Shown here in pieces: positions 1 through 57,579 of a stretch of DNA of 57,579 nt. The stretch is from a bacterium (GTDB taxonomy: Bacteria; Patescibacteriota; Minisyncoccia; Minisyncoccales; CG1-02-41-26). The stretch lies in the NCBI GenBank assembly GCA_030648255.1, contig JAUSHZ010000016.1, forward strand, positions 1 through 57,579, given 5' to 3'. How positions within the stretch are numbered: position 1 is the stretch's first letter; the number at the start of each line of letters is the position of its first letter. Position numbers and translations under genes: made by a program. Under the pieces are notes generated by a model. It did no database searches and was not told the DNA's origin. It saw only the letters and a list, made by a program, of their open reading frames with translations.

Positions 1-1784
<1,784 letters not shown>

Positions 1785-2075
1785 TTATTCTAAAATCGCC
1801 AAAATATCTTCTTCTTTGACAATTAAACACTCCTTATCGCCAACTTTTATTTTTGAGGCGCCGTATGGCTTGGAAAATAAAACTTTATCACCCGCTTTTA
1901 CAGCCAAAGGAACATTTTCTCCTTTCACTGTTTTCCCTGGGCCAATTGCTATAACTTTGGCTTCTTCTGGACCTTCTTTATCAGATGATTGGGGCACGAA
2001 AAACCCAGAATCGGTTTTTTCTTTGCCTAAAACCGGCTCAATTAAAATGTGATCGGACAATGGTTTTATGTTCAT
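1785..2075 (-). CDS. groES: co-chaperonin GroES
   Basis: MNIKPLSDHILIEPVLGKEKTDSGFFVP...; immediately upstream of groEL. Confidence 0.97.
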   Translation of the reverse strand: MNIKPLSDHILIEPVLGKEKTDSGFFVPQSSDKEGPEEAKVIAIGPGKTVKGENVPLAVKAGDKVLFSKPYGASKIKVGDKECLIVKEEDILAILE

Positions 2076-2315
2076 ATTTTTTGTTTCTATTCTTATGTAT
2101 TTTATATTCTACTCTAATCCCAGTCCTCGTCAATATCAATGGTGATTAAAATTAAGCGGAAAATCTTGACCTCACCAACTTTTTGTTTTTTAATAGTAGT
2201 CATAAATTTATTCCCTGCTTAATATCAACAGCTTACTCCTTCCCCAAAACTTGTCAACTCCTCTACAATCCATAATGTTTTTCAATCTCAAAAAGAAAAC
2301 CACTACAATAAATAA

Positions 2316-3239
2316 TCATAGTGGTTTAAAAACCTCAGAGAGATCTTTTACAATATTTTTAAAAATAGCCCAACGAGCATACACTCGCGCATAAGCCTCA
2401 AAATCAACTTCAAAGTTGGGGTAGTTTACAATTGCCTGCAAAACACCAATTTGGCCATAGTGCAGGCATTCCTCCATTTCAACCCTTCTCCAACGCTTTA
2501 TAGCTGTCGCGGATTCGATCTCAATCCTATTTTTCATCATATTTAGAATAAGATTTATGGCGTCATTTTCGCCACTCTTGGCAGATAGGATTAGGGTTTC
2601 CTTTTGTTTGATAGAAAGTTCAGAAAATTTTTTATTTTGATACTCTAAAAGATTAAATTCACTGACTTCTAACTTTTGAGCAAATTCATTTAAAGATTTT
2701 CTTTGTCCCTTCCATTTAGAAATGCGAAACATTTTACCAGCTTCGACATCCTTTTTAATTCTCTCGTATTCTTCTTTATCAATAACAAGGACGCTAAAAA
2801 ACTTTGTGGCTTTTATTCTTCCTTTCTCGTGTGCAGCTTCAAGAGCTTTTTTTGAAATACTAAGTAATCCTGCTACCTCTCGAAATGTTTTCATGCCAAT
2901 AATCCTATCGAACTCAATTGGTTCGATGTAATATTGATACTTGTACATTACAGCTTTAACGAGTCCACCTTTAACCCATTCCCGAACCGTGCCTTCTGTC
3001 ACCCCCTTAGCTATTGCTAAATCCTTAGTAGTGAAAAACTCATGCTTTATTTTTTCACAAGTTTCTCTTTCTTCTAAAAATTTATCTAAAACATCTTGAT
3101 TAACAAAACGTCTCTTATCTATTTTCTTTATCCAGCCATTTGCGTTGGCTATTCTAATAAAATGGTGTTTACTTACAACGCCTACTAATATTTTTTCAAT
3201 ACCAACAATTGGAACTAGTATTTCTGACACAAAAATCAC
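2316..3239 (-). CDS. Putative sigma-70 region-2-like protein with N-terminal MerR/excisionase-like HTH segments
   Basis: C-terminal EECLHYGQIGVLQAIVNYPNFEVDFEAYARVYARWAIFKNIV resembles sigma70 region 2; N-terminal half has repeated HTH-like segments (FFTTKDLAIAKGVTEGTVREWVKGGLV, TFREVAGLLSISKKALEAAHEKGRI). Confidence 0.6.
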   Translation of the reverse strand: MIFVSEILVPIVGIEKILVGVVSKHHFIRIANANGWIKKIDKRRFVNQDVLDKFLEERETCEKIKHEFFTTKDLAIAKGVTEGTVREWVKGGLVKAVMYKYQYYIEPIEFDRIIGMKTFREVAGLLSISKKALEAAHEKGRIKATKFFSVLVIDKEEYERIKKDVEAGKMFRISKWKGQRKSLNEFAQKLEVSEFNLLEYQNKKFSELSIKQKETLILSAKSGENDAINLILNMMKNRIEIESATAIKRWRRVEMEECLHYGQIGVLQAIVNYPNFEVDFEAYARVYARWAIFKNIVKDLSEVFKPL

Positions 3240-3260
3240 CCCCTTACTATTTTAAAGAAC

Positions 3261-6158
3261 CTACTTTATTAACTCCCTACTATTAACTACTAACTGCTTT
3301 AAGTATTTTCCTGTCCAGCTGGTTTTGTTTTGACTAATTTGCAAAGGCGTACCTTCTGCAACTATTTCACCGCCCCTATCTCCACTATCTGGACCCAAGT
3401 CAATAATCCAATCCGCTTGATTGGCTAAATCCATATTGTGCTCAATAATAATTACGGTATTACCCTTATCAACTAAAGCCCGCAAAACAAATAAAAGCTT
3501 ATTTATATCGTCTGGGTGCAAACCAGTTGTTGGCTCATCTAAAATATACAATGTTTTGCCAGTAGATTTTTTTGATAACTCTGTAGCTAATTTTATTCTC
3601 TGCGCCTCCCCTCCCGACAAAGAAGTGGCTGGTTGGCCAAGCTCAATGTAAGAAAGCCCCACCTCATTTAATGTTTGTAATTTTTGCGATAATAATGGGA
3701 TATTTTTAAAAAACTCCGAGGCCTCTTCCACTGTCATACTTAAGACGTCGGCGATTGATTTTCCCTTATAATCAATTTCCAATGTTTCCTTATTATATCT
3801 CTTGCCACGGCACTCTTGGCAGGCCACAAAAACATCGGGCAAAAAATACATTTCAATTTTTTTAACGCCCTGGCCTTCGCATGCCTCACATCTACCGCCC
3901 TTAACATTAAAGCTAAACCTGCCTAACTTAAAACCCCTAATTCTTGCTTCTTTGGTTTTGGCAAAAATGTCTCTGATATAATTAAAAGCTGAAGTATAAG
4001 TAGCTGGATTGCTTCTAGGGGTTCGACCAATTGGGGACTGATCAACCAAAACAACTTTGTCTAAAAATTCTGTGCCTAAAATAGTATCGTGCTTGCCAAC
4101 AATATCTTTTGATCTATAAAATTTTTGGTATAAGGCCTTAGCTAAAATATCATTAATTAAGCTGGATTTGCCAGAGCCAGAAACCCCAGTAACGCAAACA
4201 AACTTCCCTAAAGGAATCTTAGCATCAATATTTTTTAAATTATTCTCCCTCGCCCCCTTAATAATTAAAAACTTCTGTGTTATCTTTCTTAATTCCTGAT
4301 TCTTAATTCCTGATTCTTTAACAGAAATTTTCTTTCTGCCCGACAAGTATTCTCCTGTTAAAGTGTTTGACTTAAAAAGTTGCGCGGGTGTCCCTTCAAA
4401 AATAACTTTTCCTCCCCGCTTACCTGCCGAGGGCCCAATATCAATAATCCAATCAGCTTCTTTGACTGTTAAGGGGTCATGCTCAACCACTATCACAGAA
4501 TTACCAACATCTCTTAATTCTTTTAAAGTTGTAATTAGCTTGCTTTGATCTCTGGGATGAAGCCCCACTGAGGGCTCATCAAGAATATATAAAACTCCAG
4601 TTAGCTTAGAGCCAATTTGCGTGGCAAGCCTAGCTCTTTGCTCTTCCCCGCCCGACAATGTTTCAGTTTCCCTTGATAGGGTTAAGTATTCCAAACCAAC
4701 TGCAACTAAAAACCCTAAACGGCTAACAATCTCTTTAATTAAGGGCTGGGATATTTTTAAATTTTCTTCAGTAAAGCTTTTTGCAATGTTCTCAAAAAAC
4801 TTTTTAGCATCAACACACGGCATATCTGAAATATCAGCAATTGATTTATCGCTAATTTTTAGAGCCAAGGCCTCTTTGTTTAGCCTTTTGCCATGGCATT
4901 TTTCACAAACTCGAGAAACCATATAACGCTGAATTTCCTCTTTTGCCCAATCAGAGTCCGTTTCCCAATACCGCCTCTGCAAATTGCTAATCACACCTTC
5001 GTATCCTTCGGCTCCGTATAAAATTAAATCAATAATTTCTGGCTTTAAATTTTTAATTGGCTCATTAAGAGAAAATCTATACTCGTCAGCTAAATCCGAG
5101 AGTATGCTCCAGTAATATCCCTGCCTCCCGACTTTATGGCTGGCTCTGGCCCAAGGAAAAATCGCGCCTTCAGCAATTGAGAGGTTTTTATTGGGAATAA
5201 CTAAATCAGGAGAAACCTCTAATTTTCTGCCAAGACCTTGGCAGGTCTTGCAAGCGCCAAAGGGCGAGTTAAAAGAAAATAATCTTGGCTCAATTTCTGG
5301 CAAGGAGACCTCGCAATAATCGCAAGCAAAATGCTCGGAAAAAATTAAATCTTCTTCTTTTTGATTTTTGACTTTTGATTTTTGAATTATTATTGTGCCA
5401 TTGCCAAACCGCAAAGCAATTTCCAAAGAATCCACCAAACGGGACTTTTCTAAATCCTTATCTAAAACCAATCTATCAACCACAATTTCAATGCTGTGTT
5501 TTTTTTGCCTGTCTAAGTCCCTTTCTACTACTTCGTCCAGCCGTTGGATAACTCCGTCAATTCGCACTCTAACAAATCCCGCTTTTGATGCCTCCACTAA
5601 AACTGCTTTGTGTTCACCTTTTTTTGACTTAACTGCTGGGCCTAATATATTAATTTCGCTTGCCTTTGGCAGAGCCAAAATATGGCTGGTAATTTGATCA
5701 ATTGTTTGCTTCTTCACTTCCCGCCCGCAGTTTGGACAAAAAGGCGTGCCCACTCTGGCAAATAAGACCCTTAAATAATCGTAAATTTCTGTCATTGTGC
5801 CAACAGTTGACCTTGGGTTATGAGATGACTTTCTTTGATCTATTGAGATGGCAGGAGAGATGCCCTCTATTTTGTCGCAATCTGGTTTTTGCATCACACC
5901 CAAAAACTGCCGAGCGTAAGACGACAAGCTTTCCACATATCTTCTTTGGCCTTCAGCATATAAAGTATCAAAAGCCAAGCTGGATTTTCCAGAACCCGAC
6001 ACTCCAGTGATAACCACTAGTTTATTTTTTGGAATGTCTAAGTCAATATTTTTAAGATTATGAACCCTTGCTCCCCTGATACTTATAAAATTTTGCGGAT
6101 TTTTTATCGCCATAGAAATACGCATTATACCCCATTTTGAAACAAAATAAAAGTTCAA
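3261..6158 (-). CDS. uvrA: Excinuclease ABC subunit A (real start probably at the internal [23 protein letters not shown])
   Basis: Two ABC ATPase halves, zinc-binding CxxC motifs, [60 protein letters not shown]. Confidence 0.98.
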
Positions 6159-6190
6159 TATATTAAAAATATCGAACTTTTATGTAGTTA

Positions 6191-6616
6191 TTACTTTTTC
6201 TTATAGCTACAAACCATGTAGGTAGCTATAGAAAGAGCGCAAAAAATTAAGAAGAGCATTAGGGAGATAACTCCATATATCCCACCAGATACTGAATTTT
6301 TTAAACAAATTTGCCACCCTTCATTGATGGTCAAAACCCATCCAAATCCTTCTGCACAATTACTAATAGATGCAATGGTTGCCGACAAGATTGCTCCACT
6401 AATAATCGTTAACATAAAAATCGGCACTGAAAGCGAAATTAAGAACCTCTCGCTATTCTTTTTGGTCATTCTTTTTATATTTAAGATGGCTAGGACGCAA
6501 AATAGCACAACGCTTAAAAAGATAATAGAAATTCCTCCATACATCCCAATGTAAAACCTCCAATTAGAGGTAAAATAATACCCTAACACTAAAATAATTG
6601 CCCCTATATAAAACAT
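6191..6616 (-). CDS. Hypothetical multi-pass membrane protein
   Basis: Hydrophobic segments; complete ORF between genes. Confidence 0.6.
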   Translation of the reverse strand: MFYIGAIILVLGYYFTSNWRFYIGMYGGISIIFLSVVLFCVLAILNIKRMTKKNSERFLISLSVPIFMLTIISGAILSATIASISNCAEGFGWVLTINEGWQICLKNSVSGGIYGVISLMLFLIFCALSIATYMVCSYKKK

Positions 6617-6744
6617 TTAAAGTACCTCCTTCTCTATTCTTTTCTTGCTAAAAATAAATTCTATCAATCGAAACTTCAATACGCATTATACTACTCTTCT
6701 TGTCAAATTTTGCAATGCTGCAATATCTTGTTATGATATAGCCG

Positions 6745-7629
6745 ATGGAGAGATTTTTAAATAATTTTCCGATACAACAGATTGACTCAAAAAATCCTAG
6801 CTTTCCCAAGGCCTTAAAAAATCTAACAGGAATGCCAGAGGTTTTATATTATAGAGGCAATTATAAACTTTTAAATGAAAAATGCTTTGCCATTGTGGGA
6901 ACCAGAAGGCCTACTGATTATGGCAAATCAGTTGCCTTATCTTTTTCTAATGGCCTGGCCAAGTCGGGCTTAACAATTGTTTCAGGCCTGGCTTTGGGCA
7001 TTGATAGCTTGGCTCATCAGTGCGCTATTGATAAAAATGCTTTAACCATAGCGGTCTTGGGCTCGGGGCTTGATGAGCAATGCTTTTATCCAGCAGAAAA
7101 TTTAAAATTAGCCAAACAAATTTTAGAAAAAAATGGCTGTTTAATTTCCGAATATCCAGCAGGCACAAAAGGAGCTCTCTATACTTTCCCACAAAGAAAC
7201 CGTATAATAGCTGGGTTGTCTGTTGGAGTTTTAGTGGTTGAAGCCAAAATAAAATCCGGGGCTTTAATTACCGCCAATTATGCCAAGCAGTATAAAAAAC
7301 CAGTTTTTGCCATTCCAAACAGTATTTACTCTGAAATATCCAAAGGTTGCAATTTTTTAATAAAAAATGGGGCAAGGTTAGTTGAATCGCCAAATGAAAT
7401 CTTAGAAATGCTGGGCATAAATCAACCAGCAAAAACTCAAAGTTTATTTACTTCTCCACAAGAAAAAATAATAGCTGACATTTTACAAAACGGACCTTTA
7501 CATATTGATGCCATAATTGAAAAAACAAAAATGCCTTCGCAAACAATATCTGGAATTATCTGTATAATGGAATTGGAGAATAAAATTAAAAATTTAGGCG
7601 GAAATACTTATGCAATTAATTATCGTTGA
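6745..7629 (+). CDS. dprA: DNA-processing protein DprA (Smf)
   Basis: FAIVGTRRPTDYGKSVALSFSNGLAKSGLTIVSGLALGIDSLAHQCAI...FPQRNRIIAGLSVGVLVVEAKIKSGALITANYA. Confidence 0.97.
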   Translation: MERFLNNFPIQQIDSKNPSFPKALKNLTGMPEVLYYRGNYKLLNEKCFAIVGTRRPTDYGKSVALSFSNGLAKSGLTIVSGLALGIDSLAHQCAIDKNALTIAVLGSGLDEQCFYPAENLKLAKQILEKNGCLISEYPAGTKGALYTFPQRNRIIAGLSVGVLVVEAKIKSGALITANYAKQYKKPVFAIPNSIYSEISKGCNFLIKNGARLVESPNEILEMLGINQPAKTQSLFTSPQEKIIADILQNGPLHIDAIIEKTKMPSQTISGIICIMELENKIKNLGGNTYAINYR

Positions 7630-9670
7630 AAGTCCTACAAAGGCAAAAACAATTCAAAAATTCTTAGGAGGTGGCTACAGTGTTGTTTCCTCTTTTGGGC
7701 ATGTGCGAGATTTACCAAAAAGTGTTTTAGGCGTGGATGTGGAAAAAAATTTCCAGCCAAAATATATTGTGCCAGTTAAAGCCAAGCCAAAGGTAAAAAT
7801 AATAAAAGAAGAAACTAAAAAAGCTGATGGGGTTATCCTCGCCACTGACGAGGATCGAGAAGGCGAGGCAATTGCTTGGCATTTGGCTGAAGTTTTAAAA
7901 CTAGAAAACCCAAAAAGAATTGTTTTTCATGAGATAACAAAAAACGCCATAGAAGAAGCTTTAAAAAATCCGCGAGAAATTGATATGAATTTGGTAAATG
8001 CCCAACAATCAAGAAGGGTTTTGGATAGATTGGTTGGCTATAAGCTTTCTCCTTTTTTATGGAAAAAAATAATGCGGGGCTTATCGGCTGGCCGGGTGCA
8101 ATCAGTGGCTATGCGCTTAATTTGTGAAAGAGAAAGTGAAATTAAAAAATTTATACCAACTGAATATTGGAGCATCGTCGCTTCGCTCCTCAAATTAAAA
8201 ACTGAAAATGAAAAACTAAAAAATAATGGGCTACAAGCAAATTTAATTGCCAAAAACGGCAATAATATAGATAAGCTTGAAATAAAAAACAAAGCCCAAG
8301 CCGATGAAATTTTAAACGATTTAAATGGGGCAAAATATATTGTTGAAAGTATTGAAAAAAAAGAAACAATTAAAAACCCTCAAACTCCCTTTACTACAAG
8401 CACCCTTCAGCAGGCCTCTGTTAATAAGCTCGGTTTCTCAGCTAAAAGAGCGATGTCAATTGCCCAAAAACTTTACGAAAAAGGCCACATTACCTACCAC
8501 CGAACCGACTCTTTAAATTTATCAGAGCAAAGCCAAGCCCAAGCTAAACAATTTATAATTGACAGCTTTGGAAGCAACTATTGGCCTGGATTTAGCCGAG
8601 TTTTTAAAACAAAATCAAAGTCAGCTCAAGAAGCCCACGAGGCCATAAGGCCAACTAAATTAGAAAAAATAAATCTTATTGGTGATGAATTAAAACTCTA
8701 TACTTTAATCTGGCAGAGATTTGTGGCTAGCCAAATGGCTCAAGCTGTCTTTGATAGTTGCTCAATTGATATAATGGCCAATGTCTATACTTTTAGGGCA
8801 AATGGACAAACAATGAAATTTGATGGATTTTTAAAAGTATATCCAACAAAGTTTGAAGAAATGGAGTTGCCTAATCTCAAAAAAGGTGAGGAATTAGAAT
8901 TAAAAGAACTACTCTCGGGACAACATTTTACCCAGCCACCAGCCAGATATTCGGAAGCCACCTTAATAAAAGTTTTAGAAAAAGAAGGCATTGGCCGGCC
9001 ATCAACTTACGCCCCAACATTAGGAACAATCCAACAGAGGAACTACACCGAAAAAGATGAGAACAAAAAACTAAAACCAACCCAAATAGGAATTATGGTG
9101 GATACTATGCTTTTGGAAAACTTTCCTCAGATTGTAGATATTCAATTTACTGCTAAAATGGAGAAAGAGTTCGACGAAGTAGCAGAAGGCAAAGATACCT
9201 TCCAAAAAACTTTAAAAGATTTCTATATGCCATTTGAAAAAATTCTAAAAGAAAAAGAAAAAACAGTTGAAAAATTAGATCTCACAGAAAAAACCGACAA
9301 AATATGCCCAGAATGCAAAAACCCTATGGTTCTCCGCATGGGCAGATACGGAAAATTTTATGCTTGCAGCAAATTTCCAGAATGCAAGCACACAGACCCC
9401 CTACCAAGGCCAACTTTAAATATAGAATGCCCAAAATGCGGGCAAGGCCAAATAACCGAAAAAACAACAAAAACAAAAAAGATATTTTATGGTTGCTCTA
9501 ACTGGCCAAAGTGTGACTTTGCTTTGTGGGACAAACCAGTTAATCAATTCTGCCCGGACTGCCATTCAATAATGGTTGAAACAAAAAGCAAAATAGTAAA
9601 ATGCCCAAGTAAAACCTGCCCATCAATTATTAATGCAAAAGAAAATAAAAAACTTAAAAAGGAAACTTAA
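7610..9670 (+). CDS. topA: DNA topoisomerase I
   Basis: LIIVESPTKAKTIQKFLGGGYSVVSSFGHVRDLP...; C-terminal topo zinc fingers (CPECKNPMVLRMGRYGKFYACSKFPECKHT). Confidence 0.98.
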   Translation: MQLIIVESPTKAKTIQKFLGGGYSVVSSFGHVRDLPKSVLGVDVEKNFQPKYIVPVKAKPKVKIIKEETKKADGVILATDEDREGEAIAWHLAEVLKLENPKRIVFHEITKNAIEEALKNPREIDMNLVNAQQSRRVLDRLVGYKLSPFLWKKIMRGLSAGRVQSVAMRLICERESEIKKFIPTEYWSIVASLLKLKTENEKLKNNGLQANLIAKNGNNIDKLEIKNKAQADEILNDLNGAKYIVESIEKKETIKNPQTPFTTSTLQQASVNKLGFSAKRAMSIAQKLYEKGHITYHRTDSLNLSEQSQAQAKQFIIDSFGSNYWPGFSRVFKTKSKSAQEAHEAIRPTKLEKINLIGDELKLYTLIWQRFVASQMAQAVFDSCSIDIMANVYTFRANGQTMKFDGFLKVYPTKFEEMELPNLKKGEELELKELLSGQHFTQPPARYSEATLIKVLEKEGIGRPSTYAPTLGTIQQRNYTEKDENKKLKPTQIGIMVDTMLLENFPQIVDIQFTAKMEKEFDEVAEGKDTFQKTLKDFYMPFEKILKEKEKTVEKLDLTEKTDKICPECKNPMVLRMGRYGKFYACSKFPECKHTDPLPRPTLNIECPKCGQGQITEKTTKTKKIFYGCSNWPKCDFALWDKPVNQFCPDCHSIMVETKSKIVKCPSKTCPSIINAKENKKLKKET

Positions 9671-11402
9671 CTCTCCCGAGCTGTTTGAAGAGATAGTTCG
9701 ACTTGCAAGGGAAGCGACTTTTAGGCCTGTTTTAACTGAAGAAAAAACAGTTAAAAACAAGGCCTTTTTATTTAATCATTGCATAAAAACAGGAGAAATA
9801 TTAAGCGAAATAAACTCATCAAAAGAAACCATTTTAGCTGGCATTCTTTATCAATTTAAAGATTTTGTTTTTCCAAAATCAATCACGCAGGAAAATCAAA
9901 AAAAAGAAATTATTGAAATAATATCCTTAACCAAAAAACTTAGGGATTCCTTTGGATTTTTCAAAGAGCCGAAAGTAAAATCAATTAAGGATTGGCAAAA
10001 GATTCTTTTTGATGAACAATCAGAAAATATAAGAAAGTCGTTTTTCGCTTTAACAAAAGATATCCAGCCCATATTGGTCTTAATAGCTGACTCCTTAGAC
10101 GAAATAGAGGGACTTGCAAAGTATTACAGCAAAGACCTGCAAAAAAACCGCGCCCTTGTTGCTTTAGAAATTATGTCGCCTTTGTGTTATGCCCTTGGTA
10201 TGGAGGGTCTAAAGGTTAGATTTGAGGATGCTGCTTTTCCCATTCTTTATCCAAAAGAATATGAATGGCTAATTAAAAACTTTACTGATGATAGAGCTAA
10301 AATTAAGGCCTATACTGAAAAGATAAAACCAAAAGTTAAAAAAATTCTTCAAGACAAAGGCCTAACAAAAGTTGAAGTTTTCTCTCGAGCAAAGGGGCTG
10401 TTTTCCCTTTATCAAAAACTCTTAAGGCACTCAATGGATTTTAGCCAAATTTATGATGTGGTTGCTGTGAGGGTTTTAGTTGAAAACACAGGTGACTGCT
10501 ATAAGGCCTTGGGTTTTTTACATCAAGCTTTTCAGCCTTTACCAAACAGAACAAAAGACTATATTGGCAACCCAAAAAATAACGGCTATCGAGCAATCCA
10601 TACAACAGTTATTGGGCCAGAAAATAGAAACTTTGAAATCCAAATAAAAACAATACAAATGCACCAAGAAGCCGAGTTTGGCATTTCTGCCCACTTGGGA
10701 TACAAGGGAAAAATAAACACAAAAGCATACAAACAATTTTTCTGGCTTGATAAGATTCGACAATGGAAAGCTGAAACAACAACAATGGATGGCCTTTCAA
10801 GAGATATTAAAACAGGACTGTTTAAAGATCTTATCTTTGTTTCAACTCCAAAAGGCGACCTTATCAACTTGCCAAAAGATTCAACTCCAGTAGACTTTGC
10901 TTATGCTGTTCATTCAGATGTTGGCGACCATTGTCAAGGCGCTTTGGTTAATCGAAAAATGGTTCCTTTAAATTATAAACTGCAAAACAACGATCATGTA
11001 GAAATTTTAACCAGCAAGAATCATTCTCCTTCTGAAAAGTGGTTGCATTTTGTGAAAACCCAAAAAGCCAAGTCAAAAATCAGCAAGTTTATAGAACAGT
11101 CATTGGGCCAAGCGCCCCAATCAATAGCAAAAGCCACTGTTTCGGCCATCACGGAAAAAGTTTCTTTGATTAAAAAGATAATTCCACAACGCTTTATTAA
11201 AACGCCAAAAGTTTTAATTGGCGGTGAAAAAGGAATTGCGTTTAAATTAACTATGTGTTGCCATCCCAAGCCAAGCGACAATATTTTAGCTTTTATTACT
11301 CAAGGGGAAGGCGCCTCAATCCATAAAGAAACTTGCCCCAATTTAATTGAATTAAAACAAAAATGGCCCGAACGGGTAATCCCTGCCAGCTGGGCTTCTT
11401 GA
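9633..11402 (+). CDS. RelA/SpoT-family (p)ppGpp synthetase with apparently degenerate HD hydrolase domain
   Basis: Synthetase core IYDVVAVRVLVENTGDCYKALGFLHQAFQPLPNRTKDYIGNPKNNGYRAIHTTVIGP...EIQIKTIQMHQEAEFGISAH, followed by TGS domain; the HD motif is not recognisable. Confidence 0.92.
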   Translation: MQKKIKNLKRKLNSPELFEEIVRLAREATFRPVLTEEKTVKNKAFLFNHCIKTGEILSEINSSKETILAGILYQFKDFVFPKSITQENQKKEIIEIISLTKKLRDSFGFFKEPKVKSIKDWQKILFDEQSENIRKSFFALTKDIQPILVLIADSLDEIEGLAKYYSKDLQKNRALVALEIMSPLCYALGMEGLKVRFEDAAFPILYPKEYEWLIKNFTDDRAKIKAYTEKIKPKVKKILQDKGLTKVEVFSRAKGLFSLYQKLLRHSMDFSQIYDVVAVRVLVENTGDCYKALGFLHQAFQPLPNRTKDYIGNPKNNGYRAIHTTVIGPENRNFEIQIKTIQMHQEAEFGISAHLGYKGKINTKAYKQFFWLDKIRQWKAETTTMDGLSRDIKTGLFKDLIFVSTPKGDLINLPKDSTPVDFAYAVHSDVGDHCQGALVNRKMVPLNYKLQNNDHVEILTSKNHSPSEKWLHFVKTQKAKSKISKFIEQSLGQAPQSIAKATVSAITEKVSLIKKIIPQRFIKTPKVLIGGEKGIAFKLTMCCHPKPSDNILAFITQGEGASIHKETCPNLIELKQKWPERVIPASWAS

Positions 11403-11438
11403 AATCTCCCCCAAAATTTGCGATACTTTAAACCATAA

Positions 11439-11520
11439 GCCGCGGTGATGGAACTGGTATTCATGCACGACTCAAAATCGTGTGAGCTTGCTCATGTGGG
11501 TTCGACTCCCACCCGCGGCA
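11439..11520 (+). tRNA. tRNA-Leu (anticodon CAA)
   Basis: GCCGCGG...CCGCGGC acceptor pair, loop CTCAAAA, long variable arm, T-arm GTGGGTTCGACTCCCAC. Confidence 0.92.
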
Positions 11521-11554
11521 CAAATTCAAAATAAGCCCACAATAGCATACAACT

Positions 11555-11821
11555 ATGTACTACTATCTTATTCTTTATTTTTTAGTTGGAATTCTGCAAG
11601 ATTTTTTACTCACCCTTAACTGGCGTTTTATTGCAAAGGAAAAAGCAATTCCTGCTGCCATTTTTTCATTTATTGTGACAATTACTTCAATGCTGGTACT
11701 ATACAACATTATTACTCAACTTGATAAAGAAAGAAGTATCGTTACAATTATAACCTATGCACTGGGCGTGGGGGTAGGTACAATTTTAGGTATAAAAACG
11801 AAAATCAGCTTAAAAAAATAA
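11555..11821 (+). CDS. Hypothetical small membrane protein
   Basis: MYYYLILYFLVGILQDFLLTLNWRFIAKEKAIPAAIFSFIVT...; three to four TM segments. Confidence 0.65.
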   Translation: MYYYLILYFLVGILQDFLLTLNWRFIAKEKAIPAAIFSFIVTITSMLVLYNIITQLDKERSIVTIITYALGVGVGTILGIKTKISLKK

Positions 11822-11839
11822 AAAGCCTCAATTTTTACT

Positions 11840-12145
11840 ATGGAATACTTACCATTATATATTGCGGGAGGATTAATTGGTTTAATACTTTTATTTATTT
11901 TAATTCTATCAGCTGGACCATTCGTTATTTTCCCTATTTTAGGTCTAGTCACTATAGTTATTTTTGGTTTTGAACATTGGATTTTAGCATTATTAACTTT
12001 TGTTGCGGTTATTTATGCAATAAGCTCAATAAACCCTCGATTAGGTAATGAGCGAGGCTATAAAATAGGGGAGCTTCTTCGTGTAAATATCATCTCCTCA
12101 ATAATTATTGTCATATTCTTTATTATTTCCTTAATAATAAATTAA
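11840..12145 (+). CDS. Hypothetical membrane protein
   Basis: Hydrophobic ORF, close same-strand neighbours. Confidence 0.5.
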   Translation: MEYLPLYIAGGLIGLILLFILILSAGPFVIFPILGLVTIVIFGFEHWILALLTFVAVIYAISSINPRLGNERGYKIGELLRVNIISSIIIVIFFIISLIIN

Positions 12146-12855
12146 TGAATGAAGACATAGAAAAATTAATAGAGTTGACTACGATTATTAAGGTCTTTGA
12201 TAATATTTCTCAATCTGTGATTCATGGCGGTGAAAATTATGTAGATCGATTTAATCAAGCACACTCGCATGTTTTTCAAGACAAGCAACACAATCAAACT
12301 GATCTGTCTGATTTAGAAAAGCATTGGGAAAATAAATGGCAATCACTCGGCGACTCATGGTCTAAAAAGATACAAAATTACCAATTCCTGTACGACTCCT
12401 TTAAGTTATTCTATGTTAGCTTTCAACAGGTAAAACTAAATAAGGAGCTGTCTATTACAACGGGCGATAATCATAAAAAAGAAATTCACTTTAATGAATT
12501 AAGTGGTGCCAGTTTATACGGGATGTATTATCACGGTAATAAGTGTGTTAAGTTACTAAATCAGTTGAAGTTAATTAATACCAATCATCCAAAATCAAAT
12601 TTTCTTAAAAAATTTTCCGAAACAAGAAATACGCTTGTTGAGCATAATTATAATCCTACCGTACGCAATAATGAGAAACGGCAAAAGCTTAATTTACAGA
12701 TAGACCCTTCTATTTGGAGTCTAGTGAGTACAGGTTCTTTAATGGAGATAAGCATTCACGGTACAGCAGAGAAAGTTTTCGATGCTTATATTGATTATTA
12801 TGAAGATTACTACGATTTAGAGAAAATAATATTGGACATTGTAAGGTTATTTTAA
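12145..12855 (+). CDS. Hypothetical protein
   Basis: ATG start overlaps the preceding stop (TAATG); soluble protein, no recognised domain. Confidence 0.6.
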   Translation: MNEDIEKLIELTTIIKVFDNISQSVIHGGENYVDRFNQAHSHVFQDKQHNQTDLSDLEKHWENKWQSLGDSWSKKIQNYQFLYDSFKLFYVSFQQVKLNKELSITTGDNHKKEIHFNELSGASLYGMYYHGNKCVKLLNQLKLINTNHPKSNFLKKFSETRNTLVEHNYNPTVRNNEKRQKLNLQIDPSIWSLVSTGSLMEISIHGTAEKVFDAYIDYYEDYYDLEKIILDIVRLF

Positions 12856-12874
12856 GTGTGTTAATATCATAAAT

Positions 12875-13123
12875 ATGATAAATAATTATCTCCAAAAACA
12901 ACTTGAATACTTCAAATCCCACCAAGAAGAACTTGTAAAGAAACACGAAGGAAAATTTCTTGTCATCAACGAACAAAAAGTTCAAGGTGTTTATAGTACA
13001 GAAATAGAAGCATATACAGAAGCCAAAAAGAAATTTAAGCTTGGTGCTTTTTTAATTCAACAATGTTCACCCGGCCAAGAAAGCTACACGCAAACCTTTC
13101 ACTCTCGGGTAGCAATTTCTTGA
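12875..13123 (+). CDS. Small conserved protein (DUF5678-like), partner of downstream retropepsin-like protease
   Basis: KHEGKFLVINEQKVQGVYSTEIEAYTEAKKKFKLGAFLIQQC aligns with 34109-34342 (SRGKFVLIKGSEMIGVYENKDTALSGGYKKFGNQEFLVKEV). Confidence 0.65.
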   Translation: MINNYLQKQLEYFKSHQEELVKKHEGKFLVINEQKVQGVYSTEIEAYTEAKKKFKLGAFLIQQCSPGQESYTQTFHSRVAIS

Positions 13124-13127
13124 CTCT

Positions 13128-13682
13128 ATGCAACATCACGCATTTACTACCCGATATATTGGACGAACGCGCGTAATATTCAATAAAATAAAGGTGTGTT
13201 TGCCTATTACTCCTGAAGAGGCACGAGCACAGAGAATTGACTTTAGGGAATACATAGCAATTTGGGACACAGGAGCAACGCACTCTGCTATAACAAAAAA
13301 AGTTGTAGATGACTTAAATCTACAACCCACAGGAGCACGAGAAACGAGACACGCCGGTGGAAAGTCATTAAATAATACATACCTTGTCAATATTTCATTA
13401 CCAGATGGGGTGATGGTACCCCATGTGCGAGTAACAGAAGTTCAACTTATCCCTGATGACAATGTATCAGATGACAAACAACCTCAGCTCTTAATCGGAA
13501 TGGACATAATTGGTCTTGGCGATTTCGCTGTTACTAACGCCAATGGCAAAACTACTTTTTCGTTCAGAATTCCATCAGTTCAAGAAATAGATTTTGTGCC
13601 AGATGCTCAAGAAAAAAATATAATGGGTGGCGGTAATAGAAAAGCCCGCCGCACCCTTGAGGCAAGAAAAAGAAGGAGTTAG
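13128..13682 (+). CDS. Retropepsin-like aspartic protease (clan AA)
   Basis: IAIWDTGATHSAITKKVVDDLNL (D-T-G-A) and LLIGMDIIGLGDFAV. Confidence 0.8.
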   Translation: MQHHAFTTRYIGRTRVIFNKIKVCLPITPEEARAQRIDFREYIAIWDTGATHSAITKKVVDDLNLQPTGARETRHAGGKSLNNTYLVNISLPDGVMVPHVRVTEVQLIPDDNVSDDKQPQLLIGMDIIGLGDFAVTNANGKTTFSFRIPSVQEIDFVPDAQEKNIMGGGNRKARRTLEARKRRS

Positions 13683-13704
13683 TTTGGGCAATATAACCAC
13701 CATC

Positions 13705-13738
13705 AAAAAACCTGCGAGATTTTAGTCGCAGGTTTTTT
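13705..13738. terminator. Bidirectional intrinsic terminator
   Basis: AAAAAACCTGCGA-gattttag-TCGCAGGTTTTTT between convergent genes. Confidence 0.85.
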
Positions 13739-14483
13739 GTTCGTTTAAAAAGTCTTCTACTTTGGCAATGTCATCTGGGTTGCCAAAATCCAGCCAATAA
13801 TCCTGCAACATTTTTACCTTTACTTTGCCCTCTTTGGCCAATAAAGTAACTGCATCAGTTAATTCGTATTCTCCTCGGGGAGATATACACACTTGTGGTA
13901 ATTTTTCAAAAACTTCTGGCGTAAATTTATAAATCCCCTTATTAACTAAATTACCAACATATTCTTTAGGCTTTTCAATGATTTCTTTTAACTCTCCTTT
14001 TTCGTTTGTTATTAAAACTCCGTATTTTTCTGGGTGGTCGGTTGTGGAAGCGCCAATATAATTATAATCATCTTCCTCTCCCATTGCTTGTAAATCTCTA
14101 ACTGAAAATAAATTGTCCCCATAAATAGAAAGAAAGTTTTCATTGCCAACCCAATCCCTAACACATTTCATTGGGCATAAAGTGCCATATTCTTTTTCCT
14201 TTGGCCCCAAAATCTCAAACTGGTTGAGCAAGTCAATTTTTATATCTGCCTTGCCTTTTTGAGAGCAAAAATCCAAGTATTCCTTAACAAACCTTTCCAT
14301 TAGTTCAGCGTGAAAGCCAACCACCAGCATAAAATCTTTATAGCCAGCAGTAATTAAGTGGTCAAGCAAATAAGCTAAAAATGGCCTTTGCTTAACGCAA
14401 ATTAAAGACTTTGGCTTGTCTTTTGAGAGCTCTAACATCCTTGTGCCCTGCCCGGCAGCTGCAATTACAACTTTTTTTATCAT
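13722..14483 (-). CDS. NDP-sugar nucleotidyltransferase (glucose-1-phosphate uridylyl/thymidylyltransferase-like)
   Basis: VVIAAAGQGTRMLELSKDKPKSLICVKQRPFLAYLLDHLITAGYKDFMLVVGF. Confidence 0.88.
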   Translation of the reverse strand: MIKKVVIAAAGQGTRMLELSKDKPKSLICVKQRPFLAYLLDHLITAGYKDFMLVVGFHAELMERFVKEYLDFCSQKGKADIKIDLLNQFEILGPKEKEYGTLCPMKCVRDWVGNENFLSIYGDNLFSVRDLQAMGEEDDYNYIGASTTDHPEKYGVLITNEKGELKEIIEKPKEYVGNLVNKGIYKFTPEVFEKLPQVCISPRGEYELTDAVTLLAKEGKVKVKMLQDYWLDFGNPDDIAKVEDFLNEQKTCD

Positions 14484-16813
14484 ATTACAAAGTTTATTAA
14501 TTTATCTTTTACAAAAATAACTTTTTTAATTTCTTTATCTTTTATCCATTGGCTCATCTTTCCATCTTGTTTGGCAATTACCGAAACCTGTTCCCGATCT
14601 GCTCCTGCTTCAACTTCCACAACCCCCCTTGCTTTGCCATTAATTTGAACCACTATATTAACTTTTTCATCTTTTAACAAGGCGGCATCGTACTTTGGCC
14701 ATTGTTCTTCAAAAATTGAATTCCCCTCCCTCTTAATTCCTAATTCTTGATTCTTAATTCCGCTGTATAACTCCTCAGCGATGTGCGGAGCGAAAGGCGC
14801 TAAAAGCAATAAAAACTTTTCAAAAACATTTTGGGGAATTTCTTTTTCTTTTTCTATTTCATTAAGCAAAATCATTAAAGCAGAAATGGCTGTATTAAAC
14901 TTCATTGCCTCAATGTCTTCCCCTACTTTTTTAATCGTTTTATTTAATAATTTTTCTAATTTGGAATTTGGAATTTGTTTGTTTCTTGTTTCTTGTTTCT
15001 TGGAATTTAATCCGTAAACTCTATCCAAAAATTTTCTCGCCCCCTTAATACTGTTCGTATCCCACGCAATAGCTTGGTCAAAAGGCCCCATAAACATTTC
15101 GTAAATCCTTAAAGTATCAGCGCCATATTCTTTAACAATATCGTCAGGGTTTATAACATTACCCTTTGATTTGCTCATCTTTACTCCTCCTTGAGCCAAA
15201 ATTAAACCAACATTTCTCAGCTTTAAAAATGGCTCGTCAAAATCAATTAAGCCCTTTTTAAAGAGCGCTCTAGTAAAAAACCGAGCATACAAAAGATGCA
15301 AGACCGCATGCTCAGCTCCGCCCACATATAAATCAACTGGCAACCAATAATCAATTAGTTTTTTATCAGCAAATTCATTTTTATTTTTATGGTCAAGATA
15401 GCGAAAGAAATACCAAGACGAACAAACAAAAGTATCCGTGGTATCGCTTTCCCGCCTAGCTGGCCCGCCACATTGCGGGCATTTAACTTTATGAAATTCT
15501 TTTGATTTTACTAAAGGCGATTCTCCTGTTGGCACAAAATCAACATCTGTTGGCAATAATACTGGCAAGTCTTTTTCCGGTACAGGTTGCTCACCGCATT
15601 TTTCACAATAGATAATTGGAATGGGCGCCCCCCAATAGCGCTGCCGTGAAACCAGCCAATCTCGCATTTTATAATTTATTTTTTTCTTGGCTATGCCTTT
15701 TTCTGCCATTTCCATGGTGTTTGGCGCTTCAACAATTGGCAAATTAAATTTTTTCGCAAAGTCGTAATCTCGGTTATCTTGGGCAGGCACAGCCATAATA
15801 GCTCCAGTGCCATAACCAGACAAAACATAGTCAGCCACAAAAATTGGAATTTCTTTGTTATTGGCTGGATTTATCGCCACAATGCCTTCTAATTTTACGC
15901 CAGTTTTGTCTTTTACATCTGCTTGTCTATCACGTTCGCTTTTCTTCTTTGCCATCTCAACATAATCTTTCACTTCTTCATAATTCTTAATTCCTAATTC
16001 TTGATTCTTGAATATATCGTGCTCTGGCGCCACCACTAAATAAGTACACCCAAATATAGTATCTATCCTTGTTGTAAAAACCCTGATTCCTGATTCCTGA
16101 TTCCTGATTCTAAAATCTATCTCGTATCCCTCGCTCTTTCCAATCCAATTTTTCTGCATTATTTTAATTGGTTCTGGCCAATCAATTTTTTCTAAACCCT
16201 GCAATAATTCCTCATTAAAATCCGTGATTTTAAAAAACCATTGCTCCAGGTCTTTTTGTAAAACATCGCTAGAGCATCTTTCACATTTTCCATCTTGCGC
16301 TTGCTCGTTGGCTAAAACTGTCTGACAGGAATCGCACCAATTAACAGAGGCCTTTGCCTTATATGCCCAACCATTTTCGTAAAGAAAAAGAAAAAACCAC
16401 TGCGTCCATTTATAATATTCAGGGCTTGATGTATCAATTTCACGCGACCAATCATAAGAAAATCCCAAAGATTTAATTTGTTCTTTAAAGTGAGCTATGT
16501 TTTTATGCGTGCTTTCATTTGGGTGAACTTTGGTTTTAATAGCGTAATTTTCAGCTGGCAAGCCAAAAGCGTCCCAGCCAATTGGGTGGAGCACATTAAA
16601 ACCGTTCATTCTTTTGTAGCGAGAAATAATATCTGTGGCCGTATATCCCTTTGGGTGGCCCACATGAAGCCCAGCACCCGATGGATACGGGAACATATCC
16701 AAGCAATAAAATTTAGGCCTTTTATCAAAGTCCTGCGCTTTATTTAGTTCTTGCTTTTCCCAAAATTTCTGCCACTTGGGTTCAATTTTATCTGGTTCGT
16801 ATTTTTCTGCCAT
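14480..16813 (-). CDS. leuS: Leucyl-tRNA synthetase
   Basis: FYCLDMFPYPSGAGLHVGHPKGYTATDIISRYKRMNGFNVLHPIGWDAFGLPAENYAI; KMSKSKGNVINPDDIV. Confidence 0.98.
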   Translation of the reverse strand: MAEKYEPDKIEPKWQKFWEKQELNKAQDFDKRPKFYCLDMFPYPSGAGLHVGHPKGYTATDIISRYKRMNGFNVLHPIGWDAFGLPAENYAIKTKVHPNESTHKNIAHFKEQIKSLGFSYDWSREIDTSSPEYYKWTQWFFLFLYENGWAYKAKASVNWCDSCQTVLANEQAQDGKCERCSSDVLQKDLEQWFFKITDFNEELLQGLEKIDWPEPIKIMQKNWIGKSEGYEIDFRIRNQESGIRVFTTRIDTIFGCTYLVVAPEHDIFKNQELGIKNYEEVKDYVEMAKKKSERDRQADVKDKTGVKLEGIVAINPANNKEIPIFVADYVLSGYGTGAIMAVPAQDNRDYDFAKKFNLPIVEAPNTMEMAEKGIAKKKINYKMRDWLVSRQRYWGAPIPIIYCEKCGEQPVPEKDLPVLLPTDVDFVPTGESPLVKSKEFHKVKCPQCGGPARRESDTTDTFVCSSWYFFRYLDHKNKNEFADKKLIDYWLPVDLYVGGAEHAVLHLLYARFFTRALFKKGLIDFDEPFLKLRNVGLILAQGGVKMSKSKGNVINPDDIVKEYGADTLRIYEMFMGPFDQAIAWDTNSIKGARKFLDRVYGLNSKKQETRNKQIPNSKLEKLLNKTIKKVGEDIEAMKFNTAISALMILLNEIEKEKEIPQNVFEKFLLLLAPFAPHIAEELYSGIKNQELGIKREGNSIFEEQWPKYDAALLKDEKVNIVVQINGKARGVVEVEAGADREQVSVIAKQDGKMSQWIKDKEIKKVIFVKDKLINFVI

Positions 16814-16838
16814 AATAATACTGTATTGTATGCCAAAA

Positions 16839-17681
16839 CTAACTTAAATTAAAGAGTTTCTTGGCATTTTGGGTGGTTATTTCAGCAATTTTTTCTAATG
16901 GCTCGCCACGAATTTCCGCAATTTTTTGAGCAATGTATTTAATATTTATGGGTTCGTTGCGGTCTTGTTGGCCACCTTCGCCCTGTGGGCTACAGCGTGC
17001 CGAAGACGGGCAAAGAAACGGGCAATCAGTTTCTAAAAGCATTTTTTCAAGAGGCATTTTTTTGATTGTTTCATCAACATCAAATTTAAATATAATTCCA
17101 TTAAAACCCAAATAAAATCCAAGCTCCATATATCTTTGCGCCTCCTCCCAACTTCCTGTAAAGCAATGCACCACCCCCCTCTCCCCTTTTCCTAATTCAT
17201 AATTCATAACTCTTAATTCCTCCAGTAGCTCTCTATGCGCTTTTCGGCAATGTAAAATTACGGGCAAGTTCAATTCTTTTGCCAGCTCTAATTGTTTTAA
17301 AAAAACTTCTTTTTGTTTTTCTTTAAAAACTTCTGCTTTTACTTTTCCTTTTGGCTCGTTCCAATAATCCAAACCAATTTCTCCTATAGCTACCACCCCT
17401 TTTTCTTTTGATAGTCCTCTGTATTTCTCAATATCAAGTTCCTCCAACCGATCCTCATCAAGTTGACTTAAATCAACAACACAGTTAATTGGGTGCAACC
17501 CGATAGAAGCAAAAACACCAGCTGGGTATTGCTGGGCTATTTCCACTGCCAATTGCGAGGTTTTATAATTAGAGCTAGCATTTATTATCCAAACATCTTG
17601 TTCTAAGCTTTTCTTTATAACTTCATCTCTATCCTCGTCAAACGCTTTAAAATTTAAATGACTGTGAGTATCGATTAGCAT
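16839..17681 (-). CDS. tatD: TatD-family metal-dependent deoxyribonuclease
   Basis: MLIDTHSHLNFKAFDEDRDEVI...AIGEIGLDYWNE...LLETDCPFL. Confidence 0.95.
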   Translation of the reverse strand: MLIDTHSHLNFKAFDEDRDEVIKKSLEQDVWIINASSNYKTSQLAVEIAQQYPAGVFASIGLHPINCVVDLSQLDEDRLEELDIEKYRGLSKEKGVVAIGEIGLDYWNEPKGKVKAEVFKEKQKEVFLKQLELAKELNLPVILHCRKAHRELLEELRVMNYELGKGERGVVHCFTGSWEEAQRYMELGFYLGFNGIIFKFDVDETIKKMPLEKMLLETDCPFLCPSSARCSPQGEGGQQDRNEPINIKYIAQKIAEIRGEPLEKIAEITTQNAKKLFNLS

Positions 17682-17682
17682 A

Positions 17683-19236
17683 TTAATTCAAGCGAGGAAA
17701 TAATGGCTCGCTTTTGTTGGTTTTTATTTGCTCCAGAATTTTATCTGCGGTTTGGGGCATAAACGGCTTGAGCATTTCAGCGATTTCCCCCAAAACTACT
17801 AATAAATCTTTAATAACTTTTTCATTTTTAGTTTTTAGTTTTTCATTTGCTAACTCCCATGGTTTTTCAGTATCAATTATTTTATCGCAAGCCCCAATCA
17901 GCTCCCAAATAGCTCCCAAAGCTTCGTCGATTTTTAAATTTTCCAAAGCCAAGCTAAAGTTATACTTATTTTTTGCTTCTAAAATATTTTGTTCTAATCT
18001 TGAACCCTTAACTTTTAACTTTGCGCTCCCGCCAGCAACGCTTTGCGTAGCGATGCGGACTGGTTGCACTTTTAACTTAGTTGCAAGAGTAACCACTCTT
18101 GCAACAAGATTCCCCAACCCGCTGGCTAAATCACTATTATATTTTTCATCTAAACGGCTAAGGGAAACGTCCCCGTCGTTGCCGCCAAATGGAAACTGGG
18201 TTAAAAGCAAATATCTGGTGGCGTCTGTTCCGTATTTTTTAATTAAATCGTTCGGGTCAACTATATTACCAATGGTTTTGGACATTTTTTGTCCGTCAAT
18301 TGTAAAATACCCGTGGCAAAAAGCTTGCTTTGGCAATTGATCAATAGCGTCGTCACCATAATAAGCCAATAAAATTGCTGGCCACATAATACAATGAAAC
18401 TTCAAAATTTCTCGGCCCATTAAATGCAAATCCACTGGCCAAAATTCCATCTTGCCCAAATTTTGCAAGACAGTCCAATAATTAAGCAGGGCATCTATCC
18501 ACACGTAAACTGTTTGGCTTTCTTCCCATGGCAACTTAATGCCCCAAGAAACACTTTTCCGAGAAATTGAAACATCATCTAACCCCTGCTTAATAACACC
18601 CAAAACTTCACTCTTAGCTTTTTCGGGAAGTATTAGTAGTTTATCGCTCTCAATAAGCTCTTTAATTTTTGGCAACAATTGCCTTAACTTAAAAAACCAG
18701 TTTTCTTCAGCCACATCTTGGGGTTCACATTTGTGGTCTGGGCACTTGCCATCAACTAAATCTTTGTCAGTTACAAATTTTTCACAGCCCACGCAATACT
18801 TGCCAGCGTACTCGCCCTCGTATAAATAGCCATTACTTTTTAAAACATTTAAAAACTCAGCTACTTTTTCTTCGTGGCTTTTATCAGTTGTTCTGATAAA
18901 ATATGAGTAGTCAATATTTAAATTTTGCCAAGCTGTTTTAAATAAACCCGAAATTTCATCACAAAATTCCTGCGGAGTTTTGCCTGCTTTTTGAGCTGCT
19001 TCGGCAATTTTAGCGCCGTGCTCATCTGTGCCCGTTAAAAAGAAAACCTCTTTGCCCAGAATTCTGTAATATCGAGTTAAAACATCAATTGCCAAAGTAG
19101 TATAAGCGTGCCCAATATGGGGTTTGGAATTTACATAATAAATCGGCGTGGTTAAATAGATTTTATTGTCTTTTTCTGCCATAGATTTGATTAAATTTAC
19201 TTTATCACACTTCTCCCCAAATTTTAATCTTGACAA
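17683..19236 (-). CDS. metG: Methionyl-tRNA synthetase (real start probably MAEKDNKIYLTTPIYYVNSKPHIGHAYTT)
   Basis: TPIYYVNSKPHIGHAYTTLAIDVLTRYYRILGKEVFFLTGTDEHGAKI; KMSKTIGNIVDPNDLI. Confidence 0.97.
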   Translation of the reverse strand: MSRLKFGEKCDKVNLIKSMAEKDNKIYLTTPIYYVNSKPHIGHAYTTLAIDVLTRYYRILGKEVFFLTGTDEHGAKIAEAAQKAGKTPQEFCDEISGLFKTAWQNLNIDYSYFIRTTDKSHEEKVAEFLNVLKSNGYLYEGEYAGKYCVGCEKFVTDKDLVDGKCPDHKCEPQDVAEENWFFKLRQLLPKIKELIESDKLLILPEKAKSEVLGVIKQGLDDVSISRKSVSWGIKLPWEESQTVYVWIDALLNYWTVLQNLGKMEFWPVDLHLMGREILKFHCIMWPAILLAYYGDDAIDQLPKQAFCHGYFTIDGQKMSKTIGNIVDPNDLIKKYGTDATRYLLLTQFPFGGNDGDVSLSRLDEKYNSDLASGLGNLVARVVTLATKLKVQPVRIATQSVAGGSAKLKVKGSRLEQNILEAKNKYNFSLALENLKIDEALGAIWELIGACDKIIDTEKPWELANEKLKTKNEKVIKDLLVVLGEIAEMLKPFMPQTADKILEQIKTNKSEPLFPRLN

Positions 19237-19310
19237 ACGTCACTTTAAGATGTACGCTATATTTAAATTTTACTTCTATTAAAAATTAAAAAACGAAAGG
19301 AGTAGACATA

Positions 19311-19607
19311 ATGAAAAAGTTCCTTTTAGTATTAGGGCTTGCCATCATTTCTCTTACTATGTTTTTCTTGCTATACAGTTACTTTCCTCAGCGTAGAGAG
19401 GATGGGACTATAATACAATACAATCATGGGCCCCAGGGCATTGAGTGGGCATATCCCTCTATTTCCATCGCTATGGGATTTATTTTAATATTCTTTGGGA
19501 TAGTAAAACCCAGAACATTGAAAAAAATTCATTACAAATGGCTTGCCATTTGTAGGTGGACAAGGAAAATAACTGGGTTTAGGATTAGTAGACCTTATTT
19601 TTACTAA
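19311..19607 (+). CDS. Hypothetical small membrane protein
   Basis: RBS-like aggag upstream, two TM segments, terminator hairpin downstream. Confidence 0.55.
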   Translation: MKKFLLVLGLAIISLTMFFLLYSYFPQRREDGTIIQYNHGPQGIEWAYPSISIAMGFILIFFGIVKPRTLKKIHYKWLAICRWTRKITGFRISRPYFY

Positions 19608-19613
19608 ACCCAA

Positions 19614-19668
19614 AAAAGCGGCAAAGCGGTGCTAACAATCACACCGATTTGCCGCTTTGCCATTTTTA
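19614..19668 (+). terminator. Intrinsic terminator / long hairpin
   Basis: AAAAGCGGCAAAGCGGTG ctaacaat CACACCGATTTGCCGCTTTGCC followed by ATTTTT. Confidence 0.75.
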
Positions 19669-19678
19669 TAAGCTAATT

Positions 19679-20434
19679 TTATTTACTAACCACCACCACA
19701 AACTCTCCTTTTATTGGAGATTTTTTTATTGCTTCAATAATTTCGGTAATACTTCCCCGATAAATTGTTTCAAATTTCTTGGTTAATTCGCGACCAACAA
19801 CAACCTGCAACTCTTGGGGGGACAGTCCCCCTTCATTCTTCAGGGGGACTGTCCCCCATAACTCGTTCAAGGTTTTCAAAATGCGGTATGGGGATTCAAA
19901 AAATATAACAGGGTATTTTGAATTTAAAACTTCTTCAAAAAATTGTTTTCTTTTTTTCTTAATTGGCGGGAAACCTAAAAAAATAAATCTATCCATTGGA
20001 AATCCGCAAACACTAGCAATAGCGGTTATAGCCGAGGGTCCGGGAATGGGGATTATTTCTATTTCATCCTCTGCTTTTTCTAACTCTTCCGATGTGTAAT
20101 TTTTATGCGGTCGTTCAGAAATTACATATTGATTAACAATAGCATCGACAAGTTTATTGCCAGGGTCGGATATTCCCGGAGTGCCAGCATCAGAAATTAA
20201 AGCTAAATTTTTCCCCCCGCACAACAAACCCAAAATATAATCAACTTTATCCAGCTTGGAATGCTGATGATAAGAAATCATTGGCTTTTTTATGCCAAAA
20301 CGAGTGAGCATTTTTTGGCTCACTCGCGTGTCTTCACACAAAATATAATCAACTAATTTTAGGGTTTCTTGCGCCCTTTGGGAAATATCGTTTAAATTGC
20401 CAATTGGCGTTCCCACTACAAACAAAGTACTCAT
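19679..20434 (-). CDS. rsmI: 16S rRNA (cytidine1402-2'-O)-methyltransferase RsmI
   Basis: MSTLFVVGTPIGNLNDISQRAQETLKLVDYILCEDTRVSQKML...ALISDAGTPGISDPG. Confidence 0.96.
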   Translation of the reverse strand: MSTLFVVGTPIGNLNDISQRAQETLKLVDYILCEDTRVSQKMLTRFGIKKPMISYHQHSKLDKVDYILGLLCGGKNLALISDAGTPGISDPGNKLVDAIVNQYVISERPHKNYTSEELEKAEDEIEIIPIPGPSAITAIASVCGFPMDRFIFLGFPPIKKKRKQFFEEVLNSKYPVIFFESPYRILKTLNELWGTVPLKNEGGLSPQELQVVVGRELTKKFETIYRGSITEIIEAIKKSPIKGEFVVVVSK

Positions 20435-21477
20435 GAATTTTCTACTTGTTCTGGCAACTCATGCCTCTGGCGTTTTATCAGGTAGTCTTTAATAATCTCG
20501 TAAATAACTCCAGCCAACGGAATACCCAAAATAGCCCCAGCCGCTCCCCACAATTCTCCTCCAATAGCAAAAGCTACTAACACTAAAACAGGAGACAGGC
20601 CAATGAGCTTTTTAAATATAATCGGAAATAAAATATGATTTTCAATTTCCTGAATAATAAAAAATGCCAAAATCACAAAAACTGCTTGGGGAAAAGAAAT
20701 CAAGGAAACAACCGAAAACAAAGCAACCCCAGCGACCAATGGACCGATAAACGGCAACAAATCCAATACACCAGCAATAAGAGCTAAAATAAAAGCGTAC
20801 TTTACATTTAAAATCATTAAGATGACATACATTCCCAAACCAACAAAAGCAATGCCAATTAGCCGGGTTACAAACCAGCCACTTACTTTCTTTTTTGAAC
20901 GCCTCCACAAACCGAATAAATATTCTTTATACTTGGGCGGTGAAAATGCACTTAATATTTTTTCCACAAAATGTCGCTCTAAAGATATAAAAAAAGCCAT
21001 TGCCACCACCAAGGCAGTTGAGGCTGCTCCGCCAAAAATGCTCGCTAAAGCGCTTGTAAAGCTCCCTCCAGCGCTGTTTAAATTAGTTTGCAAACTAGCC
21101 ATAAAAACTTTGCTACTTTTAAAAGAGGTAATGCCCAATTTCTCAAAGAAAGGTGAAATTTTTTTTAAATAAATCGGCAAATTTGCCACAAAATCTTGAA
21201 TTTCATAAAGCAAAATAGGGGCTGTTTTATAAATAAAAAATCCTAACAAGGCAAAAAATCCAAGATATAAAACAGTGGTAGAAATAATGCGAGGCACCCT
21301 TCTTTTTTGAAGCCCATCAATTAAAAAATTAAATAAAATAGAAATAACCAAAGCAAAAACAAACCAGATAATGATATCTTTTACAATATATAAGACATAC
21401 AAACACACAACAAGAAGCGCCAGTTTTGTTGCTGATTGCCAATCTAAATGCAAATTATAAATTTCTTTATCTCTCAT
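20431..21477 (-). CDS. AI-2E family transporter (UPF0118/PerM-like)
   Basis: Multi-pass protein with LLPFIGPLVAGVALFSV and GLSPVLVLVAFAIGGELWGAAGAILGIPLAGV motifs. Confidence 0.92.
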   Translation of the reverse strand: MRDKEIYNLHLDWQSATKLALLVVCLYVLYIVKDIIIWFVFALVISILFNFLIDGLQKRRVPRIISTTVLYLGFFALLGFFIYKTAPILLYEIQDFVANLPIYLKKISPFFEKLGITSFKSSKVFMASLQTNLNSAGGSFTSALASIFGGAASTALVVAMAFFISLERHFVEKILSAFSPPKYKEYLFGLWRRSKKKVSGWFVTRLIGIAFVGLGMYVILMILNVKYAFILALIAGVLDLLPFIGPLVAGVALFSVVSLISFPQAVFVILAFFIIQEIENHILFPIIFKKLIGLSPVLVLVAFAIGGELWGAAGAILGIPLAGVIYEIIKDYLIKRQRHELPEQVENS

Positions 21478-22739
21478 AAGTTCATCAATTTTTGCAATTC
21501 ATTTTCATTTTTATGAGGCCCAATAATTGCTAAATTTAAGCTTTCTTTTCTAAAAATTTCCTTGGCCAAGGCCCTAACTTCGCTCGCTTTTACTTTATCA
21601 ATTTTGGCACACTCCTCTTTTAATGTCAAAATCTTGCTTGTTAAGAGCTCCTGGCCTGCATAAAAAGAAGCCAAGGCGTCAGATGACTCCAAGCTTAAAA
21701 CTAAATTACCCTTTAAGTAATCTTTGGCTTTTTTCAGCTCGCTTTCGGCGATAATTTGCCCAGCTAAATTTTTATATTCTTTTAAAATCATAGCCACTGC
21801 CTTTGATAACGCTGAATGCGGAATCCCGGCTTGCGTAACCAAATACCCAGAATCGGTAAAGCTTTCAGCGTCGGTTTTGATGTAGTAGGCCAACCCATTT
21901 TTTTCCCGTACTTTAATAAATAACCTTGAGCTCATATTGCCCCCAAGTATGGTAGCTAAAATTTCTTGAACATAAATTTTTGGGCTGAATAAATCAAAAG
22001 CCCTAACCCCTAAGCAAAAATGGGTTTGGTCGGTTTCTTTAAATTTTAAATGAATTTGGGGCTCTGTTTGGACTTCAATAACTTTTTCTTTTGATTGGGG
22101 CTTTTTTTTATTTATTGTTTTAAATTTTCTTTTTATGTCCTCAAGCATTTTTGCTTGGCTAAAGTTCCCCGAAACACAAACGATAGTGTTCTTTGAGGAG
22201 TAGTGGTTTTGGATATAGTCAATAAAGTCTTTTCTTTGGACTTTTTTTAAATTCTCTTTAGTGCCTATAGTTTCCCAACCCGCTGGCTGGTCCCCATACA
22301 AAAGCTCTTCAAATAAATCTCTAATATGCCTCACTGGCGTGTCTAAGTACATATTTAGCTCTTCAATAATAACACCCCGCTCTTTTTCAATTTGCTTGCT
22401 TTCAATTTTAGAATTTAAAAACATATCGCTCACCCAATCCAAAGCCAAATCGCTATGCTTTGCGTCAACCTTGGCAAAATAGCCAGTATATTCCTTACTG
22501 GTAAAAGCATTGTAAAACCCGCCAACCCTGTCTAAAGTTTCAGAAATCGCTAAAGCATTGGGCCGTTTTTTTGTCCCCTTAAAAAACATATGCTCCACAA
22601 AATGGGAAATGCCATTATTTTTCTTGGTTTCATATTTACTTCCAGCCCCCACCACAGCCAAAACCGTCACCGCTTGAGTGTTTTTATTTGGCACCAACAT
22701 AATCCGCAAGCCATTGTCTAAAATTATTTTTTTATACAT
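21474..22739 (-). CDS. M16 family zinc peptidase (processing peptidase-like)
   Basis: GISHFVEHMFFKGTKKRP (HxxEH) ... RGVIIEELNMYLD. Confidence 0.95.
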   Translation of the reverse strand: MYKKIILDNGLRIMLVPNKNTQAVTVLAVVGAGSKYETKKNNGISHFVEHMFFKGTKKRPNALAISETLDRVGGFYNAFTSKEYTGYFAKVDAKHSDLALDWVSDMFLNSKIESKQIEKERGVIIEELNMYLDTPVRHIRDLFEELLYGDQPAGWETIGTKENLKKVQRKDFIDYIQNHYSSKNTIVCVSGNFSQAKMLEDIKRKFKTINKKKPQSKEKVIEVQTEPQIHLKFKETDQTHFCLGVRAFDLFSPKIYVQEILATILGGNMSSRLFIKVREKNGLAYYIKTDAESFTDSGYLVTQAGIPHSALSKAVAMILKEYKNLAGQIIAESELKKAKDYLKGNLVLSLESSDALASFYAGQELLTSKILTLKEECAKIDKVKASEVRALAKEIFRKESLNLAIIGPHKNENELQKLMNL

Positions 22740-22844
22740 AACAACAAAATTTTTAATTCTTAATTTTTAAATAATTTTTAATTTTAAAATTTCTAAACTT
22801 ATTTCATCTTAATACAAATAACCACAACATAAAAGAAAGGGCGG

Positions 22845-23204
22845 CTATGCCGCCACAACTTTATGAATATCTTCCAACTTTGCTGTTGCCATGTCGAACA
22901 AACTAAAAAATCCTTTTTGTTGCATTTCTTCTAATTCATCATCGTGAAAAATTAATGAATTTAACGCAATAAGTTTAATGCATGGATTTCTTTCCGAAAA
23001 TACCTCAATAGTTGTAAGGGTATCGTTTTGAAGATATTCAATATAAGGATCAAAAATTATAACTTCAATCCCATCGACTCCTCTTTCTTCCACCTCTGAT
23101 AAAGATAGACAACGCAAATTCACAACCAGATATCCACAGAATTCGAAGAAATCTACCAACGACTCAGCTTTATCAATCGCAATATGAATGCTCTTTTTAT
23201 GCAT
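22845..23204 (-). CDS. Hypothetical protein, weakly response-regulator receiver-like
   Basis: Complete ORF with a VIIFDPYIEYL-like strand; identity uncertain. Confidence 0.5.
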   Translation of the reverse strand: MHKKSIHIAIDKAESLVDFFEFCGYLVVNLRCLSLSEVEERGVDGIEVIIFDPYIEYLQNDTLTTIEVFSERNPCIKLIALNSLIFHDDELEEMQQKGFFSLFDMATAKLEDIHKVVAA

Positions 23205-23271
23205 TGAAGTCCTCCTTTCTAAAAATATTATTAATGTAGCAAGCTAAACTTACACCAAATCGCTTTAAAAA

Positions 23272-24192
23272 TCAAGAAATTTTTACAAAACGCCATTTAT
23301 TAAATTGATCTTTGTGAAATTCAAAATTTTGATATTTGAATTTTTTTAGTAGCTTCTCAATATCCTTTTTTTGATTATAGCCAAATTCCAGATAAATAAC
23401 ACCCTTAGGGGCTAAGTAATTTTTGGCTTGCTTTAAAAACTTTTCAATAAAATATAAGCCATTACTCTTGGCAAACAATGCCTGTTTTGGCTCAAAATTT
23501 AAAACCGATTTTTGTACTTTACTTTTCTCGCCCAACCCAATATATGGCGGATTAGCCAAAATTAAATCATATCTGCTGTTGAAGCTCGGGTTCAACAGCT
23601 TTTCAAAAACATTGGACTTAATAATGCGATATCTTTTTTTATCAATTCCATTCAATTTTAAGTTAAGCCGAATTTGCTTTAAGCAATTCCCATCAATATC
23701 CACAAAATCACAATGACTATTAGGGATACTCTTTAAAACCACAACCCCGCAACACCCTCCGCCGGCAAACACATCTAGAATCTTTAAACAACGGGTTGGG
23801 AGTTGTTTTTCGTGAGTATTCGCAGGCAAAATTGCATGGTTCGCCTTTGGCGAAATTTTGCCGAGACGAAGCGAGTGAGCCGCTGGGCGAACGAGCGTCT
23901 CACGAAAAATAATTCCCGAGCCGTTGTTATTAACTTCTCGGACAGCTTCGCCAACCCAATATTCTGTTTCATCTCTTGGAATAAGCGGCTTGTATCGCAA
24001 ATCAATTTTGCAACCACAAAAATTCTTATGACCAATAACATAATCCACTGGCTCGCCTTTTTCCAATCGAGTTATATCCTTTTTTGCCCTATCTGTCAAC
24101 TTCCCCCCATATTTCTCATTTAACAACCAAACAACCTCCTGCTTTAAATTACCATTTTTCATATTTTCCACTTTACCAAAAAACCGTCTCAA
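23272..24192 (-). CDS. prmC: Peptide chain release factor N5-glutamine methyltransferase PrmC/HemK (likely ATG start at about 24162)
   Basis: PLIPRDETEYWV ... ILDVFAGGGCCGVVVLK ... YDLILANPPYIG (NPPY). Confidence 0.93.
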   Translation of the reverse strand: MRRFFGKVENMKNGNLKQEVVWLLNEKYGGKLTDRAKKDITRLEKGEPVDYVIGHKNFCGCKIDLRYKPLIPRDETEYWVGEAVREVNNNGSGIIFRETLVRPAAHSLRLGKISPKANHAILPANTHEKQLPTRCLKILDVFAGGGCCGVVVLKSIPNSHCDFVDIDGNCLKQIRLNLKLNGIDKKRYRIIKSNVFEKLLNPSFNSRYDLILANPPYIGLGEKSKVQKSVLNFEPKQALFAKSNGLYFIEKFLKQAKNYLAPKGVIYLEFGYNQKKDIEKLLKKFKYQNFEFHKDQFNKWRFVKIS

Positions 24193-24328
24193 TAAAAAGC
24201 AACCTAGGGTTTTCTATTCCAAATTATTCAATTCTGAGACGGTCGTTGTGAAAGTGAATAAAATAAAATTTTAATACGCATTAAAATCAAAAATCCCCCT
24301 TCGATAAACTCGGGAGAATTCTTGATGC

Positions 24329-24424
24329 GGAGGCAGGTGGAATCGAACCACATACCTTTATGGGGTATCGCCTGTTTATCAGGCAGGGGTCCGCTCCAGC
24401 GGACATCAGCCTCCCATACCTCCG
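24329..24424 (-). tRNA. tRNA-like gene with long variable arm and an extra D-arm hairpin; isotype not assigned
   Basis: Acceptor GGAGGTA/TGCCTCC, T-loop GTGGTTCGATTCCAC, variable arm ATACC-CCATAAA-GGTAT, anticodon-arm candidate GCCTGATAAACAGGC, extra hairpin GTCCGC-TGGA-GCGGAC. Confidence 0.5.
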
Positions 24425-24447
24425 CAATTTTATTTTAACACTTCAAT

Positions 24448-24483
24448 AAAACAAAACAATCCCGAAAAAATCGAGATTGTTCT
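24448..24483 (-). terminator. Rho-independent terminator-like hairpin (- strand)
   Basis: - strand ACAATCTCGA tttt TCGGGATTGT followed by TTTTGTTTT. Confidence 0.65.
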
Positions 24484-24528
24484 GTCGATACCTCTTAGGT
24501 ATGTGGTCGCCGCCTGATAAACAATTAC
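24484..24528 (-). ncRNA. Putative small RNA with segments complementary to the adjacent tRNA-like gene
   Basis: - strand promoter-like TTGACG-17nt-TATGGT (extended -10 TGC), then TGTTTATCAGGC...CCACATACCTAAGAGGTATCG, then the terminator at 24448-24483. Confidence 0.35.
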
Positions 24529-24553
24529 ACCATAGCAAGAAAATCCGCCTGCG

Positions 24554-25159
24554 TCAAGATTTTCGCTGTGGAGAAAAACCTTTAGCTATTAGATAGAATT
24601 CTTTACTGCCACGACGAACAGCTCTGGGGCGGTATCTTTTTATCATTTGAAAATGCCCTTTTACTTCTTTAACAAAATTATCAGTGCCAGGCCCCTCAAA
24701 AATCTTGCAAACGAAATTGCCGGATTTTGCTAAAACTTTTATGGCAATCTCCAAGGCCTTTTGCGTTAACTCCAAACAATTAGCCACATCTAATTCCAAG
24801 AGCCCTGTAGTGTTTGGGGCCATATCAGAAACCACCACATTAAAAGATTGGTTTAACAACGGCCCATCAAAAAAATCATCGGCTAAAACATCCTTTTTAA
24901 TAAATACTGTGTTGTTCAACGGTTTTATGTTTAAATCCAAAATATCCATTGCCACTACTTTGCCAGTCATTGAAACTTTATTAGCAATATACAAAAGCCA
25001 AGAACCAGGGGCTGCTCCCAAGTCCAAAACAAAAAAGCCCTTCTGGAAAAGCTTAAATTTTTCGTCTATTTCTTGAAGCTTATACACAGAACGAGCTGGG
25101 TAGCCCTCCTCTTTAGCTTTTTGAGTAAAGAAATCGTTTTTGCTAAATTCTCTTTTCAT
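24554..25159 (-). CDS. rlmE: 23S rRNA (uridine-2'-O)-methyltransferase RlmE/FtsJ
   Basis: YPARSVYKLQEIDEKFKLFQKGFFVLDLGAAPGSWLLYIA ... VVSDMAPNTTG. Confidence 0.95.
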   Translation of the reverse strand: MKREFSKNDFFTQKAKEEGYPARSVYKLQEIDEKFKLFQKGFFVLDLGAAPGSWLLYIANKVSMTGKVVAMDILDLNIKPLNNTVFIKKDVLADDFFDGPLLNQSFNVVVSDMAPNTTGLLELDVANCLELTQKALEIAIKVLAKSGNFVCKIFEGPGTDNFVKEVKGHFQMIKRYRPRAVRRGSKEFYLIAKGFSPQRKS

Positions 25160-25162
25160 TTA

Positions 25163-26542
25163 TTATTTTAATTTTTCGATTAAGATATTTTTTATTTCAC
25201 TAATTTTTATTCTTTCTTGTTTCATTGTGTCTCTATCGCGCAAAGTAACAGTGTCATCTTGTAAGGTATCAAAATCAACTGTGATGCAATAGGGTGTGCC
25301 AACTTCATCTTGCCTTCTGTATCTTTTGCCAATATTGCCTGAATCATCAAACTCTGTTTGAAAATCTTTTTTCAACTCATTAAAAATGCTTCTGGCTTTT
25401 TCAACCAATTCTGGCTTGTTGGCTAATAGGGGAAAAATAGCAACTTTAATAGGCGCTAATTTGGCAGGAAATTTTAAAACTATTCGGGTTTCACCCCCCT
25501 CCATTTGTTCTTCGTTGTAAGCCTCTGTTAAAACAGCTAAAAGAGCTCTGCCAACCCCAACTGAAGACTCAATGATATGAGGGATATATTTTTCTTTTGT
25601 TTTGGGGTCAGTATAGTCTAGAGCCACTCCAGAAAATTTGCTATGTTGAGATAAGTCATAATCGCTTCTAGCATGGATACCTTCTAACTCCTTAAACCCA
25701 AACGGAAAATTATATTCAATATCGTAGGCCTCTTTAGCATAAAAAACTAAATTTTCGTGCTTGTGCCATTTCAAATTTTTCTCTGAAATTCCCAAGTTTA
25801 AATAATATTGCCACCTATTTTGCCTTAATTTCTCGTACTCTATCATTTCCTGATTGGGAGAACAAAAATACTGCATTTCCATTTGTTCAAACTCGCGAGT
25901 TCTAAAAATAAACTGGCGAGCAGTTATCTCGTTGCGAAAGGCCTTGCCAATTTGAGCTATACCAAAAGGAATTTGCACCCTGCAAGAATCCAGAACATTT
26001 AAATAATTAACATAAATTCCCTGGCAAGTTTCACCACGCAAATAAACAGGCGCCTTGCTCCAATCATCAGCAAAATTCCCTAGATTGGCTTTAACCAATA
26101 GATTAAATTTTTTAACTTTTGTCCAATCATTTTTACCACAAGTTGGGCATTTTATTTTGCCTTTGTGGGTATCAAAAAGTTTATTTATTTCATCCTCAGT
26201 CATTTTCTCGTCAGCAAAAATTTCTATATCTTCAAGCAAATGGTCAACTCTTAACCGGCTATTACATTTTTTACATTCGGTTAAAGGGTCGGCAAACCCG
26301 CCAACATGGCCCGAAGCCTCCCAAATTCTTGGGTGCATAAAAATAGCTGAATCAAGCCCCACAATATCCTCTCTTTCTTGAACCATTGCTTTCCACCACT
26401 CTTTTTTTATGTTGTTGACCAATTCAACCCCATATGGTCCTAAGTCATAAACAGCTGAAAACCCGCCGTAAATTTCAGAGCTGGCAAAGACAAAACCTCT
26501 TCTTTTACAGAGCGCTATAATATTTTGCATTTTATCTGGCAT
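25163..26542 (-). CDS. glyS: Glycyl-tRNA synthetase (dimeric type)
   Basis: IIALCKRRGFVFASSEIYGGFSAVYDLGPYGVELVNNIKKEWW; YIPHIIESSVGVGRALLAVL. Confidence 0.97.
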   Translation of the reverse strand: MPDKMQNIIALCKRRGFVFASSEIYGGFSAVYDLGPYGVELVNNIKKEWWKAMVQEREDIVGLDSAIFMHPRIWEASGHVGGFADPLTECKKCNSRLRVDHLLEDIEIFADEKMTEDEINKLFDTHKGKIKCPTCGKNDWTKVKKFNLLVKANLGNFADDWSKAPVYLRGETCQGIYVNYLNVLDSCRVQIPFGIAQIGKAFRNEITARQFIFRTREFEQMEMQYFCSPNQEMIEYEKLRQNRWQYYLNLGISEKNLKWHKHENLVFYAKEAYDIEYNFPFGFKELEGIHARSDYDLSQHSKFSGVALDYTDPKTKEKYIPHIIESSVGVGRALLAVLTEAYNEEQMEGGETRIVLKFPAKLAPIKVAIFPLLANKPELVEKARSIFNELKKDFQTEFDDSGNIGKRYRRQDEVGTPYCITVDFDTLQDDTVTLRDRDTMKQERIKISEIKNILIEKLK

Positions 26543-28118
26543 AAGTAGAAGTATCTATTGCTTGCGAACTCTCTGAAATAGCTGTGCCTGAAAAAATATC
26601 CACTGCTGTTAAGTTCGCCGTTCCAATCAGTGGCATAGTTAATGGCATAGTGGAGCTGGCCAAATCATCAGACATTAATTCAATTTGAAAAGTTAAAATC
26701 ACGGGAGAGTCAAAGCCCTGATATGCAGCTATGTCTCCTATCGACCAAACTACTTCCCTAGATGTTGAATCAAAAGTAAATGGTGCGTCTTGGGGACTGG
26801 TTTGACCAGTTAGCTTAACATTATCTGGCAAAAATGCTTTTACTTTGGCGTTATTTAATCCATTCCAATAATTTTTTATTTGCCATAAAACGGTATAGAT
26901 TGTGCTGGTGCTATTATCCTGCATAACTTTTTGAGCAAAATCCACCTTACCCCGCAGTTTTGTTTCAAACGCTTTTTCTACTCCGCTTAAAGAAACCGTG
27001 TTTCGCAAAATAGGATTTTCAATTTTTCTGCTAAAAGAAGCGTCTTTTGTTTTTACCCAAAATTCTACCTTACCCTCTTCGCTGGCATCTAAAAACCTTA
27101 GGCTTTGAATGTCTTTCCAGTCAAAAATAATAGAGTTGTCGCCCTGGCCAGTACTGCCGTTTTCTGTTTTTAAACTGTTAAGGTCAAAAAAGTCGCTGTT
27201 TAATTTTATCAAAAGAAACTTTTTCTCTAAAGCAGTTGCTCCAATGTTTTTAAAATAAATTTCATAATGAAGCAAATCGCCAACACCAACAGAGCCAGCT
27301 TGAGAGCCGTTTATCATCTGGGATATGAAAACAGACGGCTCTGAAATTTCTATAGAGCCCATAACTTCCTTCAAGACCATAAATCCGCTGTCTTTAATAA
27401 CGCCGATTTGAGCTTTGAAAACTTTTCTTTCACCCTGGGTTCCGCTTAACAAGCCCTTAATATTCACTCTGCCTCCGTTGGCTTGAGTTAGGGCGGGCAA
27501 AGACCACTCGGCAATGTCCAGACCTTTTGGATTTGCGATCTGAAAGGTAAACCCTGAAGGATAAACCATTTTTAAATGCAAATTTTCCAAAGCAAAATTA
27601 ATATTAGAAAAATAATTAACAGTAAAGCTTAAATCTCCTCCTTGTTCGGCTTTAACTGGCAAATCAAATTCTAGGGTCAAAGGCACAAAGGTTATTTTAG
27701 TTGTTAAATTAGTTTTTGATTCGTATCTTGATTTTAAGTTTTTAGGATTGTAAAAAAGCGAGGCCATAGCTTGCAATGTATCGTTTTCTTTTCCAATGCC
27801 TATTGCTTTAAAAACAGCTGTTCGCTCCTCTCCCGGATAGATATCTTCTAATTTTTTAGTAACCCGTTGTTGAGTATCTTCAATAGGAGTAGAGTTCCCT
27901 GGATACTCAAAAACTAGCTCAGCTGATTCAAGGCGCACTTTGCCATTATTTTTAAACTTAACCGTATAGTCAATTTCATCTCCTGCCTGAACCTGTTCTG
28001 GCCCTAAAATTTCAATCTTTAAAACTTCTTTTGAATAAATATTGCCTCGCCAATACCAAAAAGCAATGGCTGACAAAAAAGCCATTGATAAAAGAAAAAA
28101 TGTTAAAAACTTACGCAT
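26532..28118 (-). CDS. Membrane-anchored protein with DUF11/CARDB-like Ig-fold repeats
   Basis: N-terminal TM then repeated IEILGPEQVQAGDEIDYTVKFKNNGKV-type domains. Confidence 0.7.
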   Translation of the reverse strand: MRKFLTFFLLSMAFLSAIAFWYWRGNIYSKEVLKIEILGPEQVQAGDEIDYTVKFKNNGKVRLESAELVFEYPGNSTPIEDTQQRVTKKLEDIYPGEERTAVFKAIGIGKENDTLQAMASLFYNPKNLKSRYESKTNLTTKITFVPLTLEFDLPVKAEQGGDLSFTVNYFSNINFALENLHLKMVYPSGFTFQIANPKGLDIAEWSLPALTQANGGRVNIKGLLSGTQGERKVFKAQIGVIKDSGFMVLKEVMGSIEISEPSVFISQMINGSQAGSVGVGDLLHYEIYFKNIGATALEKKFLLIKLNSDFFDLNSLKTENGSTGQGDNSIIFDWKDIQSLRFLDASEEGKVEFWVKTKDASFSRKIENPILRNTVSLSGVEKAFETKLRGKVDFAQKVMQDNSTSTIYTVLWQIKNYWNGLNNAKVKAFLPDNVKLTGQTSPQDAPFTFDSTSREVVWSIGDIAAYQGFDSPVILTFQIELMSDDLASSTMPLTMPLIGTANLTAVDIFSGTAISESSQAIDTSTYAR

Positions 28119-28127
28119 AATAATATA

Positions 28128-28847
28128 TTAACCTTTTTCTGCTAAAAAATCAAAATATACCTTAAAGGCCTTGTTTAAATTTTGTAAATCATTTTCCCAA
28201 ATGCTTAGCCGTTCAACTTTTTCAATCGGCTCTTTTATAAAAAACCTTATAAGCTTTACCGAGTCAACCATAATTTCAGTGGCGGGAAAATTGCAACACC
28301 TCCAGCAAACCACTCCTCCGTGAAGGGGAGATAAAAAAAATGTTTCTGGTAAAAGCTTGCTTGAACAGATTGGGCAAGAATAAAGCTCGGGAGAATAGCC
28401 AAGTAAAGTAAAAAAATTCCATAAAAAATAGTGAGAAATCAGTTTATAGTTATTAGTTAATAGTTTATAGTTGAACTTCTGGAAAATTACCAGCAACAAT
28501 CGCCAAATTTCCTCGTCTTTTCTTTCTGTGATAGTTAAGCAGTCAGCAACTTCGGCTATTTGACCAACGCAAGCAAGCGCTTCTGAGTTTTTTCTTATTT
28601 CCAAAAATTTGTCAATTACAATTGCATCCGTTAATGTTTTGCGGTTTTTGCCCTGAATAAATTCAACTTCAATAAAATAAAAAACATCAATGCCCGCTTT
28701 TAATTTTGATGTTATCTTGCGAATTGCCTTGCCAACCAATTCTATTTTGCCAAAATATTGAGTGTATAAAGCAAAAATCTGGTCTGCCTCCCCAGAATCT
28801 TTTTTAGATAAAACAATCCCTTTTGTCCTGTAATGCTGATGCGCCAT
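28128..28847 (-). CDS. recO: DNA repair protein RecO
   Basis: YRTKGIVLSKKDSGEADQIFALYTQYFGKIELVGKAIRK; CPICSSKLLPE...CWRC zinc-binding motif. Confidence 0.92.
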   Translation of the reverse strand: MAHQHYRTKGIVLSKKDSGEADQIFALYTQYFGKIELVGKAIRKITSKLKAGIDVFYFIEVEFIQGKNRKTLTDAIVIDKFLEIRKNSEALACVGQIAEVADCLTITERKDEEIWRLLLVIFQKFNYKLLTNNYKLISHYFLWNFFTLLGYSPELYSCPICSSKLLPETFFLSPLHGGVVCWRCCNFPATEIMVDSVKLIRFFIKEPIEKVERLSIWENDLQNLNKAFKVYFDFLAEKG

Positions 28848-28856
28848 AAATTCTCC

Positions 28857-29255
28857 CTAAAACCCAGACTTCTTCTTTAAGTAATTATATCTCTGCAAGG
28901 CGTCAAACTTTTCTTGCGAGGGCTTAAATGCCTTGCCTTTTTGTTCAAGATCTTTCATTATTTCTTGAAACGCTTTTTTACTAATATGTTCACCAAATTT
29001 TTCTTTGGGAAACAAAGATTCAGCCAGCTCTTTCCTTTTCACTCTACTTAAGTATCTGCCCCTAATGGCTGGGGCCCAGCCGGTTTGGGGAATTCTGCTT
29101 TTATCAAGAGTAATTTTTTTAACAGCATCTGATCGCTTAATAAATTGCCTTTTGCTAGAAAATAAAGAATCCTTGTCAAATTTTTTGAAAGCTCTTTTCC
29201 TATATTTCATCCCAGTTGGTCCAAACAAATTGGGGATTCTATCTAAGATGCTCAT
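28857..29255 (-). CDS. Hypothetical basic protein
   Basis: Complete ORF with its own start between recO and ileS. Confidence 0.55.
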   Translation of the reverse strand: MSILDRIPNLFGPTGMKYRKRAFKKFDKDSLFSSKRQFIKRSDAVKKITLDKSRIPQTGWAPAIRGRYLSRVKRKELAESLFPKEKFGEHISKKAFQEIMKDLEQKGKAFKPSQEKFDALQRYNYLKKKSGF

Positions 29256-29303
29256 AGTAATTTTGCAGAGGTCAGACCTCTCTTAACTCTTGAGCTCAGT
29301 TTT

Positions 29304-32270
29304 TTAGAGGTCTGACCTCTGCAAACCTAGCCAAACTACCTCCCCGTCTATTTTAAATTCTGACCGGGCTAAAAATTCTCCACTTTTTGAGGTGTTTTCC
29401 CTTAGCTCTTTTGAGCGAGTGCTTTCTAAAATTTGTTTTTGATTTTCTTTTAAAATCTTAACTATTTTTTCAGGAGCAAAATAACTAATCGCCACATCTG
29501 TATCATTTGGAGTTAAGTTTGACTGCTTGCGCAAGCTTTGAATATTTCTGATAATTTCACGAACTTGGCCCTCTATTCTTAGTTCCTCTGAAATTTCTGT
29601 GTCCAGCTCAACCTCACTGGCAATGCTGTCATCAAAAATAACTTCTTTAACATTAACTTCGTCTTTTATCAACTCTAAAAACTCCTCCTTCCCCTTTATT
29701 CTTAATTCATGATTCCTAATCCTTAATTCTTGTAGCGCCTGCCTAACACCAATGCTAAGCTCTGCCCTTTTAGCCAATGCCAAAGAAACAACATCTCTTG
29801 TCTCTTGCATTTCTTTTTCCAGGCTCTCATCAATAAATTTCTTTTCTGATTTTGGCCAATCACATAAATGTACGGACTCTGGCATATCTTTACCTTTTAA
29901 CTGCTGATATATCTCTTCAGCTAAAAACGGCATTGTTGGGGCAATTAGCTTACAAACAGTTAATAAAACTTCATAAAAAATTTGTTCTCCCTGTTTTTTA
30001 TCATCTAAACTTTCAGAATTTTGAAATCTTTTACGTGAACGCCTCACATACCAAAGCGACAAATCGTTTATCCAGAAATCCTCAATAGCCAAAACCGCTT
30101 TTGAAGGGTCGAGTTTCTCCAAGCTCTCGGTTGCTTCGTTTATTAAATTATTTAATTTACTCAAAATCCATTTGTCTAAAATATTTTTTGGCTTCAATTC
30201 TTTAGCTTGAGGGTTTTGGCAATAAGTTTTGAAAAATGTAAAACAATTTTGAAAGATTAAAATCTTTCTTTCCGTTTCCTTGGCCACATTATAGCCAAAT
30301 CGCATATTGCTAGCTGGGTTCTGGATAGCATACATCCATCGCATCACATCAGCCCCGATTTTTTCTACTGCCTCGTCAAACCAAATAGCATTGCCTTTAG
30401 ATTTATGCATTTCCTCTCCCTTTTCATCAACAACCGAAGCAAACCCAAGCAAATTTTTAAATGGCTCTTTATTTTCTAAAACTTGACTCATTACCAATAA
30501 AACATAAAACCAATTTTTAAACTGCCCTGGAAAGCTTTCGCACACTAAATCAATTGGAAACCACTTATCCCATTCTGATTTGTTGTTATGAAAATAAGGG
30601 ATATTTTCATGCCTATTATCATCACTAATGGTTGAAAACGGCACAATGCCAGCATCTAGCCAAGGATTGCCAACATCTAAAATTCTAGAAACAACCTCGT
30701 TGCACTTGGAACATCTTATTTTAATGTTATCAACCCAAGGCCTATGAGGCGAATTGCCCTCAAAATCTTTCCAGCCTTCTACCGCTCTTTCTTTTAGCTC
30801 ATCAATAGATCCAATAACATCAAAATTTTTACATTCAGAACATTCATAGATCGGCAAAGCCAAGCCCCAGTATCTTTTTTTAGAAATCAACCAATCGCGC
30901 ATATTTTTCAGCCAATCAAGCTCTCTTTCCAAGCAAAATCCTGGTATCCAGTTTATTTTTCTAGCAATACTCATTAAAGGCGCTCTTAAATAATCCATTG
31001 ATATATACCACTCGTCAACCAAGCGAAAAATCAGTTCGCTTTTACACCTCCAACAAGTTGGATATCTATGTTTATAGTCCTCTATTTTATAAACTAAATT
31101 ATTGGCTTTTAGCCTTTCAAAAATAAGTTCACGCACAAACTCTTCGCCCACAAAATGCCCTGTTAAAGCATCAAAACCCTCAACATAACGGCTTTCATCG
31201 TTAGTGGGGTTTATGACTGGCAGATACAAAAGCTTAGCGAGTGTAAAATCTTCTTGCCCGCATCCGGGAGCAGAATGCACAACACCCGTGCCCTCATCAG
31301 CTGTGACATCTTTCCACAAAACAACTTTGTGATGAAGTTCTGGCACTTTAGCTACAGCTGGCAAGTTATCAAAAAGCCCAGTGTACTCTCTATTTTCCAA
31401 AGCCTTGCCTTCAAATGTTTCAATAATTTGGCCGTTTTCAATTAGATGAGCTTTATCTTTTAATAGAATATAGATCTCGCCAGTTTTTTGGTCCGCCACC
31501 TTAGCATAAATAAAGTGCGGGTTAACTGATAAAAAAACGTTCGCTGGCAGTGTCCAAGGAGTAGTTGTCCAAGCTAAAAAATAGGTTTCGTTTTCACCAA
31601 CAACAGGCAACTTGAAATAAATGGCTTTGTGGGTTATTTCTTTGTATTCCTCGGTTAAAATTTCGTGCTGGCTTATGGCCGTGCCGCATCTCGGGCACCA
31701 AGCCACAACGTCGTGGCCTTTATACAAAAGCCCTTTTTCGTGGCATTTTTTCAAAAAGTGCCAGATGGCGTAATTATTTTCCGGAGACATTGTGTAATAT
31801 GAATGGCTTTTTTTCATCCACTCACCTTTTTCATCAAAGTCTGTTTGCCAATTTCCCCAATCCCGCAACATACCTAATCTTATGGATTGCTGGGTTTGAA
31901 TTTTTGAATATTTATGCACCCGCTCCTTGCACTTATTTACAAATTCAGCAATGCCATATTTTTCAATATCTTTTTTATTTTTAAAACCAAGCTCTTTTTC
32001 CACTTCCACCTCCACCCAAAGCCCTTGGCAGTCAAAACCATTTTGAAACCGCTCGCTATATCCTTGCATTGCCTTAAACCTTTGAAATAAATCTTTGTAA
32101 GTTCTGCCCCAAGCATGATGAACGCCCATAGGGTTGTTGGCTGTAATTGGCCCATCCAAAAAACTCCAAGGCTTTCCCTTTTTATTTTTTTCTTTAATCT
32201 TCTCCAAAAGCTTTATCTCCTCCCAAAACTTTAATGTCTCTTTTTCTTTTTTTACAAAATCACTTTCCAT
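29304..32270 (-). CDS. ileS: Isoleucyl-tRNA synthetase
   Basis: FLDGPITANNPMGVHHAWGRTYKDLFQRFKAMQGY; KSKGNAIWFDEAVEKIGADVMRWM. Confidence 0.97.
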   Translation of the reverse strand: MESDFVKKEKETLKFWEEIKLLEKIKEKNKKGKPWSFLDGPITANNPMGVHHAWGRTYKDLFQRFKAMQGYSERFQNGFDCQGLWVEVEVEKELGFKNKKDIEKYGIAEFVNKCKERVHKYSKIQTQQSIRLGMLRDWGNWQTDFDEKGEWMKKSHSYYTMSPENNYAIWHFLKKCHEKGLLYKGHDVVAWCPRCGTAISQHEILTEEYKEITHKAIYFKLPVVGENETYFLAWTTTPWTLPANVFLSVNPHFIYAKVADQKTGEIYILLKDKAHLIENGQIIETFEGKALENREYTGLFDNLPAVAKVPELHHKVVLWKDVTADEGTGVVHSAPGCGQEDFTLAKLLYLPVINPTNDESRYVEGFDALTGHFVGEEFVRELIFERLKANNLVYKIEDYKHRYPTCWRCKSELIFRLVDEWYISMDYLRAPLMSIARKINWIPGFCLERELDWLKNMRDWLISKKRYWGLALPIYECSECKNFDVIGSIDELKERAVEGWKDFEGNSPHRPWVDNIKIRCSKCNEVVSRILDVGNPWLDAGIVPFSTISDDNRHENIPYFHNNKSEWDKWFPIDLVCESFPGQFKNWFYVLLVMSQVLENKEPFKNLLGFASVVDEKGEEMHKSKGNAIWFDEAVEKIGADVMRWMYAIQNPASNMRFGYNVAKETERKILIFQNCFTFFKTYCQNPQAKELKPKNILDKWILSKLNNLINEATESLEKLDPSKAVLAIEDFWINDLSLWYVRRSRKRFQNSESLDDKKQGEQIFYEVLLTVCKLIAPTMPFLAEEIYQQLKGKDMPESVHLCDWPKSEKKFIDESLEKEMQETRDVVSLALAKRAELSIGVRQALQELRIRNHELRIKGKEEFLELIKDEVNVKEVIFDDSIASEVELDTEISEELRIEGQVREIIRNIQSLRKQSNLTPNDTDVAISYFAPEKIVKILKENQKQILESTRSKELRENTSKSGEFLARSEFKIDGEVVWLGLQRSDL

Positions 32271-32559
32271 AACTCTTTTTTCTTATCTTAATATATTTGG
32301 ACACAAAACCAATAAAGGATCCACACAAACCAAAAAAACCAAAAAATAAAATAGTTGTCAAAATGAGACCAATTAGCGAGAAAGAAGAGAAAGACGCGTG
32401 GGCATCACCCAACAAATCAAACATAGTCCCCGCAATGAGAACTAAAAGAAAAAGAGTCGATTTCCACCCCCCTATTAGTGCAATTAAAACAAAACAAAAC
32501 AAAACAATTCCAACCCCAACACAACACCCAATTAGAAAATTTTTTAAAGTATAATTCAT
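32260..32559 (-). CDS. Hypothetical membrane protein
   Basis: Hydrophobic ORF overlapping the ileS start. Confidence 0.5.
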   Translation of the reverse strand: MNYTLKNFLIGCCVGVGIVLFCFVLIALIGGWKSTLFLLVLIAGTMFDLLGDAHASFSSFSLIGLILTTILFFGFFGLCGSFIGFVSKYIKIRKKSYGK

Positions 32560-32586
32560 ATTATTATTTGACTAATATTTACCCTA

Positions 32587-33192
32587 TCATTTTACGAACG
32601 GCTTTTCCATATCAAAAATAATAAGCGGAGTTTGGTTGTTAATTTTTGCTTCATCGATGCCGTATTTGCCATACTTTTTTGTATAAATCAGGCTAACAGC
32701 GCAAAACAATGCTTGTGAATAGTCAAAACCTAATTTTTCTGAAGCTTCTCTGGTTTCTTGTTCGCTTGGGCCTTCAATTTCTACAAACGGCTCTAAAAAC
32801 GGCCACTCATCAATACAAATTTCTGTCTCGCCAATTTTCCAAACTTCTCTTTTGCTTTCTTGGCGAGCTTTTTCCTTGCACCCCAACTCTTTTAAGAATT
32901 CAACGCCATTATCAAAGTTATCAATTTTCAAACAAATTTCTTTTTGCTCGTCTATTTTTATAGTTCCGCCCCGGCCAACAATTTTAAAACTCATGGTAAT
33001 TTTATCGCCCTCATCTCTAACTCTGGCAAAAGCTCCTGGCCTATCGTATCCTTCGGGCAAATGAAAAACGCACCGCTTCATCACAACTTCTGGCCTAACC
33101 AAAACCGCTCCAACGCTTTTAAGCTTTTCTCTAACTTTATCCTTATCAATATTTACAAAAGTCGCCTCATACTCCGTCTGCATAATAAACAA
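32587..33192 (-). CDS. CYTH domain protein (class IV adenylyl cyclase/thiamine triphosphatase-like)
   Basis: YEATFVNIDKDKVREKLKSVGAVL ... FARVRDEGDKITMSFKIV ... EICIDEWPFLEPFVEIEGPSEQ. Confidence 0.85.
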   Translation of the reverse strand: MFIMQTEYEATFVNIDKDKVREKLKSVGAVLVRPEVVMKRCVFHLPEGYDRPGAFARVRDEGDKITMSFKIVGRGGTIKIDEQKEICLKIDNFDNGVEFLKELGCKEKARQESKREVWKIGETEICIDEWPFLEPFVEIEGPSEQETREASEKLGFDYSQALFCAVSLIYTKKYGKYGIDEAKINNQTPLIIFDMEKPFVK

Positions 33193-33197
33193 TTTTT

Positions 33198-33563
33198 TTA
33201 AAAAATTACCCGAAAACCATATCTAATGACAGCGATTATTATAATAATTACTATAAAAATTAAACAAATTATCCATGGTAAAATCCAAGACTGATGCATC
33301 CATTCATAATAAAGTTTGCCACCAGTAAGTTGTCTGCTTTTTGCATACTTATCTATTTTTGATTGAAGAATATAAAAAACCACAGCCAAAATAATTAATA
33401 CAAAAAAAAGATTCACCCTAGTTTTAAATTTTTCAATAGAAAAAATTCCTATAAATATGGCAACGGCACTGACTGGCAAAAAGAATAGAAGAAAAAGAAA
33501 AATATTATTTTTAATATATTTACGGTGCTCTTCAGATGCAGTTATTTCTTTTTTGTTGTTCAT
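33198..33563 (-). CDS. Hypothetical membrane protein
   Basis: Three TM segments. Confidence 0.5.
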   Translation of the reverse strand: MNNKKEITASEEHRKYIKNNIFLFLLFFLPVSAVAIFIGIFSIEKFKTRVNLFFVLIILAVVFYILQSKIDKYAKSRQLTGGKLYYEWMHQSWILPWIICLIFIVIIIIIAVIRYGFRVIF

Positions 33564-33592
33564 ATTTTTAAAAGCTTAATTTCATTGTATGG

Positions 33593-33614
33593 TTTTACAA
33601 TGATCATTGTAAAA
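33593..33614. promoter_or_regulatory. 22-bp perfect palindrome TTTTACAATGATCATTGTAAAA (operator candidate)
   Basis: Perfect dyad about 30 bp upstream of the 33198-33563 start codon; a separate terminator (GCCCTccattgcAGGGC-TTTT, - strand) lies just upstream. Confidence 0.5.
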
Positions 33615-33669
33615 TAATAAAAGCCCTGCAATGGAGGGCAATTAAATTTTTCAATTCAAAAAGATTAAA

Positions 33670-34104
33670 TTAAAAAGACAGGATAAATGTATTGTCGTAA
33701 CCACTATAAATCATTAAACCATTTTTTAAAATATCTCTGCCTATTAACCCATCTATGTTTTGCCCTTCAAAATTAGTTTCAAAAACCACAACATTGGTAA
33801 TCGCTATTTTATGGTTTGGAAAAAATAAATCAACATCATAAAGCGGACACTCAAACTCTTTATGAGAAGCAGTGGCAATTTTCGTAATGCCATGTGAAGT
33901 AAGCCCTAATTTTTGAGCCACGCCGGTTTTAATGGCGGAAACAGACGCTCCTGTATCAACTAACATAACAAGGCGAACGGAAGGCGGTTGAATATTTTTA
34001 TCTTGCGGTAAGTTTTCTCTATAAGCCTTTGAGGGAATAACCCATGTTTCAATAACTGGTCCTACATTTTGTAAATCTGCTGATCTTGTAGTTAGAGATG
34101 GCAT
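33670..34104 (-). CDS. Retropepsin-like aspartic protease (clan AA), second copy
   Basis: VMLVDTGASVSAIKTGVAQKLGLT ... IDGLIGRDILKNGLMIYSG. Confidence 0.82.
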   Translation of the reverse strand: MPSLTTRSADLQNVGPVIETWVIPSKAYRENLPQDKNIQPPSVRLVMLVDTGASVSAIKTGVAQKLGLTSHGITKIATASHKEFECPLYDVDLFFPNHKIAITNVVVFETNFEGQNIDGLIGRDILKNGLMIYSGYDNTFILSF

Positions 34105-34108
34105 AATA

Positions 34109-34342
34109 TTAACAAGGTATAATTTGTCTAGTGAAAAAATTCACGGCATCAAAATCTAAAACTTCTTTTACTAAAAATTCTTGATTGCCAAATTTTTTAT
34201 AGCCCCCAGACAATGCCGTGTCTTTATTTTCATAAACGCCTATCATTTCCGAACCTTTTATTAAAACAAACTTACCCCTTGATTCTTTCAAAAGTTTATT
34301 TTTTAGCTCATTATAGGTTTTTATTTCTTGTTCTAATGGCAT
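34109..34342 (-). CDS. Small conserved protein (DUF5678-like), second copy
   Basis: ESRGKFVLIKGSEMIGVYENKDTALSGGYKKFGNQEFLVKEV; homologous to 12875-13123. Confidence 0.65.
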   Translation of the reverse strand: MPLEQEIKTYNELKNKLLKESRGKFVLIKGSEMIGVYENKDTALSGGYKKFGNQEFLVKEVLDFDAVNFFTRQIIPC

Positions 34343-34376
34343 AAATTTTTTAAAAACTTACTACAGTTTAATAATA

Positions 34377-36074
34377 CTACATTTTATTTGGGGATTCAAT
34401 GCCTAAAAGAGTTAAGCTATTTTTTATTACTTGCCCAACAGCAAATGTTAAAGCCAAACGGAATTCTTTCTGCTCTTTTGTATCAGCTTTTAAAATTGAA
34501 ACTTCGTTGTAAAAAAGATTAAAGCTTTGCGATAAATCAAAAATATAGTTGCAAATTAGGTTTGGTGAAAAAGTTTTAGTTGCCTGTTCCACAATTTCGC
34601 TAAAATGCAGAAGCTTTTTTAAAATTATATTTTCCTGTGGTAATGCTTTTGTGACGATCGTTATAAAGTTGTTATCAAGGATTTTGAAAATTTTATTTGG
34701 CGATAATCCCGATTTTTCTAAAACGCTTTGGGTGCGGGCATAAGCATATTGCAAATATGGCCCAGAATTACCTTTTAAGTTTAAAATTTTGTCCCAATCA
34801 AAAACAATATCGCGCGAATGATGCTGGGATAAGTCATTGTATTTAACCGCCCCAATGCCAATTTGTTGGGCTAATTCATTTTTTTCTTTTTCTGGCAAAT
34901 TTTTATCTGTTTCTGAGTTATTAATAATTTCTTTAGCTTTATCTATGGCCTCTTGCAAAACATCCTCTAAATGAACTGTATCGCCCCTTCTTGTTGAAAA
35001 CTTTCCGGTTTTTGAGCGCATTAACCCGTGAACAATATGCTCAAACCGGACGTCTTTGGCCCAGCCAAGCATTTTAATAGTTTCAAATAATTGTTTAAAG
35101 TGCAGCGATTGGTCCACCCCAACCTCATAAGCAATAATGCTTGGATTCCATTTTTTTAATCTGTATTTTATAGTGGCCAAATCCCGCAAGAAATAAGTGG
35201 TTGCTCCATCGGACTTTATTAATACTAAGCTTGGCAAAATATTGTTTTCAAACTCTACCACCCAAGCACCTTCGCTTTGTTTGGTTAAGTTTTTCTTTTT
35301 CATTTCCTCAAAAATTTCTGGCATTTTATCAAGGTAAAAACTTTCACCCAAAGTATTATCAATTTTTATACCAAGTAAATTATAAATTCTATCAAACTCT
35401 TTTAAAGAAATTTCTTTGCAGGCGTGCCAAATTTCTTTGGCTTTCTTATCGCCATTTTCTAATTTTTTAAACCAAGCCCTTGCCTCATCATTGAGCGCTG
35501 GATCTGTTTCCGCTTCTTTGTGAAACTCCACATATAATTTTTCTAAATCGCCTATCGTGAGCTCATTAATTTTTAATTTTTCATTTTTAATTTTTAATTC
35601 AATTTGGAAAATTAATTTTCCAAATTGCGTGCCCCAATCCCCCAAATGATTATCGCCAATGGTTTTATAACCAGAAAACTTATACAAATTATAAATAGCT
35701 TGGCCAATAATGGTTGAACGCAAATGGCCAATGCCAAAGGGTTTGGCAATGTTTGGAGCTGAATAGTCAATGACAATAGTTTTACCTTTGCCAATTTGTG
35801 ATGAGCCGTATTTTTCTTTTTGCTTTAAAATCTGTTTTAAATTTTCTAAAAAATACTCTGGCCTTAAAAAGAAGTTTATAAACCCGTTAACAACCTCTAC
35901 TTTTTCAAACAAAGGACTTGTTTTTAATTTATCAGCAATCTCTTGCGGATTTAACTTTTCTTTGATAGCTATATTGGTTGAAAAATCCCCATAACTAAAA
36001 TTATCTGGCACTTCCACCACCGCCTTTTTGCCAATTGTCTTTTCAATTAAATTTTTAATTTCTTGCTTGAGCAT
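34377..36074 (-). CDS. argS: Arginyl-tRNA synthetase
   Basis: IDYSAPNIAKPFGIGHLRSTIIGQAIYNLYKFSGYKTIGDNHLGDWGTQFGKL. Confidence 0.97.
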   Translation of the reverse strand: MLKQEIKNLIEKTIGKKAVVEVPDNFSYGDFSTNIAIKEKLNPQEIADKLKTSPLFEKVEVVNGFINFFLRPEYFLENLKQILKQKEKYGSSQIGKGKTIVIDYSAPNIAKPFGIGHLRSTIIGQAIYNLYKFSGYKTIGDNHLGDWGTQFGKLIFQIELKIKNEKLKINELTIGDLEKLYVEFHKEAETDPALNDEARAWFKKLENGDKKAKEIWHACKEISLKEFDRIYNLLGIKIDNTLGESFYLDKMPEIFEEMKKKNLTKQSEGAWVVEFENNILPSLVLIKSDGATTYFLRDLATIKYRLKKWNPSIIAYEVGVDQSLHFKQLFETIKMLGWAKDVRFEHIVHGLMRSKTGKFSTRRGDTVHLEDVLQEAIDKAKEIINNSETDKNLPEKEKNELAQQIGIGAVKYNDLSQHHSRDIVFDWDKILNLKGNSGPYLQYAYARTQSVLEKSGLSPNKIFKILDNNFITIVTKALPQENIILKKLLHFSEIVEQATKTFSPNLICNYIFDLSQSFNLFYNEVSILKADTKEQKEFRLALTFAVGQVIKNSLTLLGIESPNKM

Positions 36075-36112
36075 ATTCTTTATATTATCGTATTTTCTGC
36101 TAAAATCAAAGA

Positions 36113-36565
36113 ATGAACAATAATATATTAGCAGAAAACAGAAAAGCGCTTTTTGACTATGAAATAATAGAGAAGTATCAAGCTGGTATTATTTTAAACG
36201 GTCAAGAGGTAAAATCTATCAAAAACGGGCGAATTAGCTTGGCTGGTTCTTTTGTTGTTTTAAAAGACAACGAGATTTTTTTATTAAACGCTGACGTTCC
36301 ACCTTATCAGCCAAATAACATCTATGGAGAGTATGAGTCAAAGCGCTCTCGCAAATTGCTTTTGCAAAAATCGGAAATTAATGAATTAATTGGCAAAACC
36401 AAGCAAAAAGGGTTGACTATGGTGCCCCTAAAAGTGTATAATCACAAGGGTAAAGTAAAGATAGAATTTGCCTTATGCAAAGGCAAGAAAAAAGCCGACA
36501 AACGAGAGAAAATAAAAACTAGAGAGGCTGACAGGGAAATTGAAAGGACTTTAAAACATTTTTAA
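36113..36565 (+). CDS. smpB: SsrA-binding protein SmpB
   Basis: ENRKALFDYEIIEKYQAGIILNGQEVKSIKNGRISLAGSFVVLKDNEIFLLNADVPPY. Confidence 0.97.
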   Translation: MNNNILAENRKALFDYEIIEKYQAGIILNGQEVKSIKNGRISLAGSFVVLKDNEIFLLNADVPPYQPNNIYGEYESKRSRKLLLQKSEINELIGKTKQKGLTMVPLKVYNHKGKVKIEFALCKGKKKADKREKIKTREADREIERTLKHF

Positions 36566-36614
36566 AAATGCCTCATCTTTAGCGTTTTATTTGTTAAATT
36601 AAAACATTAAAGAT

Positions 36615-36983
36615 GGGGATGACAGCTTTGACAATTACGGCTTATTTAATAAGCAAGCCGAGCTCCAAAATCTCGCAAAACTTTTGGAAAACCATAAGTG
36701 CAACATACACCTATGAACAACCAGTTTACGCAGTAGCGTAGACCTGCCCGGCTTTTAAGCCGTGGCCATCTCGCCTGTTGATTTCTAATAAACAGGATGG
36801 GGTGACAAATTATTAGGATTGGCAAATAGCCCTCCCAAACTATCTGCTGAAAAATTTGGGATCGAGGCTTAAAATTTTTGTTATTTTTATATTTTAAACT
36901 TTCAAACTTTTAAAATAACTAAGCTTGTAGTATTGTTAAGTAAATCGTTTTTGGACGAGAGTTCAATCTCTCCATCTCCACCA
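36615..36983 (+). ncRNA. ssrA: tmRNA
   Basis: GGGGATGaC...CATCTCCACCA acceptor-type ends, TTCAATCTC T-arm, directly follows smpB; internal tag ORF GCA ACA TAC ACC TAT GAA CAA CCA GTT TAC GCA GTA GCG TAG (ATYTYEQPVYAVA*) at 36700-36741. Confidence 0.92.
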
Positions 36984-37003
36984 GCCTTCGCTAAAGTTTC
37001 GGC

Positions 37004-37540
37004 TTGGCGAAGCAATATAAAACATTGCAAAAAAGAATTTTTATCAACAATCAAATAAAGGCCCCGAATGTTCGCCTAATTGACGAGAAAGGACAGATGT
37101 TTGGCATTGTTACCTTGCAGCAGGCATTGGTAAAAGCCCATGAGGCAAATCTTGATTTAATAGAAATATCGGAAAAAACTGTTCCGCCAATTTGCAAAAT
37201 TTCTGATTACGGAAAATTTTCTTACCAACAAGGAAAAAAAGAAAAGAAAATGGGCAAGGGTCAAAGAGCAGGCGAGATTAAAGGCATACGATTAAGTTTT
37301 GCTATTTCTGCTCATGATATGGAAACAAGATCAAGGGCTGTTGAAAAATTTTTAAAAAGCGGGTATAAAGTAAGGGTTGAAATGGTGTTGCGTGGAAGAG
37401 AGAAGGGCTTATCTGAATTTGCCAAACAAAAACTATTAAAATTTTTAGATGTTCTCCAAACCACCACTCCTATCAAAATTGAAAGAGAATTAAAGATGGA
37501 GGCAAGGGGATGGACAACAATAATAGCTAAAGCAAATTAA
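37004..37540 (+). CDS. infC: Translation initiation factor IF-3 (likely start an internal TTG near 37024, MQKRIFINNQIKAPNVRLID)
   Basis: FINNQIKAPNVRLIDEKGQMFGIVTLQQAL...KEIRLSF-like core; followed by rpmI and rplT. Confidence 0.95.
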   Translation: MAKQYKTLQKRIFINNQIKAPNVRLIDEKGQMFGIVTLQQALVKAHEANLDLIEISEKTVPPICKISDYGKFSYQQGKKEKKMGKGQRAGEIKGIRLSFAISAHDMETRSRAVEKFLKSGYKVRVEMVLRGREKGLSEFAKQKLLKFLDVLQTTTPIKIERELKMEARGWTTIIAKAN

Positions 37541-37574
37541 TTCTAATCTACGAATGGCTAAACTAATGCTACAA

Positions 37575-37652
37575 ATAAATTAGTAGCATTAAATTAGTAG
37601 CATTAGTGCCTTAATTAGTAGCATTCGCATTAATTAGTAGCATTCGCATTAA
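37575..37652. repeat. Short tandem repeats (TTAGTAGCATT core, at least 4 copies) between infC and rpmI
   Basis: aaattagtagcattaaattagtagcattagtgccttaattagtagcattcgcattaattagtagcattcgcattaatatt. Confidence 0.85.
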
Positions 37653-37662
37653 TATTATATTT

Positions 37663-37854
37663 ATGAAAACTAGAAAGGCCTTAATGAAAAGGTTTAAAAT
37701 TACAAAAAACGGAAAGGTTTTAAGAAAGGTTGGCGGGCAGAACCACTACCGAGCCAAAAAAACCGGCAAACAAATTCGCCAGAAGCGAAATTGGATTGCG
37801 TTGCACCCTTCAATTATTAAAAGAATAAAGAAGGCCGGTCTTAAATTAAGATAA
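37663..37854 (+). CDS. rpmI: 50S ribosomal protein L35
   Basis: MKTRKALMKRFKITKNGKVLRKVGGQNHYRAKKTGKQIRQKR. Confidence 0.95.
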   Translation: MKTRKALMKRFKITKNGKVLRKVGGQNHYRAKKTGKQIRQKRNWIALHPSIIKRIKKAGLKLR

Positions 37855-38035
37855 ATGACGCCCCGCGAAAACGAGCCGATAGGCGAAGTTCAAGTGGGTG
37901 GCGGAATTTACCCCGTGGAGTAGTTTTAAATTTTTTGCTAAAAATTTAAAACAGAAATTTGCAAAGCAAATTTCTACTCCACAGGGTGTAAGTACTCGTA
38001 AAATTCGCCGCAAATTTTACGAATAAAATTAAGCG
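37855..38035 (+). repeat. MITE-like multi-hairpin element, copy 1
   Basis: atgacgccccgcgaaaacgagccgataggcgaag...ggcggaatttaccccgtggagtag...ctactccacagggtgtaa; homologous to 48200-48411 (inverted). Confidence 0.75.
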
Positions 38036-38055
38036 GCTAATTAACGATTACTAAC

Positions 38056-38403
38056 ATGGTAAGAGTAAAAAGAGGAACAATTGCCCATAAGCGCAGGAAG
38101 CATTTGTTGGAAAATACAAAGGGTTTTAAATGGGGCAGAAAATCAAAATTCGCCCAAGCCAAACAAGCCATGCAAAAGGCCTGGACTTATGCCTATCGGG
38201 ACAGAAAGAAAAACAAATCCAACAGACGGGCTTTGTGGCAAATAAATATTAATGCAGCTGTTCGGCATTTTGGCCTTTCATATAGCAGGTTTATCGACGG
38301 ACTGAAGAAAAACAAAATTGAACTTGATAGAAAGGTATTAGCCGAATTGGCCAAAGACCAACCCGAAATTTTTGAAAAAATTGTTGAGAAAGCTAAAGGA
38401 TAA
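38056..38403 (+). CDS. rplT: 50S ribosomal protein L20
   Basis: MVRVKRGTIAHKRRKHLLENTKGFKWGRKSKFAQAKQAMQKAWTYAYRDRKKNK. Confidence 0.97.
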   Translation: MVRVKRGTIAHKRRKHLLENTKGFKWGRKSKFAQAKQAMQKAWTYAYRDRKKNKSNRRALWQININAAVRHFGLSYSRFIDGLKKNKIELDRKVLAELAKDQPEIFEKIVEKAKG

Positions 38404-38444
38404 GAGTTAAGGATCAGGAGTTAAGAATTAAGTTTTAAAAATTG

Positions 38445-38478
38445 AAAACTCCCCTGCCAAAAAGCAGGGGAGTTTTGG
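38445..38478. terminator. Intrinsic terminator
   Basis: AAAACTCCCCTGCC-aaaaa-GCAGGGGAGTTTT; near-duplicate at 39414-39446. Confidence 0.8.
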
Positions 38479-38484
38479 TTCAGA

Positions 38485-39177
38485 TCATTTAGTAAATTTA
38501 AAAGTAGACATTATTTGATCAAAAACATTTGGCTCCTCTCCTCTATTGTAAGATGCGTCTCCTAAATTACTTGCCAGCCGAAAATTTAAATCAAAGCATT
38601 TATTATCTTTTATCGTAAAGTACTCAGTATAACTGCTGGAACCTTGATTACTCCCCTCGCTATAGTCCTTTCTTTTAAACTCTATGCTATTAAATTTATA
38701 TGTATTATTCTCCGGAATCGTGTCATTTTCACAAATATAAGAATAAAAATACGAATTGCTTTTTTCAACTACAATGATACTAAAATATTTTTGAATTAAA
38801 CCCGTTCCGTTGGTAAGAATAGGGAGGTCTATCCGATAATTAAAATAACCTCCCTGCATTGCTGGTGATGGCTCGCCAGTTAAAACCGAGTTATTCGGGT
38901 ATTTCAACTCAAATCCGTATTTATCATTTCTGTATGTTTTCCACCCCGCAGTTTCATTAGAAGTTATGGCGACAATTTCGCCATTTGAATTTGAACTTTT
39001 ATTTTGCAAACTCAAAACTTGATTTTGCAACGAGATTATTTGCTGTTGCAAAGATTCGGCTATTTGGTTGGCATTATTTTTCTGCCAAAGCAAAACACCA
39101 ACTAATGCAACCACTAAAACTAACAAGATAATTGGCCAAAATGGCCTGATGCTTTTTGAGTTTGTTTGTTGTTCCAT
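38485..39177 (-). CDS. Membrane-anchored protein (real start MEQQTNSKSIRPFW at 39177)
   Basis: N-terminal TM PFWPIILLVLVVALVGVLLWQKNN, then a GWKTYRNDKYGFELKYPNN-type domain. Confidence 0.65.
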   Translation of the reverse strand: MEQQTNSKSIRPFWPIILLVLVVALVGVLLWQKNNANQIAESLQQQIISLQNQVLSLQNKSSNSNGEIVAITSNETAGWKTYRNDKYGFELKYPNNSVLTGEPSPAMQGGYFNYRIDLPILTNGTGLIQKYFSIIVVEKSNSYFYSYICENDTIPENNTYKFNSIEFKRKDYSEGSNQGSSSYTEYFTIKDNKCFDLNFRLASNLGDASYNRGEEPNVFDQIMSTFKFTK

Positions 39178-39455
39178 AATTTTGTAAAAATCCTTAGTTT
39201 TTGACCTTTTAAAAAGTATACCATATTGAGCGTATTTTAGAAGTGGGCAGAGATAAAGAAGTAAAATACTTAGCCAAACAAGAATTTTAATCTCCACAAT
39301 TCTTGTCCGATCGACCCAAAACTGTGGAATTTGAATTAATAACTTTTTTCTTAACGCAATTATAGCGAACGTCGGAATTGCGTATAGGTGAAAAAATAAT
39401 AAACAAATAACTGAAAACTCCCCTGCCGAAAGGCAGGGGAGTTTTGGTTTAAATA

Positions 39456-39872
39456 TTATTTGCAATCTGCCGAGCAATTGCATTGGTTTTCGCCTGTTCC
39501 ACAAACTCCATTTCCACAAGCCGCACATACAAAGCTTCCCCCTAATCCTCCTGAAATTGGCCCCATACATCCCCCATCAAAAGGATTTGGACTTACATCG
39601 TCAATACCCGTAAGCCCTTTGCAACAAATATCATTCTTCTTACCACTGTTCTGCTCCAAGCCAGAAATCCATACCATTCCTTTTTCGCCCTCCTTAACAC
39701 AGCCACCACTCAATACTTTTTGAGTCAATAAAACAATATCCTGCAAGACATCTACCGTTTGGTTAGCATTATTTTTCTGCCACACTAAAACGCCGACTAA
39801 TGCAACCACTAAAACTAACAGGACTATTGGCCAAAAGGGCTTAATGCCCTTTGGGCTTGGTTGTTGTTCCAT
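39456..39872 (-). CDS. Membrane-anchored Cys-rich protein, paralogous N-terminus to 38485-39177
   Basis: MEQQPSPKGIKPFWPIVLLVLVVALVGVLVWQKNNANQ; C-terminal CGNGVCGTGENQCNCSADCK. Confidence 0.65.
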   Translation of the reverse strand: MEQQPSPKGIKPFWPIVLLVLVVALVGVLVWQKNNANQTVDVLQDIVLLTQKVLSGGCVKEGEKGMVWISGLEQNSGKKNDICCKGLTGIDDVSPNPFDGGCMGPISGGLGGSFVCAACGNGVCGTGENQCNCSADCK

Positions 39873-39878
39873 ATTATA

Positions 39879-40163
39879 TTATTTAAATAAATTTATTCTT
39901 TTTTGATAATCACTTTCACTTTTCTTCAAAAATATATCAACAATTTCAATCCGTTTTTCTGTGGAAAACATTGTTAATAAAATACGCCATCTACCCACCC
40001 TTAAACGATACCCATTCTCTGCTTCCTTTATCTTTTTTATATCCAACAAAATAAACTTCTCAGCTGACAAATTATCAAGTGCCGAGTTGATACTAAGCTG
40101 TTGAGAGCGATTTATCTTTTGTAAAAACTTTAATGATTTTTCACGAAAAAATATCTTAAACAT
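39879..40163 (-). CDS. RelE/ParE-family toxin
   Basis: FREKSLKFLQKINRSQQLSINSALDNLS...YRLRVGRWRILLTMFSTEKRIEIVDIFLKKSESDYQKR. Confidence 0.85.
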   Translation of the reverse strand: MFKIFFREKSLKFLQKINRSQQLSINSALDNLSAEKFILLDIKKIKEAENGYRLRVGRWRILLTMFSTEKRIEIVDIFLKKSESDYQKRINLFK

Positions 40164-40357
40164 TAGGGCAAGTTAAGTTGTTTTTTAACTTTTTCAAAAG
40201 AAACAGCTTTTTTATTTCCGGCTATGGCTCTATTGTAGCGACTTAAATCTTCCTGCTCTGTTAATAATTCCTCTATTGCTTGCCATTTTTTTAAGGGTAA
40301 AAGAACCATTGCCTCTTTTCCGATTTTTATTAGATTATTTTCTGAAATAGTAATCAT
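40163..40357 (-). CDS. Antitoxin of RelE-type TA pair
   Basis: Short AbrB/Phd-like ORF directly upstream of, and abutting, the toxin. Confidence 0.75.
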   Translation of the reverse strand: MITISENNLIKIGKEAMVLLPLKKWQAIEELLTEQEDLSRYNRAIAGNKKAVSFEKVKKQLNLP

Positions 40358-40407
40358 ATTTTTTCTTGATTATAGCTTAAAATATAGCTAAGTCAAATTT
40401 GAATTTA

Positions 40408-40599
40408 TTATCGTTGTTTGATTGCCTGGTTCTGTAAGTTGGTAATTTGGGTTTGCAGGCTATCGTCAACAACGGATTGCAGGTTAATTTGTTTCCAAAG
40501 AAAGAAACAAACTACAACTAAAAGAACAACAGCCAAAACTAACAAGCCGAAATGAAAGAGCAAGTACTTATTAAAATATTTATCTGTGGGAAGTTTCAT
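40408..40599 (-). CDS. Small single-TM coiled-coil protein
   Basis: LLVLAVVLLVVVCFFLWKQINLQSVVDDSLQTQITNLQNQ. Confidence 0.45.
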   Translation of the reverse strand: MKLPTDKYFNKYLLFHFGLLVLAVVLLVVVCFFLWKQINLQSVVDDSLQTQITNLQNQAIKQR

Positions 40600-40611
40600 A
40601 GTTTGATTATT

Positions 40612-41631
40612 TTATTCTACCACTAGCTCGGGCTGGTAGTATTTATTTAATTTTATTTTTTCTAAAACAACATTGTCAATTTTTTTATTTTTTATTTCCA
40701 CTCGCAAAAGCCCGCCCTCCATAGTTTCTTTGGAAAAATACTGGTCGAAAATAAAATTACCCAAAGAATAGGCAACCCAGCCGTTGTTGTATTTTTCTAA
40801 TGGCTCAACAACATGCGGGTGATGGCCAATTATCAAATCCGCCCCTGAATCAATGGCTATTTTTGCAAACGCTTTTTGAAAATCATCGGGCAATGGCTGA
40901 TATTCCTGCCCTGCGTGCAAAGAAACAGCTAAAATATCAACCTGCTGTTTGCTGTTTTTAATCATTTCCTTTATTTTCTCAAAATCGCTCCAGCCAATCC
41001 ATGCCATTCCGGTTTTATCCGAGCCAGCCTTCCAGTTTGCTGGTCCTAAATTTTCAAAAGCTAAAAACCCAATTTTAACACCTTGTATCTCTTTTATTTT
41101 CAAGCTGAACGCTTCTGTTTCGGTATTCCCCGCACCAACATAATCAATGCCTGCTTTTTGCAAGTTAATCATTGTGTCCTGTAAGGCAACTGCTTGGTAG
41201 TCAAACATATGGTTATTGGCAATCGATAGAATATCAAAGCCTGCGTTCTTTAGGGCTTGAGTTGAAGTTGGCGAGAATCTAAAGGAGTAAATACTGCCAA
41301 CCCGCAAACCGCGGCTTGAAATTGGCCCCTCTAAATTACCAAAAAGAATATCTGCTTTTGATAGCTCGTTTTTAATATTTCTAAAAATAAAATTAAAATC
41401 ACCTTGCCCATATTTATCAATCATATATTTAACAGCCCTATCAAGCATAATATCTCCCACGGCCATTAAAACAATTGGCTGTGTTTCTTGATTCTGCTGA
41501 GTAAGTTGATTGATATTAGCCCCTTTAATAGAAAAAGCTGATTCTTTTGAAAAAACAAAAAAACCGGCTACTAAAAAAATTACTGTAAACAAAATCCAGA
41601 AAATTGGAACATATTTCCGTTTCATTGGCAT
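40612..41631 (-). CDS. CapA/PgsA-family poly-gamma-glutamate synthesis-like protein
   Basis: IVLMAVGDIMLDRAVKYMI...ILSIANNHMFDY...DLIIGHHPHVVEPLEKYNNGWVAYSLGNFIFDQ. Confidence 0.93.
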   Translation of the reverse strand: MPMKRKYVPIFWILFTVIFLVAGFFVFSKESAFSIKGANINQLTQQNQETQPIVLMAVGDIMLDRAVKYMIDKYGQGDFNFIFRNIKNELSKADILFGNLEGPISSRGLRVGSIYSFRFSPTSTQALKNAGFDILSIANNHMFDYQAVALQDTMINLQKAGIDYVGAGNTETEAFSLKIKEIQGVKIGFLAFENLGPANWKAGSDKTGMAWIGWSDFEKIKEMIKNSKQQVDILAVSLHAGQEYQPLPDDFQKAFAKIAIDSGADLIIGHHPHVVEPLEKYNNGWVAYSLGNFIFDQYFSKETMEGGLLRVEIKNKKIDNVVLEKIKLNKYYQPELVVE

Positions 41632-41805
41632 TGTTTTTTAAAACACCCTAGAAGAGATAAACCACATAAGCAAGATGCCAGCAATACCAATAAACACCCA
41701 CGCTAAACTAATTTTCTGTGGCGGCTCTATTGGCGTTTCTGGTACTGGCTTTTGCTCTGTTGCCTGTGGCTGATTTGTATTTTGTTCTTCTGCCATAAAA
41801 ATTAT

Positions 41806-42042
41806 TTAATAATCAAGAGGTAAAGTTGAGGTGGAAAAATGCCCGACGTAAAATGGCAATGGCTCTTGGAGCTTTTCTATTTTCCTTGCTTCAATAATAA
41901 CATAAGTTCCTAAAATAAAAGCTAAAAATCCAATGAAAATTAAACTGGCAATAGATGAAACATTTTTATAAAAAATACCAGAAAGATTAGCGAGCATATC
42001 AAAATACAAAATAACGCAAAATTGAAACAAGTGCTTTAGCAA
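41806..42042 (-). CDS. Hypothetical small membrane protein
   Basis: Single TM; overlaps the next ORF. Confidence 0.35.
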   Translation of the reverse strand: MLKHLFQFCVILYFDMLANLSGIFYKNVSSIASLIFIGFLAFILGTYVIIEARKIEKLQEPLPFYVGHFSTSTLPLDY

Positions 42043-42454
42043 ATAAAAATATAGCTAAGGCAATTGATGCCCAAATAATTATCGTTCTGCCCTTAGCTGA
42101 ACGACTTGGATCGCCAGCGGCTGTTAACATATAAAACGCTCCAAGCAAAATCATTAACGGCACCAAAACCAATGCTATAACCAGCATCCAGCTTGAAACC
42201 TTGTCAATAAGATCTGTAATTATTTTATTGGAAGAAAACGAACAATAAGTAATTTTACTAGGATCTTGACATTGTTTTTCGATACAGTCTAGTCCTACAC
42301 CACAACTATTATGATTATTAGGGCTATCAGGACTCCCGCAAATATCGCAAGCAACGCCAACAGAATCATCAGCAAAGATGTGTGAAACTCCAAAAAAGCT
42401 AAAAACAAAAACCGCTAATAAAGTTACTGAGAAAAATTTTAAAACTTTTTTCAT
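41999..42454 (-). CDS. TrbC/VirB2-like (T4SS pilin-like) small membrane protein
   Basis: Signal peptide, Cys-rich segment, then WMLVIALVLVPLMILLGAFYMLTAAGDPSRSAKGRTIIIWASIALAIFLFAKALVSIL. Confidence 0.65.
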   Translation of the reverse strand: MKKVLKFFSVTLLAVFVFSFFGVSHIFADDSVGVACDICGSPDSPNNHNSCGVGLDCIEKQCQDPSKITYCSFSSNKIITDLIDKVSSWMLVIALVLVPLMILLGAFYMLTAAGDPSRSAKGRTIIIWASIALAIFLFAKALVSILRYFVF

Positions 42455-42455
42455 T

Positions 42456-45400
42456 TTACTTTAAAACCGAAGTAATGATAGAGATAAACGCCTTAGCAGC
42501 CAAAATAACAGCCAAGCCAACCAAAGCCCATGTAATTATTGTTTTGCCTTGAGTTGACCGAGCTGGCTCCCCTGCGGCTGTGAGCATATAAAAACCGCCA
42601 AGCAAAATCATTAAAGGTGCAATAATTAAAGCCAACTTAAATATCCACCCAGAAACATTGTTAATAAGGTCATCAGGGTTATCAAACTTAGTAAGCGAAC
42701 AAACAACTGGCTTAGCAATAAGTTGGCATTCTCCATATCCACCTGAAAAAGTAAAATCGTCTCCGCTTGTTGTTGGGCCCACGCATTTATTAGCGCCTGT
42801 TGTTTCAGCACCATCACATGTGTACCCCGCGGTATCGCAATCTGTTGCTACACAACAAGGCAAGCAAGAAGAATTTCCTGCGCTATAAAGAGCTTTTGCC
42901 ACAACAATCACTGAAAAATGGCTTGCTTGGGCTGTGAGAGTTTTTGTGTCTTTGTTTATCGTGGTATCTAACGGCTCCCATATTGTTCCATTGAAAATAT
43001 AAAGCCGTAAACTATCTTCATCAGTTTTATTTATTTTTTGATCAGCATAAGAAACTTGAATAGGTATTGTGTATCCATCAAAAGTAGCTTTTCTGTCATC
43101 ATCATATTTAATAGAAAAATCTACAAATTTTAATGGGGTTCCAAGCGAAGAAAGTCCGCTTGCGTCCACAGAATTAGGGCTAATGGCGCTAACTGTTGGA
43201 GTAACAGAAACGAGAAAAGTTCCCGCAGGGATTGTCATTTTCGTTTCTTTATCACCTTGCAAAGGAATTATGATTTCTTTTGTGTTTTGAGGAAAACATT
43301 TTCCATCTAGAAAAACGCAATCCTTTCCTAAGTTTTGGCACTCTTTTATATCGCAAGCATTAAAGATTCCTTTACCGCAATCAGAACATACTGTTGGTGG
43401 CTTTACATTAGAAGAACAAGTCACGCAATAATCTCCATTATTTCCATTGCAAAGAATTTCTTGTTTTATAGCATTGGGATCTGCTTTGTCTGTGCATTCT
43501 TTTGTCCAATCAACATAACTTGAACACCAGTATGCTGAATTATATTTTACCTTGCAGTCAATCCACTGCGGTGGGGCTACATTTGCGCATTTACATATTC
43601 CATCAGAACATTGGGGAACTAATTTATCTAAGCAAGGAAAATTAACGCACTCTTTAGCTGAAGAACATTTTGTTGTTACTAGAGGAGCTGGACAAGACAC
43701 ACATCCTTTTCTATCCGCCCCAACCCCTGTTGCTGAATCATCACAAACAGTTCCATCTAATAAGTCAACAAACTTACCACCCCCGTTTCCACAAAACTCT
43801 TTCCAATAACCATAGGTATTACACTCATACTCTTTGCCATACTCTTTTTGGCAATCAATAGTTGTTGGTGAAATCACAACATCTTTACATACGCACATTG
43901 CATTAATACATTGCGGGGTTTGATCTTTTAAGCACGAAAGATTAGAACAACCTGAATTAGCAGAGCATTTTATTGTTGTTTTATCAAAAATCAAAGTGTG
44001 GATGTAATCTTCTACTTGAGCAGTGAATGTGCTGTTGGCGCAATCACTACATTTGTACTGCTTGGAAGACGCTGTGACAGAATATTTAACTCCGGGAATT
44101 AAAACCACCGAGCATGCCCCACGAGCGTCGGTTAGACAGCTAATATTTGCAACACTACTACCACCTAATAAAATTTGCACACCAGCTATCGGTTGTTTGT
44201 TGGCTCCAAAAATAGCGTTAAAAAGTGTCTTTACTCCGCAAGTATTACAAAAGCCATTCCCCTTTTCATCGCAAACCGATTTAACAAGCTCTTTAAAATT
44301 ACCACTTCCATAGCATTGACCCTTCCAATCAGAGTAAGTCCCACACCACCAGCCAGCCCCATATTCTTTTTGACAATCAATTACTTCAGACGGGGCTACA
44401 ACATCTTTGCATACACATTGTCCATCAAAACATTGAAGTGTTTTAGTAGCAATGCAAGCAATTCCAGAACAATCTTTGATTGTAGAGCATTTTGTTATTG
44501 TTTCTTCAAAAGTTAAGGTGTGGATATAGTCATCTAATTTAGCAGTGAATGTGCTATTGGCGCAATCACTACATTTGTACTGCTCGGAAGACGCTGTAAC
44601 AGAATATTTAACTCCAGGAATTAAAACCACCGAGCAAGACCCCTGGCCGTTAGTTACACAACTTGTTTGGCTGGCAATTCGGCCAAAGTTAGATGATGGA
44701 TCAACTGGGCTCAACAAAAGTTGTATATTAGCCACTGGTTTTTTATCTATTGAAACAGTATCAAAAACCGTTGTAACTCCGCAAGTAACACAATAATTTT
44801 CACCAGTTTTTTTGCAGATATTTTTATCAGCTAATATTTGATATGTGCCACTCCCAGAACATTGACCCTTCCAATCAGAGTAAGTCCCACACCACCAGCC
44901 AGCTGGCGAACAAACAGCCAATGGTAATTCTTTTACCTCAACAGGCAACTCAGCCGAGCAATTATTATTTTCAGCATTAATATTTAGGTCTGTGTTCCCT
45001 TCAGCAATCTTTGAGTCAGGGTCAACACATGATTGTAATATATAGGCCCCTTCTGTGTCAAAATTTAAATCCTTAAAAATAATTTTTTCAGTTCCAGTTA
45101 TTGCAAGAGCGCTTGCTAATGTTTTTGTGTCCAATGTAGTCCAAGCCGACTTAGCTGTTCTATATCGTAAAATAGTTGTTGGCCTATTGGTTGCTGTGCC
45201 AGCAACAGCAGCGCCTTGGTTTTTGATAGTTATAGAGCATCCAGAAATTGAATCGCCTGTGTTGTACAAATTCTTTGGACAAGTGAGAACTCCCGCTGTT
45301 AAGTCGGGTAAAGATGCAACAGGCGATGCCTTTGCTTCAATGGGTAAAATATCCGAGCAATTATTATCTTCGTTTCTTTCTGTAACTTCATTAGTTTTGT

Positions 45401-47615
45401 AATCAACGCAGGCCTGCAGTTTATAAATGCCTGCTTTATCGAAACTAAAATCGCCAAACTTAATTACTGTAGACGCATTTTGCGCAAGAACGCCAGGGTA
45501 TGGTATTTGGCTCAATTGTTTCCATGTTGAGCCAGTTACATCATATAAATTTGTTTTTGGCGCAATTAGCGTGGACGCAGTGCCAACATTTTTAATAGTT
45601 ATGGAACACCCTAAAATTGGCTCGCTAATGCTATATAAACTTTTCGGGCAGGTAAGAGCGGTTGTTACTGTTAGGTCGGGTAGAGATTTACGGCAAGCGC
45701 ATTTCTGGGTAGAGCAATATGACTCTTCGCCAGCAATTGGGCATTGGCGAGTATTGCAATCAACGTCATTTTCGCACTCTGGTTTACACTGAACACAATA
45801 ATTGCCTCCAGTATTGCTACAATATTGGCCCACACGCAATTTATCATAAACAACTTCTTTGTTAGAGCACTGTTGCTTAAATATCTCCATTTCTCCTAAA
45901 GACTTGCATTGTAAGTCAGCTGAACCAAATAGCGTGGCGCACTTTTGAACGCATGCCCCCTTATAACACCCGTTGGGACATGAAAAATCAATAAAATTAT
46001 AGGTACCGGTAGAACAAGAATACTCCCTAATCTTTCCGCCCACACAACTATCTGTCATTCCTGAAAAAACCTGGCTATTCTTGCTGTAAAATCTCACTGC
46101 TCCTTGAGTAAGATATGGGTTAGCTTCATTCGCATCAGAATCCGAGCAAAAATTAGTAGTCGGCGGGGCTGTAGATTTTACCTTCAACTCAAGATTCACC
46201 GCTCTATCAGCAACCTGAAATTTTAAAGGGCAGTCCGGAGCAGAACAATCAATAAATGTGCTGTTGGTTAAGGCCTGATACTCCCCTGATGGCAAATTAA
46301 CAGAACAGGCACTACCAAAACAAGTTGCTTGAAGAAAACCGTCTGCGTCTTGAAACAAAATTTTTATTCCAGCTACGCTAACGCTAGATGGGTCTATTTT
46401 AACTATAATGTTAACTACCTGGGTTGCGTCTTGGCCTTGGAAACTAACTTCTTTGGCCAGGGAAGTATTGTTGCCTTCAGAAGTTTCTTTAATTATGTTT
46501 TGCGGGTCTATTGTGGCTGTTGTGTTCACAAACATTGTGCCTGCTGGAATATTCGTTGAAGGTATGGCGCATTGTTTAATAAGTATTCCTCCACTGGTAT
46601 TCAAAGTTAAAATATCGGCATTAGAAAAGTCAAAAGAGCAAACTTCTTTATTGCTCGTTCCGATAGTTTTTCTTGTTGAATCAAAGAAGCTGGCTTTAAC
46701 AACCAATCCGCGAGTCAAAGAATTTTGAGCAATTGGCAAGGAATTATTTTTAATGGAAATTGAGCAGGTAATTGACGAGCCAGAATTTAATCGCTCTCCG
46801 CAGTATATTTCAGAAACTATCAAGTCCGGTGCGCCAGTTTTAACGGTTTGCGAAATAGCTACATACGGATTACTGGAAGAAAATATAACATCATAAGAGG
46901 TTTGAGAAGAAGTGATTGTTGGCGTTATTGCGCAAGAAACATTTTGCCCTGTTGGCGAATTAACTTGGTCAAAAAGAACAGTTGTTTTGCAAGAATAACT
47001 ACCCCTATGAAAAAAACTGAAACCATCAACAATATTATTTTTTAGGGGAAAACCAGTATTTTTAACATTAACTACAAAAGTTTGAGCAGGGTTTAATTTA
47101 TCATTTAGATTATAATATGGCGGAACTTGCGTAAAAGTTGACTCAAGAATGGGGTACATAGGATAAGTAGCAACATTATCTGTATACGGATCTCCTGCGG
47201 TGGCTGTGATTTTAGCTTCTACTTGGCCATAGTTATTCGATGGTACATAGTTGCTTGTGCATTCAACAGAGCTCGCTCCACCATTCGGCTGAATAACAGG
47301 TATGGTGGCAACACATATCTCAATTTTTGGGTCAGAGTTTAAAACAGAAAAAGAAACTTTTCTGCCCAATTCTTTTTCATAGGCATAATAATATTGATCA
47401 CTTGCCTTTTGGCCTGTATTTTTTACCGTTGCTTTATAATGAACAAGCTGGGGATTATTTGAGTCTAAAGTAAAAGATGCGCTAGTTAAACCCAAATCCA
47501 CAAAAGTGCTAAATGCTTGAGCAAAATGAAAATATAGAACCGCGCCCGCTGTTATTGTTAAAAAAACCGCTACAAATGAAATTGGCGCTGAAAGTATTTT
47601 AAATTTTTTTAGCAT
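42456..47615 (-). CDS. Large secreted CARDB/Cys-rich repeat protein with C-terminal VirB2-like two-helix domain
   Basis: Repeated LPDLT...CPKNLYNTGDSISGCSITIKNQG modules, repeated WWCGTYSDWKGQC cassettes, and C-terminus WIFKLALIIAPLMILLGGFYMLTAAGEPARSTQGKTIITWALVGLAVILAAKAFISII. Confidence 0.8.
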   Translation of the reverse strand: MLKKFKILSAPISFVAVFLTITAGAVLYFHFAQAFSTFVDLGLTSASFTLDSNNPQLVHYKATVKNTGQKASDQYYYAYEKELGRKVSFSVLNSDPKIEICVATIPVIQPNGGASSVECTSNYVPSNNYGQVEAKITATAGDPYTDNVATYPMYPILESTFTQVPPYYNLNDKLNPAQTFVVNVKNTGFPLKNNIVDGFSFFHRGSYSCKTTVLFDQVNSPTGQNVSCAITPTITSSQTSYDVIFSSSNPYVAISQTVKTGAPDLIVSEIYCGERLNSGSSITCSISIKNNSLPIAQNSLTRGLVVKASFFDSTRKTIGTSNKEVCSFDFSNADILTLNTSGGILIKQCAIPSTNIPAGTMFVNTTATIDPQNIIKETSEGNNTSLAKEVSFQGQDATQVVNIIVKIDPSSVSVAGIKILFQDADGFLQATCFGSACSVNLPSGEYQALTNSTFIDCSAPDCPLKFQVADRAVNLELKVKSTAPPTTNFCSDSDANEANPYLTQGAVRFYSKNSQVFSGMTDSCVGGKIREYSCSTGTYNFIDFSCPNGCYKGACVQKCATLFGSADLQCKSLGEMEIFKQQCSNKEVVYDKLRVGQYCSNTGGNYCVQCKPECENDVDCNTRQCPIAGEESYCSTQKCACRKSLPDLTVTTALTCPKSLYSISEPILGCSITIKNVGTASTLIAPKTNLYDVTGSTWKQLSQIPYPGVLAQNASTVIKFGDFSFDKAGIYKLQACVDYKTNEVTERNEDNNCSDILPIEAKASPVASLPDLTAGVLTCPKNLYNTGDSISGCSITIKNQGAAVAGTATNRPTTILRYRTAKSAWTTLDTKTLASALAITGTEKIIFKDLNFDTEGAYILQSCVDPDSKIAEGNTDLNINAENNNCSAELPVEVKELPLAVCSPAGWWCGTYSDWKGQCSGSGTYQILADKNICKKTGENYCVTCGVTTVFDTVSIDKKPVANIQLLLSPVDPSSNFGRIASQTSCVTNGQGSCSVVLIPGVKYSVTASSEQYKCSDCANSTFTAKLDDYIHTLTFEETITKCSTIKDCSGIACIATKTLQCFDGQCVCKDVVAPSEVIDCQKEYGAGWWCGTYSDWKGQCYGSGNFKELVKSVCDEKGNGFCNTCGVKTLFNAIFGANKQPIAGVQILLGGSSVANISCLTDARGACSVVLIPGVKYSVTASSKQYKCSDCANSTFTAQVEDYIHTLIFDKTTIKCSANSGCSNLSCLKDQTPQCINAMCVCKDVVISPTTIDCQKEYGKEYECNTYGYWKEFCGNGGGKFVDLLDGTVCDDSATGVGADRKGCVSCPAPLVTTKCSSAKECVNFPCLDKLVPQCSDGICKCANVAPPQWIDCKVKYNSAYWCSSYVDWTKECTDKADPNAIKQEILCNGNNGDYCVTCSSNVKPPTVCSDCGKGIFNACDIKECQNLGKDCVFLDGKCFPQNTKEIIIPLQGDKETKMTIPAGTFLVSVTPTVSAISPNSVDASGLSSLGTPLKFVDFSIKYDDDRKATFDGYTIPIQVSYADQKINKTDEDSLRLYIFNGTIWEPLDTTINKDTKTLTAQASHFSVIVVAKALYSAGNSSCLPCCVATDCDTAGYTCDGAETTGANKCVGPTTSGDDFTFSGGYGECQLIAKPVVCSLTKFDNPDDLINNVSGWIFKLALIIAPLMILLGGFYMLTAAGEPARSTQGKTIITWALVGLAVILAAKAFISIITSVLK
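44023..44905 (-). repeat. Internal tandem duplication (about 0.5 kb period) in the 1719-aa protein gene
   Basis: Near-identical stretches at 44023-44113 and 44545-44635 (gcagtgaatgtgct[g/a]ttggcgcaatcactacatttgtactgct...), and at about 44313-44355 and 44862-44905. Confidence 0.85.
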
Positions 47616-47659
47616 AATTTTGAGAGAGTTCTTGATGCTGTTGATATATCAACAGCTTT

Positions 47660-48193
47660 TTATTTCTTAGGAAGATTAAATAAAAGCCCATAATGGTACC
47701 CGCCCGTTTCAATTTTCTTTTCTAAAACAAAACCGGCTTTTTCGGCAATTTCTTGAGCCTTGCCCGAAGAAACACGGCTTTCTTGCATTGGCCCAAAGGG
47801 CGACTCCATATCCCATTCAACTACTAAAATTTTACCACTTTCTTTTAAAATTCTTTTGGCTTCTTTAAAAACTGCTTCTTTATCATCAATTTGAAATAAA
47901 ATATTGGTCATTAAAATAAAATCACACGAGCTGTCTTCTAATTGCTTAACGCCCTTCTCAATATCAGCCAATATCTTTTTTATATTGCTCAAGCCCTGCA
48001 AATTCGCTTTGCTCATCATAGCTGACAAAGCAGATTCCTGCACATCCACTGCATAGACAATACCGTCTTCTATTTTTTGCGCTAAAGGAATAACCCACCC
48101 TCCAGAACCACAGCCAAAATCTACCGCTATCATATCTTTTTCAAGCGCTAGTTTATCTAAAATTTCATTTGGATCTAAAAACCCTGTTGGCAT
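47660..48193 (-). CDS. Class I SAM-dependent methyltransferase
   Basis: MIAVDFGCGSGGWVIPLAQKIEDGIVYAVDVQESALSAM. Confidence 0.9.
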   Translation of the reverse strand: MPTGFLDPNEILDKLALEKDMIAVDFGCGSGGWVIPLAQKIEDGIVYAVDVQESALSAMMSKANLQGLSNIKKILADIEKGVKQLEDSSCDFILMTNILFQIDDKEAVFKEAKRILKESGKILVVEWDMESPFGPMQESRVSSGKAQEIAEKAGFVLEKKIETGGYHYGLLFNLPKK

Positions 48194-48199
48194 GAATTT

Positions 48200-48411
48200 A
48201 CGAATTCTTATACCCCGTTAAGTGCGAGCCTGCCCGCAGTGCTACAGCGTTGCAGGCGGGCGATTAGCGAGCTACTTAACTGGGGTTTGTTTGTATTTCT
48301 ATCCACACCCCAGTGAAGTAAAATTTGAGTACAAATTCACTTCACGGGGTAAATTCCGCCAACCGCTCAAACTTCGCCTTCGGCTCGTTCTTGCGGGGCG
48401 TCATTTAGACA
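48200..48411 (-). repeat. MITE-like multi-hairpin element, copy 2, overlapping the gyrA 3' end
   Basis: - strand aaatgacgccccgcaagaacgagccgaaggcgaagtttgagcggttggcggaatttaccccgtgaagt...acttcactggggtg; homologous to 37855-38035. Confidence 0.75.
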
Positions 48412-51400
48412 AATGGCTGAAGCAACTTTATCGCCAGATTTTAATTTCATTATCCTTACTCCAGAAGAAGCTCGGCCAATAACGGAAATGGTTTTTATCT
48501 CACTCTTAATCACTTGGCCCTTAATAGAAATGACAATTAAATCAATATCGTCTTCGGATAAAACCTTTGAGAAAACTATTTTCCCATTTTTGTCAGTTAT
48601 TTTAGCAGCCTTAATACCCGAGCCCCCTCGCTTTTGCAATCTGTATTCTTCAAGTTTTGTTCTTTTGCCGTAACCATTTTCGGTAATTATTAAAAGATGG
48701 TTTTTAGCGTCAATCTTTGGCTTAATATCATCCATTGTGATAACCTCATCATTTTTAGCCAACCTCATACCATGCACCCCAGACGAACCCCTGCCCATTG
48801 GCCTAACATCAGCATTCTTAAACCTAATTGACTGGCCAAATTTGCTAACCATTATTATCTCGTCATTTTTATCAATAATTTTAGCTGATTTTAAAGAATC
48901 TCCCGGCTGTAACTTAATTGCCAAAAGCCCATTCTTTCTCACATTTTTAAAGGCAGACAGCTCTGTCTTTTTTATTATACCATTTTTTGTAGCAAGCACT
49001 AAAAACTTTCCCGTGTCTATTTCCTCTTGTTTGCTGTATGGAATTAAGCTTAAAATTTTCTCGTTTTGAGATATTTCCAAAAAGTTTAAAAGCCCCCTGC
49101 CCTTTGTGGCTCGGCCCATTTCAGGAATTTCCCAAACAAAACACTGGAAAACTTTCCCAGAGTCAGAGAAAAATAAAAGCTTATCCAGCGTATTGCCAGT
49201 GGTTAAGTGGTCCACTGTGTCTTCATCAGAAACCTCAATGCCCGTTACCCCTTGCCCACCCCGTTTTTGAATTTTATAAACAGATGGTTTAAATCTTTTT
49301 ATAAACCCGCCTTGAGTTAAAATAATAATCGCTTCTTCCTTGGGGATTAAATCTTCATCACCAATCTCCCCTAACTTGCCCACCACCACCTTTGTTCTCC
49401 GAGCGTCCCGATATTTTTCTAAGGCCTCGTTTAATTCTTTCTTAATAACCTCTTTTAGTTTTTTAGGATTTTCCAAAATAACTAAAAGCTCTTTTATTTT
49501 TTCCATTATAGCCTTTAACTCTTGCTCCACCTTATCTCTTTCAAGCTTGGCTAAATTTTGCAATCTCATTTCCAAAATGGCAGTTGCTTGAATGGCTGAT
49601 AATTTAAACTTTTTCTGCAAATTTATATGGGCTACATCTTTGCTTTCTGATTGCCTGATGGTTTTTATAACCTCATCAATATTTTTTAAAGCAATCATTA
49701 AGCCCTCTAAAATATGGGCTCTTTCTTTGGCTTTCATTAAATCAAATTTTGTGCGCCTAACAACCACTTCTTGCTTATGCTTTAAGTAAAACGATAAAAC
49801 ATCGGCCAATGACAAAACCCTTGGCTGAATACCGTCAACCAAAGCCAGCATATTTAAATGAAATGTTTTTTGCAGGTCAGTATATTTATACAAAGCGTTT
49901 AAAACCTTGTTGGGAAAGGCCTCTTTTTTTAGATCAATAACCATTCGCATTCCTTCTCTGTCGGACTCGTCTCTAATATCTTTTACCCCGTCTATTCTTT
50001 TGTCTTCAACTAACTTGGCAAATTGTATTACTAAAGATGATTTTTGCACCTGATAAGGAATCTCTGTAATAATAATTTGTGACATTCCTTTTTTATTTTC
50101 AATAATTTCAGCTTTGCCCCGCGTTAAAATTGGCCCCTTACCTTGAGAATAAGCGGAAATAATTTCTTTTTTACTATAAATAATCCCACCCGTTGGAAAG
50201 TCCGGCCCCTTAACAAATTGGAATAAGTCCTCGGTTGTGGCTTCTGGGTTATCCACCAAATGAATTGTGGCTTCTAAAACCTCCCCTGCGTTGTGTGGTG
50301 GAATAGATGTTGCCATGCCAACCGCAATTCCAAAAGAACCATTTAATAAAAGCTGGGGCACAGGAGATGGTAAAACAGCTGGCTCTTTTCTTGTAGCATC
50401 ATAGTTTGACCTAAAATTAACGGTATCTTTTTCAATATCGCTTAACATTTCTTCACCAATAGCCGAAAGCTTACACTCTGTATAACGCATGCTAGCCGCC
50501 CCATCCCCATCTATGGAGTTATGGACGAAAACTCCAGCATCTAAACAAAAATTATGATAGCTATCAACTGTTAAATCAAAAACATCCTCCCTTTCAATAA
50601 GGCGACGGACAGAAATAACTTTATGGTTTTTATTAATTTCTTGTAATATTAAATCAGCATTATTTTGGAAATATTTACTAAGGCCTGTTTCCCATAAAGG
50701 CGAGCAACCATACGGATAAACTTTTTGCCGAGTTTCTAAGTAAATATCCTGATTTAAGAAGTCATTATTCTTCATCACTTCTTTGCAAATTTTTAAAAAC
50801 TTATTTTTCCCTGTCTGGTTGGTTAGGTGATTTTTATTGCCCTTTATTATTTTCTCGTGCATAAAAGAGCGATACTCTGGATTTTGCCAAAGTTTTTTCA
50901 ATGTTCTTGTTGATCTTTCACCTATTTCCTTCCTTTTCTCGGGATGCTTTTGCATGAAATCTTTATTGGTTTCGCTTAAAGAAATCCGCATTTTTTCCCT
51001 ATATATTGGGTCTTGCCAATTTTTTTTATTTCTTTCAGAAAGCCTGTCTGCATTTTTTTGCCGATTAATAGGGTTTGCCCAAAATATTTCTCTGCCTTTT
51101 GCAATTTTTTGCCTATAATCTTCACTTTGATGCAATAACGAAGCGTTTTGTTGATGAATCTTCCAATGCTCACCCCACTGCATTCTTTTTATATTATCTG
51201 GACTATTATCTAATTTATTAAAATTTATATGATGCCTTACCCGCCCATTGCTCTTATAATACTTTTTATTTGTTAAATTGTAATTATCAGCCAAATGATG
51301 TGCTGGAACCCACTCTTCCGTTTTATTTTGAAATATTAAAGTATAGCCATCTCTATTAATTCTATCTGTTTTTTCGGAAGTTTTTTCGTATAAAGGCATT

Positions 51401-52038
51401 AGCGATTCTTTCTTTTTAAGAAACTGTGCCTCTTTATAGGAGCCGTCTTTTAACATAAAAAGATGGTTTGGGGTACATTTAATTTTTGCACCATTATCTA
51501 AAGTAACTTCAACTAATTCTGCTTGTTTTATTGTTAAGCGAGGTTTTTTAATTTCCGCGATACAAACCAAGCCTAATTTATTTACAGAATAAGTGTAGTT
51601 TTTTTTACCTGCTTGCCATTCACTAATTAAATCTTCAAATGCCAAGCTTCTGCCATCAGTTAATTTAACTTTTGTATCTTTTGTAAAACAGCCAAAATTG
51701 CCTTGGCCTTTAACCAACATATAGCGTAAAGAAAAATCTTGAGCCATTCTCACTAAAGAATCATAAACAGCAATATCTCCGTGCGGATGATATTTGCCAA
51801 GCACTTCTCCGGTGACCGACGCTGATTTTCTAAATTTAGCACTGGCTCGTAAGCCCATATCATACATAGCAAAAAGAATCCTGCGGTGAACCGGCTTCAG
51901 CCCATCTCGAACATCAGGCAAAGCCCTTGACACAATAACCGACATAGCATAATCCAAATAACAGTCCTTGATTTCATCAGTTATTTCTCTGTCTCTTATG
52001 TATCCAATTTCTTGTAATTGTTCTTCTTTTTCTGCCAT
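48367..52038 (-). CDS. gyrA: DNA gyrase subunit A with in-frame intein
   Basis: DCYLDYAMSVIVSRALPDVRDGLKPVHRRILFAMYDMG ... HPHGDIAVYDSLVRMAQDFSLRYMLVKGQGNFG|intein|SIDGDGAASMRYTE. Confidence 0.97.
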   Translation of the reverse strand: MAEKEEQLQEIGYIRDREITDEIKDCYLDYAMSVIVSRALPDVRDGLKPVHRRILFAMYDMGLRASAKFRKSASVTGEVLGKYHPHGDIAVYDSLVRMAQDFSLRYMLVKGQGNFGCFTKDTKVKLTDGRSLAFEDLISEWQAGKKNYTYSVNKLGLVCIAEIKKPRLTIKQAELVEVTLDNGAKIKCTPNHLFMLKDGSYKEAQFLKKKESLMPLYEKTSEKTDRINRDGYTLIFQNKTEEWVPAHHLADNYNLTNKKYYKSNGRVRHHINFNKLDNSPDNIKRMQWGEHWKIHQQNASLLHQSEDYRQKIAKGREIFWANPINRQKNADRLSERNKKNWQDPIYREKMRISLSETNKDFMQKHPEKRKEIGERSTRTLKKLWQNPEYRSFMHEKIIKGNKNHLTNQTGKNKFLKICKEVMKNNDFLNQDIYLETRQKVYPYGCSPLWETGLSKYFQNNADLILQEINKNHKVISVRRLIEREDVFDLTVDSYHNFCLDAGVFVHNSIDGDGAASMRYTECKLSAIGEEMLSDIEKDTVNFRSNYDATRKEPAVLPSPVPQLLLNGSFGIAVGMATSIPPHNAGEVLEATIHLVDNPEATTEDLFQFVKGPDFPTGGIIYSKKEIISAYSQGKGPILTRGKAEIIENKKGMSQIIITEIPYQVQKSSLVIQFAKLVEDKRIDGVKDIRDESDREGMRMVIDLKKEAFPNKVLNALYKYTDLQKTFHLNMLALVDGIQPRVLSLADVLSFYLKHKQEVVVRRTKFDLMKAKERAHILEGLMIALKNIDEVIKTIRQSESKDVAHINLQKKFKLSAIQATAILEMRLQNLAKLERDKVEQELKAIMEKIKELLVILENPKKLKEVIKKELNEALEKYRDARRTKVVVGKLGEIGDEDLIPKEEAIIILTQGGFIKRFKPSVYKIQKRGGQGVTGIEVSDEDTVDHLTTGNTLDKLLFFSDSGKVFQCFVWEIPEMGRATKGRGLLNFLEISQNEKILSLIPYSKQEEIDTGKFLVLATKNGIIKKTELSAFKNVRKNGLLAIKLQPGDSLKSAKIIDKNDEIIMVSKFGQSIRFKNADVRPMGRGSSGVHGMRLAKNDEVITMDDIKPKIDAKNHLLIITENGYGKRTKLEEYRLQKRGGSGIKAAKITDKNGKIVFSKVLSEDDIDLIVISIKGQVIKSEIKTISVIGRASSGVRIMKLKSGDKVASAICLNDAPQERAEGEV
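50518..51690 (-). other. GyrA intein (391 aa) with HNH homing-endonuclease-like insert
   Basis: Begins CFTKDTKVKLTDGRSLAFEDL, block B TPNHLFML, ends VFDLTVDSYHNFCLDAGVFVHN followed by S+1; internal VRHHINFNKLDNSPDNIKRMQWGEHWKIH (HNH) and NUMOD-like repeats. Confidence 0.93.
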
Positions 52039-52041
52039 AAA

Positions 52042-52392
52042 TTAATTAGTTGAAGTTGCTGTGCTGGTTGCTTGGGTTTGTTCTAAACTGTTCAGCGCCG
52101 AGCTCACGTCTGAAGTGCTTGCTGGGGAAGTGGTTGTGCCGACTAAATTTTCTATCATTTGGGTTATTTCTTGATTTGTTTGGTCAGTTATTTGTGCCGC
52201 TTCCTTGGCTTTATCAATAGCACCCAAAGTATTTAGCCCCAAGCCAACGTCAATGCCCTGACTAGCAAACTTATCCATTCTTGCTCTGGCATTATGGCCA
52301 ATAATAAAACCCAACGGCACCGCAATCACCAGCAAAACTACCCCCACCAAAATTATTTTCCAAATTTTCTCCATAATTTTTAAATATTCCAA
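52042..52392 (-). CDS. Hypothetical single-TM protein
   Basis: N-terminal TM, Thr/Ser-rich tail. Confidence 0.5.
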   Translation of the reverse strand: MEYLKIMEKIWKIILVGVVLLVIAVPLGFIIGHNARARMDKFASQGIDVGLGLNTLGAIDKAKEAAQITDQTNQEITQMIENLVGTTTSPASTSDVSSALNSLEQTQATSTATSTN

Positions 52393-52784
52393 GGATTAAT
52401 CTTTATTAAAATAAAAAAGAAAATTACCATCGCCAGCAAGATAATAAAAAACATTTTTATAAAATTCCAAGAAACTGGCTTACTATATTCTTTTAGCGTT
52501 CTCTGCTCTGCTGATAAGTCGTTTCCTTGATAATACCTTGGCAAAGACAATAAAACCATACCACCAAAACCTCCCAAAGCAGCGAAGATTAGAAATTGGC
52601 TTATTGTTAATTCTTGAAAAGCCTTTACCCATGCAAAAACCACAAAAATTCCTAAACCAACTACATCTCCCGAGCTAAACCTATAGCCGCCTCCTTGGCT
52701 CGCCTGAAAAGCCGCCGCACCAAGGGTAAAAGAAGCGCCAAATATAAAAAATAATAATAACTTTAATATTTCTTTTCTATCCAT
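52380..52784 (-). CDS. Hypothetical membrane protein
   Basis: Four TM segments; overlaps the next ORF. Confidence 0.55.
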   Translation of the reverse strand: MDRKEILKLLLFFIFGASFTLGAAAFQASQGGGYRFSSGDVVGLGIFVVFAWVKAFQELTISQFLIFAALGGFGGMVLLSLPRYYQGNDLSAEQRTLKEYSKPVSWNFIKMFFIILLAMVIFFFILIKINPWNI

Positions 52785-52800
52785 ATTCTATTAACTTTCT

Positions 52801-53640
52801 CTACTTTAAAAACTTAAAAGTGGAAAGTGCTTTATCAAAAATATCTGCCACGCGAATTCCATCAATTAAATAACCAACCCCACTTTTAATAACATATGCC
52901 TGTGGCGCTGGATCGTTTTCACCTAAAGTATATTTATAACCCTGATACCCCCCGATTGTCATTTCTTGAATTTTGACTCCTTGCTTTATATTTTTGTTAA
53001 AACTCTCATAGCTATATTCAGCCTGAGGATTATCCATAACTGTCACCTTAAAAAATTGTTGCTCTATTGCTTTATTTAAAGCGTCTTCATTTTGCTCAAC
53101 AAAGTTCTGGGTGGCTTGCATATCTCCGCTATTCGATATCCTCTCAAATTCAGCCTCAAGCTGTTTTGATTCTTGTGACGGAAGGGCCTCAAAAACAACA
53201 CTGTTTGGTCCGAACCTATCAGAATTAATAGCCCAATTGCTTGGATATTTAATTTCGAAATTATACTTTTCGCTTGTATATGTTTTCCAGTTAGCTGTTT
53301 CACTAACCGCCACTTGTGATGGTTGCGATGGAATCTGTGCCTGGTTTTGGACAATTTCATTTGTAATTAGTGCTTGGTTTTGAATCTTGCTAACAAGCCT
53401 TTTTTCAAGGAAATAACTTCCAGCTTCAAATGCCCCATAGATAACCGCTTGTATCAAGAAACAAATCCAAGAAATTTTATTAGCCTGTTTTGCTTTTTGA
53501 GGATGGCTCTTGCGCCACATAAAATACATTACAGCCCCCGTAATAACTGGGTTAAGCAAACTAAATATCCAAGTAACAACCTTTTCTCTTTTATTTAAGA
53601 CCTCAACTGAAACCTCATTATTTGTATTTATATTATCCAT
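52801..53640 (-). CDS. Membrane-anchored protein with PsbP-like/NWKTYTSEKYNFEIKYPSNW domain
   Basis: The domain NWKTYTSEKYNFEIKYPSNW is shared with 38485-39177. Confidence 0.6.
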   Translation of the reverse strand: MDNINTNNEVSVEVLNKREKVVTWIFSLLNPVITGAVMYFMWRKSHPQKAKQANKISWICFLIQAVIYGAFEAGSYFLEKRLVSKIQNQALITNEIVQNQAQIPSQPSQVAVSETANWKTYTSEKYNFEIKYPSNWAINSDRFGPNSVVFEALPSQESKQLEAEFERISNSGDMQATQNFVEQNEDALNKAIEQQFFKVTVMDNPQAEYSYESFNKNIKQGVKIQEMTIGGYQGYKYTLGENDPAPQAYVIKSGVGYLIDGIRVADIFDKALSTFKFLK

Positions 53641-53651
53641 ATTGTTATTTT

Positions 53652-54026
53652 TTACTTAGTTAAAATTTTTATATAGTTAGATATTAGAAAAAATAATATC
53701 ACCCCCAAAATAACCAACAAAGCAATAATACTATATTTTACAAACCTTGAACTTTCTTTTTCTTTTTTAATAAATGGCAAAATAAAAGTATAAAAAATAA
53801 TGCCAACTAACCCCCCAATAACACCTACTAGTAGAAAACGCTCAATACCTGATTTCGCCAAGAGATTAATCGGACCAAGCAGGAAGAGAAGAATTGCATC
53901 CACCCAGCCAAAAGAAGAGCCACTAGCCTCATAAATATCTCCTTCAAAGCCAAGTGCCAACCAAGCACCTAAGATAAATACTACCGAATACTCAATAATT
54001 TTATTTTTTATTTTTATTTTATTCAT
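53652..54026 (-). CDS. Hypothetical membrane protein
   Basis: Three TM segments. Confidence 0.5.
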   Translation of the reverse strand: MNKIKIKNKIIEYSVVFILGAWLALGFEGDIYEASGSSFGWVDAILLFLLGPINLLAKSGIERFLLVGVIGGLVGIIFYTFILPFIKKEKESSRFVKYSIIALLVILGVILFFLISNYIKILTK

Positions 54027-54110
54027 TTCTTGATACTAACTCATAAAAATCTATATAGTGGTGCTATACAAAACTGTGTATATTTTGTAAAGTGTAGATG
54101 AACACCGTTT

Positions 54111-54773
54111 TTACGGGGTAAGTAAAATAATTTTCATTTCTTCGTCTTCTCCGGGTAAATCTTTTGAAGTTATTTTTGCTTTTGCTAATGGCTCAATGGC
54201 CTCACTGCCCATTTCTTTTAAAAATTTAGAAACCTCGTCAATCTCAACCTTCAGCCCTGGTATTTTATAATGCATAGGAATAACAATACCTGGCTCTACT
54301 TGACTGGTAATTTCTGCTGCGTCTTTTGCTCCAATAGTATAGGTGCCTCCAACCGGAATAAATAAAATGTCTATATTTCCCAAATCATCAACTTGTTGAC
54401 TTGTTAATTCTTTTTGGCCTAAATCGCTTAAAAAACCTATTTTCATTCCTTCAGCTTGCATAGTAAACATTATAACAGTGCCCCTTTCTTTGCCGTTACT
54501 ATTATCATGGAAAGCAGGAATGCCTTTTATAAAAACATCTTTTATTTCATACTCCCCGGGAGTGTCAATAATAAAAGGGCTGCCTCCAACTGCTTTGGCG
54601 TTTGCGTGGTCTTTATGGTTATGACTAACTAAAACAATATCCCCATCTGTCTTTGGAAATTTTAAACCAACAAAATCCGCTTCAAAAGGGTCGATAACAA
54701 TTTTGGTTTCCCCTTCCTTGCGATTTTTTACGCCAATTTCAAAAAATGATTGTCCATGCCAAACAATATTCAT
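54111..54773 (-). CDS. Metallo-beta-lactamase fold hydrolase (UlaG-like)
   Basis: MNIVWHGQSFFEIGV...DIVLVSHNHKDHANAKAV...IPMHYKIPGLKVEIDEVSKFLKEMG. Confidence 0.9.
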   Translation of the reverse strand: MNIVWHGQSFFEIGVKNRKEGETKIVIDPFEADFVGLKFPKTDGDIVLVSHNHKDHANAKAVGGSPFIIDTPGEYEIKDVFIKGIPAFHDNSNGKERGTVIMFTMQAEGMKIGFLSDLGQKELTSQQVDDLGNIDILFIPVGGTYTIGAKDAAEITSQVEPGIVIPMHYKIPGLKVEIDEVSKFLKEMGSEAIEPLAKAKITSKDLPGEDEEMKIILLTP

Positions 54774-54774
54774 A

Positions 54775-55392
54775 TTACAATTTTAATTTTAATATTTCTT
54801 GCTCGAAAAATTTTTTCATTTGTTCTTTTGACGGCTCTAATTTTAAAAATTCTACTTCATTATTTTTTAATCCTTCTAGATACAATAATTGCTCTAAAAA
54901 CAACCTAAAATTAAAATCGGCTTTATATTTTTTCTCTGCTATTTCTCTAATTTCTTGCAAATTAACATATTTTTCTTTTAAAATAAAATACAAATCAAAG
55001 TAATCTTTTGTTGCTCCGCGAAAATTTAAAGCGTAAGCCTTCATTGCGGCAATTTCAGGAATTTGAGCAATTTTCAATTTTTTAAATTCTATTGGTTTTA
55101 ATAGCAATCCAAACTCATCTTGCACAAAATCTATTTTTACATCGTTAACCATTATGCTTAACTGTGTGGGTAATTTTAAGGAAGTAGAAACCTTAAACCC
55201 AAGAAACATTTTTTTCGCTTTATTAAATAACCCAGCAGGCAACTCTTTTTCAGTAAATAAATCAAAATCCACCGATAATCTATGCCCCATCTGCAAAGCT
55301 AAAGCTGTGCCACCAACTAAATAAAAATCCTTAAATTGGTTAAGAGATAGAAGAATTTCTTGTTGCTTGGATTTTAAAACCTCTATTTGCAT
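54775..55392 (-). CDS. AbiEii-like nucleotidyltransferase (type IV TA toxin-like)
   Basis: DFYLVGGTALALQMGHRLSVDFDLFTEKELP ... MKAYALNFRGATKDYFDLYFILKE. Confidence 0.85.
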   Translation of the reverse strand: MQIEVLKSKQQEILLSLNQFKDFYLVGGTALALQMGHRLSVDFDLFTEKELPAGLFNKAKKMFLGFKVSTSLKLPTQLSIMVNDVKIDFVQDEFGLLLKPIEFKKLKIAQIPEIAAMKAYALNFRGATKDYFDLYFILKEKYVNLQEIREIAEKKYKADFNFRLFLEQLLYLEGLKNNEVEFLKLEPSKEQMKKFFEQEILKLKL

Positions 55393-55669
55393 ACTTCATT
55401 TTTTTTATACCCAAAATTAAACTAATTAAATGCAATGCTCGGTAATTCCTAAATTCGCTTACGGGAATTTCTTCAATAATATTTTTAAGTTTCTTTATTC
55501 CATAAAAACTGGCCAGCCATTGCCATTGTTTCCAGCTTCCATAATTCAAAGTATTTACGATAATTCTTTCGTAGTTTTCGTCAGGATCTATTTTTTTAAA
55601 ATTATATCCCCACATTACGGCCTTAAAATCCTGTGGCAATTTTATTTTCGCAGTTTTTACTTTCTGCAT
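55340..55669 (-). CDS. DUF6922/AbiEi-like partner of the AbiEii-like gene
   Basis: LPQDFKAVMWGYNFKKIDPDENYERIIVNTLNYGSWKQWQWLASFYGIKKLKNIIEEIP; upstream and overlapping. Confidence 0.7.
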   Translation of the reverse strand: MQKVKTAKIKLPQDFKAVMWGYNFKKIDPDENYERIIVNTLNYGSWKQWQWLASFYGIKKLKNIIEEIPVSEFRNYRALHLISLILGIKKMKYANRGFKIQATRNSSIS

Positions 55670-55683
55670 ATATTTTTATCTTA

Positions 55684-56712
55684 TCAAAATACATCCCCCC
55701 TTGCAATAACAGCTTTTCGCAAATTATAACCATTGCAGTGTTTTAAAATTCCCAAATATGATTGCAGTATTTGGTTAAAAGATTTTTTTGACAATTCACC
55801 CGCTTCCATTTGCTCTTTTTTAGCTTTCAACTTAGAAAACATTCTTTTCTTTGTTTTAACTCTTAAAATTCTATAACGCGGAAAACTAACATATCCCAAA
55901 AAATCAACTCCTTGATAATATTTTTTAATTTTTGTCTTTTCCTGGTGTAAGTTTAGCTTTAAGTTTTCTTTTAAAAAATTGCTAATCTGCGGGATTAAAT
56001 CTGTTAAAAATTTTTCGGTTTCTGACAGAATAATAAAATCGTCGCAATAGCGGATATAATATTTTAATCGCAACTTATGTTTAATAAACTGGTCAAATTG
56101 GTTTAAATAGATATTAGCAAAAAGCTGGCTGGTTATATTTCCCAAAGGCAAGCCAATGCCTGGCGAGACAGAAAAACTGCTGATAATTTCACTTAACAAC
56201 CAAAGCACTTTTTCATCTTTAATTTTCTTTTTCAGTAATGCTAATAAAATTTTATGGTCAATAGAATCAAAAAACTTTTTAATATCGCATTGCAAAACAA
56301 AACAATTTTGCGTATTATTTTGGCTAATCTTAAAAGCAAATTTTCGCAAGCGATTTACCGCCTTATGTGTCCCCTTATAATCGCGGCAAGAATATGAATC
56401 CGCAATAAATGTCTCATCAAAAACTGGATATAACGCCCTAAAAATCGCATGGTGCAAAACCCTGTCTTTCACTGTTGCTTTATGAATTTTTCTCGGCTTA
56501 GGGTCGTTTATTTTAAAAGCTTGATACTGGCTATGCTTGTATGTTAAATTTACTAAGTCAAAATGCAAGTCAAAAATGTTGTCCATTAAACGCAAAGAAA
56601 ATTCCTGAACATCTTTTTTATTTTTCTTGCCACTGATAAACTCTTTCCACGCCTCTAAAAGGTTTTCAACGCTAATAACATCTTCAAGTTTATGAATCAA
56701 TTGAATTTTCAT
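55684..56712 (-). CDS. DGR-type reverse transcriptase
   Basis: RKIHKATVKDRVLHHAIFRALYPVFDETFIADSYSCRDYKGTHKAV; GIGLPLGNITSQLFANIYLNQFDQFIKH; YIRYCDDFIIL catalytic motif. Confidence 0.92.
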   Translation of the reverse strand: MKIQLIHKLEDVISVENLLEAWKEFISGKKNKKDVQEFSLRLMDNIFDLHFDLVNLTYKHSQYQAFKINDPKPRKIHKATVKDRVLHHAIFRALYPVFDETFIADSYSCRDYKGTHKAVNRLRKFAFKISQNNTQNCFVLQCDIKKFFDSIDHKILLALLKKKIKDEKVLWLLSEIISSFSVSPGIGLPLGNITSQLFANIYLNQFDQFIKHKLRLKYYIRYCDDFIILSETEKFLTDLIPQISNFLKENLKLNLHQEKTKIKKYYQGVDFLGYVSFPRYRILRVKTKKRMFSKLKAKKEQMEAGELSKKSFNQILQSYLGILKHCNGYNLRKAVIARGDVF

Positions 56713-57093
56713 AATCAGCTAATTCCTCTACTCCAAAAAGCTAAAGATATTTATTTGCTATGGTACAACTATTACAAAATTATACCCAAGGAACATAGAT
56801 ATACTTTGGGGCAAAAAGTGGATAAATTTTTGCTGGAAATAATTGAAGCTATTTCTATTGCCAGCTTTCTGAAGCGAGAAGAAAAATTACCGTATGTTCG
56901 GCTGGCTATTAGAAAAACCGATATTTTAAAAATATTTCTTTTAATACTCTGGGAAACCAAATCCTTGGATAACAGCAAGTATATCCAAATTTCTGAAAAA
57001 TTAAACGAAATTGGAAAAATGTTAGGGGGATGGAATGGCAATTTAAGCGCGCCAAAAGAAAACTCCTCCAATAAATCAGAGGGGGAGAAATAA
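56692..57093 (+). CDS. Avd-like DGR accessory protein (four-helix bundle)
   Basis: PKEHRYTLGQKVDKFLLEIIEAISIASFLKREEKLPYVRLAIRKTDILKIFLLILWETKSLDNSKYIQISEKLNEIGKMLGGW. Confidence 0.85.
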   Translation: MNQLNFHNQLIPLLQKAKDIYLLWYNYYKIIPKEHRYTLGQKVDKFLLEIIEAISIASFLKREEKLPYVRLAIRKTDILKIFLLILWETKSLDNSKYIQISEKLNEIGKMLGGWNGNLSAPKENSSNKSEGEK

Positions 57094-57094
57094 A

Positions 57095-57235
57095 GAGAGT
57101 TGCACAGCCAACGGAGGGGTAGTAAGCATTCCAATTGTTGTCGAGCCAGTTGTAGTTCCAATTCCAATTGCCATCGTCGTTCCGATACAAGTAGAGAATG
57201 CTGCGATTGCCGTTGGGACTGCGAAGAATTGTATA
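57095..57235 (-). repeat. DGR template-repeat (TR) candidate (boundaries approximate)
   Basis: - strand GGCAATCGCAGCATTCTCTACTTGTATCGGAACGACGATGGCAATTGGAATTGGAACTACAACTGGCTCGACAACAATTGGAATGCTTACTACCCCTCC...; conceptual GNRSILYLYRNDDGNWNWNYNWLDNNWNAYYPSVGCATLFISP, an AAY-rich TR-like pattern next to RT and avd. Confidence 0.75.
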
Positions 57236-57454
57236 AAATATTTTCTGCGCCACCACCCTTTGAATACTCTTAGGGCTGAATTTTATTCGTGATATAAAAT
57301 CACATAATATTTTATACCAAGTATCTTCATTTTTTGAAGTTTCTACACACATCTCTCTATCCAAAACCGTAATCGTGGATATTCTCAATGTATGGATACT
57401 GGTTTCGGTAGCGAGAAACCGTAATCGCTCGCATATTTACCCTGAATTCCAGTT

Positions 57455-57471
57455 TGAAACCGAACACTTGG
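57455..57471. repeat. IS30-family left terminal inverted repeat TGAAACCGAACACTTGG
   Basis: Exact inverted match to 160-176. Confidence 0.85.
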
Positions 57472-57490
57472 CGATATAGAATATCGCCAT

Positions 57491-57579
57491 ATGAACAAGC
57501 AAAAAATAGAAAATAAAGAAAACAAAAAAGGTAGCCACATCAAAGAAGCGGAGAGGTTAGAAATAGATATTTTGTTAAG
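57491..57579 (+). CDS. IS30-family transposase N-terminal fragment (3' truncated by window edge)
   Basis: MNKQKIENKENKKGSHIKEAERLEIDILL; IS30-like N-terminus just inside the IR. Confidence 0.75.
   Translation, partial: MNKQKIENKENKKGSHIKEAERLEIDILL

Follow-up and report, generated by a model that had tools for sequence, protein, structure and literature searches.

What produces the short tandem arrays of 7-nt units that lie within and between housekeeping genes of this small bacterial genome, and how do the genes that carry them stay open? We addressed this question in the window (the whole 57,579-nt stretch of DNA analysed here), in the genome to which it belongs (G000; 846,593 bases in 33 contigs), and in a same-genus comparison genome (G287), both genomes being rebuilt from fetched stretches. 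Dozens of short period-7 stretches are present in G000, many of them within essential genes. A preliminary description of the window had listed heptad arrays inside housekeeping genes, and Tandem Repeats Finder (TRF) together with direct reading of the sequence confirmed arrays of period 7 or 14 at almost every one of these places (Table 1). Two listed sites were weak, 3266–3296 being degenerate and below threshold and 22748–22795 being AT-rich with a phase break; the remaining sites held. Unit sequences differed from site to site with the period in common, as that description had stated.

Table 1. Period-7 arrays in the window, with the state of the same site in relatives.
Feature	Position	Strand	Units and encoded sequence	Same site in relatives
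uvrA 3' end	3266..3296	-	degenerate AGTTARK-like units; weak, below threshold	
uvrA array	4286..4318	-	two-unit alternation GAATCAGGAATTAA, period 14/7; TRF period 14, 100%	
uvrA array	5358..5385	-	TCAAAAA/TCAAAAG	ATTATCA units in G308; short loop in G304 and G324
topA array	8192..8222	+	AAATGAA/AAACTAA; TRF period 14, 88%	
leuS array	14731..14761	-	GAATTAA/GAATCAA; insertion compared to T. thermophilus LeuRS	GATTCAA x4 in G287
leuS facing pair	14958..15002	-	unrelated arrays CAAGAAA x3.4 and CCAAATT x2.9, 1 nt between	
leuS array	15977..16011	-	GAATYAR units (FKNQELGIKNYE)	conserved loop (ELKSQILNL-like in relatives), replaced here at equal length
leuS array	16082..16110	-	GAATCAG x4.1; RIRNQESGIR	different families in G288 and G305
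tatD array	17189..17219	-	GAATTAT/GAGTTAT; TRF period 7	
metG array	17818..17843	-	AAAACTA/AAAATGA; EKLKTKNEK	AAAATCA in G287, same length
intergenic AT-rich array	22748..22790	-	phase break; weak	
recO array	28441..28472	-	AACTATA/AACTATT; NYKLLTNNYKL	no array found in G287
ileS array	29693..29729	-	GAATTAA/GAATCAT; ELRIRNHELRI	AAATCCG/AAATTCG in G287, equal length
argS array	35566..35599	-	AAAATTA/AAAATGA (ELKIKNEKLKIN)	AAACTCA in G287
intergenic degenerate array	38396..38436	+	AGTTAAG/GATCAGG	

When lags of 2–30 were compared, the clear dominant enrichment was at period 7, together with its multiple 14. In a test confined to coding sequence, with a period-7 segment defined by at least 17 matches of 21, the genome contained 36 segments, whereas codon shuffling left a mean of 0.74 (never more than 5 in 100 shuffles) and synonymous shuffling a mean of 4.0; the window contained 10 compared to a shuffle mean of 0.06 (maximum 2 in 300 shuffles). 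Lags of 5, 8, 10, 11, and 13 gave 0–2 segments each, and lag 6 gave 14. Period 7 was dominant against codon, synonymous, and Markov nulls, the first being the kind of control that the preliminary description had called for; as in known heptanucleotide repeats, direct 7-nt tandem units occur beyond chance.

The arrays are tandem copies at the DNA level. Their units pass through all three reading frames, and the frame was open across every coding array, both as first described. In coding arrays, in-frame YAN positions read TAA or TAG in none of 41 cases, compared to 34 of 101 out-of-frame cases and 48 of 65 intergenic ones, avoidance being limited to in-frame positions; we infer that coding arrays are tolerated only in stop-free readings. 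Synonymous ATY codons within units were ATC in 9 of 23 and 18 of 29 cases, compared to 13.8% and 11.7% elsewhere, as counted with an array detection rule blind to that base because an earlier count was possibly biased by array detection. Isoleucine codon choice in the arrays therefore tracks the repeat unit rather than codon usage. Stop avoidance and unit-tracking codons support local tandem copying under purifying selection, in line with one of the two original suggestions.

Comparison of the same sites in relatives revealed extensive turnover. Orthologous loops were empty or held another heptad family, often at unchanged length, and different families repeatedly occupy the same loops. At 14 sites common to both species, self-similarity within arrays (0.80 and 0.82) exceeded agreement between species (0.66). 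Because arrays are absent at the same sites in relatives, they are not ancestral linkers. The claim that they are inserted in frame holds for some arrays (leuS 14731..14761), but several others replace a loop at equal length. Indels compared to empty orthologues span 3 to 17 residues, which a simple model of +21-nt insertion fails to fit. LeuS was also modeled with AlphaFold from nine sequences; the model, of poor quality (mean pLDDT 58.5), tentatively places the leuS arrays in a beta-hairpin turn or inter-helix loops, the last at a helix end; array-bearing loops are probably surface-exposed.

Array lengths in all families cluster at ~30–34 nt (4–5 units), alike in and between genes, and this length mode is independent of unit sequence. 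Arrays are dispersed over the genome, as in other heptanucleotide repeats, and their intergenic density is 4.3 times the coding density in both genomes. Single arrays are direct repeats; some arrays are paired face to face, with complementarity in a part of these pairs. Among neighboring arrays, purine-rich strands pointed inward in 34 pairs compared to 5 (p = 2e-6), and the excess was also present between co-directional genes (14:2). Units of the two arms shared at most 4 of 7 bases in 12 of the 34 facing pairs, although likeness between arms was slightly above random (5.06 vs 4.50 of 7). Because the arms are often unrelated, we rejected the idea that hairpin selection alone accounts for the facing pairs.

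We favor, as the probable though far from certain explanation, recurrent copying in 7-nt steps combined with purifying selection. A 7-nt unit would be copied stepwise onto itself to approximately 4–5 units (30–34 nt), recurrently and blind to genes and frame, and purifying selection would retain those copies that do not interrupt a reading frame, which accounts for coding arrays being stop-free and lying in variable loops. At an occupied site, the unit would later turn over by unit-to-unit copying or replacement, often with its length kept. The copying itself may be slippage-type synthesis during replication or repair. Several observations fit this model poorly. Under simple slippage, short arrays should be the most frequent, whereas perfect arrays peak at 30–33 nt. 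Within a gene, gain or loss of 7 nt alters the frame, and turnover at equal length there therefore needs net-zero copying or replacement of whole arrays, neither of which ordinary slippage gives. Recurrent copying also offers no reason for a period of 7, and it predicts neither the facing pairs (34:5) nor the core sequence common to a few loci.

These last features would fit a rival view in which small mobile or templated elements, comparable to Rickettsia palindromic elements or MITEs, are copied from locus to locus and then decay, which we regard as unlikely. A few families do occupy many loci and differ between the sister genomes (AAAAATC in 18 of 79 arrays in G287 compared to 1 of 42 in G000; AATCAGG in 7 and 5), and facing pairs resemble inverted-repeat elements. 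A composite of an array followed by ACCACAAGTAAAAATYAAAAA was present at five loci, four of them in G000 and the fifth in G287, and lay in coding sequence at two; three copies (two in G000, one in G287) extend to ...TGAGCGAA. However, one core at these five loci was all that was found in the way of a sequence family with common flanks or core at many loci. Most flanks are unrelated, with only a handful of 861 and 3,081 array pairs sharing 14 of 20 bases; many units are confined to a single site, and orthologous sites carry different families.

Alternatively, the arrays may be repair scars: at a DNA break or gap, synthesis in 7-nt steps would lengthen the 3' ends by ~30 nt before they are joined. 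A single array would result if one end were lengthened, and a facing pair with independent units if both were. The inward orientation of purine-rich strands, the dissimilar arms of many pairs, the sequence-independent length mode, and the frequent replacement rather than mere extension of loop sequence all agree with this proposal. The proposal is nevertheless wholly conjectural, as neither a break nor an enzyme nor an intermediate was observed; unit changes along arrays gave no consistent signal of polarity, and the slight likeness of pair arms is also expected from hairpin selection. Ku was not found in 6 of 6 genomes, excluding classical end joining. We consider it rather improbable that such scars explain the arrays and, equally, that they record a widespread bacterial DNA synthesis of this sequence-independent kind. 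Other candidate causes were also rejected: reverse transcriptase is absent in array-rich G287, DinB is absent in 5 of 6 array-rich genomes, and MutS is absent in 12 of 12 genomes, six of which lack any match to the GAATYA array pattern.

Selection for binding sites, in which a protein contacting DNA or RNA every 7 nt favors approximately four units, seems very unlikely. Genic and intergenic arrays share one length mode, intergenic arrays are mostly co-oriented with flanking genes (25:9, p = 0.009), and the cold-shock protein CspB can bind heptamer repeats with one protein per heptamer (MacGregor, PMC4679880). Against this idea, unit sequences are almost arbitrary, genic sites lack conservation between the sister species, and arrays in coding sequence occupy variable loops instead of a position that recurs from gene to gene. 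Explanations by protein-level low-complexity linkers, chance AT-richness, or assembly artefact are already contradicted, even though arrays do occupy variable loops. A protein-preserving shuffle loses the periodicity (36 vs 4.0 segments), synonymous sites track the unit, and the same arrays are also found in intergenic DNA, in other phyla, and in several assemblies made independently.

Nor are the arrays peculiar to this genome or to cyanobacteria. One family matched a period-7 motif in 90 of 287 genomes of the phylum, a patchy occurrence (~1,400 overlapping matches), compared to 21 of 287 genomes and 31 matches for a period-8 control version, and the period and related units recur outside the phylum, among Bacteroidota, Cyanobacteria, Verrucomicrobia, Ignavibacteria, Spirochaetes, Acidobacteria, and others. 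The arrays thus belong to the known heptanucleotide simple sequence repeats (STRR), with which they share dispersed direct tandem units, many families, intergenic enrichment, and occurrence in unrelated phyla. New here are in-frame arrays in housekeeping genes, turnover of unit families at a given site, and a preference for four units in the absence of G-tracts. Rickettsia palindromic elements are likewise small in-frame repeats in protein genes of a reduced genome, but they are palindromes with a common family sequence, whereas the arrays here are direct repeats with only the period in common. RPE-like palindromic inserts are present in this DNA too, separate from the arrays.

In most bacterial genomes, heptanucleotide repeats are the most abundant long simple-sequence-repeat class, according to Mrazek et al. 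2007 as cited in PMC4679880, with examples given for Calothrix and Helicobacter (in PMC4679880, PMC4692102) and TAACTGA repeats in Beggiatoaceae (PMC4679880). Published repeats are rarely coding (7–11% in Xanthomonas; PMC4679880/PMC4692102), whereas 28 of 42 arrays in G000 and 49 of 79 in G287 lie in genes, including core aminoacyl-tRNA synthetase and repair genes, with stops avoided by codon phase. The GGGNATC/GGGGAYT quadruplex heptads of Xanthomonas and Nostoc (PMC4692102) resemble the arrays in their approximately four units and convergent opposite-strand pairs. A G-tract per unit was not found in the G000 and G287 unit lists, so the preference for four units here cannot be put down to the published quadruplex formation. 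Borg tandem repeats (PMC9879509) are also A-rich, roughly half in genes, and fast evolving, but their in-gene units are all divisible by three, in contrast to units of seven.

The arrays show that a preference for four units does not require sequence able to form quadruplexes, and that the units at a fixed site change together. They also caution that NQESGIRNQE and similar low-complexity "linkers" in predicted proteins arise as by-products of a DNA-level process, a point of importance for annotating Patescibacteria, predicting their protein structures, and reconstructing their phylogeny. If extension of ends were the true origin, its traces would be single arrays or else facing pairs whose units are unrelated, and in-frame scars would be kept in genes. 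Copies in conserved genes record how seven-base repeats arise and change, and genic arrays provide a natural record in which empty sites can be aligned, codon phase serves as an internal control for selection, and synonymous positions act as a neutral reporter, bearing on why seven is the favored long repeat unit in bacteria.

The window corresponds to contig C13 of genome G000 (846,593 bases in 33 contigs), and for genome-wide counts G000 and G287, a genome of the same genus (841,177 bases), were reassembled from sequence stretches. The preliminary description had reported in-frame heptad repeats in uvrA, topA, leuS, tatD, metG, recO, ileS and argS; these gene names agree with NCBIfam, and Tandem Repeats Finder together with direct reading recovered arrays of period 7 or 14 at almost every reported coordinate, two of them weak (see table). 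Across G000 coding sequence, 36 segments matched themselves at a lag of 7 nt with at least 17/21 matches, compared to a mean of 0.74 and a maximum of 5 in 100 codon shuffles and to 4.0 in a protein-preserving synonymous shuffle. For coding sequence of the window alone, the count was 10 versus 0.06 expected, a clear enrichment over codon-preserving shuffles. Lags of 5, 8, 10, 11 and 13 gave 0–2 segments each in G000 coding sequence, and lags 9, 6 and 14 gave 5, 14 and 20, respectively. The pattern was the same in G287 with more arrays (73 lag-7 segments at 18/21, compared to 40 for G000), and smaller excesses also appeared there at lags 9 and 18. The period-7 arrays are real and strongly non-random.

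Within genes, RAATYAN units carried TAA or TAG at YAN in 0/41 cases when YAN was in frame and in 34/101 cases in the other two frames; the intergenic value was 48/65. The mixture of GAATTAR and GAATCAR units noted in the preliminary description arises because units with a stop codon are removed only from positions where that codon would be read. We also used a synonymous test, in which Y is the third base of an isoleucine ATY codon and the rule for detecting arrays is blind to Y. Synonymous C occupied this position in 9/23 array units of G000 and 18/29 of G287, whereas ATC made up 13.8% and 11.7%, respectively, of ATY codons outside arrays; thus, the array follows its own unit rather than codon usage or amino-acid need. 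The arrays are thus copies made at the level of DNA and subject to selection. In both genomes, intergenic sequence had a 4.3-fold higher array density than genes.

Alignment to relatives, which the preliminary description had proposed, revealed sites that vary in array presence: a comparison of reciprocal best hits between G000 and G287 gave 57 array sites, 14 occupied in both genomes, 12 only in G000 and 31 only in G287. At the shared sites, lag-7 self-similarity was 0.80 and 0.82, and agreement between the two species was 0.66, below the genome's 0.75. Unit families differ in equal-length arrays of three genes (see table), with further examples in metG, argS, ileS and leuS, and they likewise differ among relatives in uvrA, ileS and ligA loops. 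One ligA loop carries an array in G000, G287 and G294 and is empty in G299, G308, G303 and G324; in a ligA tree the empty-loop genomes fall between the filled ones (one fork with only 84% support), and therefore the array either arose two or more times or was lost on several occasions.

Short palindromic inserts also occur in frame in loops of the same kind, in metG (VQPVRIATQSVAGGSAKLKV), in ileS of G308 (locus L151) and in leuS of G287 (locus L058; SVTKLADRHSLLQ (TGTAACAAAGTTAGCCGATCGGCACAGTTTGTTACA)); their core GCCGATCGGC has 19 copies in G287 and 5 in G000. Other dispersed short repeats, counted over all contigs of G000, are CCGAGCTTCAACAG, at about 32 places (GTTGAAGCTCGG 41 times; 0 in G287), and sequences related to ACCCCGTGAAGTAA / TTAACGATTTCTAA (about 20 places each), which G287 has too.

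Perfect arrays in G287 peak at 31–32 nt, which is not the shortest detectable length; coding and intergenic arrays share this length mode, as do samples from two well-assembled genomes of the phylum (36% GC and 51% GC). Neighboring arrays no more than 80 nt apart were facing, with the purine-rich strand inward, in 34 cases and back-to-back in 5 (p = 2e-6), counted in a set drawn in part from loci chosen for carrying an array. The excess was also seen between co-directional genes (14:2), and in 12/34 facing pairs the arms shared at most 4/7 unit bases. One G287 pair with similar arms, CATGAAA/CTTGAAA, can form a ladder-like fold in which 6-bp stems are separated by a single mismatch in each unit (z = −5.35). 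Both arms are almost uniform internally, and the difference between them falls on the same position of the unit, which again points to copying within arrays. Composites in which a heptad array is combined with a core ACCACAAGTAAAAATYAAAAA, and in some cases also with a second array in inverted orientation, were found at five loci, four of them in G000 and the fifth in G287; 22 further genomes from this family had none. Arrays of GTTTAGAGTTTAGAT(A/G)TTAGAATTTAGAATTTA lie at three places in G287, two with a nearly identical, promoter-like (TTGACA) flank TTTGAATTTTGACATT.

Three GAATYAN units occurred in 90/287 genomes spread over the phylum. A period-8 control motif occurred in 21/287, with 31 matches compared to about 1,400 for the period-7 motif, counts that were summed by hand from overlapping matches. 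Four RAATYAR units were found, among the matches listed, in Bacteroidota, Cyanobacteria, Verrucomicrobia, Ignavibacteria, Spirochaetes, Acidobacteria, Planctomycetes and Patescibacteria. With the selecting arrays excluded, lag 7 still dominated these loci (83 segments, followed by 26 at lag 14), and most of the other arrays had lengths of 25–35.

MutS was absent from 12/12 phylum genomes tested and found in 11/14 control genomes. Loss of mismatch repair may be permissive for arrays, but it is common to array-rich and array-free genomes and so does not separate them. Ku was absent from 6/6 genomes tested and DinB from 5/6 array-rich genomes. The window encodes a reverse transcriptase, which was not found in G287; no direct repeats of at least 40 nt occur in 50000–57579, which leaves no sign of a template/variable repeat pair near this gene.

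Features and array sites (positions in the window unless stated otherwise)
Feature	Position	Description
uvrA array	3266-3296	weak
Intergenic array	22748-22795	weak
leuS array	14731-14761	insertion; missing from T. thermophilus LeuRS
leuS array	15977-16011	equal-length replacement
leuS loop	16082-16110	GAATCAG (G000), GATTCAA (G288), TTTTCAA (G305)
LeuS	14480-16813 (-)	about 40 residues of T. thermophilus LeuRS absent at two sites (chain 360-405, 593-637); may lack the leucine-specific insertion
ligA array		GAATCAG (G000), AAAATCA (G287); same length; ortholog alignment
murB-like array		GAATTAR, ATATCAA; same length; name read from alignment
gatA-like array		AAAGTGC, AAGCTTC; same length; name read from alignment
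metG palindromic insert	~18,000-18,130	in frame
Composite with core ACCACAAGTAAAAATYAAAAA	loci L307 974-1002; L308 1501-1529; L306 1501-1529; G000 contigs C3 and C18	
GTTTAGAGTTTAGAT(A/G)TTAGAATTTAGAATTTA arrays	G287 contigs C1 46516, C1 134365, C2 62925	
Two other tandem repeats	19809-19869; 37576-37653	the first with a 26-bp unit containing the GGGGGACAGTCCCCC palindrome; the second a TTAATTAGTAGCAT repeat (14/19 bp) that follows the tmRNA gene roughly 600 bp downstream
tmRNA gene	36615-36983	
1,719-aa protein	42456-47615 (-)	CARDB domain; C-terminal T4SS_pilin match
DNA gyrase subunit A	48367-52038 (-)	internal intein splicing domain
Reverse transcriptase	55684-56712 (-)	RVT_1, E 8e-25

The arrays are a known but poorly explained kind of repeat. 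Mrazek et al. 2007, as summarised in PMC4679880, reported that heptanucleotide repeats outnumber every other class of long repeat in most bacterial genomes, and suggested that 7 nt corresponds to the stretch that the polymerase contacts. In Xanthomonas and Nostoc, G-rich heptads favor runs of four units, a preference that the authors link to quadruplex formation; those of Xanthomonas also occur as convergent pairs (PMC4692102). Four units are preferred here too, but the units lack G-tracts. Borg repeats within genes have unit lengths divisible by three (PMC9879509). In the incomplete literature covered, we found no published description of heptad arrays in Patescibacteria or of in-frame heptads in housekeeping genes. 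What is new is the record in coding sequence, with phase-specific stop avoidance, synonymous-site copying and family turnover at fixed loops, as well as the four-unit preference without G-tracts and the facing pairs with unrelated units. Recurrent copying in 7-nt steps, combined with purifying selection, is the best model for these arrays.
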